Source: Tomocerus qinae
Lineage: Eukaryota; Arthropoda; Collembola; Entomobryomorpha; Tomoceridae
Direction of reading: 5' to 3'
DNA: 64,000 nucleotides
NCBI GenBank assembly: GCA_020055645.1
Contig: CM034547.1
Coordinates: 44,098,409-44,162,408 of the forward strand
Below the pieces are notes generated by a model. The model was not told the DNA's origin. It made no database searches and was given only the letters and a program-made list of their open reading frames with translations. Below are positions 1-64,000 of the stretch, in pieces; positions within the stretch are counted from its first letter, which is position 1, and each line of letters begins with the position of its first letter. The translations under genes were made by a program, and so were the position numbers.

Positions 1-1060
1 ACTATGTCCAATATACTACTAGTATTCGTCTATTCAGGCAGTCCTGTCACACTTAATGTAACATGAAAATGTATGAACTAGATATAATTAATATTTCTTG
101 GTAATAAGTAACAAGAACGAATGAATCATGAACCTTACCAAATATGGCCAGAGCCCAATTCATCTACCATCCCACTAGGCAAAATGAGGCACGCCAAATG
201 CTGCAATACATTACAGAGATCCAAAATTTCAGTCTGGTCAATAATAATACTTTGGGTATCTAAAGTATCCATACAAGTCAGCATCTTCAGGGGATTTTGG
301 GTTCTTTGATATATAGGAAAAATTGCCATAAACCTACGTTCTATTTCTAACTAGTATGGAATGCAATAAATATTAAGTAACACTTGAATGATATTGATAT
401 TAATACACTTCAGTTATGTCATAACTCTTAAGTTACGTAATTTTAGCCAAAAGATGTTTACTATCAACAAATTAGGAATGTCGCTGCTTTTGTAATCTTG
501 AATAAATCTATCGCAGTTTCCAAAAATAAATACCCTCTAGAAAGGTACATTATATAATCATATTGAGCAGTAACCTTTACAAAACATTTGCACTTGGAGT
601 TAGGAATGAAAATTAAATCATTATTATTACCGAAGACCGTAAGAACTATTAAAACTCTAAGGTACCAAATGGAATAAATAAATGAAGCCAAATGATTACA
701 AAAATAACTGTCCCATATACGTACTATGATTGATGAGGTTCGCTTTCACAATGTAATGTCGTAATGCAGAATACATTACCGATTGAAACCATAATTAATA
801 ATAAATCACCATTAACTTCTTAAAATGGCAAGTTCAGTCAGTTCACCATTATTAATGCATCCATTCACAACGCTGTAATTTCGCTTTATGCATTGTTAAA
901 CTGATTCATACATAATAGATAACAAAATTTACAAAAACAATGACACCTACAACATGGACAAGGGACAGCAGATATAAATGTCAACAATAAATGATTTTAT
1001 AACAACAAAATAACAATATACATATAGTACAAGTATAAAAATAATAAAACTTTATGGTAT
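1..1060. other. Gene-free AT-rich stretch downstream of gene A
   Basis: Only short ORFs without splice-site or composition support are present. I see no repeats or RNA genes. Confidence 0.5.
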
Positions 1061-1080
1061 TTAAATATTTGCATAAATAT

Positions 1081-1086
1081 TTTATT
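1081..1086 (-). terminator. Probable poly(A) signal of gene A
   Basis: The minus strand reads AATAAA here, about 300 bases after the gene A stop codon, in an AU-rich context. It would put the hairpin at 1239-1347 inside the 3' UTR. Confidence 0.45.
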
Positions 1087-1238
1087 TTTAAAATAAATAT
1101 GGTATTTAATTAGGTACTTTAATTATAGCAAAGCGGTTTAGCTACATGGATAATGGTACAACTTAAACTTCTTTGCATTCTATAATTCTCAGACTAAAGG
1201 CTGTCCAAAAAGCCAAAGTTCAAGGACTACTGGTGTGG

Positions 1239-1347
1239 AATTGACATTTTCACGGTTAGGCACTTTTGGGCAGAATATGAACAAGGTACGCATACGTGGA
1301 CTATCTATGTTGGCCCACCAAAAGTGCTCAACCGTGAAAACGTCAAT
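1239..1347. repeat. Short foldback/hairpin element, about 109 bp
   Basis: The ends form a near-perfect inverted repeat of about 33 bases. The left arm begins AATTGACATTTTCACGGTT and the reverse complement of the right arm begins AATTGACGTTTTCACGGTT; both run on into GCACTTTTGG-like sequence. It lies 38 bases beyond the gene A stop codon. It could be a miniature mobile element or a structured 3'-UTR element. Confidence 0.7.
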
Positions 1348-1384
1348 TACGAGAATTATTTCGACGAACAGGTATTAACTATAT

Positions 1385-4300
1385 TTAATACGGCCGAAAG
1401 AATCCTCCATTAAATCTTATAGATTGTTCCGCATGAGTCTTACGAATTCCAGGAATATTGGAAGAAAGCATGTAGTCGCGTCTAAATTCCGGAACTCTCG
1501 GTTGATGAACATATTGATGCCGGAAGTATGGACGCTCATCTTCATCTTCAAGTTGATTCCGATATGAGTGCTGTTTGTGCTGTAGAGGTAAATACCTTTG
1601 CATCGGAGGTTTATTAGCTCCATTATTTTTATTATTAATTCCATTAAAAAGGAATGAGTAGACACCGGAGGTTAAAGCTTGGACAGGTGATGGAGGTTTG
1701 GGAGGGAGATCATCTTCGTCACTGTCTTGTCGTTGTCTACGGTAAGGAACTGCAATCAAAGGACGGCGAAGTTGAATTTGTCTGTAGCGATCTATAAAGC
1801 TGGGAGGCAATTCATGGTGTTCACTCTCTTCATAATCTTCTTCTGAGCTTTCTTCACTCGAAGGTTTGGGCTTGCGCTTCTTATTTCGTGTTATTTTAGA
1901 ATTTCTTCTATTACCTTTTGCTTTCCGACTACGTGATAATTTTGATTTTTTCTCTTCATTATTAAGGAGACTGATGACTTCGTTCATATGTGAGGCAATT
2001 CCTCGAGGAGTAGTTGAAGTCGTAGTAGTAGTGGTAGCTTTTGTAGGTAAAGGTGAGACAATATTCAGCTTCATATTAGACTTTGTTTTGACTTTGTTTG
2101 GTTTTCCCGGCCGTCTTCCACCGACTGCCTGCTCATTATCTTCATCAGATTCTTCTTTGGACTGTTCGTCAAGTAATTTAATCACTTCGTCAATTTCTTT
2201 CATATCTGGATCTTCAGTAACTTGCACGTATTGATTTGATTTTGATGGCTTTTCAGTCGCATCGCGTAGTTTCCCGCTCTCCATATTGCGAATAAAACTG
2301 AGCAGTTCATCACTTTCTCTTTGTTCTGCTTCAGTTGCAGTCTGGAATTGTGGACTTACTTTTACTCCATCAATTTTCTTCTTTGGCTTTTCTGCCAACT
2401 TGAACGCTACTTCAAGCTCTTTCAGGTACTGCTCTGGTGGTACATGATAAGATGGTTTCGGTTTATTTGTATATTCATTGAATATTTTCGGTTTTACAGT
2501 AGTAGTGAAAATTGTTGTTGAACTTGGTAACATTGTGCGGTGCCCATTCATAATTTGGTTAAGAAAGGCTTCCGCAGCAATTCGTTGGGGTGACATTGTC
2601 GTTTTCTGTGGAGCTACTGTGGCTGGGATTCGATTTATTTCTGCCGAAGATTGGTGTTGAAAATGGAAAGTAGCCCCTTCCGATCCTTTATACTGAGTAG
2701 AAGATGTATTGCCCGTTTTTGGTGGTTGGCGATGAAGAACAAACTCGGATCCAGAACCTTCATTCGGGTGGGTGAAAATATGTTCTAGTGGAACCCATGT
2801 ACCATCTTCTTGCAAGCCCTCTGATAATGTGGTCGTAACGAACTCTGTTGATGTTGCTGTGGATGAAATAGTACGGGTGCCCGGGTCTACGTCAAATCCC
2901 ACAGGTAATAAATATCCTTTCTCTGTTGTTGTAGAACTATGATGCATCATAGGTTTAGAAAATGAATATCCGAAATTCTCGCCCGAAGAAGGTTTTTGTG
3001 ATTCTTTTTTCGGCGGCAATTTATTTATATTAATTGGTTCGCTTGTATGAAATTCAGGGAATGGTTCTGGTGTTGTTGTTAGATTAAAAAGGTTTAGAAA
3101 ATTCTCTAAAAATGGTTTTGTGATTAAAGTATTGGATTCAGTACTCAAAATAGGCTGTATTGTCCTTAAAGTAGGTATTGGAGCTTGCGTTGTTCTTCTT
3201 GTGGTGTAAGATAAAGGAAAGGTCTGACTTTGATAATTCGTTGGTGAAGACTGTGGTTGGAAAATCTGTGTTTTCTGAGGAGCTTGAGTTGGTGAAGGTT
3301 GAATGAGAGTATTCATAAAATTTTGATAATTAACTGTGGGAGCAGGCGTTGGGATTTGGTTTGATGCTGGAGAGAAAGCATTAGGAACGGAAATAGGAAT
3401 ATGTAGCAGTGGTGGTTGTTGATAAGCTGGAACTGGAGCTGCTGCAGATTGGTAGCTCTGCAGTGGGGCAGGTGTAACAGGAGCTGTTTGCTTTCCAGTT
3501 AATCCCTACACAAAAGCAAAATAAAATTTTAGTGAGAACGATAAAAATGTGGCTTTACTGGCTTTGATAATACAAGTTAGTTTTCACCAAATGAAACTTA
3601 TTTTAATGAATTACACTATATATTATTCACAATCTCAATAAAAAGATATCGTTTTACATCGCTCATTTCATTAGTAGTAGGTAATAGATGGTAAATGTAA
3701 TAATACTAAACTTACGTTTAACTCCGATCCTAGATTCACAACAACCTGAACATTTGTGCTAGGTTTCGTCGCGGTGCTAACTATTGAATTGGAACCTTGT
3801 CCATTGTTCGTTAAAGAACCAGTTTGTTTCTGCGGTCAAATGGAAAATGAAAGTAACCACATGAGTACATGTTGATGAATATTTTATTATGTAATACGAA
3901 AGTGTAAACTTAACAGCTCGACTTACACTATTGTGAGTAGGAGTTCCCGTTAGAACTCTTCTTAAATTATTCACCAGTCTTGATAAAGTATTTGGTTGAA
4001 AAGGGCAGGTGTTAAATAACCTTCGACATTGTCGGCCACTTCTGTATTTCTGACCTACATCCGCTGCAATGCGGAATTTTTCATCTGTGCTTACTGCCTA
4101 AAAGAAAACATGTGTATTCCCGTAGGTAAGTAAAAGAATTGAAAATGCAAGGTCAAAAATCATCTCTCTTTAAGAACCGACCTTGAATTACACGATACCC
4201 CCGAGCATGTGACCACAGTAAAGGTCATGTGTTTTTGAAATAATATGTTGCAAAACTAACCTGCTTTAGCTCTCTTTGTTTTCTTGAGAAGAAAGCCAAT

Positions 4301-7300
4301 TTCTCCATTCTCGGGTTTCTGACCTGAATATTCTTGTTTGCTTCTAATTTCTCTGTAAATACTTCCAGATTTCTTGAAAGTCTAGGCTTAAAACGCTCAA
4401 ACAGCTTCTTTAAATCAGGATCCGTCGCAACTTTCATAAAATCTTCGTCATAAACCCACGGAGGTTTTGTAGACGTCGGTATTCCCTTGCGTAATTTATC
4501 TCTTTTACGTTTTGCGTTCATATCTGCCATAACAAAGCCCAAATTATCAGGATCGTCATCAACAAGCTCTGAGTACACTTGGTCTTCCAATTCAGACTTT
4601 TCTTTTAGAGCCATCAATTCAAATATTTTATCTAGTTCTTCATCTGATTCTTTTTCGTCGCTATCTTTCTCTTCATCTTCTCTGTCGTTGTCGTCATTAT
4701 AACTTTCTAGCTTTGTAAATATATTGTGGTATCCGCTACTTTCCTTCCCGTCGGCTTTATCCGTTGCCCTAAGTAGATCAAAAAATGACATTTACACAAT
4801 CGGCGTGATAAAAATAACTATTAATAAACCCTTTAAAACTTAATATGCTACTTAGTATCACTTAAAATCACGACTGCTTATGTGCTATAAAAATTCAGTG
4901 AATTCATGCGGCAAAAATAAAAGGTTCATATCACAATTTCATCGTAAGAAAGTCCTTACTATTTGCAACATGGTAGATTAAAGATTACTTGTTTGTTTAA
5001 TTCTAATTAGCAGATAAAAATTAGATACTACATGATTCTACTTTCTCTTGCCCTAAAGTATTTCCGTTGTTATTTGCGTCATTTGCATACAACTAGCGTC
5101 AGTTAGGACTACGACTGCTACTTTTTAAATAGTTGCAGGTTTGACAACCAGCCATGAGTTTGACATTAAAATGCATAAAAAGTATAAATATGGATATCTA
5201 GTATTAGTAGAGATTTACATCACGTCTTTTACTATCGAATTACACATCACATTGATTTAATTTACCGGTTAGTACAGTCAGTACCTAACGATAATGATAC
5301 ATGCTGTTGTCAATGTTGTTTCTTGTTTGAAAGCGAGAAGTGGAATAACTGGATTATTAAGTGTGAAGTGTGAGAGTCATTATGCAAAAAACAGTACCGT
5401 ATAACCGTATACCAATGAAATTTTTATTGGTTGTTGACTCACATTTTAATGGCTGTGAGATACCGAATGGACGATAAAATATACTTCAACGCTTCAAGTT
5501 AGGTTTACTACAGATTGTTACCACATTAAAATAGTCTAAGTCACTGTGGCATACATACAGCCAGATTTAACAAGACAAGAACTTTAACAAGGTTAATATT
5601 TAATATAATGTCTGTTTATTATTATTATTAATTTCGATTGTCATCGTTGCTTTATGTGAACATATTTTAATACTATCTTCATAAGTGTTGTGCATTTAGA
5701 ATGAAAATGATGGGAATATGGGAAACCATTTCACTATTTATGGCGTACTTGTTGCACTTGTGGTTGTACAGATATTACATTTTAAAGGAGTTTTATCTGT
5801 TATTCCAGTGAGTTTTCAAATTAAATAGTTGAATGAACATACAGAAGCAAATAAGCCATAAAACCACCATAATAGGGTAATAAAAATTATATCGTGGGAG
5901 AAATAAAATGTATAGGCTCGTAGCATACGTAAACCTAGTATCTAACAAAGTCATATCTATTAAAGAGATATACTCGGTTAATACTCGGATGGTTATGATG
6001 AATGAACGTGGACATGTTGACATTGAAATTGATACTTATTCCATTGTTTAATTCTTATATTGATAGGATGTAGTCAGAAAACTTTTACTTCAGTCAGTGA
6101 CTATAGTAAAACAACAATAATAGTAATGCATAAGATCTTATCATTTTTCTCATGCCGGCTTTCTGTTTTCTTTCTTATCGCAAAACATGATCTAAGATGA
6201 ACAACGACCTGAGGTGGTTTTAATGATTTAAATGTTCATTTGATTTATACACTCTGCTCACACTCCTCCTTAGAAATTTTAATATTTTACTAGTTTGATC
6301 TAGCTTTTAATTTACAATTCAACTCTACACGTATTGATACTATGATAGGCTGAATGAATATTTATTTTCTTTCTTCTTATATTGATTATGCCAATTAATA
6401 TTATTTCTGGGAGTATTTTACATCCTTACTCTACATCTAACAGGTTGCAATGATTAATATTCGCACTAATAGTTCTAACCATTTCTGGTCAGTACTTATT
6501 TGCTATGCAAAACAAAATAGTATCGAAAAAAATATGCACTAATGCAGTACAATAATGAGTGGCAGTTCTAAATATTTACACTTCTTTTTGTTGCGGATTT
6601 GATATTGGCTGGTGATTCGATTTAACTAAAAGCCAAAAGCGATTATTACTTTTAATCTGTGTTAACTATTTGACTACCCTACGTACCCTTATGTATGGAG
6701 TAATAACTTGAACCAAACGTGCTTACACGCAATGAGCTTAATTGTAGTGTATCATATGATTTTAACTACATAGGTATACAGATGTTGGACACAAACATTC
6801 ATCAAAGATATGGTATGCATGATGAGTTACAGTCCTATATACTGATCAATAATTCTGAGTATTATTCTACCGAATTTCATTTAGAATACGGTTCAATGTT
6901 ATGTTAAAGTATTGGTTGAATTACAATGTCTGCTAATTCAAAATTCAGCATTCATTGCACACGCAAGCTACCTATCACTGAGGCAAATTGCGGAAAAAAA
7001 TTATTATAATTAAATTTTGCTTTGTATTGTAATTATATGTTACTTTAATTGCATTGTATATTGACAAAAAGCATCTTTGGGAACCAAGCTTCAATAGATA
7101 GCGGTTCACTAATATCTTGTTCTCACAGCCTACTATTTCGCCTCACCCTTTTTACTGATTGATTGATCTCAATACCTATAATATTTTCTTGGTCACATAT
7201 TCACCGTTTATAATTGCTTAATTTAAGATCCCCTCTATATACTTCGACTAGTTTAATTCATTTCTACAATACATGTTTCTTCAAGGCTTATTAGGAATAT

Positions 7301-9724
7301 TTCCTTGAGTTTTTGGTCATAATCATAACTATTTACCATGCTTTGATAACCTTAGTTTAGATTTTGGCAATAATTGGCTGAAATAATTCAGTCTAGAGTC
7401 TAGCCTTAATAAACTTATAATACAGACTCAGACGCATAGACATAAAGTACATATAATGCAGATAATTAACCTAATAATACTGGTGTGGGTAGGGTACAAA
7501 ATTTGAATAGTCTGAGTGAAATCAAAATGTGCTTCTGCTTTTAGCCGTTGATGTCAAAATATGAATGGATGCAAACAAGTAGAATTATCAATCTAAATCT
7601 CATCACCTACGTGTACGACAAGCAGATGTTTTTAAGTGAACAGACATTGAACGTGTTTTGGTTTTCATATAAAGAGAAGTCTGACAACAAACGGGTAGAT
7701 CTTTTCTATGCAGCTTTTTTAGTAGTATGTAATCTACACTCAAGAACTAGGTATAGTAATACTGTTTGAATAATAATATAACGAAGCCTGAAACGCACGA
7801 ATTTGATTTTTGGCAAAACTCAGTATATTTCATGTTTCTATATTATTTGCTTACATTCGCTAGCTTCCCGTTGATTCTGCAACAGTCTTTTGTTGGCTTA
7901 TTAGTCTTTTCAATGGCAAGAGCATAGGATATAATATTTTGTACACACATAGAACAGTCGCATTCACATTTATTAATCTACTTGATGCATAGAGAATGAA
8001 ACGAGTGAATGCAGAAACTTGTTAGAATAAATTACTTTCATTGTTTTGTGAATGCAAATTAAGCAAAGTTGTGACTCGCTTTGCATAGATTTGAAAAGAT
8101 CTAGTCGCTCAGTGATTAATAATGAAATAGTGAAAACAAATGATGAAAATGAATTAGTAAATTCAATGGAAAGTTAAAACAATGTTAATGAAAGGGTCTC
8201 AAATATCTACTGTCAGTTTCTATTTGCACTTCATTCATCATGGAAATTCGATGATAATATTTCTAGTTCAGTATGCAGAAGTGTGTGTCGTATGTCTTTA
8301 TGTAAAGTACACATGAGATCGATTACTTACTGCTGGAGTACTTCTTTCATCAGAAATTGGTAGTCATTGATGATATCTTCTGCTTTCGTTGATGGAGAAG
8401 ACGCCGCGCTGCATAAAAGCTGAGGGAGACAATTTAGGGGATCCTGAGCGATGAGATTTTGCAAAAATCGACCATCAATTCGACGACTCTGATGGTGTCT
8501 TATGCTCTCATTTTTTACATTTGGTAAAGATGGAGTAAGGTCTTCTTGTACGCTACGTATTCCTCTCTTATGCAGAGCCCGACCCTCTTGTGGAGTCACT
8601 AAAACAAAGATAATCATTTTCATATTTTAACGATTTTCTTGAGAAAATCCGGTTTTTGGTATTAAAGTAAAAACTTGTATTTTGTTTTACACATCCAAAT
8701 TGTGTGTACACGCAAAAAGGGTGTAAACTTTAAAATACCTCCTAATTGACTCGGAATAAAAACTAACTTTCTTTAGTGGTGGCTATCTAACCGACGAGAT
8801 TAGGAGCACAAATTGATGAAACCATGATATCATCAAATAAAGCTATGCATAATTACATTATTTGAAAGTCTGGTATAGGTATAATGTTTTTCAGATCGTC
8901 TTTCTTCAGGTACATGGTACATATGAGATTTTTATGGTTTGCCCTACTTTGTTTTTACATAATATTTTATGAAGTGATAATGATGGTTAATTTACTTTCA
9001 AACTTTTTTGTTTCGTGTTCTTCAATTCTTAACTTATGTGACACTTTGTGAATTGCCACGTCTTTGATTTGGTGGAACCAATTAAATATTTGGCGAAAGT
9101 GTTATCTACTGATATAACAGATGCTAAACTGTATTAAAATTTTTGGAATATTCAATACTCGGTACTCAGATACCTAAGTAAATTAACAGTTTGACAGTGT
9201 ATATGTAGTACCTATAATGTATCACATGAACAAATAAACTATGCTGCTCTATGTAGTAGCAGTAACCAAAATGAAAGATTTACATATCATTCTATTATCT
9301 TGATTTGTAGGTGACATGCATATGCTAGTGTACTGGTTGACTAGCTGAATGCTAATGTCATTTGTAGTAGCACAACAATTTACAATTTAACAAACAACTA
9401 TTGGATTTCATATAATGTTAGTGATATTAATACAATTTAGTCCAGAAATCCGCAGTTGCAAAATTTAAACTGGCAGAACGGAATACATATCAACAGTTGA
9501 ATTAGTACTGTGATGTTTGCTATTCAAATAATTTTTAAAATTGCTTTACCAGCCATAAGAAACACAATGAATGAAGTCAGTGTAAACGTTCCAAGTAGAA
9601 ATCCGGACATTATTGCCAACACAAATGTAGAAAATCCCACAGCTCCGGATAGAGAGCAAGCTTCTTGAACACCAAATATGAGGAAAACAAGGCCAGCCGG
9701 CCAAATGCGAGTAGAAAATTTCAT
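1385..9724 (-). CDS. Gene A: secreted acidic four-cysteine family protein, 6 exons, 1118 aa
   Basis: Function unknown. Exons by splice sites and phase: 9724-9550, 8598-8331, 4768-4261, 4097-3927, 3829-3716, 3505-1385 (stop TAA). Exon 1 gives a signal peptide (about residues 1-24) followed by a second hydrophobic stretch to residue 58, so a membrane-anchored form is possible. Exon 2 holds the first cysteine pair (C115, C121, motif NCLPQLLC) and the NDYQFL helix. Exon 3 is acidic and ends RKQRELKQ. Exon 4 holds SGRQCRRLFNTCPF (C341, C348). Exon 5 ends VQVVVNLGSELN, close to an exon of gene F. Exon 6 (707 codons) is Pro/Thr/Ser-rich, then acidic and basic with SSEESSEED, and ends in an aromatic/Arg-rich tail. 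The start is the ATG at 9724; the same frame reads upstream only from a TTG. It is the leftmost copy of the minus-strand array. The product is probably extracellular. I could not attach it to a named family. Confidence 0.85.
4769..8330 (-). other. Intron 2 of gene A (3.56 kb)
   Basis: This is bounded by a GTAAGT donor and an ACTTAG acceptor on the minus strand. Short ORFs inside have no coding character, and no repeat element was recognised. Confidence 0.7.
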
Positions 9725-9802
9725 TTTATAGGAAGAGGATTTCTGAGTGAAAACAGAGAGAACCCAAATTGTCAAATAACCCAAATAATATGATCACTTC
9801 AC

Positions 9803-9808
9803 TATATA
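9803..9808 (-). promoter_or_regulatory. Possible TATA box of gene A
   Basis: The minus strand reads TTTATATAG about 80 bases upstream of the gene A ATG, so transcription could begin near 9775. There is no clear initiator, and AT-rich DNA makes chance matches common. Confidence 0.3.
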
Positions 9809-9809
9809 A

Positions 9810-12800
9810 ATCCTTATATGGGTTATTAAAATTCAGGTTGATGTTATACCACTCTTCATTTCACTATCTCCCGTGTACGAGACAATGCACTTAAAGTCGA
9901 TTTTCCATAAAAATAGCAACAATATGCCGTCAGGGTACAAAAACACATTCTATCTTCACATCACTTACTGCCGTTATTGCTACTCGATTAGCTTGACCAT
10001 TGAGTACTACTTGATCTGCGTTGGCAATGATCTTTGTAACCAAATTGAAGAACAATGAATGAAAGCAAATCGAAAAGGTTACTTATCCCTTGGCATTACT
10101 TTTAGCAAGTCTCGTTGCTTGCGTCAGCTCTATGTGCGTGTTTAAGTATGCACTTTTAACGCAGTATCTACACAGATTATACCTAATAATTTTTGTACAG
10201 AAAGCTCCTTATTTGTGACATGACTGCCACCACCGGTCTTGGTCTGTATGTTCTTTCTACTTGTGCTAAAGGGTAATGTATCTGTGTGGCTTGTGGTTTG
10301 ATTTCTTCCCTTTCGGCTCCTCGTCGATGAATATAATATAGATTCATAGAATAAGTAAATGTCAAGTTTATCCTATCAATGACTGACTGCACTACGCTTT
10401 GATGTTAACATGTAGCTTTATTACGGAATGCATATGCATACCGTGTACTTTCTTTCATATGTCTAGAAGGTAGACACAATGCAAAAATACAGTGGCACTA
10501 CTATATACAGAAAACAACAAGCCCTGAATGTGTAGCACAATCTTATGATTCCTTCTGTTCTGTAAGCAGCATTTTTTATTAATGAGTGTAAATAATAAGG
10601 TATGCTTGTTCTCACAAAGCCATACTCTTTCCGTCTTTCTTTCTCACCCCAGACTAGTTACACCAACAATCCTTAATGTACATGTGCGCTAATTGCCATA
10701 CTACTTTATTGTTAGTTGACTCTTAACACATTGGCTGAGTGTACATATACTATCTGTTACTGTCATCTGAATATTTACTACAAAATAGTTATCGCCACAT
10801 CGCCAGCTTTTTAAGCTTGCAGGTATGACCCAGTCTAGTAGAAAAGTATTAAGTGGTGAAATTGCAAAGTAATTATAGCCTTAAATACATGTACTAAAAC
10901 CTGTGTGCAAAAATACGAAGGATAAAAAACCAATAAAGTGACGTGTATTTAAGGCACAGTAGTTCAATATCAATAGACCCTTATTACTTTATGTCGTGTT
11001 ATAAAAGGAATGTTTAAATACAGACCATAACAGAATCCATTACTACCCCAAGAATAGATACTACCCCCCATACAACTTTCAAACTCATAAGACCTTGTGA
11101 GATTAATGCTTATTAACTGAATTGATCTTGCTACAATATCAATAATGTACTGTAGGAAAAAAATGTCTACTTGTAAATTCTATCGAATTCTCACTGGATA
11201 ATTGATCATAATTTTTAATACTATAGTAAGTCTTTGGAAACTATCTTTTATTGCAAAACTGCGACTAAGCTTAGTGTTACTAAGTGTGTAAAAGGAATAA
11301 CAAACTGAGTTTGAGATAGATGAGTTGCTTTGCATTTCTATTCAAATCGGTTTCGGTAAGTAAATACACATAACAATTCCATTTTGCAACGATTCCAATA
11401 AAAATGTTAACTGAATTAATATTGTCTTGAGGGTCAGCTAGTTTTAGTATATAATTTGTAATTTGTAAACCTGTCTTTCTAGTAAGATACTCTACAGTCT
11501 GCTATCTAGTTTCTCAAAAAATCTAACGATTAGAATCATAAGATTTAAGTAGCTTTAAGAACCACTAAAAGTTTCTTCCTTTACCTGCTACTTAACTAGT
11601 TCGCAATTCACTAGAAAGTATATTGAGTTTTATTAGCTGAACTAGTAGGTTCTTTTCTAGGATAGGCTAGAAATGGTAGAAATAAAGGTCGAACTAGACG
11701 GGTTTTATCTTCTAGAGGAAAAAGTACATGTCATGTATTAATGTCATATTATTATTTTTATGGATAATGTGCTTGTATTGATTAGATGAGAATAATGACA
11801 ACAGGTAGCAGCAAAGCTCATATTTGATCAAATGAATATTGCTGTAGCTAATTTTAAATATTATTATGTTAATAACATAGTTTTCTTGAGTCATAGGTTA
11901 AATTAAACTGAATTAAACTGATGCTACTCAAGGAATTAAACGAGATGTACGTTACACGTTGACGCATTCATTGTACAGTACAACAGGGCGTTTTCAATTA
12001 TTTTTACAAACATTGATTGGACTGCACTGCACCCATTGGTCCCTAGATGTGCAAGCGTCAACTTAAGGTCGACAATATTCTGTACAGTTCGTCACTGTCA
12101 TAAAGCCATTAGATTATAGGTACGCAGAAGATGAATGTCACTAACTGCTAATTATTGTCAACGGAAGTATACAATGTCCAAGAATATATTGACACCATTG
12201 ATATGGTAGTAATTTAAGATTACCTCAAATAGTAGCTAACATGTTATAAGATGTATAATATTTTTATTTCTTCGTTTCTCTGACAGAAATTCCAATGTAC
12301 AAAACTAAGAGAAATCAATAGCACTAGGCAGGAAATTATTATTCATTGCACATTTCTCTAGTTGTCGGCAGGTGACTGGTGAAAACCAAATGTAACCTTT
12401 AACGAAATAATAAGGTCAAAAGTATCACGGGGATAACATTAATTTTCTTAACTGGTATATGAAAGATTGACGAAATCGACGTGGGCCACCACTACCACCT
12501 CAATTTATCACAACAATTTCATCTGCCATTCTTTACATACTAAGAAGTTGTAAAAAAGTGCGTTGTCAAAAAAGAAATTGGGAAGTGTGTTTGCTGTAAC
12601 TATGTATTTAGTTAAATGCTCTTCTGATTTGGGTCTGACTTCATTTGACAGATTGCTAGACCTTTACATCAAATTTTCAGTAAAAAAGCTGTTTTAACAT
12701 CTGTACAGCAAGTTATATTGATGATGATGATATAGCTGTACATCAAGTGCTGGTATACTGATGATGACGAGATGAAAGGTCAATCATTGTTTATATCAAT

Positions 12801-13389
12801 ATCCTGTTATGTGATTTTGTGTTTTTGCAATGTATAGTACCTACATTATATCTACAAGTCTACAACAAACGCACAATTTCAGTCGATGAATATCGTCATA
12901 TATCTACTGTGGTTTTATTAATGCAAAAAATGCCAAACTGTGTTACTTGCTAATGCTCTAAATAATACCCATGTAACGATGCTTTACAGACATTACTGAA
13001 CCTAAGCAATAAGAGTAAAAATATTGTTCCATGCAGAGTCTGGTTTTTATTGCCCGTATTGCACTTAAGTGAAACTATGAAGCCTAAACTTATTGAACAA
13101 AATTACAATTGACATGATAACCCACAAAGGCTCAACTAAACATGGACTGGACACCTGATATTATTCAAATGATGGTTTCACTTTATATGGATACTCACGT
13201 ATGAGTAGATCATATTCATATTTTTGGGTGGTGATTGAATTACTTTTTAAAATGTTGTGGTTATATAACCATGATCATGAAATTATGTTTTTAAGAAATA
13301 GCAAAATACTACACTACTTTCCATTGCAATTTCTAATCTGTAGAATAACAGAAAACAGACACTCACATAAACATGTACATTGGAGATGA
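9810..13389. other. Gene-free spacer between genes A and B
   Basis: AT-rich DNA. It has scattered short ORFs on both strands, but none has a signal peptide, splice sites in phase or family motifs. Confidence 0.5.
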
Positions 13390-13395
13390 TTTATT
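13390..13395 (-). terminator. Probable poly(A) signal of gene B
   Basis: The minus strand reads AATAAA about 195 bases after the gene B stop codon. Confidence 0.5.
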
Positions 13396-13590
13396 TACAT
13401 TACTTAGTTTCGATATTTATCAAAATGTCCTTAGTATTTGGTCGGGCTCAGAAACAGTATATAACTTACACACAAAATGGTAATTTTAATATAATTCTTT
13501 GGGTGCCTATATGGAAATCAACCTATCATGATTGGGTTTTGGTTATGAGTAAATAATTTAACTACGTACATAGATAAGTAAGCATATTAA

Positions 13591-16404
13591 TTAGTCCCCA
13601 ATTGTCCCAAACGCTGGCGGTGGTGGAGGTGGGGGTGAATTTTTCTTCTTGGATAAAAGATCGCTGAATTTAGATTTCTTTTTCCCCGAGTCTTCTTCTA
13701 AACTCTCTTCATCGTCTGTTTCTGCGTCGAAATCCACAGATTGGAAAGGATCTTCTCCTTCCTCGGATGATTCTTCTTCAATGACAGGCTTAACAGGCTG
13801 CTGATTTTTGATTTTATAATTATTTACCAGTTTCTTTTCCACATAAGGATTATTTAGAACCTGATCGAATTCATCATCTTCCCATACACTGGAACTAGCC
13901 TTTTCATTTGAATCTTCAAGAACTCTAATTCCTGAGCTTCCGGTTCCCATTCCATTGAGAATTTCATCATAAATATGACGGAATGTAATAGGAGTCCCCG
14001 CCTCGTCAGCACTGTATGTGAGATTGTTGATCCTTTCTATAGCAGAAAAGGTCGCTGTTAAGGTAGTCGTTTGATTTCTTGATTTCAAAATGTAGCCAAC
14101 CAATGGAATTATTTTATCTCCTGACGGGGAAACTATAGTTTGTCTTCGAAGAATTCCAGTTATGAGTTTAACCATTTCGTCGTAACGGAAAGGGCAAATA
14201 TTCCCGAGAACTGTACATTGTTCTGCTGGAGAACTACTGAGTTTTGTTCCTAAATCGGTAGAGACTCTGAGCAGTTCCAGTTTGTCCAGATCAACACTTG
14301 GCTTTAGCTAGAAACAGAAAATTCAGTTATATTGTAAAACATTTGAAAACAGTTAGTATTTTATTATGTAGTAGCGTATTTATTATCCAAATGTTGAGTG
14401 ACTATTGATTCGATGTTTCCAATTCAATTAGTGAATTGTGAACATGAAACTTTTTTGGCTGACAAAATAATTTATTGGAAATTACGCCACCGACATAAGG
14501 TAATGTCAATCCGTTATTTCTTTTCGTCTTTCTAATGAATGGACAAAGTGAAATAATGCATTGGTAATATATGCAAATATATTTGTGTAAGTTAAAGGAT
14601 TTCATTGCATGTAAGTTTACATTATAACTCATCGAATTAAGACTACAGATAGTACTTCCTTTTTGGCATAAAATTCTACTATAATCTTTACTAATAATCA
14701 CCTAATGGTAAAGTAATAGAAGTAGATACACCTTAAAGTATCGAACGAAAATAGCGGACAACTTTAACAGCTGCATTGGTTCTTTCTATCTGATATGGCA
14801 GTGGTGATGCATTTTCGGCCTTTGGAACCTTTCAATATACGACCGTCAATTGTAACAATAAAATGAGACTTGCTGTCTGGGTTGTAAAAGCGGTTATATG
14901 TGTGTACTGTTTACATTAAAAATGTAAAAATCAATGTACATGCTCTACATGTATCGGCGAATCTTTAATATCTGAAATATAGTAGGTACCAATTACAATC
15001 CCATGATTACATATTCATAATACACTTCGCGTATACGTTATTTTGCAACATTTTTATTTTCTAGTGACCTACTAGTACGTTGCACATGGTTGCGGCTATG
15101 CTAATAGAAACCATCTCGTAATAATATATGTATGGGGAACAGCATGTGCCTTTGTTGTCTAAAACAGAACTTGATTACCATCCGGCAGTCCACTACTACT
15201 ACTTATGGATATAAACTACTGCAAAATTAACACACTCGATACTATGCGTGTATCGGCATATTCAACTAGAGTAGCTAAGTACAGATAGGAACATACCAAC
15301 CACACCGGTTTGAAATGTGGACTACGAACAATTAGCATTGTTGTACTTGAAAACTACAATTATTTTGCTCTAGAACATGTGTCAAAATCAAGTTAATATT
15401 TTTTATCGCATTCTAAAATTCAAGCCAAATCAAAAGTCTAAGGAGATTATAGTATATGGTATGCCAAGGTATTTGAAGAAGAGCAAACCTGTTCAAAGAC
15501 ACTCTGTTTGTTGCTATTCCTTTTGCTATAGTCCACTAACTCCTCCAACTCCAAATCATCTGCCATTTTCTCACTGAGAGTTCCAATTATTGACGGATCT
15601 CCACTACGTTCAGAGTAGCGTCTACCTTGACGGTATTTGGAAGAACGTAGTCGAGTTCTAATCTTGCGACCGACTTTATCGTCGTCATCCTCCTCTTCAG
15701 AATAATCCTCGTCATCTTCTTTTGTAGCTTCCTCGTCTTCTTCTGGCTCAGGTTTCTTCTCTTGTACGTCATCAAAGAGTTCGTCATCTTTTTTGGTGTG
15801 ATCATATTTACTTATCCTCCTAATTTTTACAAAAAAGAACACAGTAGGTAGTAAGTCAAAAGAGAAACACTTTAATTTAAGCACATTCCTTCACGAAATT
15901 TAAGATTATAAGAGTATCACTTGCATGTTTTCTGAACAAACACCTAATAATTATGGCACTATAAAAATTATAGTATACAATATTGTTTAAAATTCTTACG
16001 ATAATACAGTTCTTAGTAGATATGCGTAGTCATTAGTGGTGGAAGTACGTAGTGTAGGCGATTTAGGTGGGAATTTACTCAGCCCACAAACAACTCGGGA
16101 AAGACAGTTTAATGGATCGTTAAGAGTTATTTCATGTAAAGCTCTGGAACCCCTTGTGGAGTGTTCAATAGTAATTTTCTGAATCGGGCTGTCACTTTTA
16201 ATTCTAGGTAAATTACTCTTGATAGTCCATGTTGATGCTGAAGAGATCACTGTTCAAAAATTCAGAAACGAGTACATGATGTATTATTTTTCACAGAATT
16301 TATAAATATGAAACAAATGTAAATAATGCAATATTAGTAAAACCTGTTAATGTGCATAGTGCAAATCCAACGGCAGAAACGAGACAAGTTGGAATCTGAT
16401 ACAT
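13591..16404 (-). CDS. Gene B: secreted acidic four-cysteine family protein, 4 exons, 452 aa
   Basis: Function unknown; this is the shortest complete copy with all four cysteines. Exons: 16404-16344, 16249-16000, 15819-15489, 14307-13591 (stop TAA). Exon 1 encodes a compact signal peptide (residues 1-20) and ends in a phase-1 donor, making V21 across the junction. Exon 2 has DPLNCLSRVVCGL (C69, C75) and NDYAYLLRTVL, and ends phase 2. Exon 3 is an acidic linker (EEEDDDD type) and ends phase 0 after SVFEQ. Exon 4 opens with the second module, EQCTVLGNICPF (C245, C252), and continues through Thr-rich, ESSEEGED and EESLEEDSGKKK segments to a run of seven prolines near the C-terminus. The second module is the most divergent of the family: it lacks the RQC arginine. 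A motif DDEFDQVLNNPYVEKKL resembles one in gene E. Introns are 94, 180 and 1181 bp. Confidence 0.87.
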
Positions 16405-16409
16405 TTTCT

Positions 16410-18290
16410 AAATGAATAATTTTCTCCACTGTAAACAATGCCTAAGAATAATATTATGATATTCCTGAATAATTTGAATAAATTCTGCTTAGATATTTAT
16501 TTGCTTAAGACTCCCTAGGAAAGGTTTGGTCTTTGTGTCTAGTGTAGATTTTAGTTGTACATACTCCTTATTTTCATAGGATGAATAGCAAACCAAAGCT
16601 CAGAGTGTAAACGAATTAAATGTAAATAATATGTTAACTGATACAACACTCGAACTACTATTTGTGTACAATTTGAGCTGCAATTGCTTAATAATTGTTA
16701 CTCTTTACACGACTTCTGAGGTCTGATCTGATTTCCATTTCTATGTGCATACAAAGAAGGTGATGTATCTGGTGTCATTTAAGGGAGAATACAAAGCACC
16801 TTAAAAGTAAAAGTGAAGTTTTTCTTCTACGTATTTAAGTGCTGTATGCTTTCATGCCAGTAGTGTGCTTTATCAATTTGTTATATCCATAACACCTTCC
16901 GGTTTCCCAAGTACTTATAACATGATACAATGTCTCAGATAATTCATATCACACATATGTACTTCGTATACATGTACACATTGTTGTCGATTATACTAGA
17001 GGTACGTAATTGGAATTTATCTCTGTGTAGCTAAAGGTATGATTCTATGATTCTAGTAGCAAGGTCAATGATTTGTTGAACAGGAGAAACATTGTTATCT
17101 GGCTTGTCAATATCTACATTATTTTCTATCTGCTACTTCAGGCACGTAACTGACATTGGCTGCTCTCTGGCCTGTGTACAAATTGTACCTGTTAAGTTGT
17201 TTTGTCAAGGTTATACTGTATATCCCCATTTACTTTCTCTATTTTGTTCTAGTACAATCCTTTAAAATTTTGGCACTGTGTTTACTACTATCGTGGGTAA
17301 ATCAAAAGATTTGTCTTCATGTACTTAGACTTCCAAATAGCATGCACACGTAGTTTATGATAAGTACTATTTATCATTCATTCGTGCAAAATTGGGAAAA
17401 GAGAAAGCATCTGATAGTGAAATGCTATTGTGAGACTTCTCACAATTTCTATTGTGCAAAGTATTTCTAATTAAATGAGGTAACACAAATACAAATAATC
17501 TGTACGAACATTTGAATGAATAATTTTACTCGCTAATAATTACATGAAAATACATTATAGGTCCACAAGATAAAATTAATTAACCATGACTGTTTGATTG
17601 ATAACTTATAACAAAACTACAAATTATTCAACAATGAAAACCAACAAATAGGCAGTTTGATTTGTTAACTAATAGCATGCAAACAAATTAATCTTCTACA
17701 TTTACACTGCAGCATAGACCAGCATTTGCATTTCATTAATAAAATACATAAGAGTATAAATACATGGTACCAACTTAATAGAATATTCCCTTTGTTCGTT
17801 TTTCACAAACTCCAACAATATCTTTTTACAAAAATGATTTAAAGAGGGAATGACAAATGCAGAAGTCAATAAAGCAATACACTGATCATACAGAAATTGT
17901 GTCAACCACAAAAATAATGCATGTAAATTGTAAAATAAAATTATATTAACTTTTGGTAATTAAGTTTTTTTGGTAAATAGTAGCTGAGTGGTATTTTTGG
18001 GTCAATCAATTTGCACTGACTGTATAATTAATATAAATATCATAATTAACATTACGTGTGTACTATAGCCAAACTCAATAAATTACAATTATCAGCTAGT
18101 TGCGTTTGTGTTGCAGTTATATGATATTCATCATTTACCTATACTTATTTTAAATACAGGCTTGGCAAGTATTTGTAGGAATTTGTGCTACTTTTTGTGA
18201 GACTAACAGTAGTAAGTAACACAGGTAGATTATATCGTTATCAGTAGTATGCAAAAATAATTTGTGTCTTTACAGCAGATTTAATCGTTA
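16410..18290. other. Gene-free spacer between genes B and C
   Basis: AT-rich and without a credible coding region. A short perfect hairpin (ATTGTGAGA / TCTCACAAT, 17427-17446) is the only structure noted. Confidence 0.5.
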
Positions 18291-18291
18291 A

Positions 18292-19892
18292 TTATCTGTC
18301 GTAAGGGGCCCACCCTTCACCAGCTAATTCATGACCACCTTTATTTTGTTGTTGCTTTTTGTAATTAGAATAAGTGACAAAAGCCCGTTCCCAGAATGAT
18401 CCTTTCAGTAGTTTCTGAGCAATTCCTGGTTTATATTTGTGAAGCGGTCCTTCTCCGTCCCAACCCCAACCATGTCCATGTTTTTGGTCGTGTTCCTGTT
18501 GGTCCTTCCATTCATGGTAAGAATGGAGGATTCTTTCCCATTGTGACCCACGAGTCCACTGTTCTAAGAGCCCATCTCGAACTTTATGGGGTTTGTGATG
18601 ATGTTGTGGGGGAGGGGGTGGGTGCCAAATCTTTGGTGGGGGTCTCCAACCATGACCCTTTCCTTTACCTTTTCCCTTGTTCTTCCCCTTCCCTTTCTTC
18701 TTACCCTCATGATAAGGTCCATCTGAACTTGTGACTCTATCACGGACAGGTTTCTTTTTTTCAGAATCTGCTCGATCATCCTGAGGTTCATCATTATAAG
18801 GTCCATCAGAATCCGTTACTCGATGATCATCTGTAACCCGCACAACTTCTCGATCATTTTCCCTTTTATTCTCCACAATATGGTCACGCTTAGGTTTGGA
18901 TGTTTTTATTTCCTTTTTAATTTTTGAAGCTGAAATTCTAGCTTGCTGTGCAAATTGTTTTGCCATTTCCCTAACGATTGCATCTTTCACTTCATCTGGA
19001 ATCAATTCTAAATTAGTTTCAGTCGAGTCATCTTCGTCCACTATTCCGACATGAGATAAAGCTTGGAGAGGAACTTTAGATGTCTGTCTTTCGTCGGATT
19101 CTTCTTCGTCTTCGTCTGAATTTGTTTCACCTTGTTCTTCAGACTCCTCATTTTGTTGTGGGGGCAGTTGAGATATTTCAGAGTAGTCTTCTGGAGGTCC
19201 TTCTAATTCTCCCTGAGGGAACTGTTCTTCATCTTCTTCCTCCTCTTCTTCTTCTATTGAAGAAGAAGATGGCACAGCAATTTCATCTTCGTCTTGTTCG
19301 TCGGAAGATGAAACAGCGGGATCGTCCCTATCCTCGCTTTCAACTTTACCAGCGGTTTCTTCAGAGGAGTACGTTTTCTTTGAACTACTACCTTGCTTTC
19401 TCTTGAGGACATAAGGGCTTTGAAGATGAGCTAACTTCCATTCCTCTGCCAAGCTGATGTAAGGATATGGTTGATCACTAACAACTTCCTCATCTTGAAT
19501 AACTTTGCTACCGGGCTTAGCGAAAGCATTTGCCACCTCAGAGTATTCATCCCGTATGCTCCCGTCTCCTTCTTCGTTTGATGGCATAATTGCTGGAACC
19601 GACTTTGGAACCCATATCTCCCGAGCATTGATTTCTAAACCAAATTGCAAATATTATATTATTTATTAACGAAACTCTGCAGATCATGAATAACTTGACT
19701 TATATTAATTATTATTATTATTATTAGATAAGGTTTGAATGTTTTACCTTTGGATATAAAAACTAGAGCCAATGGAATTTTTGATAGAAAACTAAAAGAA
19801 TTACTGCTTAGATAAGATGTACTTCCTTGGGGAATAAACACACTTAGAAAACATGCTAGCGTCCCTGCCAGCACAAATAGAGGCAGTCGCAT
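18292..19892 (-). CDS. Gene C: secreted acidic repeat protein without the cysteine modules, 2 exons, 495 aa
   Basis: Function unknown. Exons 19892-19748 and 19634-18292 are joined in phase 1, the same first-intron phase as the neighbouring family genes. The N-terminus (MRLPLFVLAGTLACFLSVF) is a signal peptide. After the signal peptide no cysteine remains, so both cysteine modules of the family are absent. The mature protein begins with a segment (EYSEVANAFAKPGSKVIQDE) resembling part of gene D. It then becomes strongly acidic (SSSSIEEEEEEEDEEQ, EESDERQ) and later basic, with two RVT(D/S)SDGPY copies and a GKGKNKGKGKGKG run. The last ~96 residues contain two ~50-residue repeats sharing the pattern GS-x-WER-x4-Y-x3-K-x-QQ. 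I start at the ATG at 19892 because the upstream in-frame codon is only a GTG. It may be a degenerate family member or a separate gene recruited to the array. Confidence 0.75.
19709..19726. repeat. (TTA)6 microsatellite in intron 1 of gene C
   Basis: Six uninterrupted TTA units lie inside the 113-bp intron of gene C. Confidence 0.85.
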
Positions 19893-19894
19893 CC

Positions 19895-22800
19895 TCTCTA
19901 ATGCTGTCACAGACTGGGCTCCTTAATAGGTGAAAAAGTAGGTTTTCCAACCTAATAAAAGCCACAAAAGGTACACCAATAATAGAAATTTTGATAACTG
20001 ACTATCACAGGTTAAAGAAACAGAGCTCTGTCGAAGGCTGCAGAGTGGAACAAAATGAGAAGTTGGACAAATCTTGGCCTAGTCTCGGCAGACATGTAAA
20101 TCTAAGAAAACAAAACTAGGTAAATCTAAGGGGAAAGTGAAGCCTGCATGAGTGGTTAGCAGTATAATTTGAATTAAGAAATGAACAAGTTGGTTGGACA
20201 CTCCGTTCTTTCTAACATATGAGAAGCTAGCACAGATATTAAAAATTAGGAAAAAGGAAAACAAAAGAGGTTTGTACTGTGTTCTATTGGTTTCGTTGGT
20301 TTACCTGAACCATCAAGTGATACCATACTAGCTGAGGAGTATTTAGTTTAGTAGTGATGCGATGTGACCCTGGGGCAAGACACATTTGCACATACATACA
20401 AACATATCATACCAAATTCCTACTTACCTGCTAAACAACTACATTACAGAATATACAAGAGCAGCCAACACCAAGACACGAGCAATAAAAACTTATGTAG
20501 TGTTGGCCAACAACTGGTAGCTTCTTTACGAAAACCTGAAGTTGAAAGTTTTCTAGTTGATCACCCATATTCTGCTGAAAAATCAATATCCATGTCATGT
20601 CATGATGATGATGTGTGTATGTAAATCCTTCATGGGTTATGCAGGCCACTGACACTCTATATGGAAGACACACAACCAGAGCCAACTCTATAGTGTATCA
20701 TCGTCACTACGATGTACTACCACCTTCCTTATGATAACGGACTTACACATCCAAACCTGGTAGTGCTAATAAGTATGTTCGTCGGCTCTTGTGCAGTCTA
20801 CACATACTCTACACAAGGTGCAATCTTTTCTATTGACTCTATCACTTACTGTAATAGGTCCTTAATAATGTCAATGGGATATGAAGATGAATGTGTAGTT
20901 TCTATCAATATTAAATTATTCCATGAATTCGTGACTTGATTACATTTTATGAATACAGTGTGTGACCTTTTGATATGTTCCATTGATTAGCGGAACTAGC
21001 AGAAATTCTATTGAATTCTACGCTTCAGCAGTCTCTCTCCTCTTTTCAATTACTAGTGCTATAGAATATGTGTGTAGAGTACAATACATAATTAATTCAT
21101 TTAAGCTAACTAATAATGTTAGTGCTATATCTCTTTAGTGCTTTAAGTGATCTAATATTACCCATCATTTCTTTAAGTTAATAAATTTAGTTATTTTTGT
21201 AATTTAAACAATACATAATTACTTTAGTACTTGTTATAAATATGTTTGTGCGGAATTGCAACTCTCGTTATCTGTATGTAGAACTGAATGTGGCCTACCT
21301 TGTGTAGAGATACAATACAACCTGACAATACAATACTGAATACATAATACATAGTTACATCTGTCGCATTTATTTTTTGAACTCCTGTGCTACAGTTTCA
21401 GAGGCGATCTATTGCTGTTTTTTCAGTTTTTTTAGCAATGGATAAAAATTTTCCATCTCAACGTTATGGTAGCTAGTATGTTATCCAGCATTTTGTTTGA
21501 AGCTTGTTCCATTGCCCACCAACGTTGAAAGCATCTTTATTTGACTTTTAACATTTATTGGTGCCAAAATCAATGTCAAATTCAATGCATGACATGATAA
21601 AGAGAAATTTATTTAATTCAATTTTGTATTCATTACTAAGTAGATCATCAATTTTGTTATTGCTTATTCCCTGAAGCAGGACCACTGAGTTTGAGATTTA
21701 TAATAATTAATTAAATATCAAATGGGTGTTCCAATTTCCGTTATCTGTATTTGCCTTAAAGCATAAGAAAGACACGTGAATTGAAGTAATTCTCTTGGTC
21801 TACCAGGGCTTGTAATAATATGCCATAAATGTGTCATAAAACTACCGATGAAAAGCATCTGGTACGTGATTACAAATTACAAATGCCGGCTCGTTAGTAC
21901 AAATACTAGCACTCCTCCATCAATGAATCAATGCGGGTATTAGAGAATTAGAGTAAATTATGGAACTCCTCTGACAAAAAATAAAAATACATTTATAAAA
22001 ATTAATTTCGATTAAAAATTCGGTATGAAGTCTGAGACTATGACAGTCCGAGAATAGTATTAGTATATCTATTTCCAATCTTCTAATACTAATAAAGCTG
22101 GGGCTAAAAAGTAATAAAAAAATAATAATAACAATTTTATTTACTGCTTCAATTAAAGTTATCTTAGATACAGACACAGTACGCAACATTTCAACGATTC
22201 ATTAAATAAAAAGTGGAGTGGCTACTCTATTAAGACTAAGGTTTAATTTTCGTCATGAAGCGATTGTATTTATAACAATGTGCACTCTACTCTGTGGGAC
22301 ATTAAATACATATTTACATATAAATAAATTACATTAGTCCACAAATAATATAAATATTATTGCTTGCGCAAGTAAATTCTAAGTAAATTCTGGAATTGAT
22401 CTAACAAATTCATAAATAATATTTAAATTGTAAATGATGTATATTATGTAATGTGTACTTAGTAAAGTAAGATTTGTGTGGTCAAACTTTTGTTTTCAAG
22501 CAAATACTGGCTTTCAAATCATAAAAATTATTCACTATTTGCGTGGCAAATGGTGTTCCATGTTTAATATTACATGTGGATTGGGCATACAAATTCTATT
22601 ATAACATTGCGAATAATAAAACATTTATAAACAAGAAGATCTAAACAAAGACAATCCAAAAACCAAATCATATGGAACAATAATTTCGAAAATTGTATAA
22701 GTAAATGAATGATAATACTATTGTATTTGTAATTATTGTAATACTTATAATGCATTTAGGTGCATTAAGGTAAACGTAGACAATAAACAACGTTGTAGTT

Positions 22801-22940
22801 CAAACCCTACACTGCATGTGGATGTCTAGTCTTTGTTAGAGAAATATGACAACGTTCAATTAACTCTAAAGGAACCACCAATTTAAAATCCTTTATGTTT
22901 CTGCTAATATTGGTATATAGCAGGCATGTTGGTACAAGCA
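19895..22940. other. Gene-free spacer between genes C and D
   Basis: ORFs of up to 86 codons overlap on both strands at 20364-20685 but have no splice sites, motifs or biased composition. The remainder is AT-rich with nothing recognisable. Confidence 0.45.
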
Positions 22941-22946
22941 TTTATT
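22941..22946 (-). terminator. Probable poly(A) signal of gene D
   Basis: The minus strand reads AATAAA about 300 bases after the gene D stop codon. Confidence 0.4.
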
Positions 22947-23244
22947 ATTATTTCGTGTTTCTAAAAGCTTTTTGTCTTAGTTTAGTTTTGCACTTCTGTT
23001 TTATACCGATATTTAAATTATTCTTACTAATATAGACATGAATTGACAATTATGGCACAGGTAGACAATTTTTTTTACTTTGTAGACTTTTTATGAACAT
23101 TAGGAACTTTTAGGGTAAACGTTTTCATGTAATTTCTTAAAATGCAAAGTACTGACATTCTGAATCCTGTTGTTTTTCATATATCATAATATTTATAGCG
23201 TTGAATCTTTAACCTAGTCCTAAAGTAATTATAAATTAAGAATG

Positions 23245-26200
23245 TTAGTAATGTACTGAGATTTCAGGGGGTAAGGGTCTCAGACGTAAATATCCTTCGT
23301 TTTCTGTAGTTGCATAATAGTCAATGCTCCTCCGACCACGAAATTTTGGGATCCTAAAGCGAATTAGTGGTCTTGGTGGTGGAACTCTTCGTTGCTTTTG
23401 AATAAAACGATGATTCTCTTCAAGTTCTTTAGTATTGTCCTCATTATCGTCTTCATCTTCTTCCGATGACTCTGATTCTTTACTTTTTTCGTCTACCTTT
23501 TCATCATTCTGTTTGTTTTCATCTGGCCGATTTTGCTTTTTAATTGGATACTTCCACTTTTCCTTGTTAGAGTCCCATACACTGGGTAACCCAGTCAGAT
23601 ACCTTTCCTGGCTTATAATACGGTCACTAGGCTTAAAAAAATTCTGTGCTACCGTTACATAATCGCTTTCAAATTTTGTCGGTTGAAATTTTAATGCTTC
23701 TTTAGTCACAGAATACTTATTTCGACGTTTTTGAACGGGTGGCCTTGTTTTTGTTCGCTTAGGTTTTTCTGTTGTAGACTCTTTGGATTCAGACCAAGTT
23801 TTATAATCTTCTTCTTCGTCATCTTGGCTTTCTACCGAATCAGGATCTTCGTCCGAAGTGGATTCGTCATGTTCAAGATTGGAATTGGGAGGTCCCGTAT
23901 TCTCAATCGACTCTTCATGCTCTTCATTAGAATTTTTTTTCTCTGCATTTTCGCCTGAATCGATATCCCTAGTTTCTTCAGAACTTTCCCGACTGGTTTC
24001 CTTACTTTCCGGCTTAGGTTTCTTTTTACGTTGTTTTTTGGTTTTTGATTTTGTTTTCTTCGATTTTGCCGTATAGCTGAAAACATTTGAATTTGTATTT
24101 GGATCATAAGTTAAAAATCCTTTGCCTTCAGAACCATTAGGCTGTACTTCCAACCCTGCATCTGTTTCCACCAAAATGGTTGATGGGTTTACAAAAGCCG
24201 TTGGGAATTCATCATCCTGGTATTCTAGCAGATGAGCGTAAGAGTCGTAGAGATAAGGTGAGTCTGCTAATGTGTAACTTCGTTGTGTCGTTGTCGTTGT
24301 TAATGAACTGGTATAAGTTGTTTTATTTAAAAGCAGATCTTGCAAATCTTTTGCTTCCCAGGGGCAAAAACTGAACCCCGTGTTAAACAAAGCCCGACAT
24401 TGTCGTCCTCTTCGAAATTTATTTCCAACTTCTTTGGCTATCGCCATTTTTTGAGCTTCGTCAGTTGCCTGCAACAAATAAATTTACTGGTTGATTCTTT
24501 TTGTTTCTCGAATGTGAAAAACTGTTCAATTACAATTATTACACTCTCTATGAGTATGCATTAGTATAGGTATTTGTATCACGGAATTAGATATAATATA
24601 GTAAAACATCATAATATTTGCATACACACATCTAATTTACCGTTTGGTAAATGAAGCTTTAAAATTTATTACACTTACCATAGAAAACTCTCTCTGTTTT
24701 CTGTCCAAATACATCGTCTTGTCAAAACGTGGGTTTTTGATTTGTGGGGATCTCTTTGGTATATTTTCGGCTGGTCCTGTTCGTTTTCCAAATAACCCAT
24801 CTTTTACGTCTAGCAACTCCTCCAGAGTTACACCTTCACGCATCTTCTGAATGCGTTCATTTTCCAGTCTATCTCGAAGCGATTGCTCGCGGTACAGATC
24901 CACTGCAAAACTTCCCGGACTCTTGTGTCTCTTTGAAGTTTTATCTCCTCGAGTTCTTTTTGGTGGTGGATCGGATTCGTCATCATTAGTGGATGCTGCT
25001 TCTGTCAATCCACTAAATCTACGCATCATAATAGAATTTAAATAAATTATTATTAGATGATTTTATTTTTTATACTGTGTTTCGAAATTTAGGCCGCAGC
25101 CCATAACAAAATGAGTGAATACTAGTAGTTTCTCAACAAATTATTTGTAACTACTAATAATAAATCCCTGCTATGCTAGATGTAACAACAGGAAAACTAA
25201 ACTAAGATTTGCCAAACTGGTGCTGATAAAATATTAATAATAAAATATGTTCATCATGGTAGACTACCAGACTGAGAAATAGTATCATGCTATAAAAATT
25301 AAATAGGAAAGCTTCCCAATATACAGTTAAATTTTAGAAATCAATACACTGAGTTGTGTAAACTTTCGACAATGTACAATAAAAATATACCAAAAAACTG
25401 TCAGCTAGTTTCTCTGCTACCCACTTCGAGTACTTAGGCATTCATGCTTGTAACGAAGTAACTACAAATAGGTGCTACAATGATAAGCACAGACATACAT
25501 GCATGGTAGGCATAACTCCTACTGATGCCATTTACCTTTAAGATGTAGAATAATGCGATTATATGGATTTCTGGATCCGCAACTTTTTGCAATACAATGT
25601 GTGACGACTAGTTTTTATGGCAATGCTAAGGAATGAATGAAAAATGAGAGACACTTGTAAAAATTAATATACATTATAATTAATTAATGTATATTCATAT
25701 AGGTATTCAAGTTGTGGATAGTAAGTATGTATTGGAACTATTATGCTGTGACCCTGACCCTGTATCTTTAGGCCTTTAACTTTCTCTGGTAACTATGTAG
25801 TCGTTTTAAGTGAGACATGTGGTCGTGTTTACTCACATACTTATTACGTACACCTGTAAATCCTTTATCTATCTCTTTTATCTAAGCTGAATTTAACGTA
25901 GGTATTATGAATCGATTTGCACTTAATAAAATTTGATTGCATAGTCTACTTATGCATAGCCAGTTGTTTCTTTAATTGGTAAATTAGTAGTTATTTACGA
26001 GGTTACGAGCATTATCTGGCGACAAACCTGATTTAACATCATGTAGATACACTGAAGTTACTAGTTACGATTAATACCAGATAATACATTAAATGTACAA
26101 AAGATGCACATCAATTATCCATTAGTAAAAGATTTAGTAGCTTACTATACAGTATTCCTCCTATATAGCTAACACTGTATTTAATCCAAATGAAGTAGTT

Positions 26201-29200
26201 CTGGACTAAGTGATGTATAACACTTTACCGACTCAAGCTGTAAAGTTTCTTTCGTGTATAAAAGGTGGTACATGAATCAAGATTCACTCAAATTTGAACG
26301 GAAGATTGGCATGCAAAGGGTCGTTTGCCAATGAAAGACACACTGATTTTGCCATGAACATGTTTTTCATGCCTTATGATAATTAGTATTGAGTTCATGC
26401 AACTTGTAATCATGTTAACAAAACTATTGAAAGATTAGTCTTTGGCTTTGATTTCTTCTGGTCAGGCGTTAGAAGTTTCCTACCTGTACGCAGATGAATA
26501 TGGCAGCGGCGATCTTCTTTTACGATTATTTTCACATGCACATTACAATACGACAATGCGAATTGTTATTTAATGCTAGTCAAAACTGCAGTAGATAATG
26601 CTACATGCTACTACTCTAATCTCTTATAAGCATGATATTACTTATCAGTACTATAATGCTCTCACGATTTAAATCAAAGAAACGAAATTTTTGCATTTCC
26701 GTAAACAAAAAATGAGACAATTTTATAGAGCAACTTTTCAATTTTTTCATTCCAATTGTATAGCATTAACAAGGAAAACACGCATTTTGTAAGAATTTGA
26801 ACGTTTCGAAAAGTCCGTCATCGTGGGAAATCTTTTGTTTTACCACATCACGTGAATTTCTTTTCATTTTATAATTGTTCCGGTTAAGGTACTTTACCTA
26901 GCTTAAGCGTTGGTAAAGTTCGCATTGAAGTAGCAATTTAGTACGTATTTTGTTATACATTCATACCTGACATACGCGATATACCACGCCTACCACAATG
27001 CACAAGCTAATTCTACCATAAAAGGAAGACCTAAATACCAATAGGAAGTAAAACCTCATAGTTAACGCATAAAGGAGTTTAGATAACCGTGATTTGCAGT
27101 ATGACTCTTACGTTCAATGGAAGTGCTATGTTTTCATCACGAAATCGAAGTGAAATTTTTGAGTCATAACTTCACAAATGCGATTCAATATTGCAAACTT
27201 CGATGTTTGTATTATGCTAACCACATAACTATTTAATATATGACTGTACATAGAATGATATGACACATGATTTGCCTATGTCAATTGAAATCTTTATATA
27301 TTAAGTTGCCAACTTACGAGAAAGTATCGAAAAATGTCTTGACTAAATAAGCGTAATCATTCCATGAGGTTGTGGTGTCTGAAGGTTCTTTAGCAACCTC
27401 TATTCCGCATAACATCTTCGCAAGACAGCCTTGACGATTCAACTTAGACAAGTCTTTGAGGATGCGTGGATCTCTTACAGCAACTTTGGAAGTTGAGTGT
27501 CCTGTTGCATCTTGAGATATTGTGAATGGTTTGCTCGAATTTGAGTTAGATACAACCGTCCCCTCCCCCAGTGACACTAAGTATAAATTAATTCAACAAG
27601 TTAATATTTTTGAGAAGGGATGCACTAAACTAATTGTGAATACATGACCTATGCTGTTAACAAATACAACTTGTAACACCAACATAATATTTTTGTTTAC
27701 TCATCTCACTCTAGTGCATGCTTAATTGTTGGCTACAGCGAGTGTGTAAAAAAGAAATTGAAAATAACAAATCTCTATGTTTGGCCTATTGCACTTGTCG
27801 CAGTCTCTGCATGATATGCAATGTTTGCTCTATGTTCTACAAGTTTGTTGTTTATTCATGGAAGAGAAAACATCATTATGCAAAATAATAATTTACGCCT
27901 AATGTATATAATCTTGGCTTTTCATTACCTGTTACTACATGTAACCCTATCATTTGTTACATTATATTTAGCTGCATGTACCTACTAAGTAAAACTGCAA
28001 GACATTCTAATATTGCACTCTCAAGTACCTAAAAGTGTTTAATTTTTATTTACCAGCTTTTATTACGTTTGTAACAAAATTTGTCTGTTTATGTTGCATA
28101 CAGAGACAACTCACAATTTGTTGGTGACATAGATGAAGATTAAATGGTGAAAGTAAAAAATTAGAAATATCCTGTTTACCATTTTTATCCAATTCTCGTT
28201 TGCAAAGCAGAATTCAAATTAGAATTGCAAACGAGGCGATCTAAATTTTTTAGATAATGTCTTCGTCTGCTCCTTCTTGTGACAAACCTAAAATTTAACT
28301 TTAATGTTTTAATAAGAGCTCTCTAAATGCATTGGCCCCATAGAGCTCTATGCATGGTGCTTGCTGCGAAAGTGCATAATCAGTGTACAAAATTTACCAC
28401 TTTTTAGCCTTTTTTACCATCACAGTGGTAAAAATGCACTTAATGGTAAAAATGCATTTAATGGTAAAAATGGTAAATTTTAGCGATTGATTAGACAGCT
28501 GGGTACAGATACACTAGACTTCCTAAAATATGTATAAGTTTTAAAACTTTATTTTCTATGAAATATTTCCAATTAGCCCTTTAATCAATTAAATTAATCA
28601 TATTTATTTGAATATACACCAAAAGTTAAAAAAATGAAGAAAAAAGATGCAGCATAATGCATGCATAGGTATTCTTGTGTTTAAACTCTTTTAAAGTAAT
28701 TACCTAATGATAACATATAACAGTGTAAACGCTTCTAAAAATCTCCAAAACGCCGTAAAAACTTTAGAGTGATAATAGTTAAGTTGTAGAAGTTAATAGG
28801 GATTGTATTGTAAGTAGTTTCTAACAAAATTTTATATCTAGTATATTGGTAGTAACTTCAGAGTGTAATTTTTTAATGAAACTCGTTTGACAGTCTTCTT
28901 AGGGATTAGGCTTTTAAGGATAGAAAAAAATCAAAAATGAATGTGAATTACCTTGAAGAGGTCAAATCTCAAATTGAAAGTGTAATTGTGCATAGGTATA
29001 ATTGGCATTGGCAAAGCTTCGTCATAAGTCTTTGCTCTCAGATTTATCGACAGTACAGGTTTAATAGGTACACATATTATACTTTGCTCTGAAGTATTAA
29101 TTAAAATTCTGAAAACAAAAACTAATTTTTGTTGTGTTAAAAAGCAAGTGTTCACTGTATAAAGTAGCTATATGTAGACAGTTAGACGTACAGTATCGCA

Positions 29201-29725
29201 GACAATTATGATTAAAATGTTAACGCAGAGCTAAATGTCAATTTAGATATATAACGTATTACACTTTGGCCTATAATATTACCGAATTTGTGATCAGAGT
29301 AGTGTGAGAATATTTCCTTTTTTGGCGAGTCTACAGATTCGGCAGAGTGGGTTGCTGCAAACGGGACGCAGTAAGCGAAAATTTTTAATTGTTGAAACTT
29401 GTGCTTTTTCTTATAGATAAAGTACAATGTTGCAATGCACATTATCTCAGGATAAAATTTTAATGCTGACAATTTTAATACTAATCCACTAAAATCCGTT
29501 TTATTTAAATCGTATGATACACAGTTTACTGTTTATGGTGTAATTAACAGGTAAAATAGTACAATTTTGAATTACAAGGAATAAATGCTTACCTTGTATT
29601 GTGAAGACAATCAATCCAGATATAGCACTAAAGTCATATAACTTTGTAGAACAAATACCATTACTTGTGAATAAATAAAATAGAATTAGTACAAATTTTT
29701 GAAACTTGGAATAAGAAAAATCCAT
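23245..29725 (-). CDS. Gene D: secreted acidic four-cysteine family protein, 4 exons, 649 aa
   Basis: Function unknown. Exons: 29725-29593, 27576-27318, 25012-24679, 24468-23245 (stop TAA). Exon 1 encodes a signal peptide (MDFSYSKFQKFVLILFYLF, cleavage likely near residue 25) and a second hydrophobic patch, ending in a phase-1 donor. Exon 2 has RQGCLAKMLCG (C95, C101) and NDYAYLVKTFF, and ends phase 2. Exon 3 carries the acidic/basic linker, then TLEELLDVKDG and DRKQREFSM, and ends phase 0. Exon 4 opens with RRGRQCRALFNTGFSFCPW; the second pair is C266 and C277, spaced x10 instead of the family's x6. The rest is Thr-rich, then Lys-rich, then acidic (SRESSEETRD, ESSEEDEDDNED), ending with an Arg/Pro-rich tail (RRVPPPRPLIRFRIPKFRG). 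Introns 1 and 2 exceed 2 kb; intron 1 contains a foldback element at 28175-28477. Confidence 0.87.
28175..28477. repeat. Foldback element with TTTACCATTTTTA ends, about 303 bp
   Basis: The 13-base ends are exact inverted repeats (TTTACCATTTTTA and TAAAAATGGTAAA). Inside are a second inverted repeat (CTCGTTTGCAA / TTGCAAACGAG), a third (TTTTTACCA / TGGTAAAAA) and a short tandem of AATGGTAAAAATGCA. It lies in intron 1 of gene D. No target duplication is clear, and the boundaries are approximate. Confidence 0.5.
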
Positions 29726-29729
29726 TTTT

Positions 29730-32070
29730 CATGACAATGGAAGTGTAAAATACTTGATGTAATGTGAATGAAGCGTATAGAAAAATTAGGCCTTTTTAAA
29801 TATTATGTCCATTTAAAGATGACACAATTTAAAGATTTAGAGTATTGAAATATCAGTTAAATATGAAAAGGGCTGTAGAAATGCAGAGGGAAACACTGGG
29901 TGACATTCTAGTACGATGATGCACAGGAAACTGAAAGCATTGGAAATAAATGACAACGGTTATGAAAGTGAAGGATTTAGGTAGGAGAATTGGATAGGAA
30001 ATTGTTCAGTGAAAGAATGCATATCTCTGCATTGGTCGTTGTACTGAGATCTGACGACTTGATAGAATATATCTTTGGCTATTACTGCAAAGGGTTGTTT
30101 AAATGGGTGGCATTTGTACATATGTACTCGCTTGTAACATGAACAAAGCAAAAGTTGTGCCTCGCCTGTGCCGGTCCAACAATGCACTTGACCTGACAGT
30201 AGACGCTACCTAAAAGTGTACACTCTTCAATCTGCCTGTCTAATTTTCCTTGTACTAACGGACTACATGGGTGTCAATATCCATGTCAAAGTATAAGCTT
30301 TGCTAACACGTTATTATCAAAATACATAATAATGGTACTGAATCTACACTAGTATTAGTGCAGTTTGTGCTTGTGTTTCTAATAAGTTAAAATGGTAGTA
30401 AAAAATAGGACTACTTAGCTTTGAGTCGAGTGTCTGACGAATAAAAAATCAACTGTTCGTCGTTTTCTATTACTTCAAGTCAAGAGGAGAGAGAAATTGT
30501 ACTGTAAAAACGTACCTACCTACTCGATCTGCTACTTTGTACAGTGTCCTGTCTAGTACTAGGGCCTAGACTTTAGAAATTCGTCAATGATATTATTGTA
30601 ATTAGCTAGTCAGCCCACATTATGGTTGCAAATCAGCTTACATCGCAATTGCAGCATAGTTCTAAAATTGTATAGATGTGGATCACAATCTGTGACTGTG
30701 ACTAACTACTAGTAAGTGTATCCACAATTCTGACATTGACGCTCCCGTTGAAAATTTCCCTTTTCGACTTCGACAGAGAAAAGATAAGTAGCTAAACGTT
30801 TGACGTCAACGAGACACCGCTTGCTGTACCACCTTTAAAAAACTGTTTTATTTCCAGAATAACTTGTTTTATTTTTTTTAATTGAAATACTCTTGAAGAG
30901 GATGGTTTTTTGAACCAATTTTGCGATTTAGATTAGATACCCTTAGAATGCCGTGGAAATAGTATCTAAATCACACACAAGATTGGTTTCTGCTACTTCA
31001 CATTTGCGCATATTAGTCATCGTGAGGATAAAGCATCCTATTGATAAGCCTCACATGACCAAAATTGTAGCAAGTTAAAATTTTCATACAACTTTCATTG
31101 TAATGGCTATCTTCCCTTTTCATTTTACAGAAGTTTTTGGAAGAATAGGTAGCTGTAATTATAGTATTATTTCCGTTTAGCTTATTAGTGATGGCCTACT
31201 AATATAAACATCACATACTTTTTATTACCTATTCCATCAGCCGCTACAGTTTAATCAAGATGATTATGCGTGTATGAAGGAAGGAGAAAATTTAATCATG
31301 CTCATTTCATTAGGACATTTTTTGTTTACAAATAAATAAATAGTTAATTATGTCATTAAGATATCCAATAAAAAAGTTATGCCATATTTACAAAGCGAAC
31401 AAAACAGTAGTAAATGATATATTAGTTTGTTTTCACAAAGAAGTGTTTTAACTTATAGCCATTATCTACGATTTTGTGCCAGCTTCTTCTGAATTTGCAG
31501 CAGGTTTGAATAATAAGTAACATAAGTACTAAGCCTGCGGTGATGTCTAGGAAAAGCGCTAACATAAATCTTGGCCAAAATCGGGACTAGACACTTGGCC
31601 ATTCAAGCTCAAGTAGCTTCTGTAATATGCTATAAAACATAACCCAACCAGTTTGTGTTAAAAGAAACAATTCTTACGATAAAAACTCGAATCATCAATT
31701 ATAGAACAACATGTACGTACTTACTGCAATGTTAGTACCATTGCGGTCTAATCGATTTGATTGTCTGTATGAAATGATTCTAATACCTAGGAATGTTAAT
31801 GAATAGTAGTACCCTGGCACTGTACATTCATGCCTCATTCAATCTTATGTCTGTACATCTTTAGGGTGTGTCAAGGGGAAGAAATTGTTTAGGTTTCTAT
31901 GTTCCTGTAAAGTAACATGTTTTACATTGAATTACTGTATCTAGTTTGTTACTAATTGATTGGAAAAGTTTTCAGTGGGTTGGTTGGTGACTTTTCATTC
32001 TGTGTACATTTAAATATATAGCATGTACCTACTTTCTACTACTTGTATTAAGAGTGTGCAGGCGAAGAAC
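29730..32070. other. Gene-free DNA upstream of gene D
   Basis: AT-rich, with no ORF of convincing coding character. It is the probable location of gene D's promoter, but no clear TATA/initiator pair is visible. Confidence 0.45.
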
Positions 32071-32075
32071 TAGTA

Positions 32076-32452
32076 GGCAGTTAGTTTTATTCCTTAGTGT
32101 AACTCTGAGCTTCGGGTAGTGTAAGTTTTTACGCGGCTTACTTTGCGAAGCTAACTTACACTACGGTTACGTAGAATAGTTAGTGATTTTCCGTAAGTAA
32201 TTGGTTGCTAGGTCCCGCAATTTCCAAAATTAACTTTGTGGAATAAACATGAATGATACCAGTCGCCTGGGTAACTACATCCTGTAGGGCAATACGTATA
32301 CCCGTAAGTCTGAAGCGTAGTGTAGTCATTTTTACGTTTCGTAACTCAGTTTTTTTGGCGTAGAGTAGGATTCTCTCGTAAAGGGGAGGAGTTTGACGTA
32401 AGACTTACACTACGGGAGCTCATTCTTACACTACGGAAAAAAACTAACTGCC
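32076..32452. mobile_element. MITE with GGCAGTTAGTTTT terminal inverted repeats, 377 bp
   Basis: The ends begin GGCAGTTAGTTTT and end AAAACTAACTGCC, and inverted-repeat similarity continues for about 49 bases. The flanks are TAGTA on both sides (32071-32075 and 32453-32457), consistent with a 5-bp duplication, or with a TA duplication plus chance. The subterminal motif CGTAGTGTAAG recurs in both orientations, as expected for transposase-binding sites. No coding capacity remains. Confidence 0.75.
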
Positions 32453-33200
32453 TAGTATCTGTGTAATTTGCTTAATAGTATTGACCTTTAATTAACTTAT
32501 CTACCTTCAATTCTTATTCATACCTTCGCCGCGCGCATCTGAAAATGGGATCTATATAATTCATTTGAAATATTTACAAAAATATTTGTCTGCCCGGAGA
32601 GAGTAAAGTAAAGCAACGATGAAACGTATGTAAGTATATTGTTTCTCCGTTTCTATTTCGTTATCAGAAATCAATAATATTATTGACAACATAACATCAC
32701 TCTTTTTAACTATTTTTATATTAAAATTAAAAACTCAGAGCTAACTTGCTGTCTAACGCTACAAGCAAGAAACAAACAACAAATCGCTGTATAACAAATT
32801 ACAATACATACAGGGTAGAGCTAGAAGCAAAAATAATGTATAACTTTAGAATGCCTTACTTAATTTAACGAAATATTGTTCATTAAAACACAAAATGTCA
32901 AGCTAAATGTCAGAAATCCATCTGTACTAAAAGTGTGACTATCAAAGGACAGGGAGTTTTACTTCCGAAACGTATTGCCCTCAAAATATTTACAAAATAC
33001 ACTTTATTACTATTATGAGATAAATTGTAATAGATATCCAAAAAATAAAGTGACTAAACTAAACTTAGGATACAATTACCAATCCTATTTATCCTTTAGT
33101 TACTCGTTTAATCCCTTGATATTGACCTTCACTTTGACCGCCCAACATATAGGTTATCTAATGCATTATCCCTTCGAAAATTAAATTTATTTGTGAACTC

Positions 33201-33233
33201 AATCGAAGAGCCACGATTGGTTGCTCTTCGATT
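33201..33233. repeat. Short perfect hairpin
   Basis: AATCGAAGAGC and GCTCTTCGATT form an 11-base stem around an 11-base loop. Its role is unknown. Confidence 0.6.
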
Positions 33234-33239
33234 TGATTT

Positions 33240-34395
33240 TATGGAAACTCTATAGTTGATATTTGGCATTGGAGAAAGAAATACTATTTAGGAGTGGTTT
33301 AGGAGTAAAGCCTTTTAGAAGTAATTCCCTCATAGGAGTCGGTCCCGGACAGCGTACCAACAGTATCCAGAGCATTTTAAAGTTAATTCATTCTCTTAAT
33401 AATGATGTGGATCGCTTCTAGATTTTAAATCAAGCTACGTGTGGTCGTTGGTTTTCCAAAGCAAGATTAAATCATTTAAGTTGCAAATTTCCCAATCTTT
33501 CCCCTGACGCATGGCAGTCACTTCTCTTTCCACTTTCGAATGATCTGTATCGCTAAAATTAAATCCAGCCGTTCAAGTTATTTGAGCTCAGACAATGCTA
33601 TTCCATACCGCCCACCCTGTAAATGAGATAAGAACAACGTTAACATTAGCTGCTAGTGAAGGTGGAAAAGCAGTGTAAAAGTGTTACTAAAAATGCTTTT
33701 GAATGATGTACATAGATCATAAAATCATAATAAATGCAGTCAACGATAGAAATGACAATACCAGGTGAATAATCACAATCCAAGAATTGACGTGTGAGAA
33801 GTTGCCGAACTAGAAGCGACAGTCTAAGGAAGTAGCAGACGCATCTGACATGTATCAGGATTGATGATAGATGAAATCTAGACAGTTGGGTAAATTATTG
33901 AGTTTAGGAGATCATTCTATAGAAATCTTATACTACAAAATGCTAGAACTTTGTATAGACTTAATTCTCATAATCTTTTCCTATACAAGGTGCAGTATAG
34001 TCTATATCGGGAAAAAATTTTCTGAACTTGTTCTGACCATTATCAAAATGTGACATTAATCATTATAATATAATTGCAGATTGAGCTATAATAATATGAA
34101 GACTACGCTGCTATGCCTAAGGCTGAGAGATGGCTCGTGACCTGCATATCAAATTGAAAATACTTGTAAAAATGCTAATGGAGATTGCAAATAATTTGAG
34201 AATTTTTATTATTTTTATTTCTGTACAGCGGACTTCCTTACTTTGTACATAGTCGCTGCTTCAAATGTGGTTCGTTTTGTTTGGTGGATACTGTACTCTC
34301 AAACAGTAATAGACATACCCTCACATAGTGTACTCAAGCACACTTTCGCTAAAATTGCACCATATATATACCTCTATCAATGATAATACCTCGAC
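33240..34395. other. Gene-free spacer between the two MITEs
   Basis: I see only short unsupported ORFs. Confidence 0.45.
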
Positions 34396-34799
34396 ATATA
34401 TGTAGTAGACTGGGAGGGATGGGAGACTGAGAGGGATATAATTGCTCTCTCAGACTAGACCGAGAGGGATATCTTTGATCATAATTACATAATAATTACC
34501 ATACGGTAATAGCTAGAAAGACGATACTAATACCATTGATTAAAACTAGTCTAATTATTCTAGATTTGAAATCTTAAGATTTTTACAAGTTTCGCTTTTA
34601 TTGAAATATCTTTTGATTAGGATGTCCGATCTTAATAAGATTTCAAATTTAGGATAATTAGACTAATTTTAATCGATGGTGCTATTATCATCTCTCTAGT
34701 TATTACCATTAGGTAATTATTATATAATTATGACCAAAGGTATCCTTCTCAGTCTAGTCTGAGAGATCCATTATATCCCTCCCAGTCTACTACATATAT
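34396..34799. mobile_element. MITE with GTAGTAGACTGGGAGGGAT-type ends, about 404 bp
   Basis: The arms are about 180 and 165 bases. The left end reads ATATATGTAGTAGACTGGG and the right end is its reverse complement. Matching blocks inside include CTCTCAGACTAGAC, GGTAATAAC/T and TAGATTTGAAATCTTA-like sequence. The left arm carries a small extra insertion. Both ends lie in TATATA, which suggests a TA target. No coding capacity. Confidence 0.72.
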
Positions 34800-35900
34800 A
34801 TATTTTATTCTTGTTATGCATAGGTATATTGTACTAGTACAGTGTGCGAAAAAATTGTGCTGGTGTAAGCATAGAAATGCTAATTTATGCTAATGAATGC
34901 TATAGATATAGCGTATCAAACCAACATAAGCTTTAAATATTATGTCGTAGTATATGACCAAAATCGAACTTTTCTAGTACTTTAACAGATTAAATGGTTG
35001 ACATTTTGAGCAAGTTTTATTCATAGAACACGTTTTATTTGCAATTTATCAACAATTCTCCAAATTCTCTTCATTTAGCTCTATCTGGAGAAGAGAAACA
35101 TTTTATTTGATGTTCATTGTGACATATTTATGCCTTTTTTGCAATGTTGCTTTTCAAGTAAAAGTAAAAAATTGCTATTATTAATTTGAAATCACATAAA
35201 GTGTTGTTGCATGAAACACAAATTAATGTGACTTTTGTTAACAGTTTTTTTGTATAACTATGTTATGAGTATTTACTGATGTTGTAACAATGTTTCTGCT
35301 TGTTGCAAATTTGTTGAGTGAAGAGTTCAATAATATAAGTATATGGGGGACAATGGTACCAAACACATTTATTGTGCCTGTAGAAATAAGAAATATATAA
35401 CGAAGTAACACAGATTAACAATAAAATGGGTTCTAAAAAACTTATATGTCTATAGATAAAGAAAATATTTGAAACATGGTGTAAACATTTAGTATCTCAT
35501 CAGTACTAAACGCAAGCATAAAAAAGTAATGGTTTTAATTTCAATCATATTTGTTCTCTGGTTTAAATTCCATCCATGAATTGAGCACATAATTATCTGT
35601 TCTGTTAAATTGTGCATACAAAAATACAAAAATGTCTTATGAAAATATGTAAAACGTGCATAATTTGTTTTGATTTCTTTACAAAGTTTTCTATATTCTA
35701 CTACATGATATCTGTAAATGAAAATAAATTATTTGTGAACATTTGCAAAAATCAATCATGAGATTCAACAATAAAAGTATCAATCTGTTTCCTGTACAGT
35801 TATAAAAACATATAAATCTACGTAACATAAAACAAACAAACAATAATGAACTTTAATAGATAGAGCTTTGATGACACTACCCCTGCTCTACTGACAATGC
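34800..35900. other. Gene-free DNA and probable 3' UTR of gene E
   Basis: The minus strand reads AATAAA at 35373-35368, about 540 bases after the gene E stop codon. Nothing else is recognised. Confidence 0.35.
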
Positions 35901-35907
35901 ATACAAT

Positions 35908-38900
35908 TTAATATCTTGGGTAATTTGGAAAAGACATGGGGTAAAATCGGGCTGGTCTTCCAAAATCAGTTCTTCTGAAATCCTGGTTGTGTGTTCTCAT
36001 TGGGAGTGGTCTAGGGTCATAATTTGGTCTATCGTTCTGAGCATGAAAATAATCTTGGCGTCCTCCAGCACCGTTGTAGATAAAAGGTGGAACAAAAGAC
36101 GGGGCTTTCTGAGCACTGCTCTTTATAATAATTTGTTGAGATTCTTCAGCTGCGGGTTCGTCATCAGAAGTCTCGTCTTCCGATTGCTCGTCTTCAACCG
36201 AATCCGAAGTTGGTGCCGGTCTCCTCTTTTTATGCCGATGGCTGTTACTATTTCTGCCATGTGATTGTGGTATCTTTTGTTCCATGCTTTTCTTTTTTTC
36301 TGGGTAACTTTTAGACGGTAATTTGTCGTCTGGATAACCACTCATCAGTACTGAATCATAGTCGTCTTGGTCAAACAATTGCACATTGGAATTTCCTATT
36401 GTGGCTGCTACTCTATGGAAGTCGTTGTCAAAGCTGCTTTGTGGCACTCCATAAACTCGGATGACTCCAGATGGAAGTGACGGAGCCTTTTTCTGTGGCT
36501 TTTGAGCTCGTTTCTTCAGATCTGCTGCCGTTGCTGTAGCTTGTGCCAAGCGTTGAATGCGCTTTTCATCTTCTTCATCTTCCTCTTCATCCTCCTCATC
36601 TTCTTGCTCATTTGCTCCGCTGTCTTCTTCTTCATCTTGCTCTTCATCGTCTTGCTCATTTGCATCGCCCTCTTCATCTGCTTCGTTATCTCCTTCAGCA
36701 TCCTCATCTTCATCTTCGTCGTCAGCATCGGCATCTTCGTCTTCATCTTTTTCCTTTTCAGTTCCGGCATCTTCCTCCTTCACATTTTTCTTTGTAGGTT
36801 GTGGTTGTGTTGCAACTGTAATGTGGAACAAATCTTGTGTTACATAAGTTGTTTATCCAAATTATCCTATTTGCTATCATTTAATACATTTACTTAACAA
36901 TTATACTGTTTAGGACTTTCTTTAAGTTAATTGCTAATTCACGATTAGTAAATCCGTTGATATTTGTTTCTAATTAGTGATTTCCTTTTTGAATTTTGAT
37001 AGTGTTCATAAAAATAGCATCACACAAGGATTTAAAAATCGCATAATATAAAAAGTCAACAAATAATAATCCAATTTTTATTCCTCTGTAGAAGGCTCCA
37101 TATACGTTATTTTCCTTGTCACCAAAATGATTGTGATTGCTATGTATAGGTATAGAAGTAAACGACTAACCTTTTTGGAAGCGATCGGGCACTGAAGGAT
37201 TCTTTAAATCTGTTGCGACATAACTGTTAGCCACGAGAGGACTATGGTCTACAACGTGGGCTTGGCCTTTATCCCCCTCTACCAGAAGAAAACCTTGCTG
37301 GGCTGAAATATGATTTTAATGGCCATTTAAATCTCAAATGTTGAACATCATAATTGCACATATGGTTTGAAAAATATTTACCTGCGTAATTTAAGGTGGC
37401 CAATGCTGTTTCGTTCTTGTGTATTTCTGCTCCATTATTTATGTTCGTTTGTAAATACTTTATAACTTCCCTGGTAAGAGGACAAGCTGAACTAGACGAG
37501 ACAGAATTGCCTACGAGAGATAATTGACGACATTGGCGTGGAGAACGAAGTTTATTGGCAATATCTGCAGCGATCGACAGCTTTTTCTTGTCATCCGTTT
37601 CCTTTGGCAAAAGAAATTGTTTGTTACATGAGCTTACATGAAAATCGTGCGTGTAAATGCTTTACTTATTTTTCACTTGTTAGTGTAATTCAACTTTCCC
37701 TATTTTAATGAAGTTTAGTACTACATTACCAATTTAATTTGTCGCATTTTCCTTCGCAAGTCTTGGCTAGCTCTTTCGGACATCATCATGCGACCGGTGC
37801 GACCCTTTCTATTTTTGTATACAACAATATCCTCTGGTCGAAGTCTGATATCATCGACAAGTTCCTCTAATGTAATTTTCTTGATTCCACTGTACTTGAA
37901 CTCAACCTCTTTATCCATAGCTTCTTCTGTGTTGCGAATAGGATCATCATCCTGTTCGTCATCGCTAATATCATCTTTCTGAACTATTTTAGGCTTAGTA
38001 TTCACATTCGTTATTTTGTAGTAAGGGCTTTTAGCCTCTCCCTTTGGTTTCGTCTTGGTTTTCGCATCCGCTTTCTTTTCATCGTCTTCTTCGTCATCTG
38101 GTGCATCTGTTTCGCCAATGCTATTGATTCAAAAACAACAACCATACACTTAGATTGTAGTATTATATTAATATGGATTTCATCATTCAACTCAACGTAT
38201 ATAGATTGCGGAGGCGGCAGAGTAAATTCATCAAAGAAATTCAATGCACATCATTAGTGGTGTTGCAGCACGTTTGCTTATGGAGGGTAGCCTTACGTAC
38301 ATAATAAACAGATAGTAGAGGTACTTACGATTTCAAATCTAAGTACAGATAAAAGGAAGCTTATTATTAGGTAATTCTCTATAAAAAGAGATTCAGAGAA
38401 TTGGAAACCTTCGTTTTTGAAAATGGTAAGCTACTTTATACCATTATAAGATTATATGTTAAGATCAGAGCCATAATTCGTAGAAATGTAAAGAAAGGCA
38501 AGTAATCACAAGACACAATCTTCACAAAATATCTTGACGCAAGTACCTGCATGTAAAACTCAAGTCGGCATTTGTAAAACATCTAATGATCTTAAGCATG
38601 CAGATATAAGAAATTCAATCTTGTTAAAGTAACTTAAGAAAATGTTTGGATAAATATGTCTGTTTTAAAGATTACATCGTGCTCATAATACAAATGAACT
38701 TATTTGTAGGTTGACGTGCAGTTGGTCTAGTTTGGGCATTAATATGTTTTACTATACATTACCTTAATACTGGCAAATAATATTGCAGTATTAGTTAGTG
38801 TTTACGAAAAAGGTTTTAAATGTCCAATGCCTATTTAATATATATATACGTAAATCGGTCAAGAAACAAGTTTCTTGTGGCACCTCACATAGAATTCATG

Positions 38901-41143
38901 TCCGCTTTCTCTCTAAATATTTTTTGGCAAACATAAATGAACAAGTTATGTAAGAGAATTTTATGGTCCTAGTCCCAAAGCACCTAAACACTTTTCTTCA
39001 TTAATTGGTTTATGGTTTCGTTTTTGGTTCAAATCAACCTGTCCATAATAATCAGCGATTTGTATTTATTGCTATCGTTGCTAATGCAGATAAACTGCAG
39101 GTGTTAAAACAGCTAGGTATGTTTTCAACACGTAGACTTAAAAAATTTACAAACCATTTCCTTTCGATCTTACTTTTCTACTGCTTACTGATAAGAATGC
39201 CTATAGAGCAGAAAACAACGAATGCATAGGAATGTTCTCGTTTGTATTTGTTTCATGCAGCAGCAATGATATCTCTTCGAATTAAGTAGTTAAAAGTATT
39301 CATACAGAAGTTAAATCTAACCATCTTATCGATTTCACTACGTTTTTCGTTACCATTTTAGGAACACGCATTTTTTAAATGTCATAAAAGTAAGTTAATG
39401 GCCAATACCTTTCCTTGGTAAGAGATGTGTAACTACCGTATTCAAATTGATTAGCCTACTCTGTATTGCAAACACCAATCAGGTTCCTAATGTTAATGCC
39501 TATGTTTATGAAGTTTTAATGTAAGCTTTTTAGACAAGAGGCTTATTTATCTGGGCAATAATGTTTACTCTTGCCTACTTATTACTTTTATTGGGAACGA
39601 TAATTTCCATTAAGGCTTTCAAAATTAATCAGCTTATTCTATCCTAGCATTTCATGTACACGATCCTGCAATCAATATACAAACTGGTATCATTAAGTAA
39701 TAAAAAGGTTTGTTTATAAACTGCTTTCAGGATTATTAATCCGTAAATATAGACATTTACTTCCTCATCCCGCAGAATACCTACTGCATTGACACAAATG
39801 ATCCTTTCATGTCCTATAAATTCGTTATGTTATCCTTCCATGAAAGCCAATGTCTCTTTTTCTAACACACAAAATTTTCATGTAGATAAAGTGTAGTCAT
39901 TCGGCTGGTTTACTTCCTTTCGCTCTAGGTACCTAATCCGTAAATGTTTTTACAAAATTTATCCGTTTAGCGTGAAGATCAGATTTAAATATTTATAAGA
40001 CTCCTACGCACATGATTTTAAGATTTCTTTTGAACGCTTCGGTTCACCGCTTCTGCCTCGAAAATATTTAATTCTCTCATCAAAAGGTATTTAGTGTCTG
40101 CTTCTTTTACAGCCTTTGTACGGGTAATTAATTCATATATAGTTGATTTGTAAGCAGATTGTGGCATTTTACAAAATGTTTATCCCTTTTTTGTTGTTCA
40201 TATAGCATACTACACTGATATCGTAGGTGAGAGCACACGCTCATGTGAAGATGCTACCGGCCGTAAATATTACGCACGTACCAAGGGTTAGAATAGAATG
40301 TCAGTTAGGATAGTTAGTTTAAAGCGTATCACAGTGGAGAATACTAAAATAGATTTAGCAAAAAACTACCATAAAAATGAATTATTACTCAATAATGTCG
40401 AAAAACTCCTTGACCACATATGCGAGGTCATTTACATAGTTGGTTTTCTGTGATACGGGCTTAGCCTTCCTAACACCGCAAAGAAGTTGAGATAAACAAT
40501 TTTGTTGCTGCTCTTGAGACAATGCTTGACGAAACCGTTCTTGATTCGGGGTAATATCTATTAGCGACGACTTTTCCTTTTTGGTAGGAATCTGCTTGTC
40601 AGTGGCAGATTCATTGTCTTGACTAGGATCAATGGTTGATGTGGATTCCTCTGATCCTGGTGTAAATGTAGTGATAGCTAATGAGGTGCTCACTAAAAAC
40701 AGAAAAGTTACAATTTTATTTAAAACTTCAAATCAGACTTTTGTTTTTGGTTATACTAACAACAAAGCTATCGTAAATAATTTCCTTCATTTCATGTATC
40801 GTTACTTTCAGATGCATAAGAATGTATATTTTTGCGATTTCATGGATCTGACTTCTCAGAGAATTCCTTTCGGTGTTTTTAAAAAATTTGTTTACGAACA
40901 TATTATGTACTTGATTATCGGAATGAAGCAAAAATGCATGAAATATGTTTACAATTTGTAAAATAACGGATTCCTTGCAATTAATTATCAATTTATAGTT
41001 TTTAACATTAAAACAGCCCTTCAAGGGGTAAAAATGGTATTAACTAACAGTAAATTAATAGATGAAAATGTATTTAACATTAGTAGATAAATGTTACCTG
41101 TGAGTAGCACAATTCCAAAAGTACCAAGATGAGATAACCTCAT
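35908..41143 (-). CDS. Gene E: secreted acidic four-cysteine family protein, 6 exons, 663 aa
   Basis: Function unknown. Exons: 41143-41098, 40692-40389, 38120-37730, 37601-37382, 37293-37171, 36815-35908 (stop TAA). Exon 1 is only 15 codons plus one base (MRLSHLGTFGIVLLT), a short signal peptide, and ends phase 1. Exon 2 contains QQQNCLSQLLCGV (C81, C87) and NDLAYVVKEFF, and ends phase 2. Exon 3 is acidic and Lys-rich, with TLEELVDDIRLRPEDI and SERASQDLRRKMRQIKL at its phase-0 end. Exon 4 has SPRQCRQL with the second cysteine displaced (C271, C287, spacing x15, with a Ser-rich insertion). Exon 5 is a 41-codon segment (GFLLVEGDKGQAHVVDH...) whose acceptor I placed at the AG that keeps the frame open. 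Exon 6 opens with ~75 residues almost entirely D, E, A and K, then DQDDYDSVLMSGYPDDKL, a basic His/Lys segment and an Arg/Pro/Tyr tail. The exon 5 boundary is the least certain. Confidence 0.82.
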
Positions 41144-41149
41144 GTTTGT

Positions 41150-44100
41150 TGAACTAGATACACTAATGACTAATGGGACACACTGAATAGCAGTACGTCA
41201 AGAAAACACAATTCAGTTGTTAACACCAACTGAAGCAACAAAAAACTAGACACTCACTCAGCTACTCTAGAAACAGTTTTAGAAAAGTCTGAAATCAGCC
41301 CAGAGCTAAAGTGGGCAAAACCAGATAAGAATGTGCCTTACTTATGAACATTAATCCCAAGTATGCGCTAAAACGAATGATTGTCTAAACTCCTTCTGAG
41401 AACCTTTTTTGCGTATTGATTGATCAAGTTCAGGAGAGTGTGCATGGGTCAGGTGTATTGGTTTTGAGTCGAGCTTACAAGTTCTGTAATGTTGGCCAGG
41501 AGGAGACCAACTAATGACTAACTTGAGACAGAAGTAGCAAACAAGCTAAGTTAAAACAGATAACCAGGCCAAAAGACAAGACATTCAGTTTATTGCTTAT
41601 ATGGGTGCAATGAGCAAAGTAAATGCAGAATATGCGAGTAAAGTGATATGCAGCAAGCATAAGCACTTTATGGAAAGACAAGCTGATGAAAGGGCAACGC
41701 AGCCACAGTCCTTTAGCACAATAACGATATGCATGCTTTAGGTATTGCAATGCAGATAAGTATCAATGCAGGTGCCTATGTAATGTAGGCAGGATAACAA
41801 ACGGAATTATAATCAACTAGTCAGTTGGCTTTGCTAAGGCTTTGTTATTATTTATTATTGCCTCTTGTCTGACTGCTAGCTCCCAGCTTCTTCTTGGCTA
41901 ACTTTGAACTTTATTGGACCTTTGTAGTTTGCTATCCATTTAGATCGTCACATCGTCAACTCTAATTTACCTATTATTAATATACCTATGCATCATTATT
42001 TTAAAGTCAATGTACATTGGAGTGGAATCGAAAGTCGCGTCAACTGCATGTCAACACATATACGGCCTTTGCACGCACAACTCTAAGATAGTTTAATTTA
42101 ACTCACTCAACACGACTAAAATTTAATATAGATTAGATAAACTGATGTTACTTTTCATTCGTTATACCATGTAGCTGCTATAGTTAACAAACATTAAAAT
42201 AAGCAGCGGAGCATATAAAATTTGAGATGCAAGAGCAGAACGACAACAACACACACATTACCGTATTTCTACCTACAGTAAGGCACAGAGGTCAATGCCA
42301 ACACAAATTAAAAAGAGTTGACACTTGCTTTGCTACTAAAGACTTGACTTTTGGATAGGACATTTGACTTGGCTCATTATAATATCCTCTGCTGAGTAGT
42401 TTATTTTACCTGTATGTGTGGTTGTTTACATTCAAGTTTAATCGGATGCTCTTATTACCATTTCTTTTCATTAAACTTCTCTGCAGCAACAGTATTACAT
42501 GTAGAGCAACAAGGTTTTCATTTGCATACTTCTTGTGATTCCTTTGCCATAATGCCAGCTAAACAAGCTTACACTAGTGGTAAATATTTTAAAAATTTAT
42601 GTAAAGCAGTACATGGTACATGTATTCATTCATTTTAACTTATCGTACATGCCAACTTATTCTTAACTTAGTTTTCTCATTGCTACATACTTGGGATACA
42701 CTTAGCACATAATATTTTACGTTTCTGATGGAATAATGTCCTTTGATCGTGACTCGCACTGATGCGACGCGAACTTTCTATGTTAAGCGATAGTATGAAT
42801 AACATATCGAATTTCTGTGGTTCTACATGATAGCTATGTGAATATTAATGAATAGTGCACGTTAAAGTATAGTAGTATTAATGGAAGGCAATAATACTCA
42901 GCATGTTAATAGTCTAGTGCACACAGTAGTAGTTTATAAGAGGTAATAATTCCTATAGCTAAACTGGTACTACGCTACTAGTTTGTATGTTAATGTATCC
43001 ATAAAATGCATACTTTAGTTGTTTTAAATACCATAGTGAAGTATGTACACATGTACATTCTGTACAGACTTGATATAGCCGTAAGGACAGGAATTGATGA
43101 GCAATAATTGTCATTTGGCTGGGATTTGTTGCCTTTATTTGCAGTGCAGCTATTGTTTTAGCATTATAAAGTACAAGTAGTAGGCTAAGTATAGGTAACA
43201 ATTCGCAAAAAATGTGGTTAACAATGTTCTGATTTCGATTTCATTTGTCGTTCAGTTGCAATTACCTGCAATGAATAGAAGTTTGCATGCAAACTCAAAC
43301 GTGATTGACGTTTGGAAAATAAACTACTCTCAGTTGGTAGCATTAATATTCATTAGCACAAAATCAAACCAATGCATACGTTACAAGAATAAAATGCGAT
43401 ACCTACGCAGAACTGTTAAGATTAGAACTGCTTGCATGAATAGGCACTAAAGGAGAAATCATTGTCTGCAAGTATTTTTATTACCAATGCACAGGAAGGT
43501 AATTACTAATACAAAGTGTTTACTGTTTTGCTTTATTATTAAACACACTGATAGCTAAATGCCGTTTTCTTTGTGATATGGCTGGGTTCTGTGACATACT
43601 TTGCCTGCTTTTACTATCTGCAGTGCATTAATTCATTTACTACTCTATGAAAATATAAAACAACTTTCCCACGGGGTCAACAGAACCAAGTTTTTAACAT
43701 TTCGATACATAAATACGTAAAAGGTAAAACGATGTAGGTAAATGTAGTTCTCTACATCAACACTATGTAGGTATATTAGTATGCATATTAATATTCAATT
43801 GAAGGATTTACTTATTGCATCCCCCCGGTAGTCACTATAATTTCTAGCAATGTAATACTGCACTGATTTGTTCTTTCATTACAAGTTAAGGGAAGACATT
43901 TGCGTGCAGAGAACAGGAATCTGTCCACGCAGAGTGTATTTATAATTTTTAGCTATAAATCTGAAAGTGAAATGCTTTACTTGAACTAAAACAATGCAAT
44001 GTCTGATACATGACGTATAATCAGCGTGCCGCCTTACACACTTTAGCACTTCTTTCTCATGGAAAGTTATAATTACTATATTATAATTAAAAACATGAAA

Positions 44101-45515
44101 TATTATACCAGTAGTGAGTAGTTTAGTGCATTTTTACTATTAGTTTACCTCTATACTTAACAACATATTATCGTTTGCGGATTTTTCAACTTACATTCAG
44201 TAGTAGCTGCATGTTGATATAATCCTACTAATGTCCGTAGAAAGATAATCTATTATGTTTCTGTAATTACATATTATACTCGACACTGACACTGACACAC
44301 CGCTACTATGTACCACATACATAAATTCTAGACATAAGGTAAACTTACTTCTTATAACCCTGTTTGTCTTGCATTTCTAATTTCCATCCTTGCGTAGCGT
44401 TGGGTTGTCCATACATTTTTAAGAACAACAAATGCTAATTTTGTATTCTTTAAGATTCAGAATAATATAATACTTCAGATTAAAAAAAGATCAGATACAA
44501 TACCTATTAAGCATTGCGTGTCTCATATCCTATATAATACATTTAATGCAGTACACCTAAACATAAACAAATATACTACTGTAGTATTTCACTAAAAAGT
44601 ATTTACACTGTACATTACAATTTAAATTGCACGCATACGTCATGTATGACCAGTGAAGTTTAAATAATGTCTGTTAATCTTGCATACATTTTCATGTATA
44701 AAGACATAAAGATACTCTTTAACTACTTAGATAAAGATTATCCAAGCTTCTCATAATTACCCGTTATCTCATTTCCATTTTTATCGCCAGTATCTTGCGT
44801 AAAGCTGATGTGACACCTTGACACTGAAATTATATAAATTGAAAATACACAAAACTTCATTGCATAGCAGAAAGTATTGTTAGTCATGAACTTTCATACA
44901 TAACTGTTTATTATATGCATTTATCACAAGTAATAATTTACAATATCAGATCAGTATAATTTTAACCTGCATATAATTTGGTTGTACTAAAACAGACATT
45001 CAATATTATCATTCTAATTGTGCTATGCAATGCAGTAGTCACTTATCAAGATCAAGGAACTAATTCGGAACTTGACTTTCACTTAAAAAAGTTTTCTTTC
45101 ATGCTTATTTCCAATACACAAATAGCCTTCTAACTGTTCTGTTGCTCTGTGCTCTCATAAAGTAACGCTCCCCATAATCTGTAATTTTTATTTAATTCAC
45201 ATGATAGAAAGAATACAATTAGATAATAGCATTAATGTGTATTTGGAAGTAGGTATCACTATTTTTAAAATCTACAGAATTACGATTGCGGTCTACCATG
45301 CTATTAAAAATGTGTATACATGTGCTATGAACTAGCAATATGTATTAGGAAAAGAGGTCAGCTAAATATAAATAAGAGAAAGCTTGTTTCTATTTTTATC
45401 ATTATCAATAGTTTTTCCCTTTATTGACGTGAAAAAGTGCACTAATAAGAACTAAGCAACTTATATAATACATTTACTGCTTTTGCTAAAGTAGTACCAG
45501 TACTTTTTTTAGTAT
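41150..45515. other. Gene-free spacer upstream of gene E
   Basis: Short ORFs are present on both strands, including 42414-42638 on the plus strand. None has splice signals, repeated motifs or composition that separates it from the AT-rich background. Confidence 0.45.
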
Positions 45516-45520
45516 ATATG

Positions 45521-46585
45521 TTAACGGCAATAAGTAAATTCAGGCATTAAGCTTAATGCCTAGACAATAAGCTTAATGCCTAAAAATGCCCGGCATTAAG
45601 CTTAATGCCTAGTCTTTAAGCTTAAAGCCTAGGCATTAAGCCTAATGCCTGAATTTTACTCGGCATTAAGCTTAATGCCTGGTCTTATTGCCTGATTTGG
45701 GTGGAAATCAATGTAAACAACAAAAACCTAAGTGTAATATACACAGTCGATGTGTATTTTTGTAAAATGCAAATGTACACGGTTAGGGTTAGTCATTTAA
45801 AACAATATGGGACTTTTAAATGTATTTTAATTTCATAAATTTTACTAATGCTCTATGTTACCACCTCCTCCATTGGGATTTCCCAATAGAGTTGCATTGG
45901 AGATGCCAAGATTTCTGATCTAAATGTGATGAAATGACTCTTCGAGTTAACGATAGAATTAGGACACAGGCAAATATATAAGTTTATAGTTTATTGCAGT
46001 GAAATATTAATCGATCGGATGAACTCTAAGTTACTGAGGTAAATTATAATATTAGTGACATGGTAGAGGTGATTACGTGGGTGGTGATGGGCTCATGATG
46101 ATGACACTCCTCATAAGTCATTGGGCAGGCCTGAGTATGGATAAAGATGACAAATTTTGACAATTGAAATTTTTTCCTTTGGGGATTACTCCAATGGAAC
46201 TCTTTAACACTCGACTTTACTCTGAAATCTCAATGGAGGAGGTGGTAACATAGAACATTAGTAAAATTTATGAAATTAAAATACATTTAAAAATCCCATA
46301 TTGTTTTAAATGACTAACCCTAACCGTGTACATTTGCATTTTACAAAAATACACATCGACTGTGTATATTACACTTAGGTTTTTGTTGTTTAGATTGATT
46401 TCCACCCAAATCAGGCAATAAGACCAGGCATTAAGCTTAATGCCGAGTAAAATTCAGGCATTAGGCTTAATGCCTAGGCTTTAAGCTTAAAGACTAGGCA
46501 TTAAGCTTAATGCCGGGCATTTTTAGGCATTAAGCTTATTGCCTAGGCATTAAGCTTAATGCCTGAATTTACTTATTGCCGTTAA
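45521..46585. mobile_element. TTAA-flanked foldback element with nested palindromes, about 1.06 kb
   Basis: Two arms of about 357 bases (45525-45881 and 46224-46581) are almost perfect inverted copies. Both ends read TTAACGGCAATAAG on the outward strand, so the flanks fit a TTAA target duplication as used by piggyBac-type transposases. The outer part of each arm is a short array of the self-palindromic unit GGCATTAAGCTTAATGCC and variants, about six per arm. The ~340-bp centre has no long ORF, so the element is non-autonomous. TATATG next to each TTAA also matches, so the true end could be a few bases further out. Confidence 0.8.
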
Positions 46586-46792
46586 CATATACATACCAAA
46601 GAACGTAGAATAAAACATGCTACATAATGGATAATGATAAATGCAACGATATAAGCATGTGGACTTTGTGGACCCGATACAGCAGAGTAGGACACATTTG
46701 GGACACACTGACACATCCCAATCAAGGATAATAGAAGTATATAGGGATAAAGGTTCGGACAAAAGAGTATACTTTTACATGTATTTCAAAAA

Positions 46793-46957
46793 TGACGGCA
46801 GCTGACGTCACTGTCAACATGTATCTAGTGGGACGGTGGGACGGAAATCACGGTCCATTGTCATGGATATTTTGACTTATTTTTGAGGACACTGAAAATG
46901 CCTATCAAAATACATGGTCAACCCCCGACCCCCTAAGTGTGACGGCAGCTTACGTCA
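46793..46957. repeat. Direct repeat containing CRE-like sites
   Basis: TGACGGCAGCTGACGTCA (46793-46810) and TGACGGCAGCTTACGTCA (46940-46957) differ at one base and lie 147 bp apart. Each is itself an interrupted inverted repeat, TGACG-N8-CGTCA. The first contains the full CRE palindrome TGACGTCA. They lie upstream of the cysteine-rich gene. Confidence 0.55.
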
Positions 46958-47024
46958 TCAAAATTGACCCAAAATCCCACTTTTCATTTTAGTTGACATT
47001 GTCCCCAGGTTGCTACCTACTATT

Positions 47025-47190
47025 GGTTGCGCAAAAATAACTGGGCCATAGGAGATTATGCATTGTCAGTAAGCAATGCAACTTAGATTCGGGAACCAGA
47101 AACCATGGCAATTCTGGATTGTATTCTAATGTATTTTTGCATACTGCTATGTACATATAATCCCTATGGCCCAGTTATTTTTGCGCAACC
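47025..47190. repeat. Hairpin element with GGTTGCGCAAAAATAACTGG ends, 166 bp
   Basis: The two ends are inverted copies over about 28 bases, GGTTGCGCAAAAATAACTGG... and its complement, including GGCCCAG and CCTATGG. No target duplication is clear. It ends about 50 bp upstream of the TATA-like box of the cysteine-rich gene. Confidence 0.7.
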
Positions 47191-47240
47191 CTGTTAGATT
47201 TATTTGACAAAGGGACGATGACGCTATTTGGCTAAACGAA

Positions 47241-47275
47241 CGATAAAATCAGTTCCACTTCATTTTCTCTGCAGT
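47241..47275 (+). promoter_or_regulatory. Possible core promoter of the cysteine-rich gene
   Basis: A GATAAAATC box sits about 30 bp before CTGCAGTTCG, a TCAGT-type arthropod initiator-like sequence. This implies a 5' leader of about 55-60 bases before the ATG at 47330. The leader is pyrimidine-rich. Confidence 0.4.
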
Positions 47276-47329
47276 TCGTACCTTCATTTTTTTCTCTCTC
47301 GAATTCTCCAATTTTCAACTCATTCAAAG

Positions 47330-47791
47330 ATGTCTTGCGGTCGTCCTTCCGGTGGTTGTCCTCCTCCATGCTGTCCTCCACCTTGCTGCCCTACATCCAT
47401 GCCTTGCTGTTGCCCGGTAAGAAGTTTTTTCTTACATTTTTTTAATTTCTGGGAAAATTGGATTGCTGTAGCACGAGAGAGTGACGTCCTTTTCTGTCTT
47501 TCTTTTCAGCCTGTCGTCATCAAGACTCGAGCTCCGAATCAACAAGGTCAATGTTGTGTCTTCCAGTTGCCACCTATTAACATTGTTTGTGAGATCCCCC
47601 CTCCACCCAAGAACAAGAACCCACCAAAGGTTTGCTGCATTCCTGTCGTTTGCTGTGAGGATGACGGCGATTCTGGACAGTCTGGATGTGGCCAATCCCC
47701 ATGCGGGCCCCCACCAGGATGCTGTATTCCAATGGATCTCAGTTGCCCACAACGTGGTGGAAGCAACCGTGGAGGCGGATGTGGATTTTAA
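47330..47791 (+). CDS. Cysteine- and proline-rich small protein, 2 exons, 122 aa, 22 Cys
   Basis: This is the only convincing plus-strand gene. Exons are 47330-47416 and 47510-47791, joined in phase 0 across a 93-bp intron (GTAAGAAG to TTTTCAG). The product starts MSCGRPSGGCPPPCCPPPCC and has 22 cysteines, mostly as CC pairs flanked by prolines, in three blocks. A Cys/Pro N-terminal cluster is followed by a central segment (VVIKTRAP, QCCVFQLPPINIVCEIPPPP, VCCIPVVCCEDD) and a Gly/Cys/Pro tail ending RGGGCGF. I see no signal peptide, so it may be intracellular or structural. Clustered CC/PPCC proteins of this style occur in cuticle, hair and sperm structures, but that is analogy and the family is unrecognised. 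Codon use and GC are higher than in the surroundings. It lies between genes E and F in opposite orientation. An AATAAA lies 193 bp after the stop, and a TATA-like box lies ~90 bp before the ATG. Confidence 0.85.
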   Translation: MSCGRPSGGCPPPCCPPPCCPTSMPCCCPVRSFFLHFFNFWENWIAVARESDVLFCLSFQPVVIKTRAPNQQGQCCVFQLPPINIVCEIPPPPKNKNPPKVCCIPVVCCEDDGDSGQSGCGQSPCGPPPGCCIPMDLSCPQRGGSNRGGGCGF

Positions 47792-47983
47792 ATTAAAAGA
47801 AGCAAGCAGAATGAAATATCGTAGTAATTTTATACTAATTCTAAATCATTTGTTGTGCTGTAGATACCTGTTTTACTATGTCCACAAACAAAAACTTTCA
47901 ATTGGCCATGTAAATAATTCTGACTATAACCTTGTAAATATAGTTGCGGTCTGTATATATATTGACTAAATCTAAATTTTGTA

Positions 47984-47989
47984 AATAAA
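47984..47989 (+). terminator. Probable poly(A) signal of the cysteine-rich gene
   Basis: AATAAA lies 193 bases after the stop codon at 47791, in a TGTAAATAAATACC context. Confidence 0.55.
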
Positions 47990-47994
47990 TACCT

Positions 47995-49050
47995 AATCTT
48001 CAACCGTAAAAATATTTAATTGTATATACATTCACAAATATTCTCATAGTCTATTTTGTATGTACACATATTATTATTTACAGTTTCATACAAACGCAAT
48101 CAGTAGACAGAACATTCATAAGCGTCATCATTGGTGACTACATCTAGTGCAATTAATCTCCTAGTTTTCCTCTGTAGCCAAATGAAAAGAAATGTAGCGA
48201 ATCAAGTCACAATCTTAATTCAGAAAACCTGGTATATTTTTGTTTTCATGTAGATATTATAGTTTCATACACATATAGCTTCATGTTTCATGCCAGTAAA
48301 TACACTCAGGTAAAGGCAGTAATCAAGCAATTCATTGTTTTATTGTATTTCTTGTAGCATAAATCATATACCATGTTCTCATTTCATAGTTATTACTCTT
48401 ATTACTATAACCGTATTGTTACCACCACAAGGACAAGGAATGATACACAGACGTATAGGTACCGGCACAACTATCAAATGATAATAGTTATTGTGGTTGT
48501 TACCAGTGCTGTATATTTTAATCGTCATAAATAATCGTTAACAAGCTATTTTTCTCACAATTTTCACCTTATTGTACATACTGTTATTTTTAACTTTCAT
48601 TGTATCAGCGTCTTCAGAGTATTTGCATGAATGAAAGATATTAACTTTCATTTTTAAAACAAAGTAATTTCACTTTTTAAGTTATTGAGCATAATATGAA
48701 ACAAACTAAAATAGAATATGCCTTTTCTTAATATGCCAGGAAGTATCATTAATAAATGATACTGTGTATAGCTAATAAATTACCTACTATTCCGCACAAG
48801 GCTTTTACTTAATATTCATCAAGCATTAAAATTATGTCGCGTATTGGTAAAACAATGAACATAGACGAACCTGCATGTACATGTATGTATAATATTGTAA
48901 ATATTTGCACTAGCTCGTTGTGTAATTAGGAATTCAAATGTGATCCTCCATCTCTGTTCAGCCTTATTTTGCAAAAATAAATAAACCTTAAATAGTCAAT
49001 AATAAAACATGGTACAGTCATGTATGAAACGTTTTATACCTAAATATATA
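47995..49050. other. Gene-free spacer between the cysteine-rich gene and gene F
   Basis: This probably contains the gene F 3' UTR. The minus strand reads AATAAA at 48344-48339, about 710 bases after its stop codon. Nothing else is recognised. Confidence 0.4.
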
Positions 49051-49056
49051 CCAAAA

Positions 49057-52000
49057 TTATCCATGAAAATGGCCTCCGAAATTTATATTCTTAAATCCAT
49101 TAAATAAGGTCGTCAGGTCCGGTAAAGGTAACACTGCAAGAGGACGAGGATCAGTGTAGACGGGATATCTATTACCATCTGGCCCTTCTACTTCGTAGGG
49201 GTCTCCACTGTCTGGAAGTCGAAGGCTAGGTATGCCATCATTAGGTGTTCCCGAATGACCTTGTCCCTCGTCTGAGGCATAATGTGGAGAATTTTCAAAG
49301 GGACCGTTGTTGCCAGAGCCACTCTTCTTATTGCCTTTTATAATTCCTGATCGTCCATTGTCTTCAGCTTCGAAATGAATTTCGGAAGATGCAGGGTACT
49401 GATTGTTGTTTGATTGCATCGGCATCCCTGATCGAAAATTATTATTATGTCGTTCTGGTCTTCGTGGAGATGATTTAGATGCTGAATTTGAATCAGAGTC
49501 TTCTTCGGATTCACGACTTGGTTTTGGAGTGGTATTTCTTAACCTAGGTCTAAATGTTGTCGTAGATTGCCTTCTTACTACCGCTTTGTATTTCATAACT
49601 CGTTTTGGTTTTAACGCAGTCGTGCTGGATACAGTTGTTGTGCTGTTGCTAGCTGATGTCTGCGAATTGTTTTTAACAGGAGTGCGATTTGAAGTTTTCC
49701 TCACTGGAACCTTTTCAATAGAAGTGTCTCCGGAATTATTATCGTAATCTTCATCATCTTCTGGTTCTGGTGGCAATGGAGGTAGATGTTGTCCGTTTAA
49801 GTAAGGATTTCTTTTGGGCTGCTGTGAAAATTGCGATTGATTTTCTTCTGAAAACTGAGATTGTGGCTGCTGTCCGAATCCGGGAATCACTTTACGAAGC
49901 GCCTGATGAATGGGTTCATTTTCCGGGGGTATATTTGTTCTTTCGCCTTCTTCCCACCCCTCGTAGTCCTCGTCTCCATCCTTATCCTTTCCTTTGTCCT
50001 TCTTTTTGCCTTTGCCTTTCTTCTTCTTATCCTTGCCTTTGTCTTTTCCGTCATCATCGTCAGCTCCCCATCCGTGGTCTTCATCTTCGTCCTTATCCTT
50101 GTCCTTCTTTTTCTTTTTATCTTTATCCTTATCTTTGTCTTTCTTTTTATCTTTCTTCTTATCCTTTTTCTCATCAGAATCATCATCCTCATCGGAATCA
50201 TGATGATGTGGGTGGTGATGGTGATGAGGATGTGGGTGATGGTGAGGTGTATGATGAAATGGCTCCTGGTCGTGCGGGTGGTGTAAATGACCATAATTAT
50301 GCTGCTCTTCCGGAGCTGTCAAAAATAATGTTTTAAAAATTATTACCCGAAATAAATATTCATAATCACATTATGGTAAAATGAAGTACCAATGTATTTA
50401 AGAATCTAGTATTTGAATTAGAATCGCATTCTTTTCCAAAAAAATATTTACCTGGGACAGACACAAAACCATCATTAATATGAGGAATGGGTAGCGCAAG
50501 TTCATAAGCATCAGGTGTGAGAGGAAATCCGTCATCGTGCATAGTCATAGATAAATAAATTCCTTTTGTTTTTGAAGGATCGTCATGATTAATTTCTCCA
50601 TGCTCTTGTCCATGTTTTGATGGAAGATTATTAAAATGAAATTGGGATGATTCAAGTGGAGCGTGATCTTCGTCGGAGTCATCTTTGTCCTTTTTCTTCT
50701 TCTTTTTCTTTTTATCTTTCTTATCATCATCCTTCTTTTTATCCTTCTTATCCTTGTCTTTCTTATCCTTATCTTCCTCTGAAGATTCTTCCTCATCTCT
50801 GAACTGGTTTTTCGTAAATACAGTTGGGGCAGGGGTTGGATAACCCTGATTGTAGAAGGCAAATGGGTGTTTGCTGGGCTGAAATAAAAAATATTCACAC
50901 ATTTAACTTCCAGAGTGACACTTCTATGCAATTAATGATATGCTGATATGCCATATACAAATGGCAGCTGTCCCCTACATAATGAATATATTGGGGACAG
51001 CTATTAATTAGACTTAAGCATTAAATGCTGAAAGCATATTATAAACAATAAAACTTTTTCATTAGATGTATTACCTTTTCATCTGGCTGGTATGGGGCCT
51101 TGTAAGTTAAGTAATGTTCAAAGGGGTGAGTTCCAGGTTCTTCTTTTGGAAGAGGATTAACTGGTTTCACACCAGTGAGACTGACAAGGTAAGACATAAT
51201 GTTGGTTTGAAGCGACGATGAAGGTGCTTCTGTGGGTAATTTTCCGTCGTCCTCTTCAGGTTCATCTTGATAAGGAAACGCGACTAGAGCTACCCGTTGT
51301 CGGGGAGGTTTCCCGACACGCCTCCCTTTAGCTTCACCCTCTTCGTAGTCTTCTTGGTCTCCCTCTTCATTTTCTTCTTCCTCTTCTTCATCCTCCTCAT
51401 CTGATTCCACTTTTGATACTTTTGTATTTTTACGCTTAGATTTTTTGAATTTTGGTACTTTATCGCTATTTTCGCTGAATTCGTCAATATGAAGGATTTC
51501 AGTACCATTTCCTCCTATGTCGGTAGATATTTTCTCGAATTCCTGATTGAAATTAGAACTTGTCGGTATTTTGATTGGCTGTGTAGGCCGTTTGGAAACT
51601 GAACTTACTTTGGGCCTGCTCCCTTTGGTCCCTTTAGGTCTGTCATAAGCCCCTGGAAGCAAAATGTCCGATAAGATGTTCAGTTTTTCTTTTTCTTCTG
51701 GTGACGGCAAATATGGATCTGGGGTTGTGGACACGTTGTTAAAATGTTGTTTTAGGCTGAATTTAATTTTAGGACGAGCATTTTTTGGAGGACGCTCCAA
51801 CTCTCCTTCGTCGTCCTCGCCGGATTCTTCGTCTTGCGGCTCTTCCTCGGAATCTTCACCCGAAGTATCATCTTGTTGTTTGTCATCAGACCCCGAAATA
51901 TCATCTTGTTGTTTGTCAGTCTCCGACATATTATCTTGCTGTTTCTTTTCTGGTTCGATGGACTCATTTTCTTTACTGGCAGGATTTGGCTTCTTTTTTC

Positions 52001-55000
52001 TTCTATTACTCTGCCCTTTATTTTTCTTCTTTTTCTTTCTCGAAGGCTGTACTTCTTCTTTGGGCCTAGGTCGAGAGATTCCAGCTTTAATGTATGCATC
52101 GATCAGTTGGCTCTCTTTCCGTTTTTTCTCCTTTTCATCTTCGAATGGATCATCTGCTTGTTGGATTTGTCCTTGTCCCCACGGTTTTTTCACTTTTTTT
52201 GTTGGATCTGGTCTCAGTCCAGTTGGTCTCTGATTATGATGAATTCCTTTTTGCGGTTTTAATTTTACTACTTTGTCCTCTTCTTCTTCTGATGATTCTG
52301 TTTGGGTAAGACTGGTAAGATCGGGACCGTCACTGAATAAATCGGGGAAAGCTGAAGCAACACCCTCATCATCTTCAGGACTATCTTCTTCCTCTTCAGA
52401 AAGTTCCCCGTTGGCGGCATCTTTAGCCACTATTTGAGCCTCCGTCGCCAATGCAAGTTTGTTCATTTGAGCAAGTGTCTGGAGAGTTTTCTTAAGATTT
52501 TTAAGATATTCCGTTGTTGGAACTTCCTTTCCGTCAATCAAAATTGTATTTGGTTTCTTATGCTTGCTATTTTTTGGAACGAGAGGAGTTTGATTTTCTG
52601 CATTTGCATTATGTTCCAAAACGCCTTGCAGAAAGTCAATAATTTTGTCCTGTGTTACTGGTTGACCTCCAGCAACTTGAGGGTACATTTGCATTATCAT
52701 CTCCGGCGTCATTTGTTGTGGGTACTGATACTGAGGCTGAATTGTTTGTGGATATGATTGTAAAGGTAACAACGGAGCAGTAGATTGCTGCACCATTTGT
52801 GGATATGGCTGCACAGGAGACAACGAGGCAGTCGGTTGTTGGACCATTTGTGGAATCGTAGAAGGTGATATTTGAGGAGTTTGGATGTTTTCAATTGGGT
52901 TTGGTGCTGCGGAAGCAGGTGTATCAGGTCCCATTGGTATCGGAATTTGCGGTTGCGGTTCAGAAACTGGATTTAAAGATCCTGCTTGCACCGGCTGTGG
53001 CTGAACCGGTGGAACAGGTAATGAGGCAGGCATTACAACTGGTGGTGGTGCTGGAGGTAAGATATTGGAACTTGCCTGGGCTGTGTAACCCCCATTTCCA
53101 TTCTAATAATGGGAAACAAAGTTTTTGAATGTTAAGAAGTAAATACAATGTTAAATATTTTAAAGTTTTATGTTTATAATAATAATTTAAGTCAATTACA
53201 TTTTTTGCTCCATTTAAATGAACGACGATCTCTACTTTGTCCACGTTGTTATTACCTCCTCCTCCTCCTCCTGACATAGTTTGGGCTTGGGGAGTTTGAA
53301 TCGGTCGCGAGAGAATACCTGGCTGGGCTGGAAACTATTAAAAACGTCAAAAGTAATGAAATATAATATGCAGTTGCAGGCAAAAATAAAATTAATGTAT
53401 AAAAACATATTTACAGATTGACTATTACTTAGATATTACATAATGTAGGTATACTAAATACTTGGGATCAGTGTTAGCATTACATATTACTGAATCTACT
53501 TTTAAATTGTGTTTAGCTATTTACAGTCGTGCAATTGCAATGCAACTGTACTAAGAAAAGGAAATTTTTTTAAAATCGCTACTTGTATCATTTTATTAAT
53601 ATTTATTTACTGACCGCAGGGAAAAATGCCGACGTGGGTTGGCTGACAGGTTGTCCCTGTAAAATTTTTCGCAAATTTCCTAGAATTTCAGTTATTTGGT
53701 CTGTCCCAAATGGACATTGATCAAATAAAAGCCTGCACTGTCTGGAACTTCTTAACCTAGATCCCGCCTCAGAAGCAATTTTCAGTGTTTTCTCTACATC
53801 TTGGGTCTGAAATTTGAAAAACAAACAGTATTACTTTTAAGACTACTTTTACAGCAAAAACGTTATATATTTTGGATATAGCTTTGTAACAAATTCGATA
53901 ACATTTTTAATTGAACAAAAATCACAATATTAAACCGTTTAGTCGTAACTTTACAAAGAACATGAAAATTTCATTGTTTAACCCTTAGAGACATTTTCAA
54001 CAGTTAATGAATGCATGAATGAATGTAGTTTATGATTCCATGCTACATAGCTGTCTAAGATCCCATCTCTAACAAAATAATTGTGAAACTAATATTATTT
54101 CCTATTTAGAAATTAGTCTGAAGTCCAAACAAACCTTATTTAACTCCTCTTTTTTCATTAACACGTATGTATTTGCCTCGGCAGATCCCATTTCCCCCGA
54201 GGATATTTTTGGAATCGTCGTAATATTTTCTTTAATGGAGCGACCAACCCGTAGTTTTAATCGAGGTATTTTATTTTTAGCCTCCTTCATGATGTACGAC
54301 AAAACTGAAGGCCCTTCTTCATTTACTAATTCTTCATCTGCCAAGTCTCCCAGGGTGGCATAATCAAATTCTTTATCGAAGTCTTCCAACTCTCCGTCTT
54401 CATCAACTTCATGTTCGAAAGGACGCCCTCCTTCTTCATCGTCAGAATATCCACCACCACCGTTCCTGATGTCATCTCTTGTGTAAGGATGCTTACTGCT
54501 TGGCCTTTTCCTTGTTTTGGTTTTCTTTTTATTGTCATCCTCATCCCTTTTAAAAAAGTACATTATAATCTTATTATTTCCATTTAAGAAAACAAAATAT
54601 GAAGCCAATAGTATTATACAAGGATATTATGTCCATAAGTAAGAAAGTGAATTAAGAAATATTTACGCTAGTAGATCGTTCATGAGGTAGACATAGTCAT
54701 TAAGCAAATCTGTGGGCAGAAACAAAAAAACATTCGTAATCCTGATTAATTCTCGGGTAAGATACACATTTTTCAGCGTAATAAAAAATTACGAACACAT
54801 CACCTGTTTTAGTAGATGGTGGTTGGGAACCGAGACCACATATTACTTTTGCAAAACAATTGTTTCTATTGAGAGTGCCAAGAAAAAGTCTTGCTTTGTC
54901 TTTAATCGTAGATTTCCCAGAGTCATCATCATCGTCATCGTCGTCTTCCACTCTTGACTTGCTACCAAAAATTCCCTTTTCAGAACGACGTGGTGTATTT

Positions 55001-56592
55001 ACTTTTGATATGGATGCTGCGAAAGTGGATCTGGTCATGAGATGGGTCACTGTTGATGTACAAAAAGTAAAACTTAATCATTTGTATTCCACGCAGAATG
55101 TGAAAACCAAAAGAGATAACTTGATTTTTAAGACCACAAGTAATACGTGTGTGTACAATTTGTAATGAACCCAAATACCTACTAAATATTAACATACGCT
55201 GGTACGTTAACGCACTAAACTAAATTCACTTTCCGTTTTGATGACGATCCCATTATTGTTACCATTTGCATACCAATTAAATTCTGAAAAGAATCAGCTT
55301 CTTTATACACAATATGCAATTATGCAAATGCTAGCTCTTGTCCTACATTGTGTGTGTGTTTTTTAAATCGATTGAGTTGAGTCCTTGTTACATGACCAGA
55401 ATCGGTTAATCTTGTAGTTAGTGTATAACAGGTAAAAATTACGATTAATATATCATTTGCCATATTCAAATCTTCGTTTGGTTTGCAAATGAAGACGTGA
55501 AGAGTGTGGTATATTTTTAGACAAGTATGTACCAATTTTACTAATTTTGTTTGTATTTAGTATTTATTTTACTGTTTGTCAGCAAAAATGCATGTTGTTT
55601 CCCTATTCATATCCCATCCATTCTAATCTTGTCTTATGTATATTCTATTCTATATTCCTATCCCACAACAGTAGGATGAGAATGTCAAAAAATTGAACTT
55701 TAAGTTGAACTGGACTATTAGGTTCGATAGATAGTATATTATAGATAGTTATAATAAAATTATCTGAGTGTAAGAACGAGGAAAGTGTAGTTGTCTGATT
55801 AGGGACTTAATTAGGGAGAACATTGCAAGGGTTAGAATTACGTTAAAAAATCATAGACTTCTCTTTTATTATCTTTAAGTAGGAGTAGGCCCCGGCAGAA
55901 TCACAAAACTTATTACAGAATCCGTAAATTCCGTTTATTTCTTAAAACAATAGTTACCTACTGGTATATGTAGAAATTTCTACTATATTCATGCCTTGTA
56001 TAATCAGTAACGATTAGGTTCTCATCATTATATCCAAGTTAAAGCCAACTCTATTAGTACTACTAGAATAGAGTAGACTGTACCTAGTACATCAATATTT
56101 TCTACATTTCCAAGGATTTGGTTTCTCTTAATAATTTTACCCATCTAGCAATTCTTTACAACACCTTAGCATTATATAAGTACCAGTACCTAACTAAATA
56201 ATATTATGTAGAACTAGTTGAATCCTAGCACACAAAATGTGCTAGAAAATGTTGCAATCAGTAAATTTCTAGCGACTGCGCATTGGCCCGAATTTCACTA
56301 ATTAATTACAAAATATTACGGACATAGAAACATACAAACATTTATTCAAGAATAATGAAAGAATCCCATGCGCATGCCCCACTTTATGCTTATGTAGAGT
56401 AAAGATTATGTTTATTATTGAATTTATATAGGTCTTACCTGTTAATGTTGTCAAGATCCATCCTGTGGAAAATCCATGAGGACTAGAAGAACTATGAATA
56501 ATACTAAATGGATATGCAGCACTTGCAGTTTCGCTAAGGAATATTCCAAATGCGAAATACGTTCCAATAAAAATTATCCATGCCACCTTCAT
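49057..56592 (-). CDS. Gene F: very long secreted acidic four-cysteine family protein, 9 exons, 1631 aa
   Basis: Function unknown. Exons: 56592-56439, 55049-54804, 54709-54667, 54546-54135, 53806-53615, 53334-53200, 53102-51075, 50878-50452, 50315-49057 (stop TAA); all phases agree. The N-terminus is a signal peptide (cleavage likely after ETASA, residue 25). C116 and C122 (NNCFAKVICGL) sit in exon 2, and the NDYVYL helix is on a separate 43-nt exon 3, so the family's second exon is split here. Exon 5 carries SSRQCRLLFDQCPF (C309, C316). Exon 6 has a Gly run and VEIVVHLNGAKN, matching an exon of gene A. Exon 7 (676 codons) is Pro/Gln-rich, then acidic and basic with TESSEEEED. Exon 8 has EESSEEDKDKKDK and Lys/Asp runs. 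Exon 9 opens His-rich (HHTPHHHPHPHHHHHPHHH), then has KKD/KDK runs and a Thr/Ser/Asn tail. The His cluster could bind divalent metal; this is inference. Confidence 0.85.
50966..51002. repeat. Hairpin in an intron of gene F
   Basis: AGCTGTCCCC and GGGGACAGCT form a perfect 10-base stem with a 17-base loop inside the 196-bp intron 51074-50879. Confidence 0.65.
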
Positions 56593-56599
56593 TGTGAGG

Positions 56600-59260
56600 A
56601 TTTCTATAAATATAATTCTTGACTGCTATTTTCTAGCATGTCAAGCCTAGCTGTTATCAGCAGCAACCAGAAAATCACCAACAGAAGAACGGAGTATCAA
56701 CTAGTGCAAGGCAACATTAAAGAGTGCTCGTTGTACAAAACAGGAAATTTGGTCTAGGTCCTTGGTATAAACTTGTCAACGTTTGCAAGCCAGTCCAAAG
56801 TCAAGTCTACGTACACCCTACCTACCCTATATTGAATCCCATCAAAATACTTATGCACCTACATCGTGCGGCTGCAGACCCACATTTGTTGTTGGCGAAG
56901 ATGAAGGAGCAGTCATTCAATGAAGCCATAGCGTATGACAAGAGAAGGTAAGTAACATTAGATGCAAAACAACAACGTATAAAGGAAAGAAGAAAGTGGA
57001 CTGGTGACTTTTGACTTTTATCTTTCCTTAATTCACAAATGTAAACAATCTAACTGTACATACTTCTATACGACTTGTACACATGGTTAAGGTAGGGCTA
57101 TGCTCGCTAAGTAAGTCATTGTGTTAAGGTAGCCACCATCGACACTGTACTTAAATATGCAGTAGTAGATCCTTCGTATGGAATGTCATGTCTGTATCTT
57201 CAATTCGTAGTACATACGTCTATAATGATTGCTGACTGGTATGGTGTAGATGAGATTCTTTTAATATTGTTCTTATGTCTTCTTTGTGGTGAATAACAGA
57301 ATATGTCTGTATTTTTTAAGTTGCATGTGTACGTTACGTACATGTATGGCACTAAGTTGTACCCATGCCAAGTCAGGTAAAGAAGGAATTAACTCTACGT
57401 CTTTACTTGCTATCTACTCCAATCCAAGTCGTTTTACTTGATTTCATCTCTAATTTAATAGCGTGTAGTAAAGGATGCAAACAGTAGATAAAGAGTCGTC
57501 TTTTGCAAGACTCAATTGCTACTTTGATTTAGACAGAGACACTCTCAAGCACAATTCAGCCATTAGCATCGTTCGCTTAATTTTTACACTTAATTGATTC
57601 TTTTGCAAAGTCTTTGTAACTAAGTGTAAAGCTTTATTAAATGTAGATCACAAGCCAAGTAGGTAGCTTCAGTATTTGCAGACACGACACGAACGACAAA
57701 GGTTGGGCTGTTGTATCCTAGAGGGGAATTTTATGAGACTTTTAGTTTGGGAAACATGCAAGTCCTGTTTAACATGTAAATGTCGTGTGAGATTCAGGAA
57801 GTCATTATATAGATGAATGATCTTGATTATTGTTCGATAATGATAATATAAATACCCAATTCATGAGAAAAACATATTCATGTAATTGTTATTAGCACAA
57901 ATGGTTAAAAGTTATTAGTTATGGATGATTTTCTATTTTTATTATGATTATTGATGAGTTGTGTAATTTCTAAGAAATTCCCAACATGATACAATGGATG
58001 AATGAGGTTACTGGCCAGTCCTCGCTACTTTCTCTTACAAAGGTCACAGTCACGATCATCGTGTACAATAACAAATTGAATCATTGTGCTATGTGGGACT
58101 TGTACAGTTCTCGTTTGCTTCCTTCATACACAATCATAAATCCTGAACTATTTTCATTGACATACTTAAATTCTCGAAAAAATTACATTCAATACCGGAA
58201 TTTGGTACATTTCCATGCACGAGTACATGTACAAATGTTATTATATATAAAATAGAGGAAAATTGGGGCAAATAGTTTAGCACTCAATTAACATTTCTTT
58301 AGAAGTGACAAGGAAATCTGATTAACTTACAAATAAATATGTTATCTACTCTGTAATCTGTATGTATACGAACGTGAAAGTGTCTTCAGTGGGAAAATAA
58401 ATTCATCTCCAAAATGCAATATATTTCAACAACAATTTAATCCAGGACTTACACATGGAAAATCAATTATACACGGGACCTGCATTTCATGGCTTACATG
58501 AATAAAAATTAACACTATTAACAAAATAATTTAAAAATTTACCTTTTCTATTGTTCAACCTGCTGCCGGCTTTCCTTATCCACATGTAGTCTGTGTAGTA
58601 ATGTGTATAAAAGAACACAAAAGCATAAGCCAAAAGCATCAGGTCATATCACTTAAAAAATAACTAGAAAAGTGCATTGAATTTGTAGGAAAATATTATG
58701 TACTTATAAAAATCAACGTGAGTGCATGCGAGTCATAATTAAGCATAAGAGGTCTACTGATATCAATGCTTATGATAATGTTTAATATGTATGATAGGTA
58801 TATGTCACTACGATTATGATAATTTATTTTATACTGGGGAATTGTGTTTCCTGTAAATATCGTATTAAATTAAGAGTACTGTTGTATGTTCCATTGTTTT
58901 TATGTAGAAGGGTTAATCATGGAATATTATGTTGAGATACATGAATGAGAGAGCCCATAAACATATTTTGCACTAATTGCGTGTAAACAACAATAAATGA
59001 GAAATCTGCAATGATTGATGTATGTACTTTGATTGTGTATGTTTTCTCGACTGAATTGATATCGTAATTTGAACACTTGAAAGTGAAACACAAGCTTAGC
59101 ATACAAAACAACTACGGATTAGTGATTCATGCCGAAAGATATAATAGCATAGCATTTAGGTGATTGTAGTAATGACTAATAAGAAGGTGGTGCAGGTTCA
59201 TGTCCAAATCAATAAAACTGTGCGAGAGAGTTGGATATGTATTTACTTTGCTATAAAATG
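56600..59260. other. Gene-free spacer between genes F and G
   Basis: A plus-strand ORF at 56724-56951 runs directly into a GTAAGTAA donor-like sequence but has no other support. The rest is AT-rich with no recognisable content. Confidence 0.4.
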
Positions 59261-59263
59261 TAT

Positions 59264-59269
59264 TTTATT
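59264..59269 (-). terminator. Probable poly(A) signal of gene G
   Basis: The minus strand reads AATAAA about 415 bases after the gene G stop codon at 59685. Confidence 0.4.
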
Positions 59270-59684
59270 TTGTGCTTTGTATTTGCATTTAGCGCGATAA
59301 ATAATTTCAACAATAAGTCCATAATAATATGTCAGAATAAATATATGTAAAAAACATAATATATATCAGGTAGCGATTGTCATTTGGTTAGTAGGTTAGT
59401 TATGAAGAGACAACTAGGTACAAACGAATGTAAATAGTTGTGAGAGATGTAGAAAGAAGAATGCAATAATTTCTCGTGTGAAAGGGTTAGTTAAGTTTGA
59501 GCCAAAGCATGTCGCTAATTACCTACATGACAGAAGAAGAGTCAAAGACAAAGGAGTAGTGGTAGAGCACAAGTACAACAAACAATATTCTAAACCACAT
59601 CACCCAAACAAACTAGCATCAACATCAACTCAACAGACAAAACCAACTAATTGCTAATAAGCTAAATTAAAAGCTAAGGACTCT

Positions 59685-62600
59685 TTATCGCTCGTCATCG
59701 TCTTCTTCAGACGAAAAGTCCTTTTGTGCACTAGAGAGTTTGCTATTACTATGAGATTGATTTTGTGCCCTGACACCATGTTTCTTCTTGTTGCTTTTCT
59801 TCTTTACAACATATTTCCTCGGTGGTGTCTTCAGTTCAGGTACTTTGACACTTTTGATTGCTTCCTCTTGCGACCACTCTGATGGTGAATCAGCGGATGT
59901 GGTGAAACTTCTACAGTTAAACACAATAACAAAAGTTTCTATATTAATAGCATAAATAAAATAAATATATTTTCTCGAATGTTAATTTGTGTAAGGAATT
60001 ACGATGCAATTTTATCAAAGTCATCTTGAATTGAGCCCTCTTCTGATTTGTCACTTGATGCTGCTCCAAAAATGTTTTGGAAATATGTGCTATAAGTTGG
60101 TACTCCCCCTGGGGGCTGCTCTTGCACATTTTGATGATTGTAATTATGATTCTGGTTATTAATGTTATTATTGTTATTATTATGGTTACGTAGATGCTGT
60201 CTGGTATGTACACTATGACTAAGAGGACTGTAACCAGTTTGTTCTTCTACTCCTTTACTGTTATCTTGCATTTGTATATTGTATCCCTCCGAAGGAAGTT
60301 CTTGGGAGTTCGAATTCATGTTCGTGTTTTTGTTTTGATTTTTGTTCATTTTTATAATCACTCCTTGATTGGCAGATTCCAGCTCATCTTCTTCATATTC
60401 AGATTTGTTTTCTTCGGAAGAGGTATCTTTTGTTTCCATAAGTTGGATTGGCTTCTTATGTGATGAAGGCTTTTGTTTTCTTTTGTTTTTCTTAACTTTG
60501 GTATTCCCATTTCCAATACTAGGTGTAGCTATTGGATCGGCATCTGGATTTGGAGGGAAAGGACTCTCGCTCAATGGGGGTTCAATTTCTTCATTATCTG
60601 GAATCACCACTTCTGGAAGTGGAGGGGACTGTCTTTTAGGTTCGTCGTTGTGTTTATTGTGTTTATTTCCCTCTCCTTCGCGATTTTTGTTCTTCTTTTG
60701 ATTTTTCTTATTTTTTGGCCTATCGTCCTCCTCTTCGTTTTCATTGTCAACCTCGGTGTCATCGTCATCATCTTGCTCCTCATCTTCCTCTTCAACTTCT
60801 TCAGAAGATTCTTCTTCTCCGTCATTTTCTGGTTCGTCGTCGTTTGGCGCGTCATCTTCTTCATTTTCTTCATATCGAGACCGAGTAGGTCCTTCTTGTT
60901 TAGTTGGTCTTCCTTGCTGGTACCCTTGTGGCCTTCCACCATTGAAGCCTTGGGGTCCACCATGCCCACCAGGTCCACCTGGTCCTCCATGTTGTCCATG
61001 TCCACCTGGCCCTCCGTGTCCACCGTGACCACTTGGTCCTCCATGTTGTCCATGACCACCTGGGCCACCGTGTCCTCCTGGTCCACCGGGTCCCCCTTGA
61101 TATTGTTCTTGTTGGGATGAAAACGAGGAAAATAATCGGGTAAACAAACCTGGAGGCTCTGGTTTAGGAGTGGGTAATTCTTGTGGTTTCAGGTAAGGGT
61201 CTGCTTCCAAACTCCTTTCTTCGGATGAGGGATCCTTATCCTTGCCGCTCTTCTTTCCTTTCTTAGCAGATTTGTCAGCCACAGCTTTTTTGTCACCGGG
61301 TTTAACTTTAGGTTTGGGTTTGTACTTTTTACTTTTTGGTGTAGTGGAGATTGGAATGGCAGGTTCAGGTTCGTCAGCCTCTTCGTTTTCCTCAGAAAAC
61401 TCAGAGGGGGTTTCATCAAACGGTTGAGCAACTGGAGGAACAGGTCGGTTTCCAGGTCCTCCATAAGGTTGATATGGGCTTGGAGGGAAATTTTGTTGGG
61501 GTGAAGGGAAGGCTCCTTGCTGAGGAGAAGGGAAACCTCCGACAGGTGGTCGGTAAGGCCCAGCAGGAGGGGTATTCTCTACGGATTTGTCTCCTTCTCC
61601 ACTCTCTTCTTCTTCTTCGGATGATGGAGCAGGGATGGGAGATTTATTGTCTTTAATATTTTTCTTAGACTTTGACACTCGTGTGGGTTGATCATCGTCT
61701 ATATCTTTATCGTCCATATCTTCTTCGTCTTCTTCAACTGAACTAGGCTGGTTTTGGTCGAAATAGGGATTAGGAGGATGTTGGGGGCCTCCAGGTCTGC
61801 CTGGTGGACCACCTGGACCTTGTGGGCCAGCTGCATGTGGACCTTGTGGGCCTCCTTGGGGATACATACCTCCTGCTCCTCCGAATCCTTGTTGATGATA
61901 ATAAGGAGTTTCACTTCTGTAGGAATATTTTGGATTTTCAGCAGACCCGCCTTCTTCCTCTTCCTCGGATGATTCGTTTGGCTTTTTGGCTCCTACTTTA
62001 TTATTAACTTTCACTTTTTTGTCCTTATTTTTACCATTTTCCTTTCCCTTTTTCAAGTTCCCAAAAATATCAACAGACCCTTCATTTTTCTTGGTGGGGA
62101 AACTGTTTTCAAACTTTGTGAACCCTTCCTCGTCTTTTTCTTCATCAAAATTAGCATTTTCTGTATCAATACTATCTTTTTCGTTATCAGCGAACAAATT
62201 GTATTTTTGCACAGGTTGGATTTCGGTGTCTACCATATATTCGACATCGTCATTTTCCTCTTCACTTGTATCCAATCCATCGCGTAATTTTACTGGTTCT
62301 TGGACGGGTTCATGATGGGCAATCTCCGTTGTGGTTTCTACAACCTTTGGTGGTTCCACTACAGGGGAAGTGGTTTGTAAAGCCATTTTCTCATGCGTCT
62401 CTTGTATCTGTTTCTTTTTATTTGCTGTGGAAGTTTTTTCTGTCTCGGAAATCAAATTGTGAATTTGTGAGTAACTTAGTTCGCATCTTTGGAAGAGATT
62501 GCTGCATTGTCGAGCGCTTCTGATTTTGTTACCGATTTCGGCAGCCAGTTGAATAACGGCGGACATATCTTTAGTCTAGTATAGAAAAGGCATTAAAATA

Positions 62601-62938
62601 CATCTAAAAGGTACCTCTAATATAATAGCAGATAGATTTATCGATCATTCACCAACAAAAAACCAAGTTTGACAATTACCTGGCCTAATTCACGTTGTTT
62701 CTTCTCAAGGTAAGTCAAATAAATGGATGGATCACTAGAATTAGTCTTTTGTTTAGGTTCTTTTGCTTTCTTATTTGATTTATCTTTTTTAGGTTTGCCA
62801 GAGAGAGATTTTCCTCGTCTGTAGCCATTGTACGATCCATAGTTTTCATCTTCTTCCTCCTCAGATTCCATCGACTCAGAATCACTACCTTCGAAGCTTC
62901 GATTGCTTCTGTCCGCATCCTCCTCGTCAGAAGACAAT
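59685..62938 (-). CDS. Gene G (5' exons missing): acidic four-cysteine family protein, about 1018 visible residues
   Basis: Function unknown. Visible exons are 62938-62680, 62575-60003 and 59910-59685. The signal-peptide exon and the first cysteine exon were not found between 62941 and 64000 and presumably lie beyond the right edge, as introns of 1-4 kb are normal in this family. The first visible exon enters in phase 2, is acidic (ESMESEEEEDENYG) and ends LEKKQRELGQ, as in genes A and D. The next opens with TKDMSAVIQLAAEIGNK and SARQCSNLFQRC (C-x6-C). It then runs through repeated SSEE clusters, two Gly/Pro/His/Gln segments, a Lys-rich block and an Asn-rich block. The last junction is ambiguous: at 60003 the frame reads TC|GTAATT, which is either a donor into the 59910-59685 exon (ending FSSEEDDDER) or an immediate stop. 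I favour splicing because the downstream exon has the family's composition and the correct phase. Confidence 0.83.
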
Positions 62939-62944
62939 CTATAA

Positions 62945-64000
62945 AAATCAAAACAAATTTCGAATTTATGGTGAAAAGCGACTGCAATTACTATAATTAG
63001 GTACTGCAATTACAACGATAGGCCATTATCATTTTTGTAGTGTTGTAAAAAAAGATTTTCAACGCAAGTTCATTTCTAATGCGTATGGAGATTTTATCTT
63101 TAATCAAGATGCACCAAACTACACTTGAGTGCCATTCCGTCTTAACTACTGAGAATTTCCCATTGGAAGCATTGTGTCTGACGATGAGCCTAACCATACG
63201 TGGGGCTAGTTTTGGCTACCAATAAGTATGTCTCACCAGTCCATAAATCTAAATGCAACATGCTGGTTAATGTTAGGCTTGACTGTTAATAGACGCTGCC
63301 AATTGCCTACACGCTGCTCCAATAAAGACTGACATAAATAACTCAGGTTTTTAGTCTAAATTAAAAGTTAAGGCCGGTCATTATCTGCGTACCAAAGAAT
63401 AAGTAGCTAATACACAAACACATTCCTTATTAAACTGCATTCTATTTAGTATCGTTTCTCATCTCAAGCACCTATTTATCTCTTTTTGCCAGTTGTTATG
63501 TTTGGGTTGCTTGTTGGTGCAACATGAAATTCTGGTATTGTCTACTTATCGTTAGCTCTTTAATAAAGGCCACTATCTTATGTATGTGTATTACTACTGC
63601 CTCTGCTCGTATATAGATAAGATACAAACAGACGTCTAATATCTGTAATCCTAATCGAAAATATCGGTCAATTAAACTTGTTTACATTGGATTTTCTTTA
63701 ACACCACTGCACTCCTATGTAGATCTTTTGTAGTATTGCAGTTTTTTCGAACAACCGTTGGGTATTATACGATACATGCTCGTTGCTCATAATATTATGT
63801 CATGTAACTCAATTCTCTACTGTAGGTAGGTAGGTAGGTACCTGAGCTGATAGTGCATGGATACCGTATCATTGTACCAAGCAGAAAGTAGAGGTAGCAA
63901 GTAAAATCAGGTTTTACTATTCAGATGGCTACTTACAGATGAGCTAATGGGAAATATCTGTAGTAAGTACAGATGCTATCTCACTGATTATTATGGTTCT
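62945..64000. other. Right-edge stretch, probably intron 2 of gene G
   Basis: I see neither a NCLxxLLCG/NDYxYL-type exon nor a signal-peptide exon on the minus strand, so it probably lies within gene G's second intron. A (GTAG)n microsatellite sits at 63822-63840. Confidence 0.45.
63822..63840. repeat. (GTAG)n microsatellite
   Basis: Just under five GTAG units run without interruption. Confidence 0.85.

Follow-up and report, generated by a model that had tools for sequence, protein, structure and literature searches.

A tandem array of springtail genes with a cysteine core best explained as a divergent, split DM4_12-type domain

Does a row of secreted-looking springtail genes with long low-complexity ends represent an undescribed arthropod family, or does its small cysteine core belong to a domain that is already named? 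The genes are located in a window of 64,000 nucleotides (the whole stretch of DNA that was analyzed), corresponding to C2:44098409-44162408 of a 334-Mb assembly with 115 contigs. We rebuilt the models of G1 to G6 exon by exon from the minus strand. This rebuild reproduced the seven minus-strand genes, arranged head to tail, that an earlier note had described from the sequence. The six completed models also returned the product range of that note (452 to 1631 residues), with open frames, GT..AG introns and terminal stops. The genes and their exons, with window coordinates, are as follows.

G1, 9724..1385, minus strand, 1118 aa
9550..9724, minus, exon 1, putative signal peptide and second hydrophobic stretch (from hydropathy), phase 1 donor
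8331..8598, minus, C-x5-C half of the DM4_12-like core (NCLPQLLC), exon 2
4261..4768, minus, linker ('acidic') exon, phases 2 to 0, charge diblock, end RKQRELKQ
3927..4097, minus, second core half (RQCRRLFNTCP)
3716..3829, minus, small tail exon
1385..3505, minus, last exon, long, low-complexity
G2, 16404..13591, minus strand, 452 aa
16344..16404, minus, exon 1, putative signal peptide
16000..16249, minus, C-x5-C exon (NCLSRVVC)
15489..15819, minus, linker exon
13591..14307, minus, second-half exon (EQCTVLGNICP) and tail with the module TATFSAIERINNLTY..GTPITF
G3, 19892..18292, minus strand, 495 aa
19748..19892, minus, exon 1, putative signal peptide
18292..19634, minus, single long exon without cysteine core
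G4, 29725..23245, minus strand, 651 aa
29593..29725, minus, exon 1, putative signal peptide
27318..27576, minus, C-x5-C exon (GCLAKMLC)
24679..25018, minus, linker exon, end RKQREFSM
23245..24468, minus, second-half exon (RQCRALFNTGFSFCP) and tail
G5, 41143..35908, minus strand, 666 aa
41098..41143, minus, exon 1, putative signal peptide
40389..40692, minus, C-x5-C exon (NCLSQLLC)
37730..38120, minus, linker exon
37382..37601, minus, second-half exon (RQC-x15-CP)
37171..37302, minus, small tail exon
35908..36815, minus, last exon, low-complexity
G6, 56592..49057, minus strand, 1631 aa
56439..56592, minus, exon 1, putative signal peptide
54804..55049, minus, C-x5-C exon (NCFAKVIC)
54667..54709, minus, mini-exon (NDYVYLMNDLL), also present in G8 and G9
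54135..54546, minus, linker exon
53615..53806, minus, second-half exon (RQCRLLFDQCP)
49057..53334, minus, tail, exons 53334-53200, 53102-51075, 50878-50452 and 50315-49057
G7, 62938..59999, minus strand, partial in the window, first exons beyond the window edge
62680..62938, minus, linker exon, end KKQRELGQ
59999..62575, minus, second-half exon (RQCSNLFQRC) and long tail

One exon plan is common to six of the seven genes, as had been proposed, the exception being G3 without its cysteine core. In all five complete genes with a core, the intron that follows the signal exon is in phase 1, while those on the two sides of the linker exon are in phase 2 (ahead) and phase 0 (behind); G6 contains one additional mini-exon ahead of the linker exon. 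G7 does start past the window edge: its C-x5-C exon lies just outside (C2:44163067-44163378), reads EICLPKVFCG and has a phase-2 donor. The finer features of the plan hold for part of the genes. The RQC-x6-C exon is exact in G1, G6 and G7 (and in G2 as EQC), whereas G4 shows C-x10-C and G5 C-x15-C. The KQREL-like end of the preceding exon is clear in G1, G4 (KQREF) and G7 and loose in G5 and G6, but absent in G2. The description of the products as acidic fits G2, G3, G5 and G6 (pI 4.8-5.6) but not G4 (6.3) or G1 (9.0); with a pI between 4.8 and 9.0, the products are polyampholytes. Hydrophobic starts are seen at the N-termini where signal peptides had been placed and, judged from this hydropathy, the products of the cluster are probably secreted. 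The picture of tandem paralogues in which a small core is conserved and the low-complexity 3' exons diverge is thus supported.

The novelty of the core did not hold up. A Pfam scan of ten raw long open reading frames gave no usable match. We then joined the two cysteine exons of each gene, omitting the linker exon, and scanned 12 of the 13 cores of this kind known from the window and beyond (all except that of C2c). DM4_12 (PF07841) was the top Pfam match at E<=0.04 in six of the twelve, namely G6 (E=7.5e-4), G1 (0.005), G9 (0.006), G8 (0.01), C2b (0.02) and G4 (0.036). The match of C4a (E=0.21) is at noise level, and the scan returned no DM4_12 match for G2, G5, G7, C4b and C1. None of the twelve exceeded the Pfam gathering cut-off of 22 bits, the best reaching 20.6 bits. 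Ten shuffles of the G1 and G6 cores that kept the cysteines in place never matched DM4_12, while one of them matched PUF (E 0.09). Off-target families (Spheroidin, ANAPC3) also appeared at E 0.01-0.2, and single matches near 0.01-0.04 therefore carry little weight alone. When exons 1-4 of G1 were scanned with the linker included, DM4_12 was found at E=0.3 only. The linker in place thus nearly abolishes the match, which is why the core had looked new.

Both cysteine pairs are invariant in all seven aligned split cores, which are 23-35% identical to the G1 core, and an A-x3-G ahead of the third cysteine is mostly common to them and DM4_12. The spacing of the four cysteines (C-x5-C and approximately C-x6-C) is also that of DM4_12, which PMC12825958 describes with four highly conserved cysteines. 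DM4_12 forms one motif of about 115 aa; in the split genes, in contrast, the pairs stand apart, with 86-301 aa of linker exon between them. Since both the cut-off and this contiguity fail, the split genes are not filed as Pfam members of DM4_12. We consider the relationship of their core to DM4_12 very probable from these sequence features and the comparisons below. The best explanation of the core is a DM4_12-type domain that has diverged and is interrupted by the acidic exon. On this reading, the array genes do not form a new family but are relatives of DM4_12 with an unusual split.

Profile comparisons link the split cores to DM4_12 through short genes of the same cluster. Profile A3 was built from seven of the 13 split cores (without G7, G8, G9, C4b, C2b and C2c), A5 from four of the five short members of the wider cluster (without D1, which has a Ser/Thr-rich insert) and A4 from seven of the eight Pfam DM4_12 loci of the genome (without L009, whose second exon was not read and which is likewise left out of the intron count below). 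Each comparison was set against 150 column shuffles with fixed cysteines. A3 matches A5 with a probability of 97.4 and a score of 64.8, which none of the 150 shuffles reaches (maximum 26.3), and A5 matches A4 with a probability of 96.9 and a score of 58.8, again unreached by any of 150 shuffles (maximum 21.5). The direct comparison of A3 with A4 is weak (probability 23.9), one of 150 shuffles being equally good. In a profile search of the PDB, A4 had no match, and an apparent TPR identity of A3 with Pins (E=2.5e-7) was rejected as the sum of five repeats with a best i-E of 3. A single-sequence structure model of the core of L005 is poor (pLDDT 64.8, one helix). Rfam (gathering) and tRNA searches gave no match.

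The short members are located in the flanks. Motif and profile scans of a region of 180 kb, flanks included, revealed that the array continues past both window edges. The members beyond the window are listed below together with relatives outside the cluster.

D1, 44079 kb, left of the window, short member
D2, 44085 kb, left of the window, short member
G8 and G9, right of the window, minus strand, same plan as the window genes
D3, 44187 kb, minus strand, right of the window, short member
D4, 44189 kb, minus strand, right of the window, short member
D5, 44207-44212 kb, plus strand, right of the window, short member, followed by two canonical DM4_12 genes, also on the plus strand
C1, C1:49.40 Mb, relative outside the cluster, most similar to G4 among 14 proteins compared (E=1e-28)
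C2b, C2:6.24 Mb, relative outside the cluster
C2c, C2:6.05 Mb, relative outside the cluster
C4a and C4b, C4:8.65 Mb, relatives outside the cluster

The cluster extends over about 142 kb and contains eight split genes, seven unsplit genes and the coreless G3. A whole-genome DM4_12 search gave 12 matches at E<=10, eight of them above the cut-off. The canonical members thus occur in the same genome, and two of them in the same cluster (C2:44218493 and 44220766, about 56 and 58 kb right of the window). With their exons joined, the short members score 25.3 bits (D5, above the cut-off), 20.5 (D2), 17.2 (D4) and 12.5 (D1), and D3 has no DM4_12 match. Chd1-like and CTNNBL1-like genes, named by reading rather than by search, follow beyond the plus-strand arm. 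Between the arms lies another secreted-looking gene (C2:44204172-44205260, plus strand), which by reading has a Gly/Met-rich hydrophobic start and continues Gly/Tyr/Ser/His-rich, resembling a structural cuticle protein.

The relatives elsewhere were found with exon-derived queries, and the full exon plan was traced in C4a, that of the others in part. They number at least five, a lower bound because the genome search scores best candidates only. Elsewhere in the same assembly, we observed NRPS condensation domains in five long frames (1602-2456 aa) without interruption (C1:39-41, 60 and 108 Mb), which were perhaps acquired horizontally. Springtail NRPS clusters are described in PMC5490193, and the frames, like one weak 7tm_6 match, agree with a springtail as the host. 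Isopenicillin N synthase was rejected as the identity of a 2OG frame, which other iron/2OG oxygenases match better and which is therefore not diagnostic of the host. The assembly also holds several COI-like mitochondrial copies (C1:36670895, C1:139.1-139.85 Mb and C81), one of which covers all 328 aa of the query and contains in-frame TGA codons.

The position of one intron connects the three sets of genes. A phase-2 intron lies between the cysteine pairs in six of the seven DM4_12 loci that were read (L002, L003, L004, L006, L007 and L008), the seventh (L005) having both pairs in one exon. The same holds for all five short members (donors of D3 and D4 picked by eye; the D4 intron needs a GC donor) and for nine out of nine split genes, i.e., G1, G2, G4-G9 and C4a; in all genes other than G1-G6, the intron was read by eye. 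In the split genes, unlike in DM4_12, this intron is followed by the linker exon and then by an extra phase-0 intron. Being bounded by phases 2 and 0, the linker exon is not a symmetrical cassette, and we infer that it probably arose via lengthening of the following exon combined with intron gain. A truly new family, in which the likeness to DM4_12 reflects convergence on a C-x5-C / C-x6-CP pattern, would agree with the weak direct comparison of A3 with A4 and with a scan in which no core exceeded the cut-off and five of twelve had no match. It is nevertheless highly improbable given the phase-2 intron at the same place as in DM4_12 genes, the mostly common A-x3-G before the third cysteine, and the intermediates in the same cluster with their strong links to both A3 and A4.

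The 'acidic' exon itself encodes a linker with a charge diblock and motifs that are conserved in part. Among the cluster genes, this charged linker has a length of 86-225 residues, a further difference from DM4_12. We compared 13 linkers, those of C4b and C2c being whole open frames and not spliced exons. The second half is more basic than the first in 12 of them (C2c is reversed), and in seven of the 13 the asymmetry lies at or below 3% of 2000 shuffles. The motif FxxDPFFxxF is found in five linkers (G9, C4a, C4b, C2b and C2c) and an ELVxD-type motif in seven; neither count was reached in 2000 shuffles, both motifs having been picked after viewing the sequences, and neither is present in all linkers. 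A tail module, AIExINNxT..GxPITY, is common to G2, G9 and C2b. Given such conserved motifs, the acidic exon and, in some members, one tail stretch are not all filler.

The basic end of the linker (RKQR/E, KKQR/E, RKMR/Q) raises the question whether the products are two-chain secreted signal factors, from which the linker is excised or which are cut once at this end, with the chains linked by disulphides as in proinsulin. R-x-x-R or KKQR is indeed found directly before the phase-0 intron in G1, G4, G5 and G7, and the cysteine halves flank a spacer. This is quite improbable, however, as R-x-[KR]-R is not enriched (one found against about three expected in six proteins), no consistent dibasic site occurs at the N-terminal end of the linker, and G2, G6 and G8 do not have the basic cleavage site. 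There is also no insulin-type Pfam match, and the tails are hundreds of residues long, unlike those of hormones.

The long, charged and probably disordered tails are another difference from DM4_12. P, S, T, Q, G and N make up 0.34-0.42 of the residues of the six whole proteins, which are charge-rich with few hydrophobics, disorder being judged from composition only. In the same six proteins, SSE[ED] was observed eight times (0.94 expected) and S[ED]3 20 times (about 4 expected). Sites of this Ser-Glu type are used by kinases of the secretory pathway. Vertebrate SCPP/SIBLING clusters likewise consist of tandem secreted genes with Ser-Glu-rich disordered stretches, and the products might be Ca-binding phosphoproteins of a mineral matrix that work in the same manner. 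We regard this as improbable. Tandem clustering, signal-peptide-like starts and Ser-Glu motifs above the expectation from local composition in G1, G4 and G6 (which are enriched in SxE) are in its favor, but SxE is not enriched in G2, G3 and G5, G1 is basic, and springtails are not known to have a mineralised cuticle. The acidity of the array is not uniform, no related core is known in SCPP/SIBLING proteins, and the likeness is one of analogy only.

G3 can be placed through its tail. Its residues 49-130 are similar to a section of the G4 tail, with a local score of 66 compared to 60 for the best of 2000 shuffles, the segments having been picked after a blastp match of E=0.03. This likeness suggests that G3 is a relative whose core was lost while its signal exon and tail were retained.

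The earlier note had also proposed a rapid expansion after local duplication. Rapid growth of the tails is possible, but the array paralogues are diverged, with no alignable DNA. No pair of cluster paralogues in the 180 kb has a DNA match longer than 150 bp at E<=1e-10; this, together with the low identity of the cores to that of G1, implies that the duplications are old. The DNA matches in the 180 kb come from repeats and, in one case, from an unrelated gene that was duplicated recently. This gene is small and Cys/Pro-rich (MSCGRPSGGCPPPCCPPPCC...), lies within the array (window 47194-48042, plus strand) and has no Pfam match; an inverted 853-bp copy of it, 96.5% identical, is located about 67 kb off (C2:44213102-44213949, minus strand); judged by this identity, the pair is a recent duplication in an old cluster. 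An inverted repeat at window positions 45515-46591, with 378-nt arms that are 98% complementary and many AGGCATTAAGCTTAATGCCT palindromes, resembles a foldback element. An ORF that reads as gag-like lies just left of the window (C2:44090600-44095767) between two direct repeats of 499 bp with 99.4% identity and probably forms a young LTR element with them.

What the proteins do does not follow from homology, as DM4_12 is called 'function-unknown' in the text and 'transmembrane' in a table note of PMC12825958. Among the papers listed in literature searches, there was no functional study of DM4_12 (most 'Dm412' titles concern Drosophila transposons), DM4 and DM12 are not mentioned in PMC4883753, and nothing related was found on cuticle gene clusters of springtails. 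A guess at the cuticle comes from Osiris proteins. Two planthopper members (Osiris 17 and 24) carry DM4_12 (PMC12825958), and Osiris genes are reported to shape cuticle nanopatterns (PMC11151929). No protein scanned against Pfam, array proteins included, has a DUF1676 match, which sets the array apart from Osiris. Osiris (DUF1676) proteins are clustered, secreted-type proteins of arthropods.

The hydrophobic N-termini and the Ser-Glu-rich, charged composition agree with secreted matrix proteins that combine a disulphide node with a charged spacer, and a secreted structural or matrix role, e.g., in the cuticle, is a plausible suggestion that falls somewhat short of an even chance. Silk, glue, salivary or reproductive secretion proteins are possible instead, though rather unlikely: a secreted-looking tandem family with divergent low-complexity tails would suit them, but most tails are charged and have no silk-like repeat units (G7 has a Gly/Pro/His repeat stretch), and DM4_12 occurs in two planthopper Osiris proteins, whose genes are tied to the cuticle.

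For the matrix role, we propose the following working. The first half (C-x5-C and an NDYAYLMKTV-like stretch) and the second half (RQC-x6-CP) would rejoin after secretion to give a small module with two disulphides, with the linker looped out. The acidic first half of the linker may pair with the basic second half like a zip and so aid the rejoining. The folded module would then anchor or oligomerise the protein. In an apical extracellular matrix, for instance the cuticle, the polyampholyte tail with its Ser-Glu sites could serve as a spacer that is hydrated, can be phosphorylated or binds Ca. An old cluster of probably secreted DM4_12-type genes, whose split members work through such a module, linker and tail, is the best explanation overall, which we hold at about even chances. 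A bolder version is unlikely: here, a disulphide domain was made discontinuous in up to 13 paralogues of this genome by the insertion, at an old intron of the DM4_12 core, of a charge-zip linker that carries conserved motifs of its own and controls the assembly or cutting of the secreted module, with G3 later dropping the core but keeping the signal exon and the tail.

DM4_12 is widespread in arthropods, and annotation can miss genes such as these, whose domain match all but disappears when the linker exon is part of the query. As it combines short members of canonical-like form with long split ones, the large cluster reveals which parts of DM4_12 vary and gives material for testing the function of this domain.
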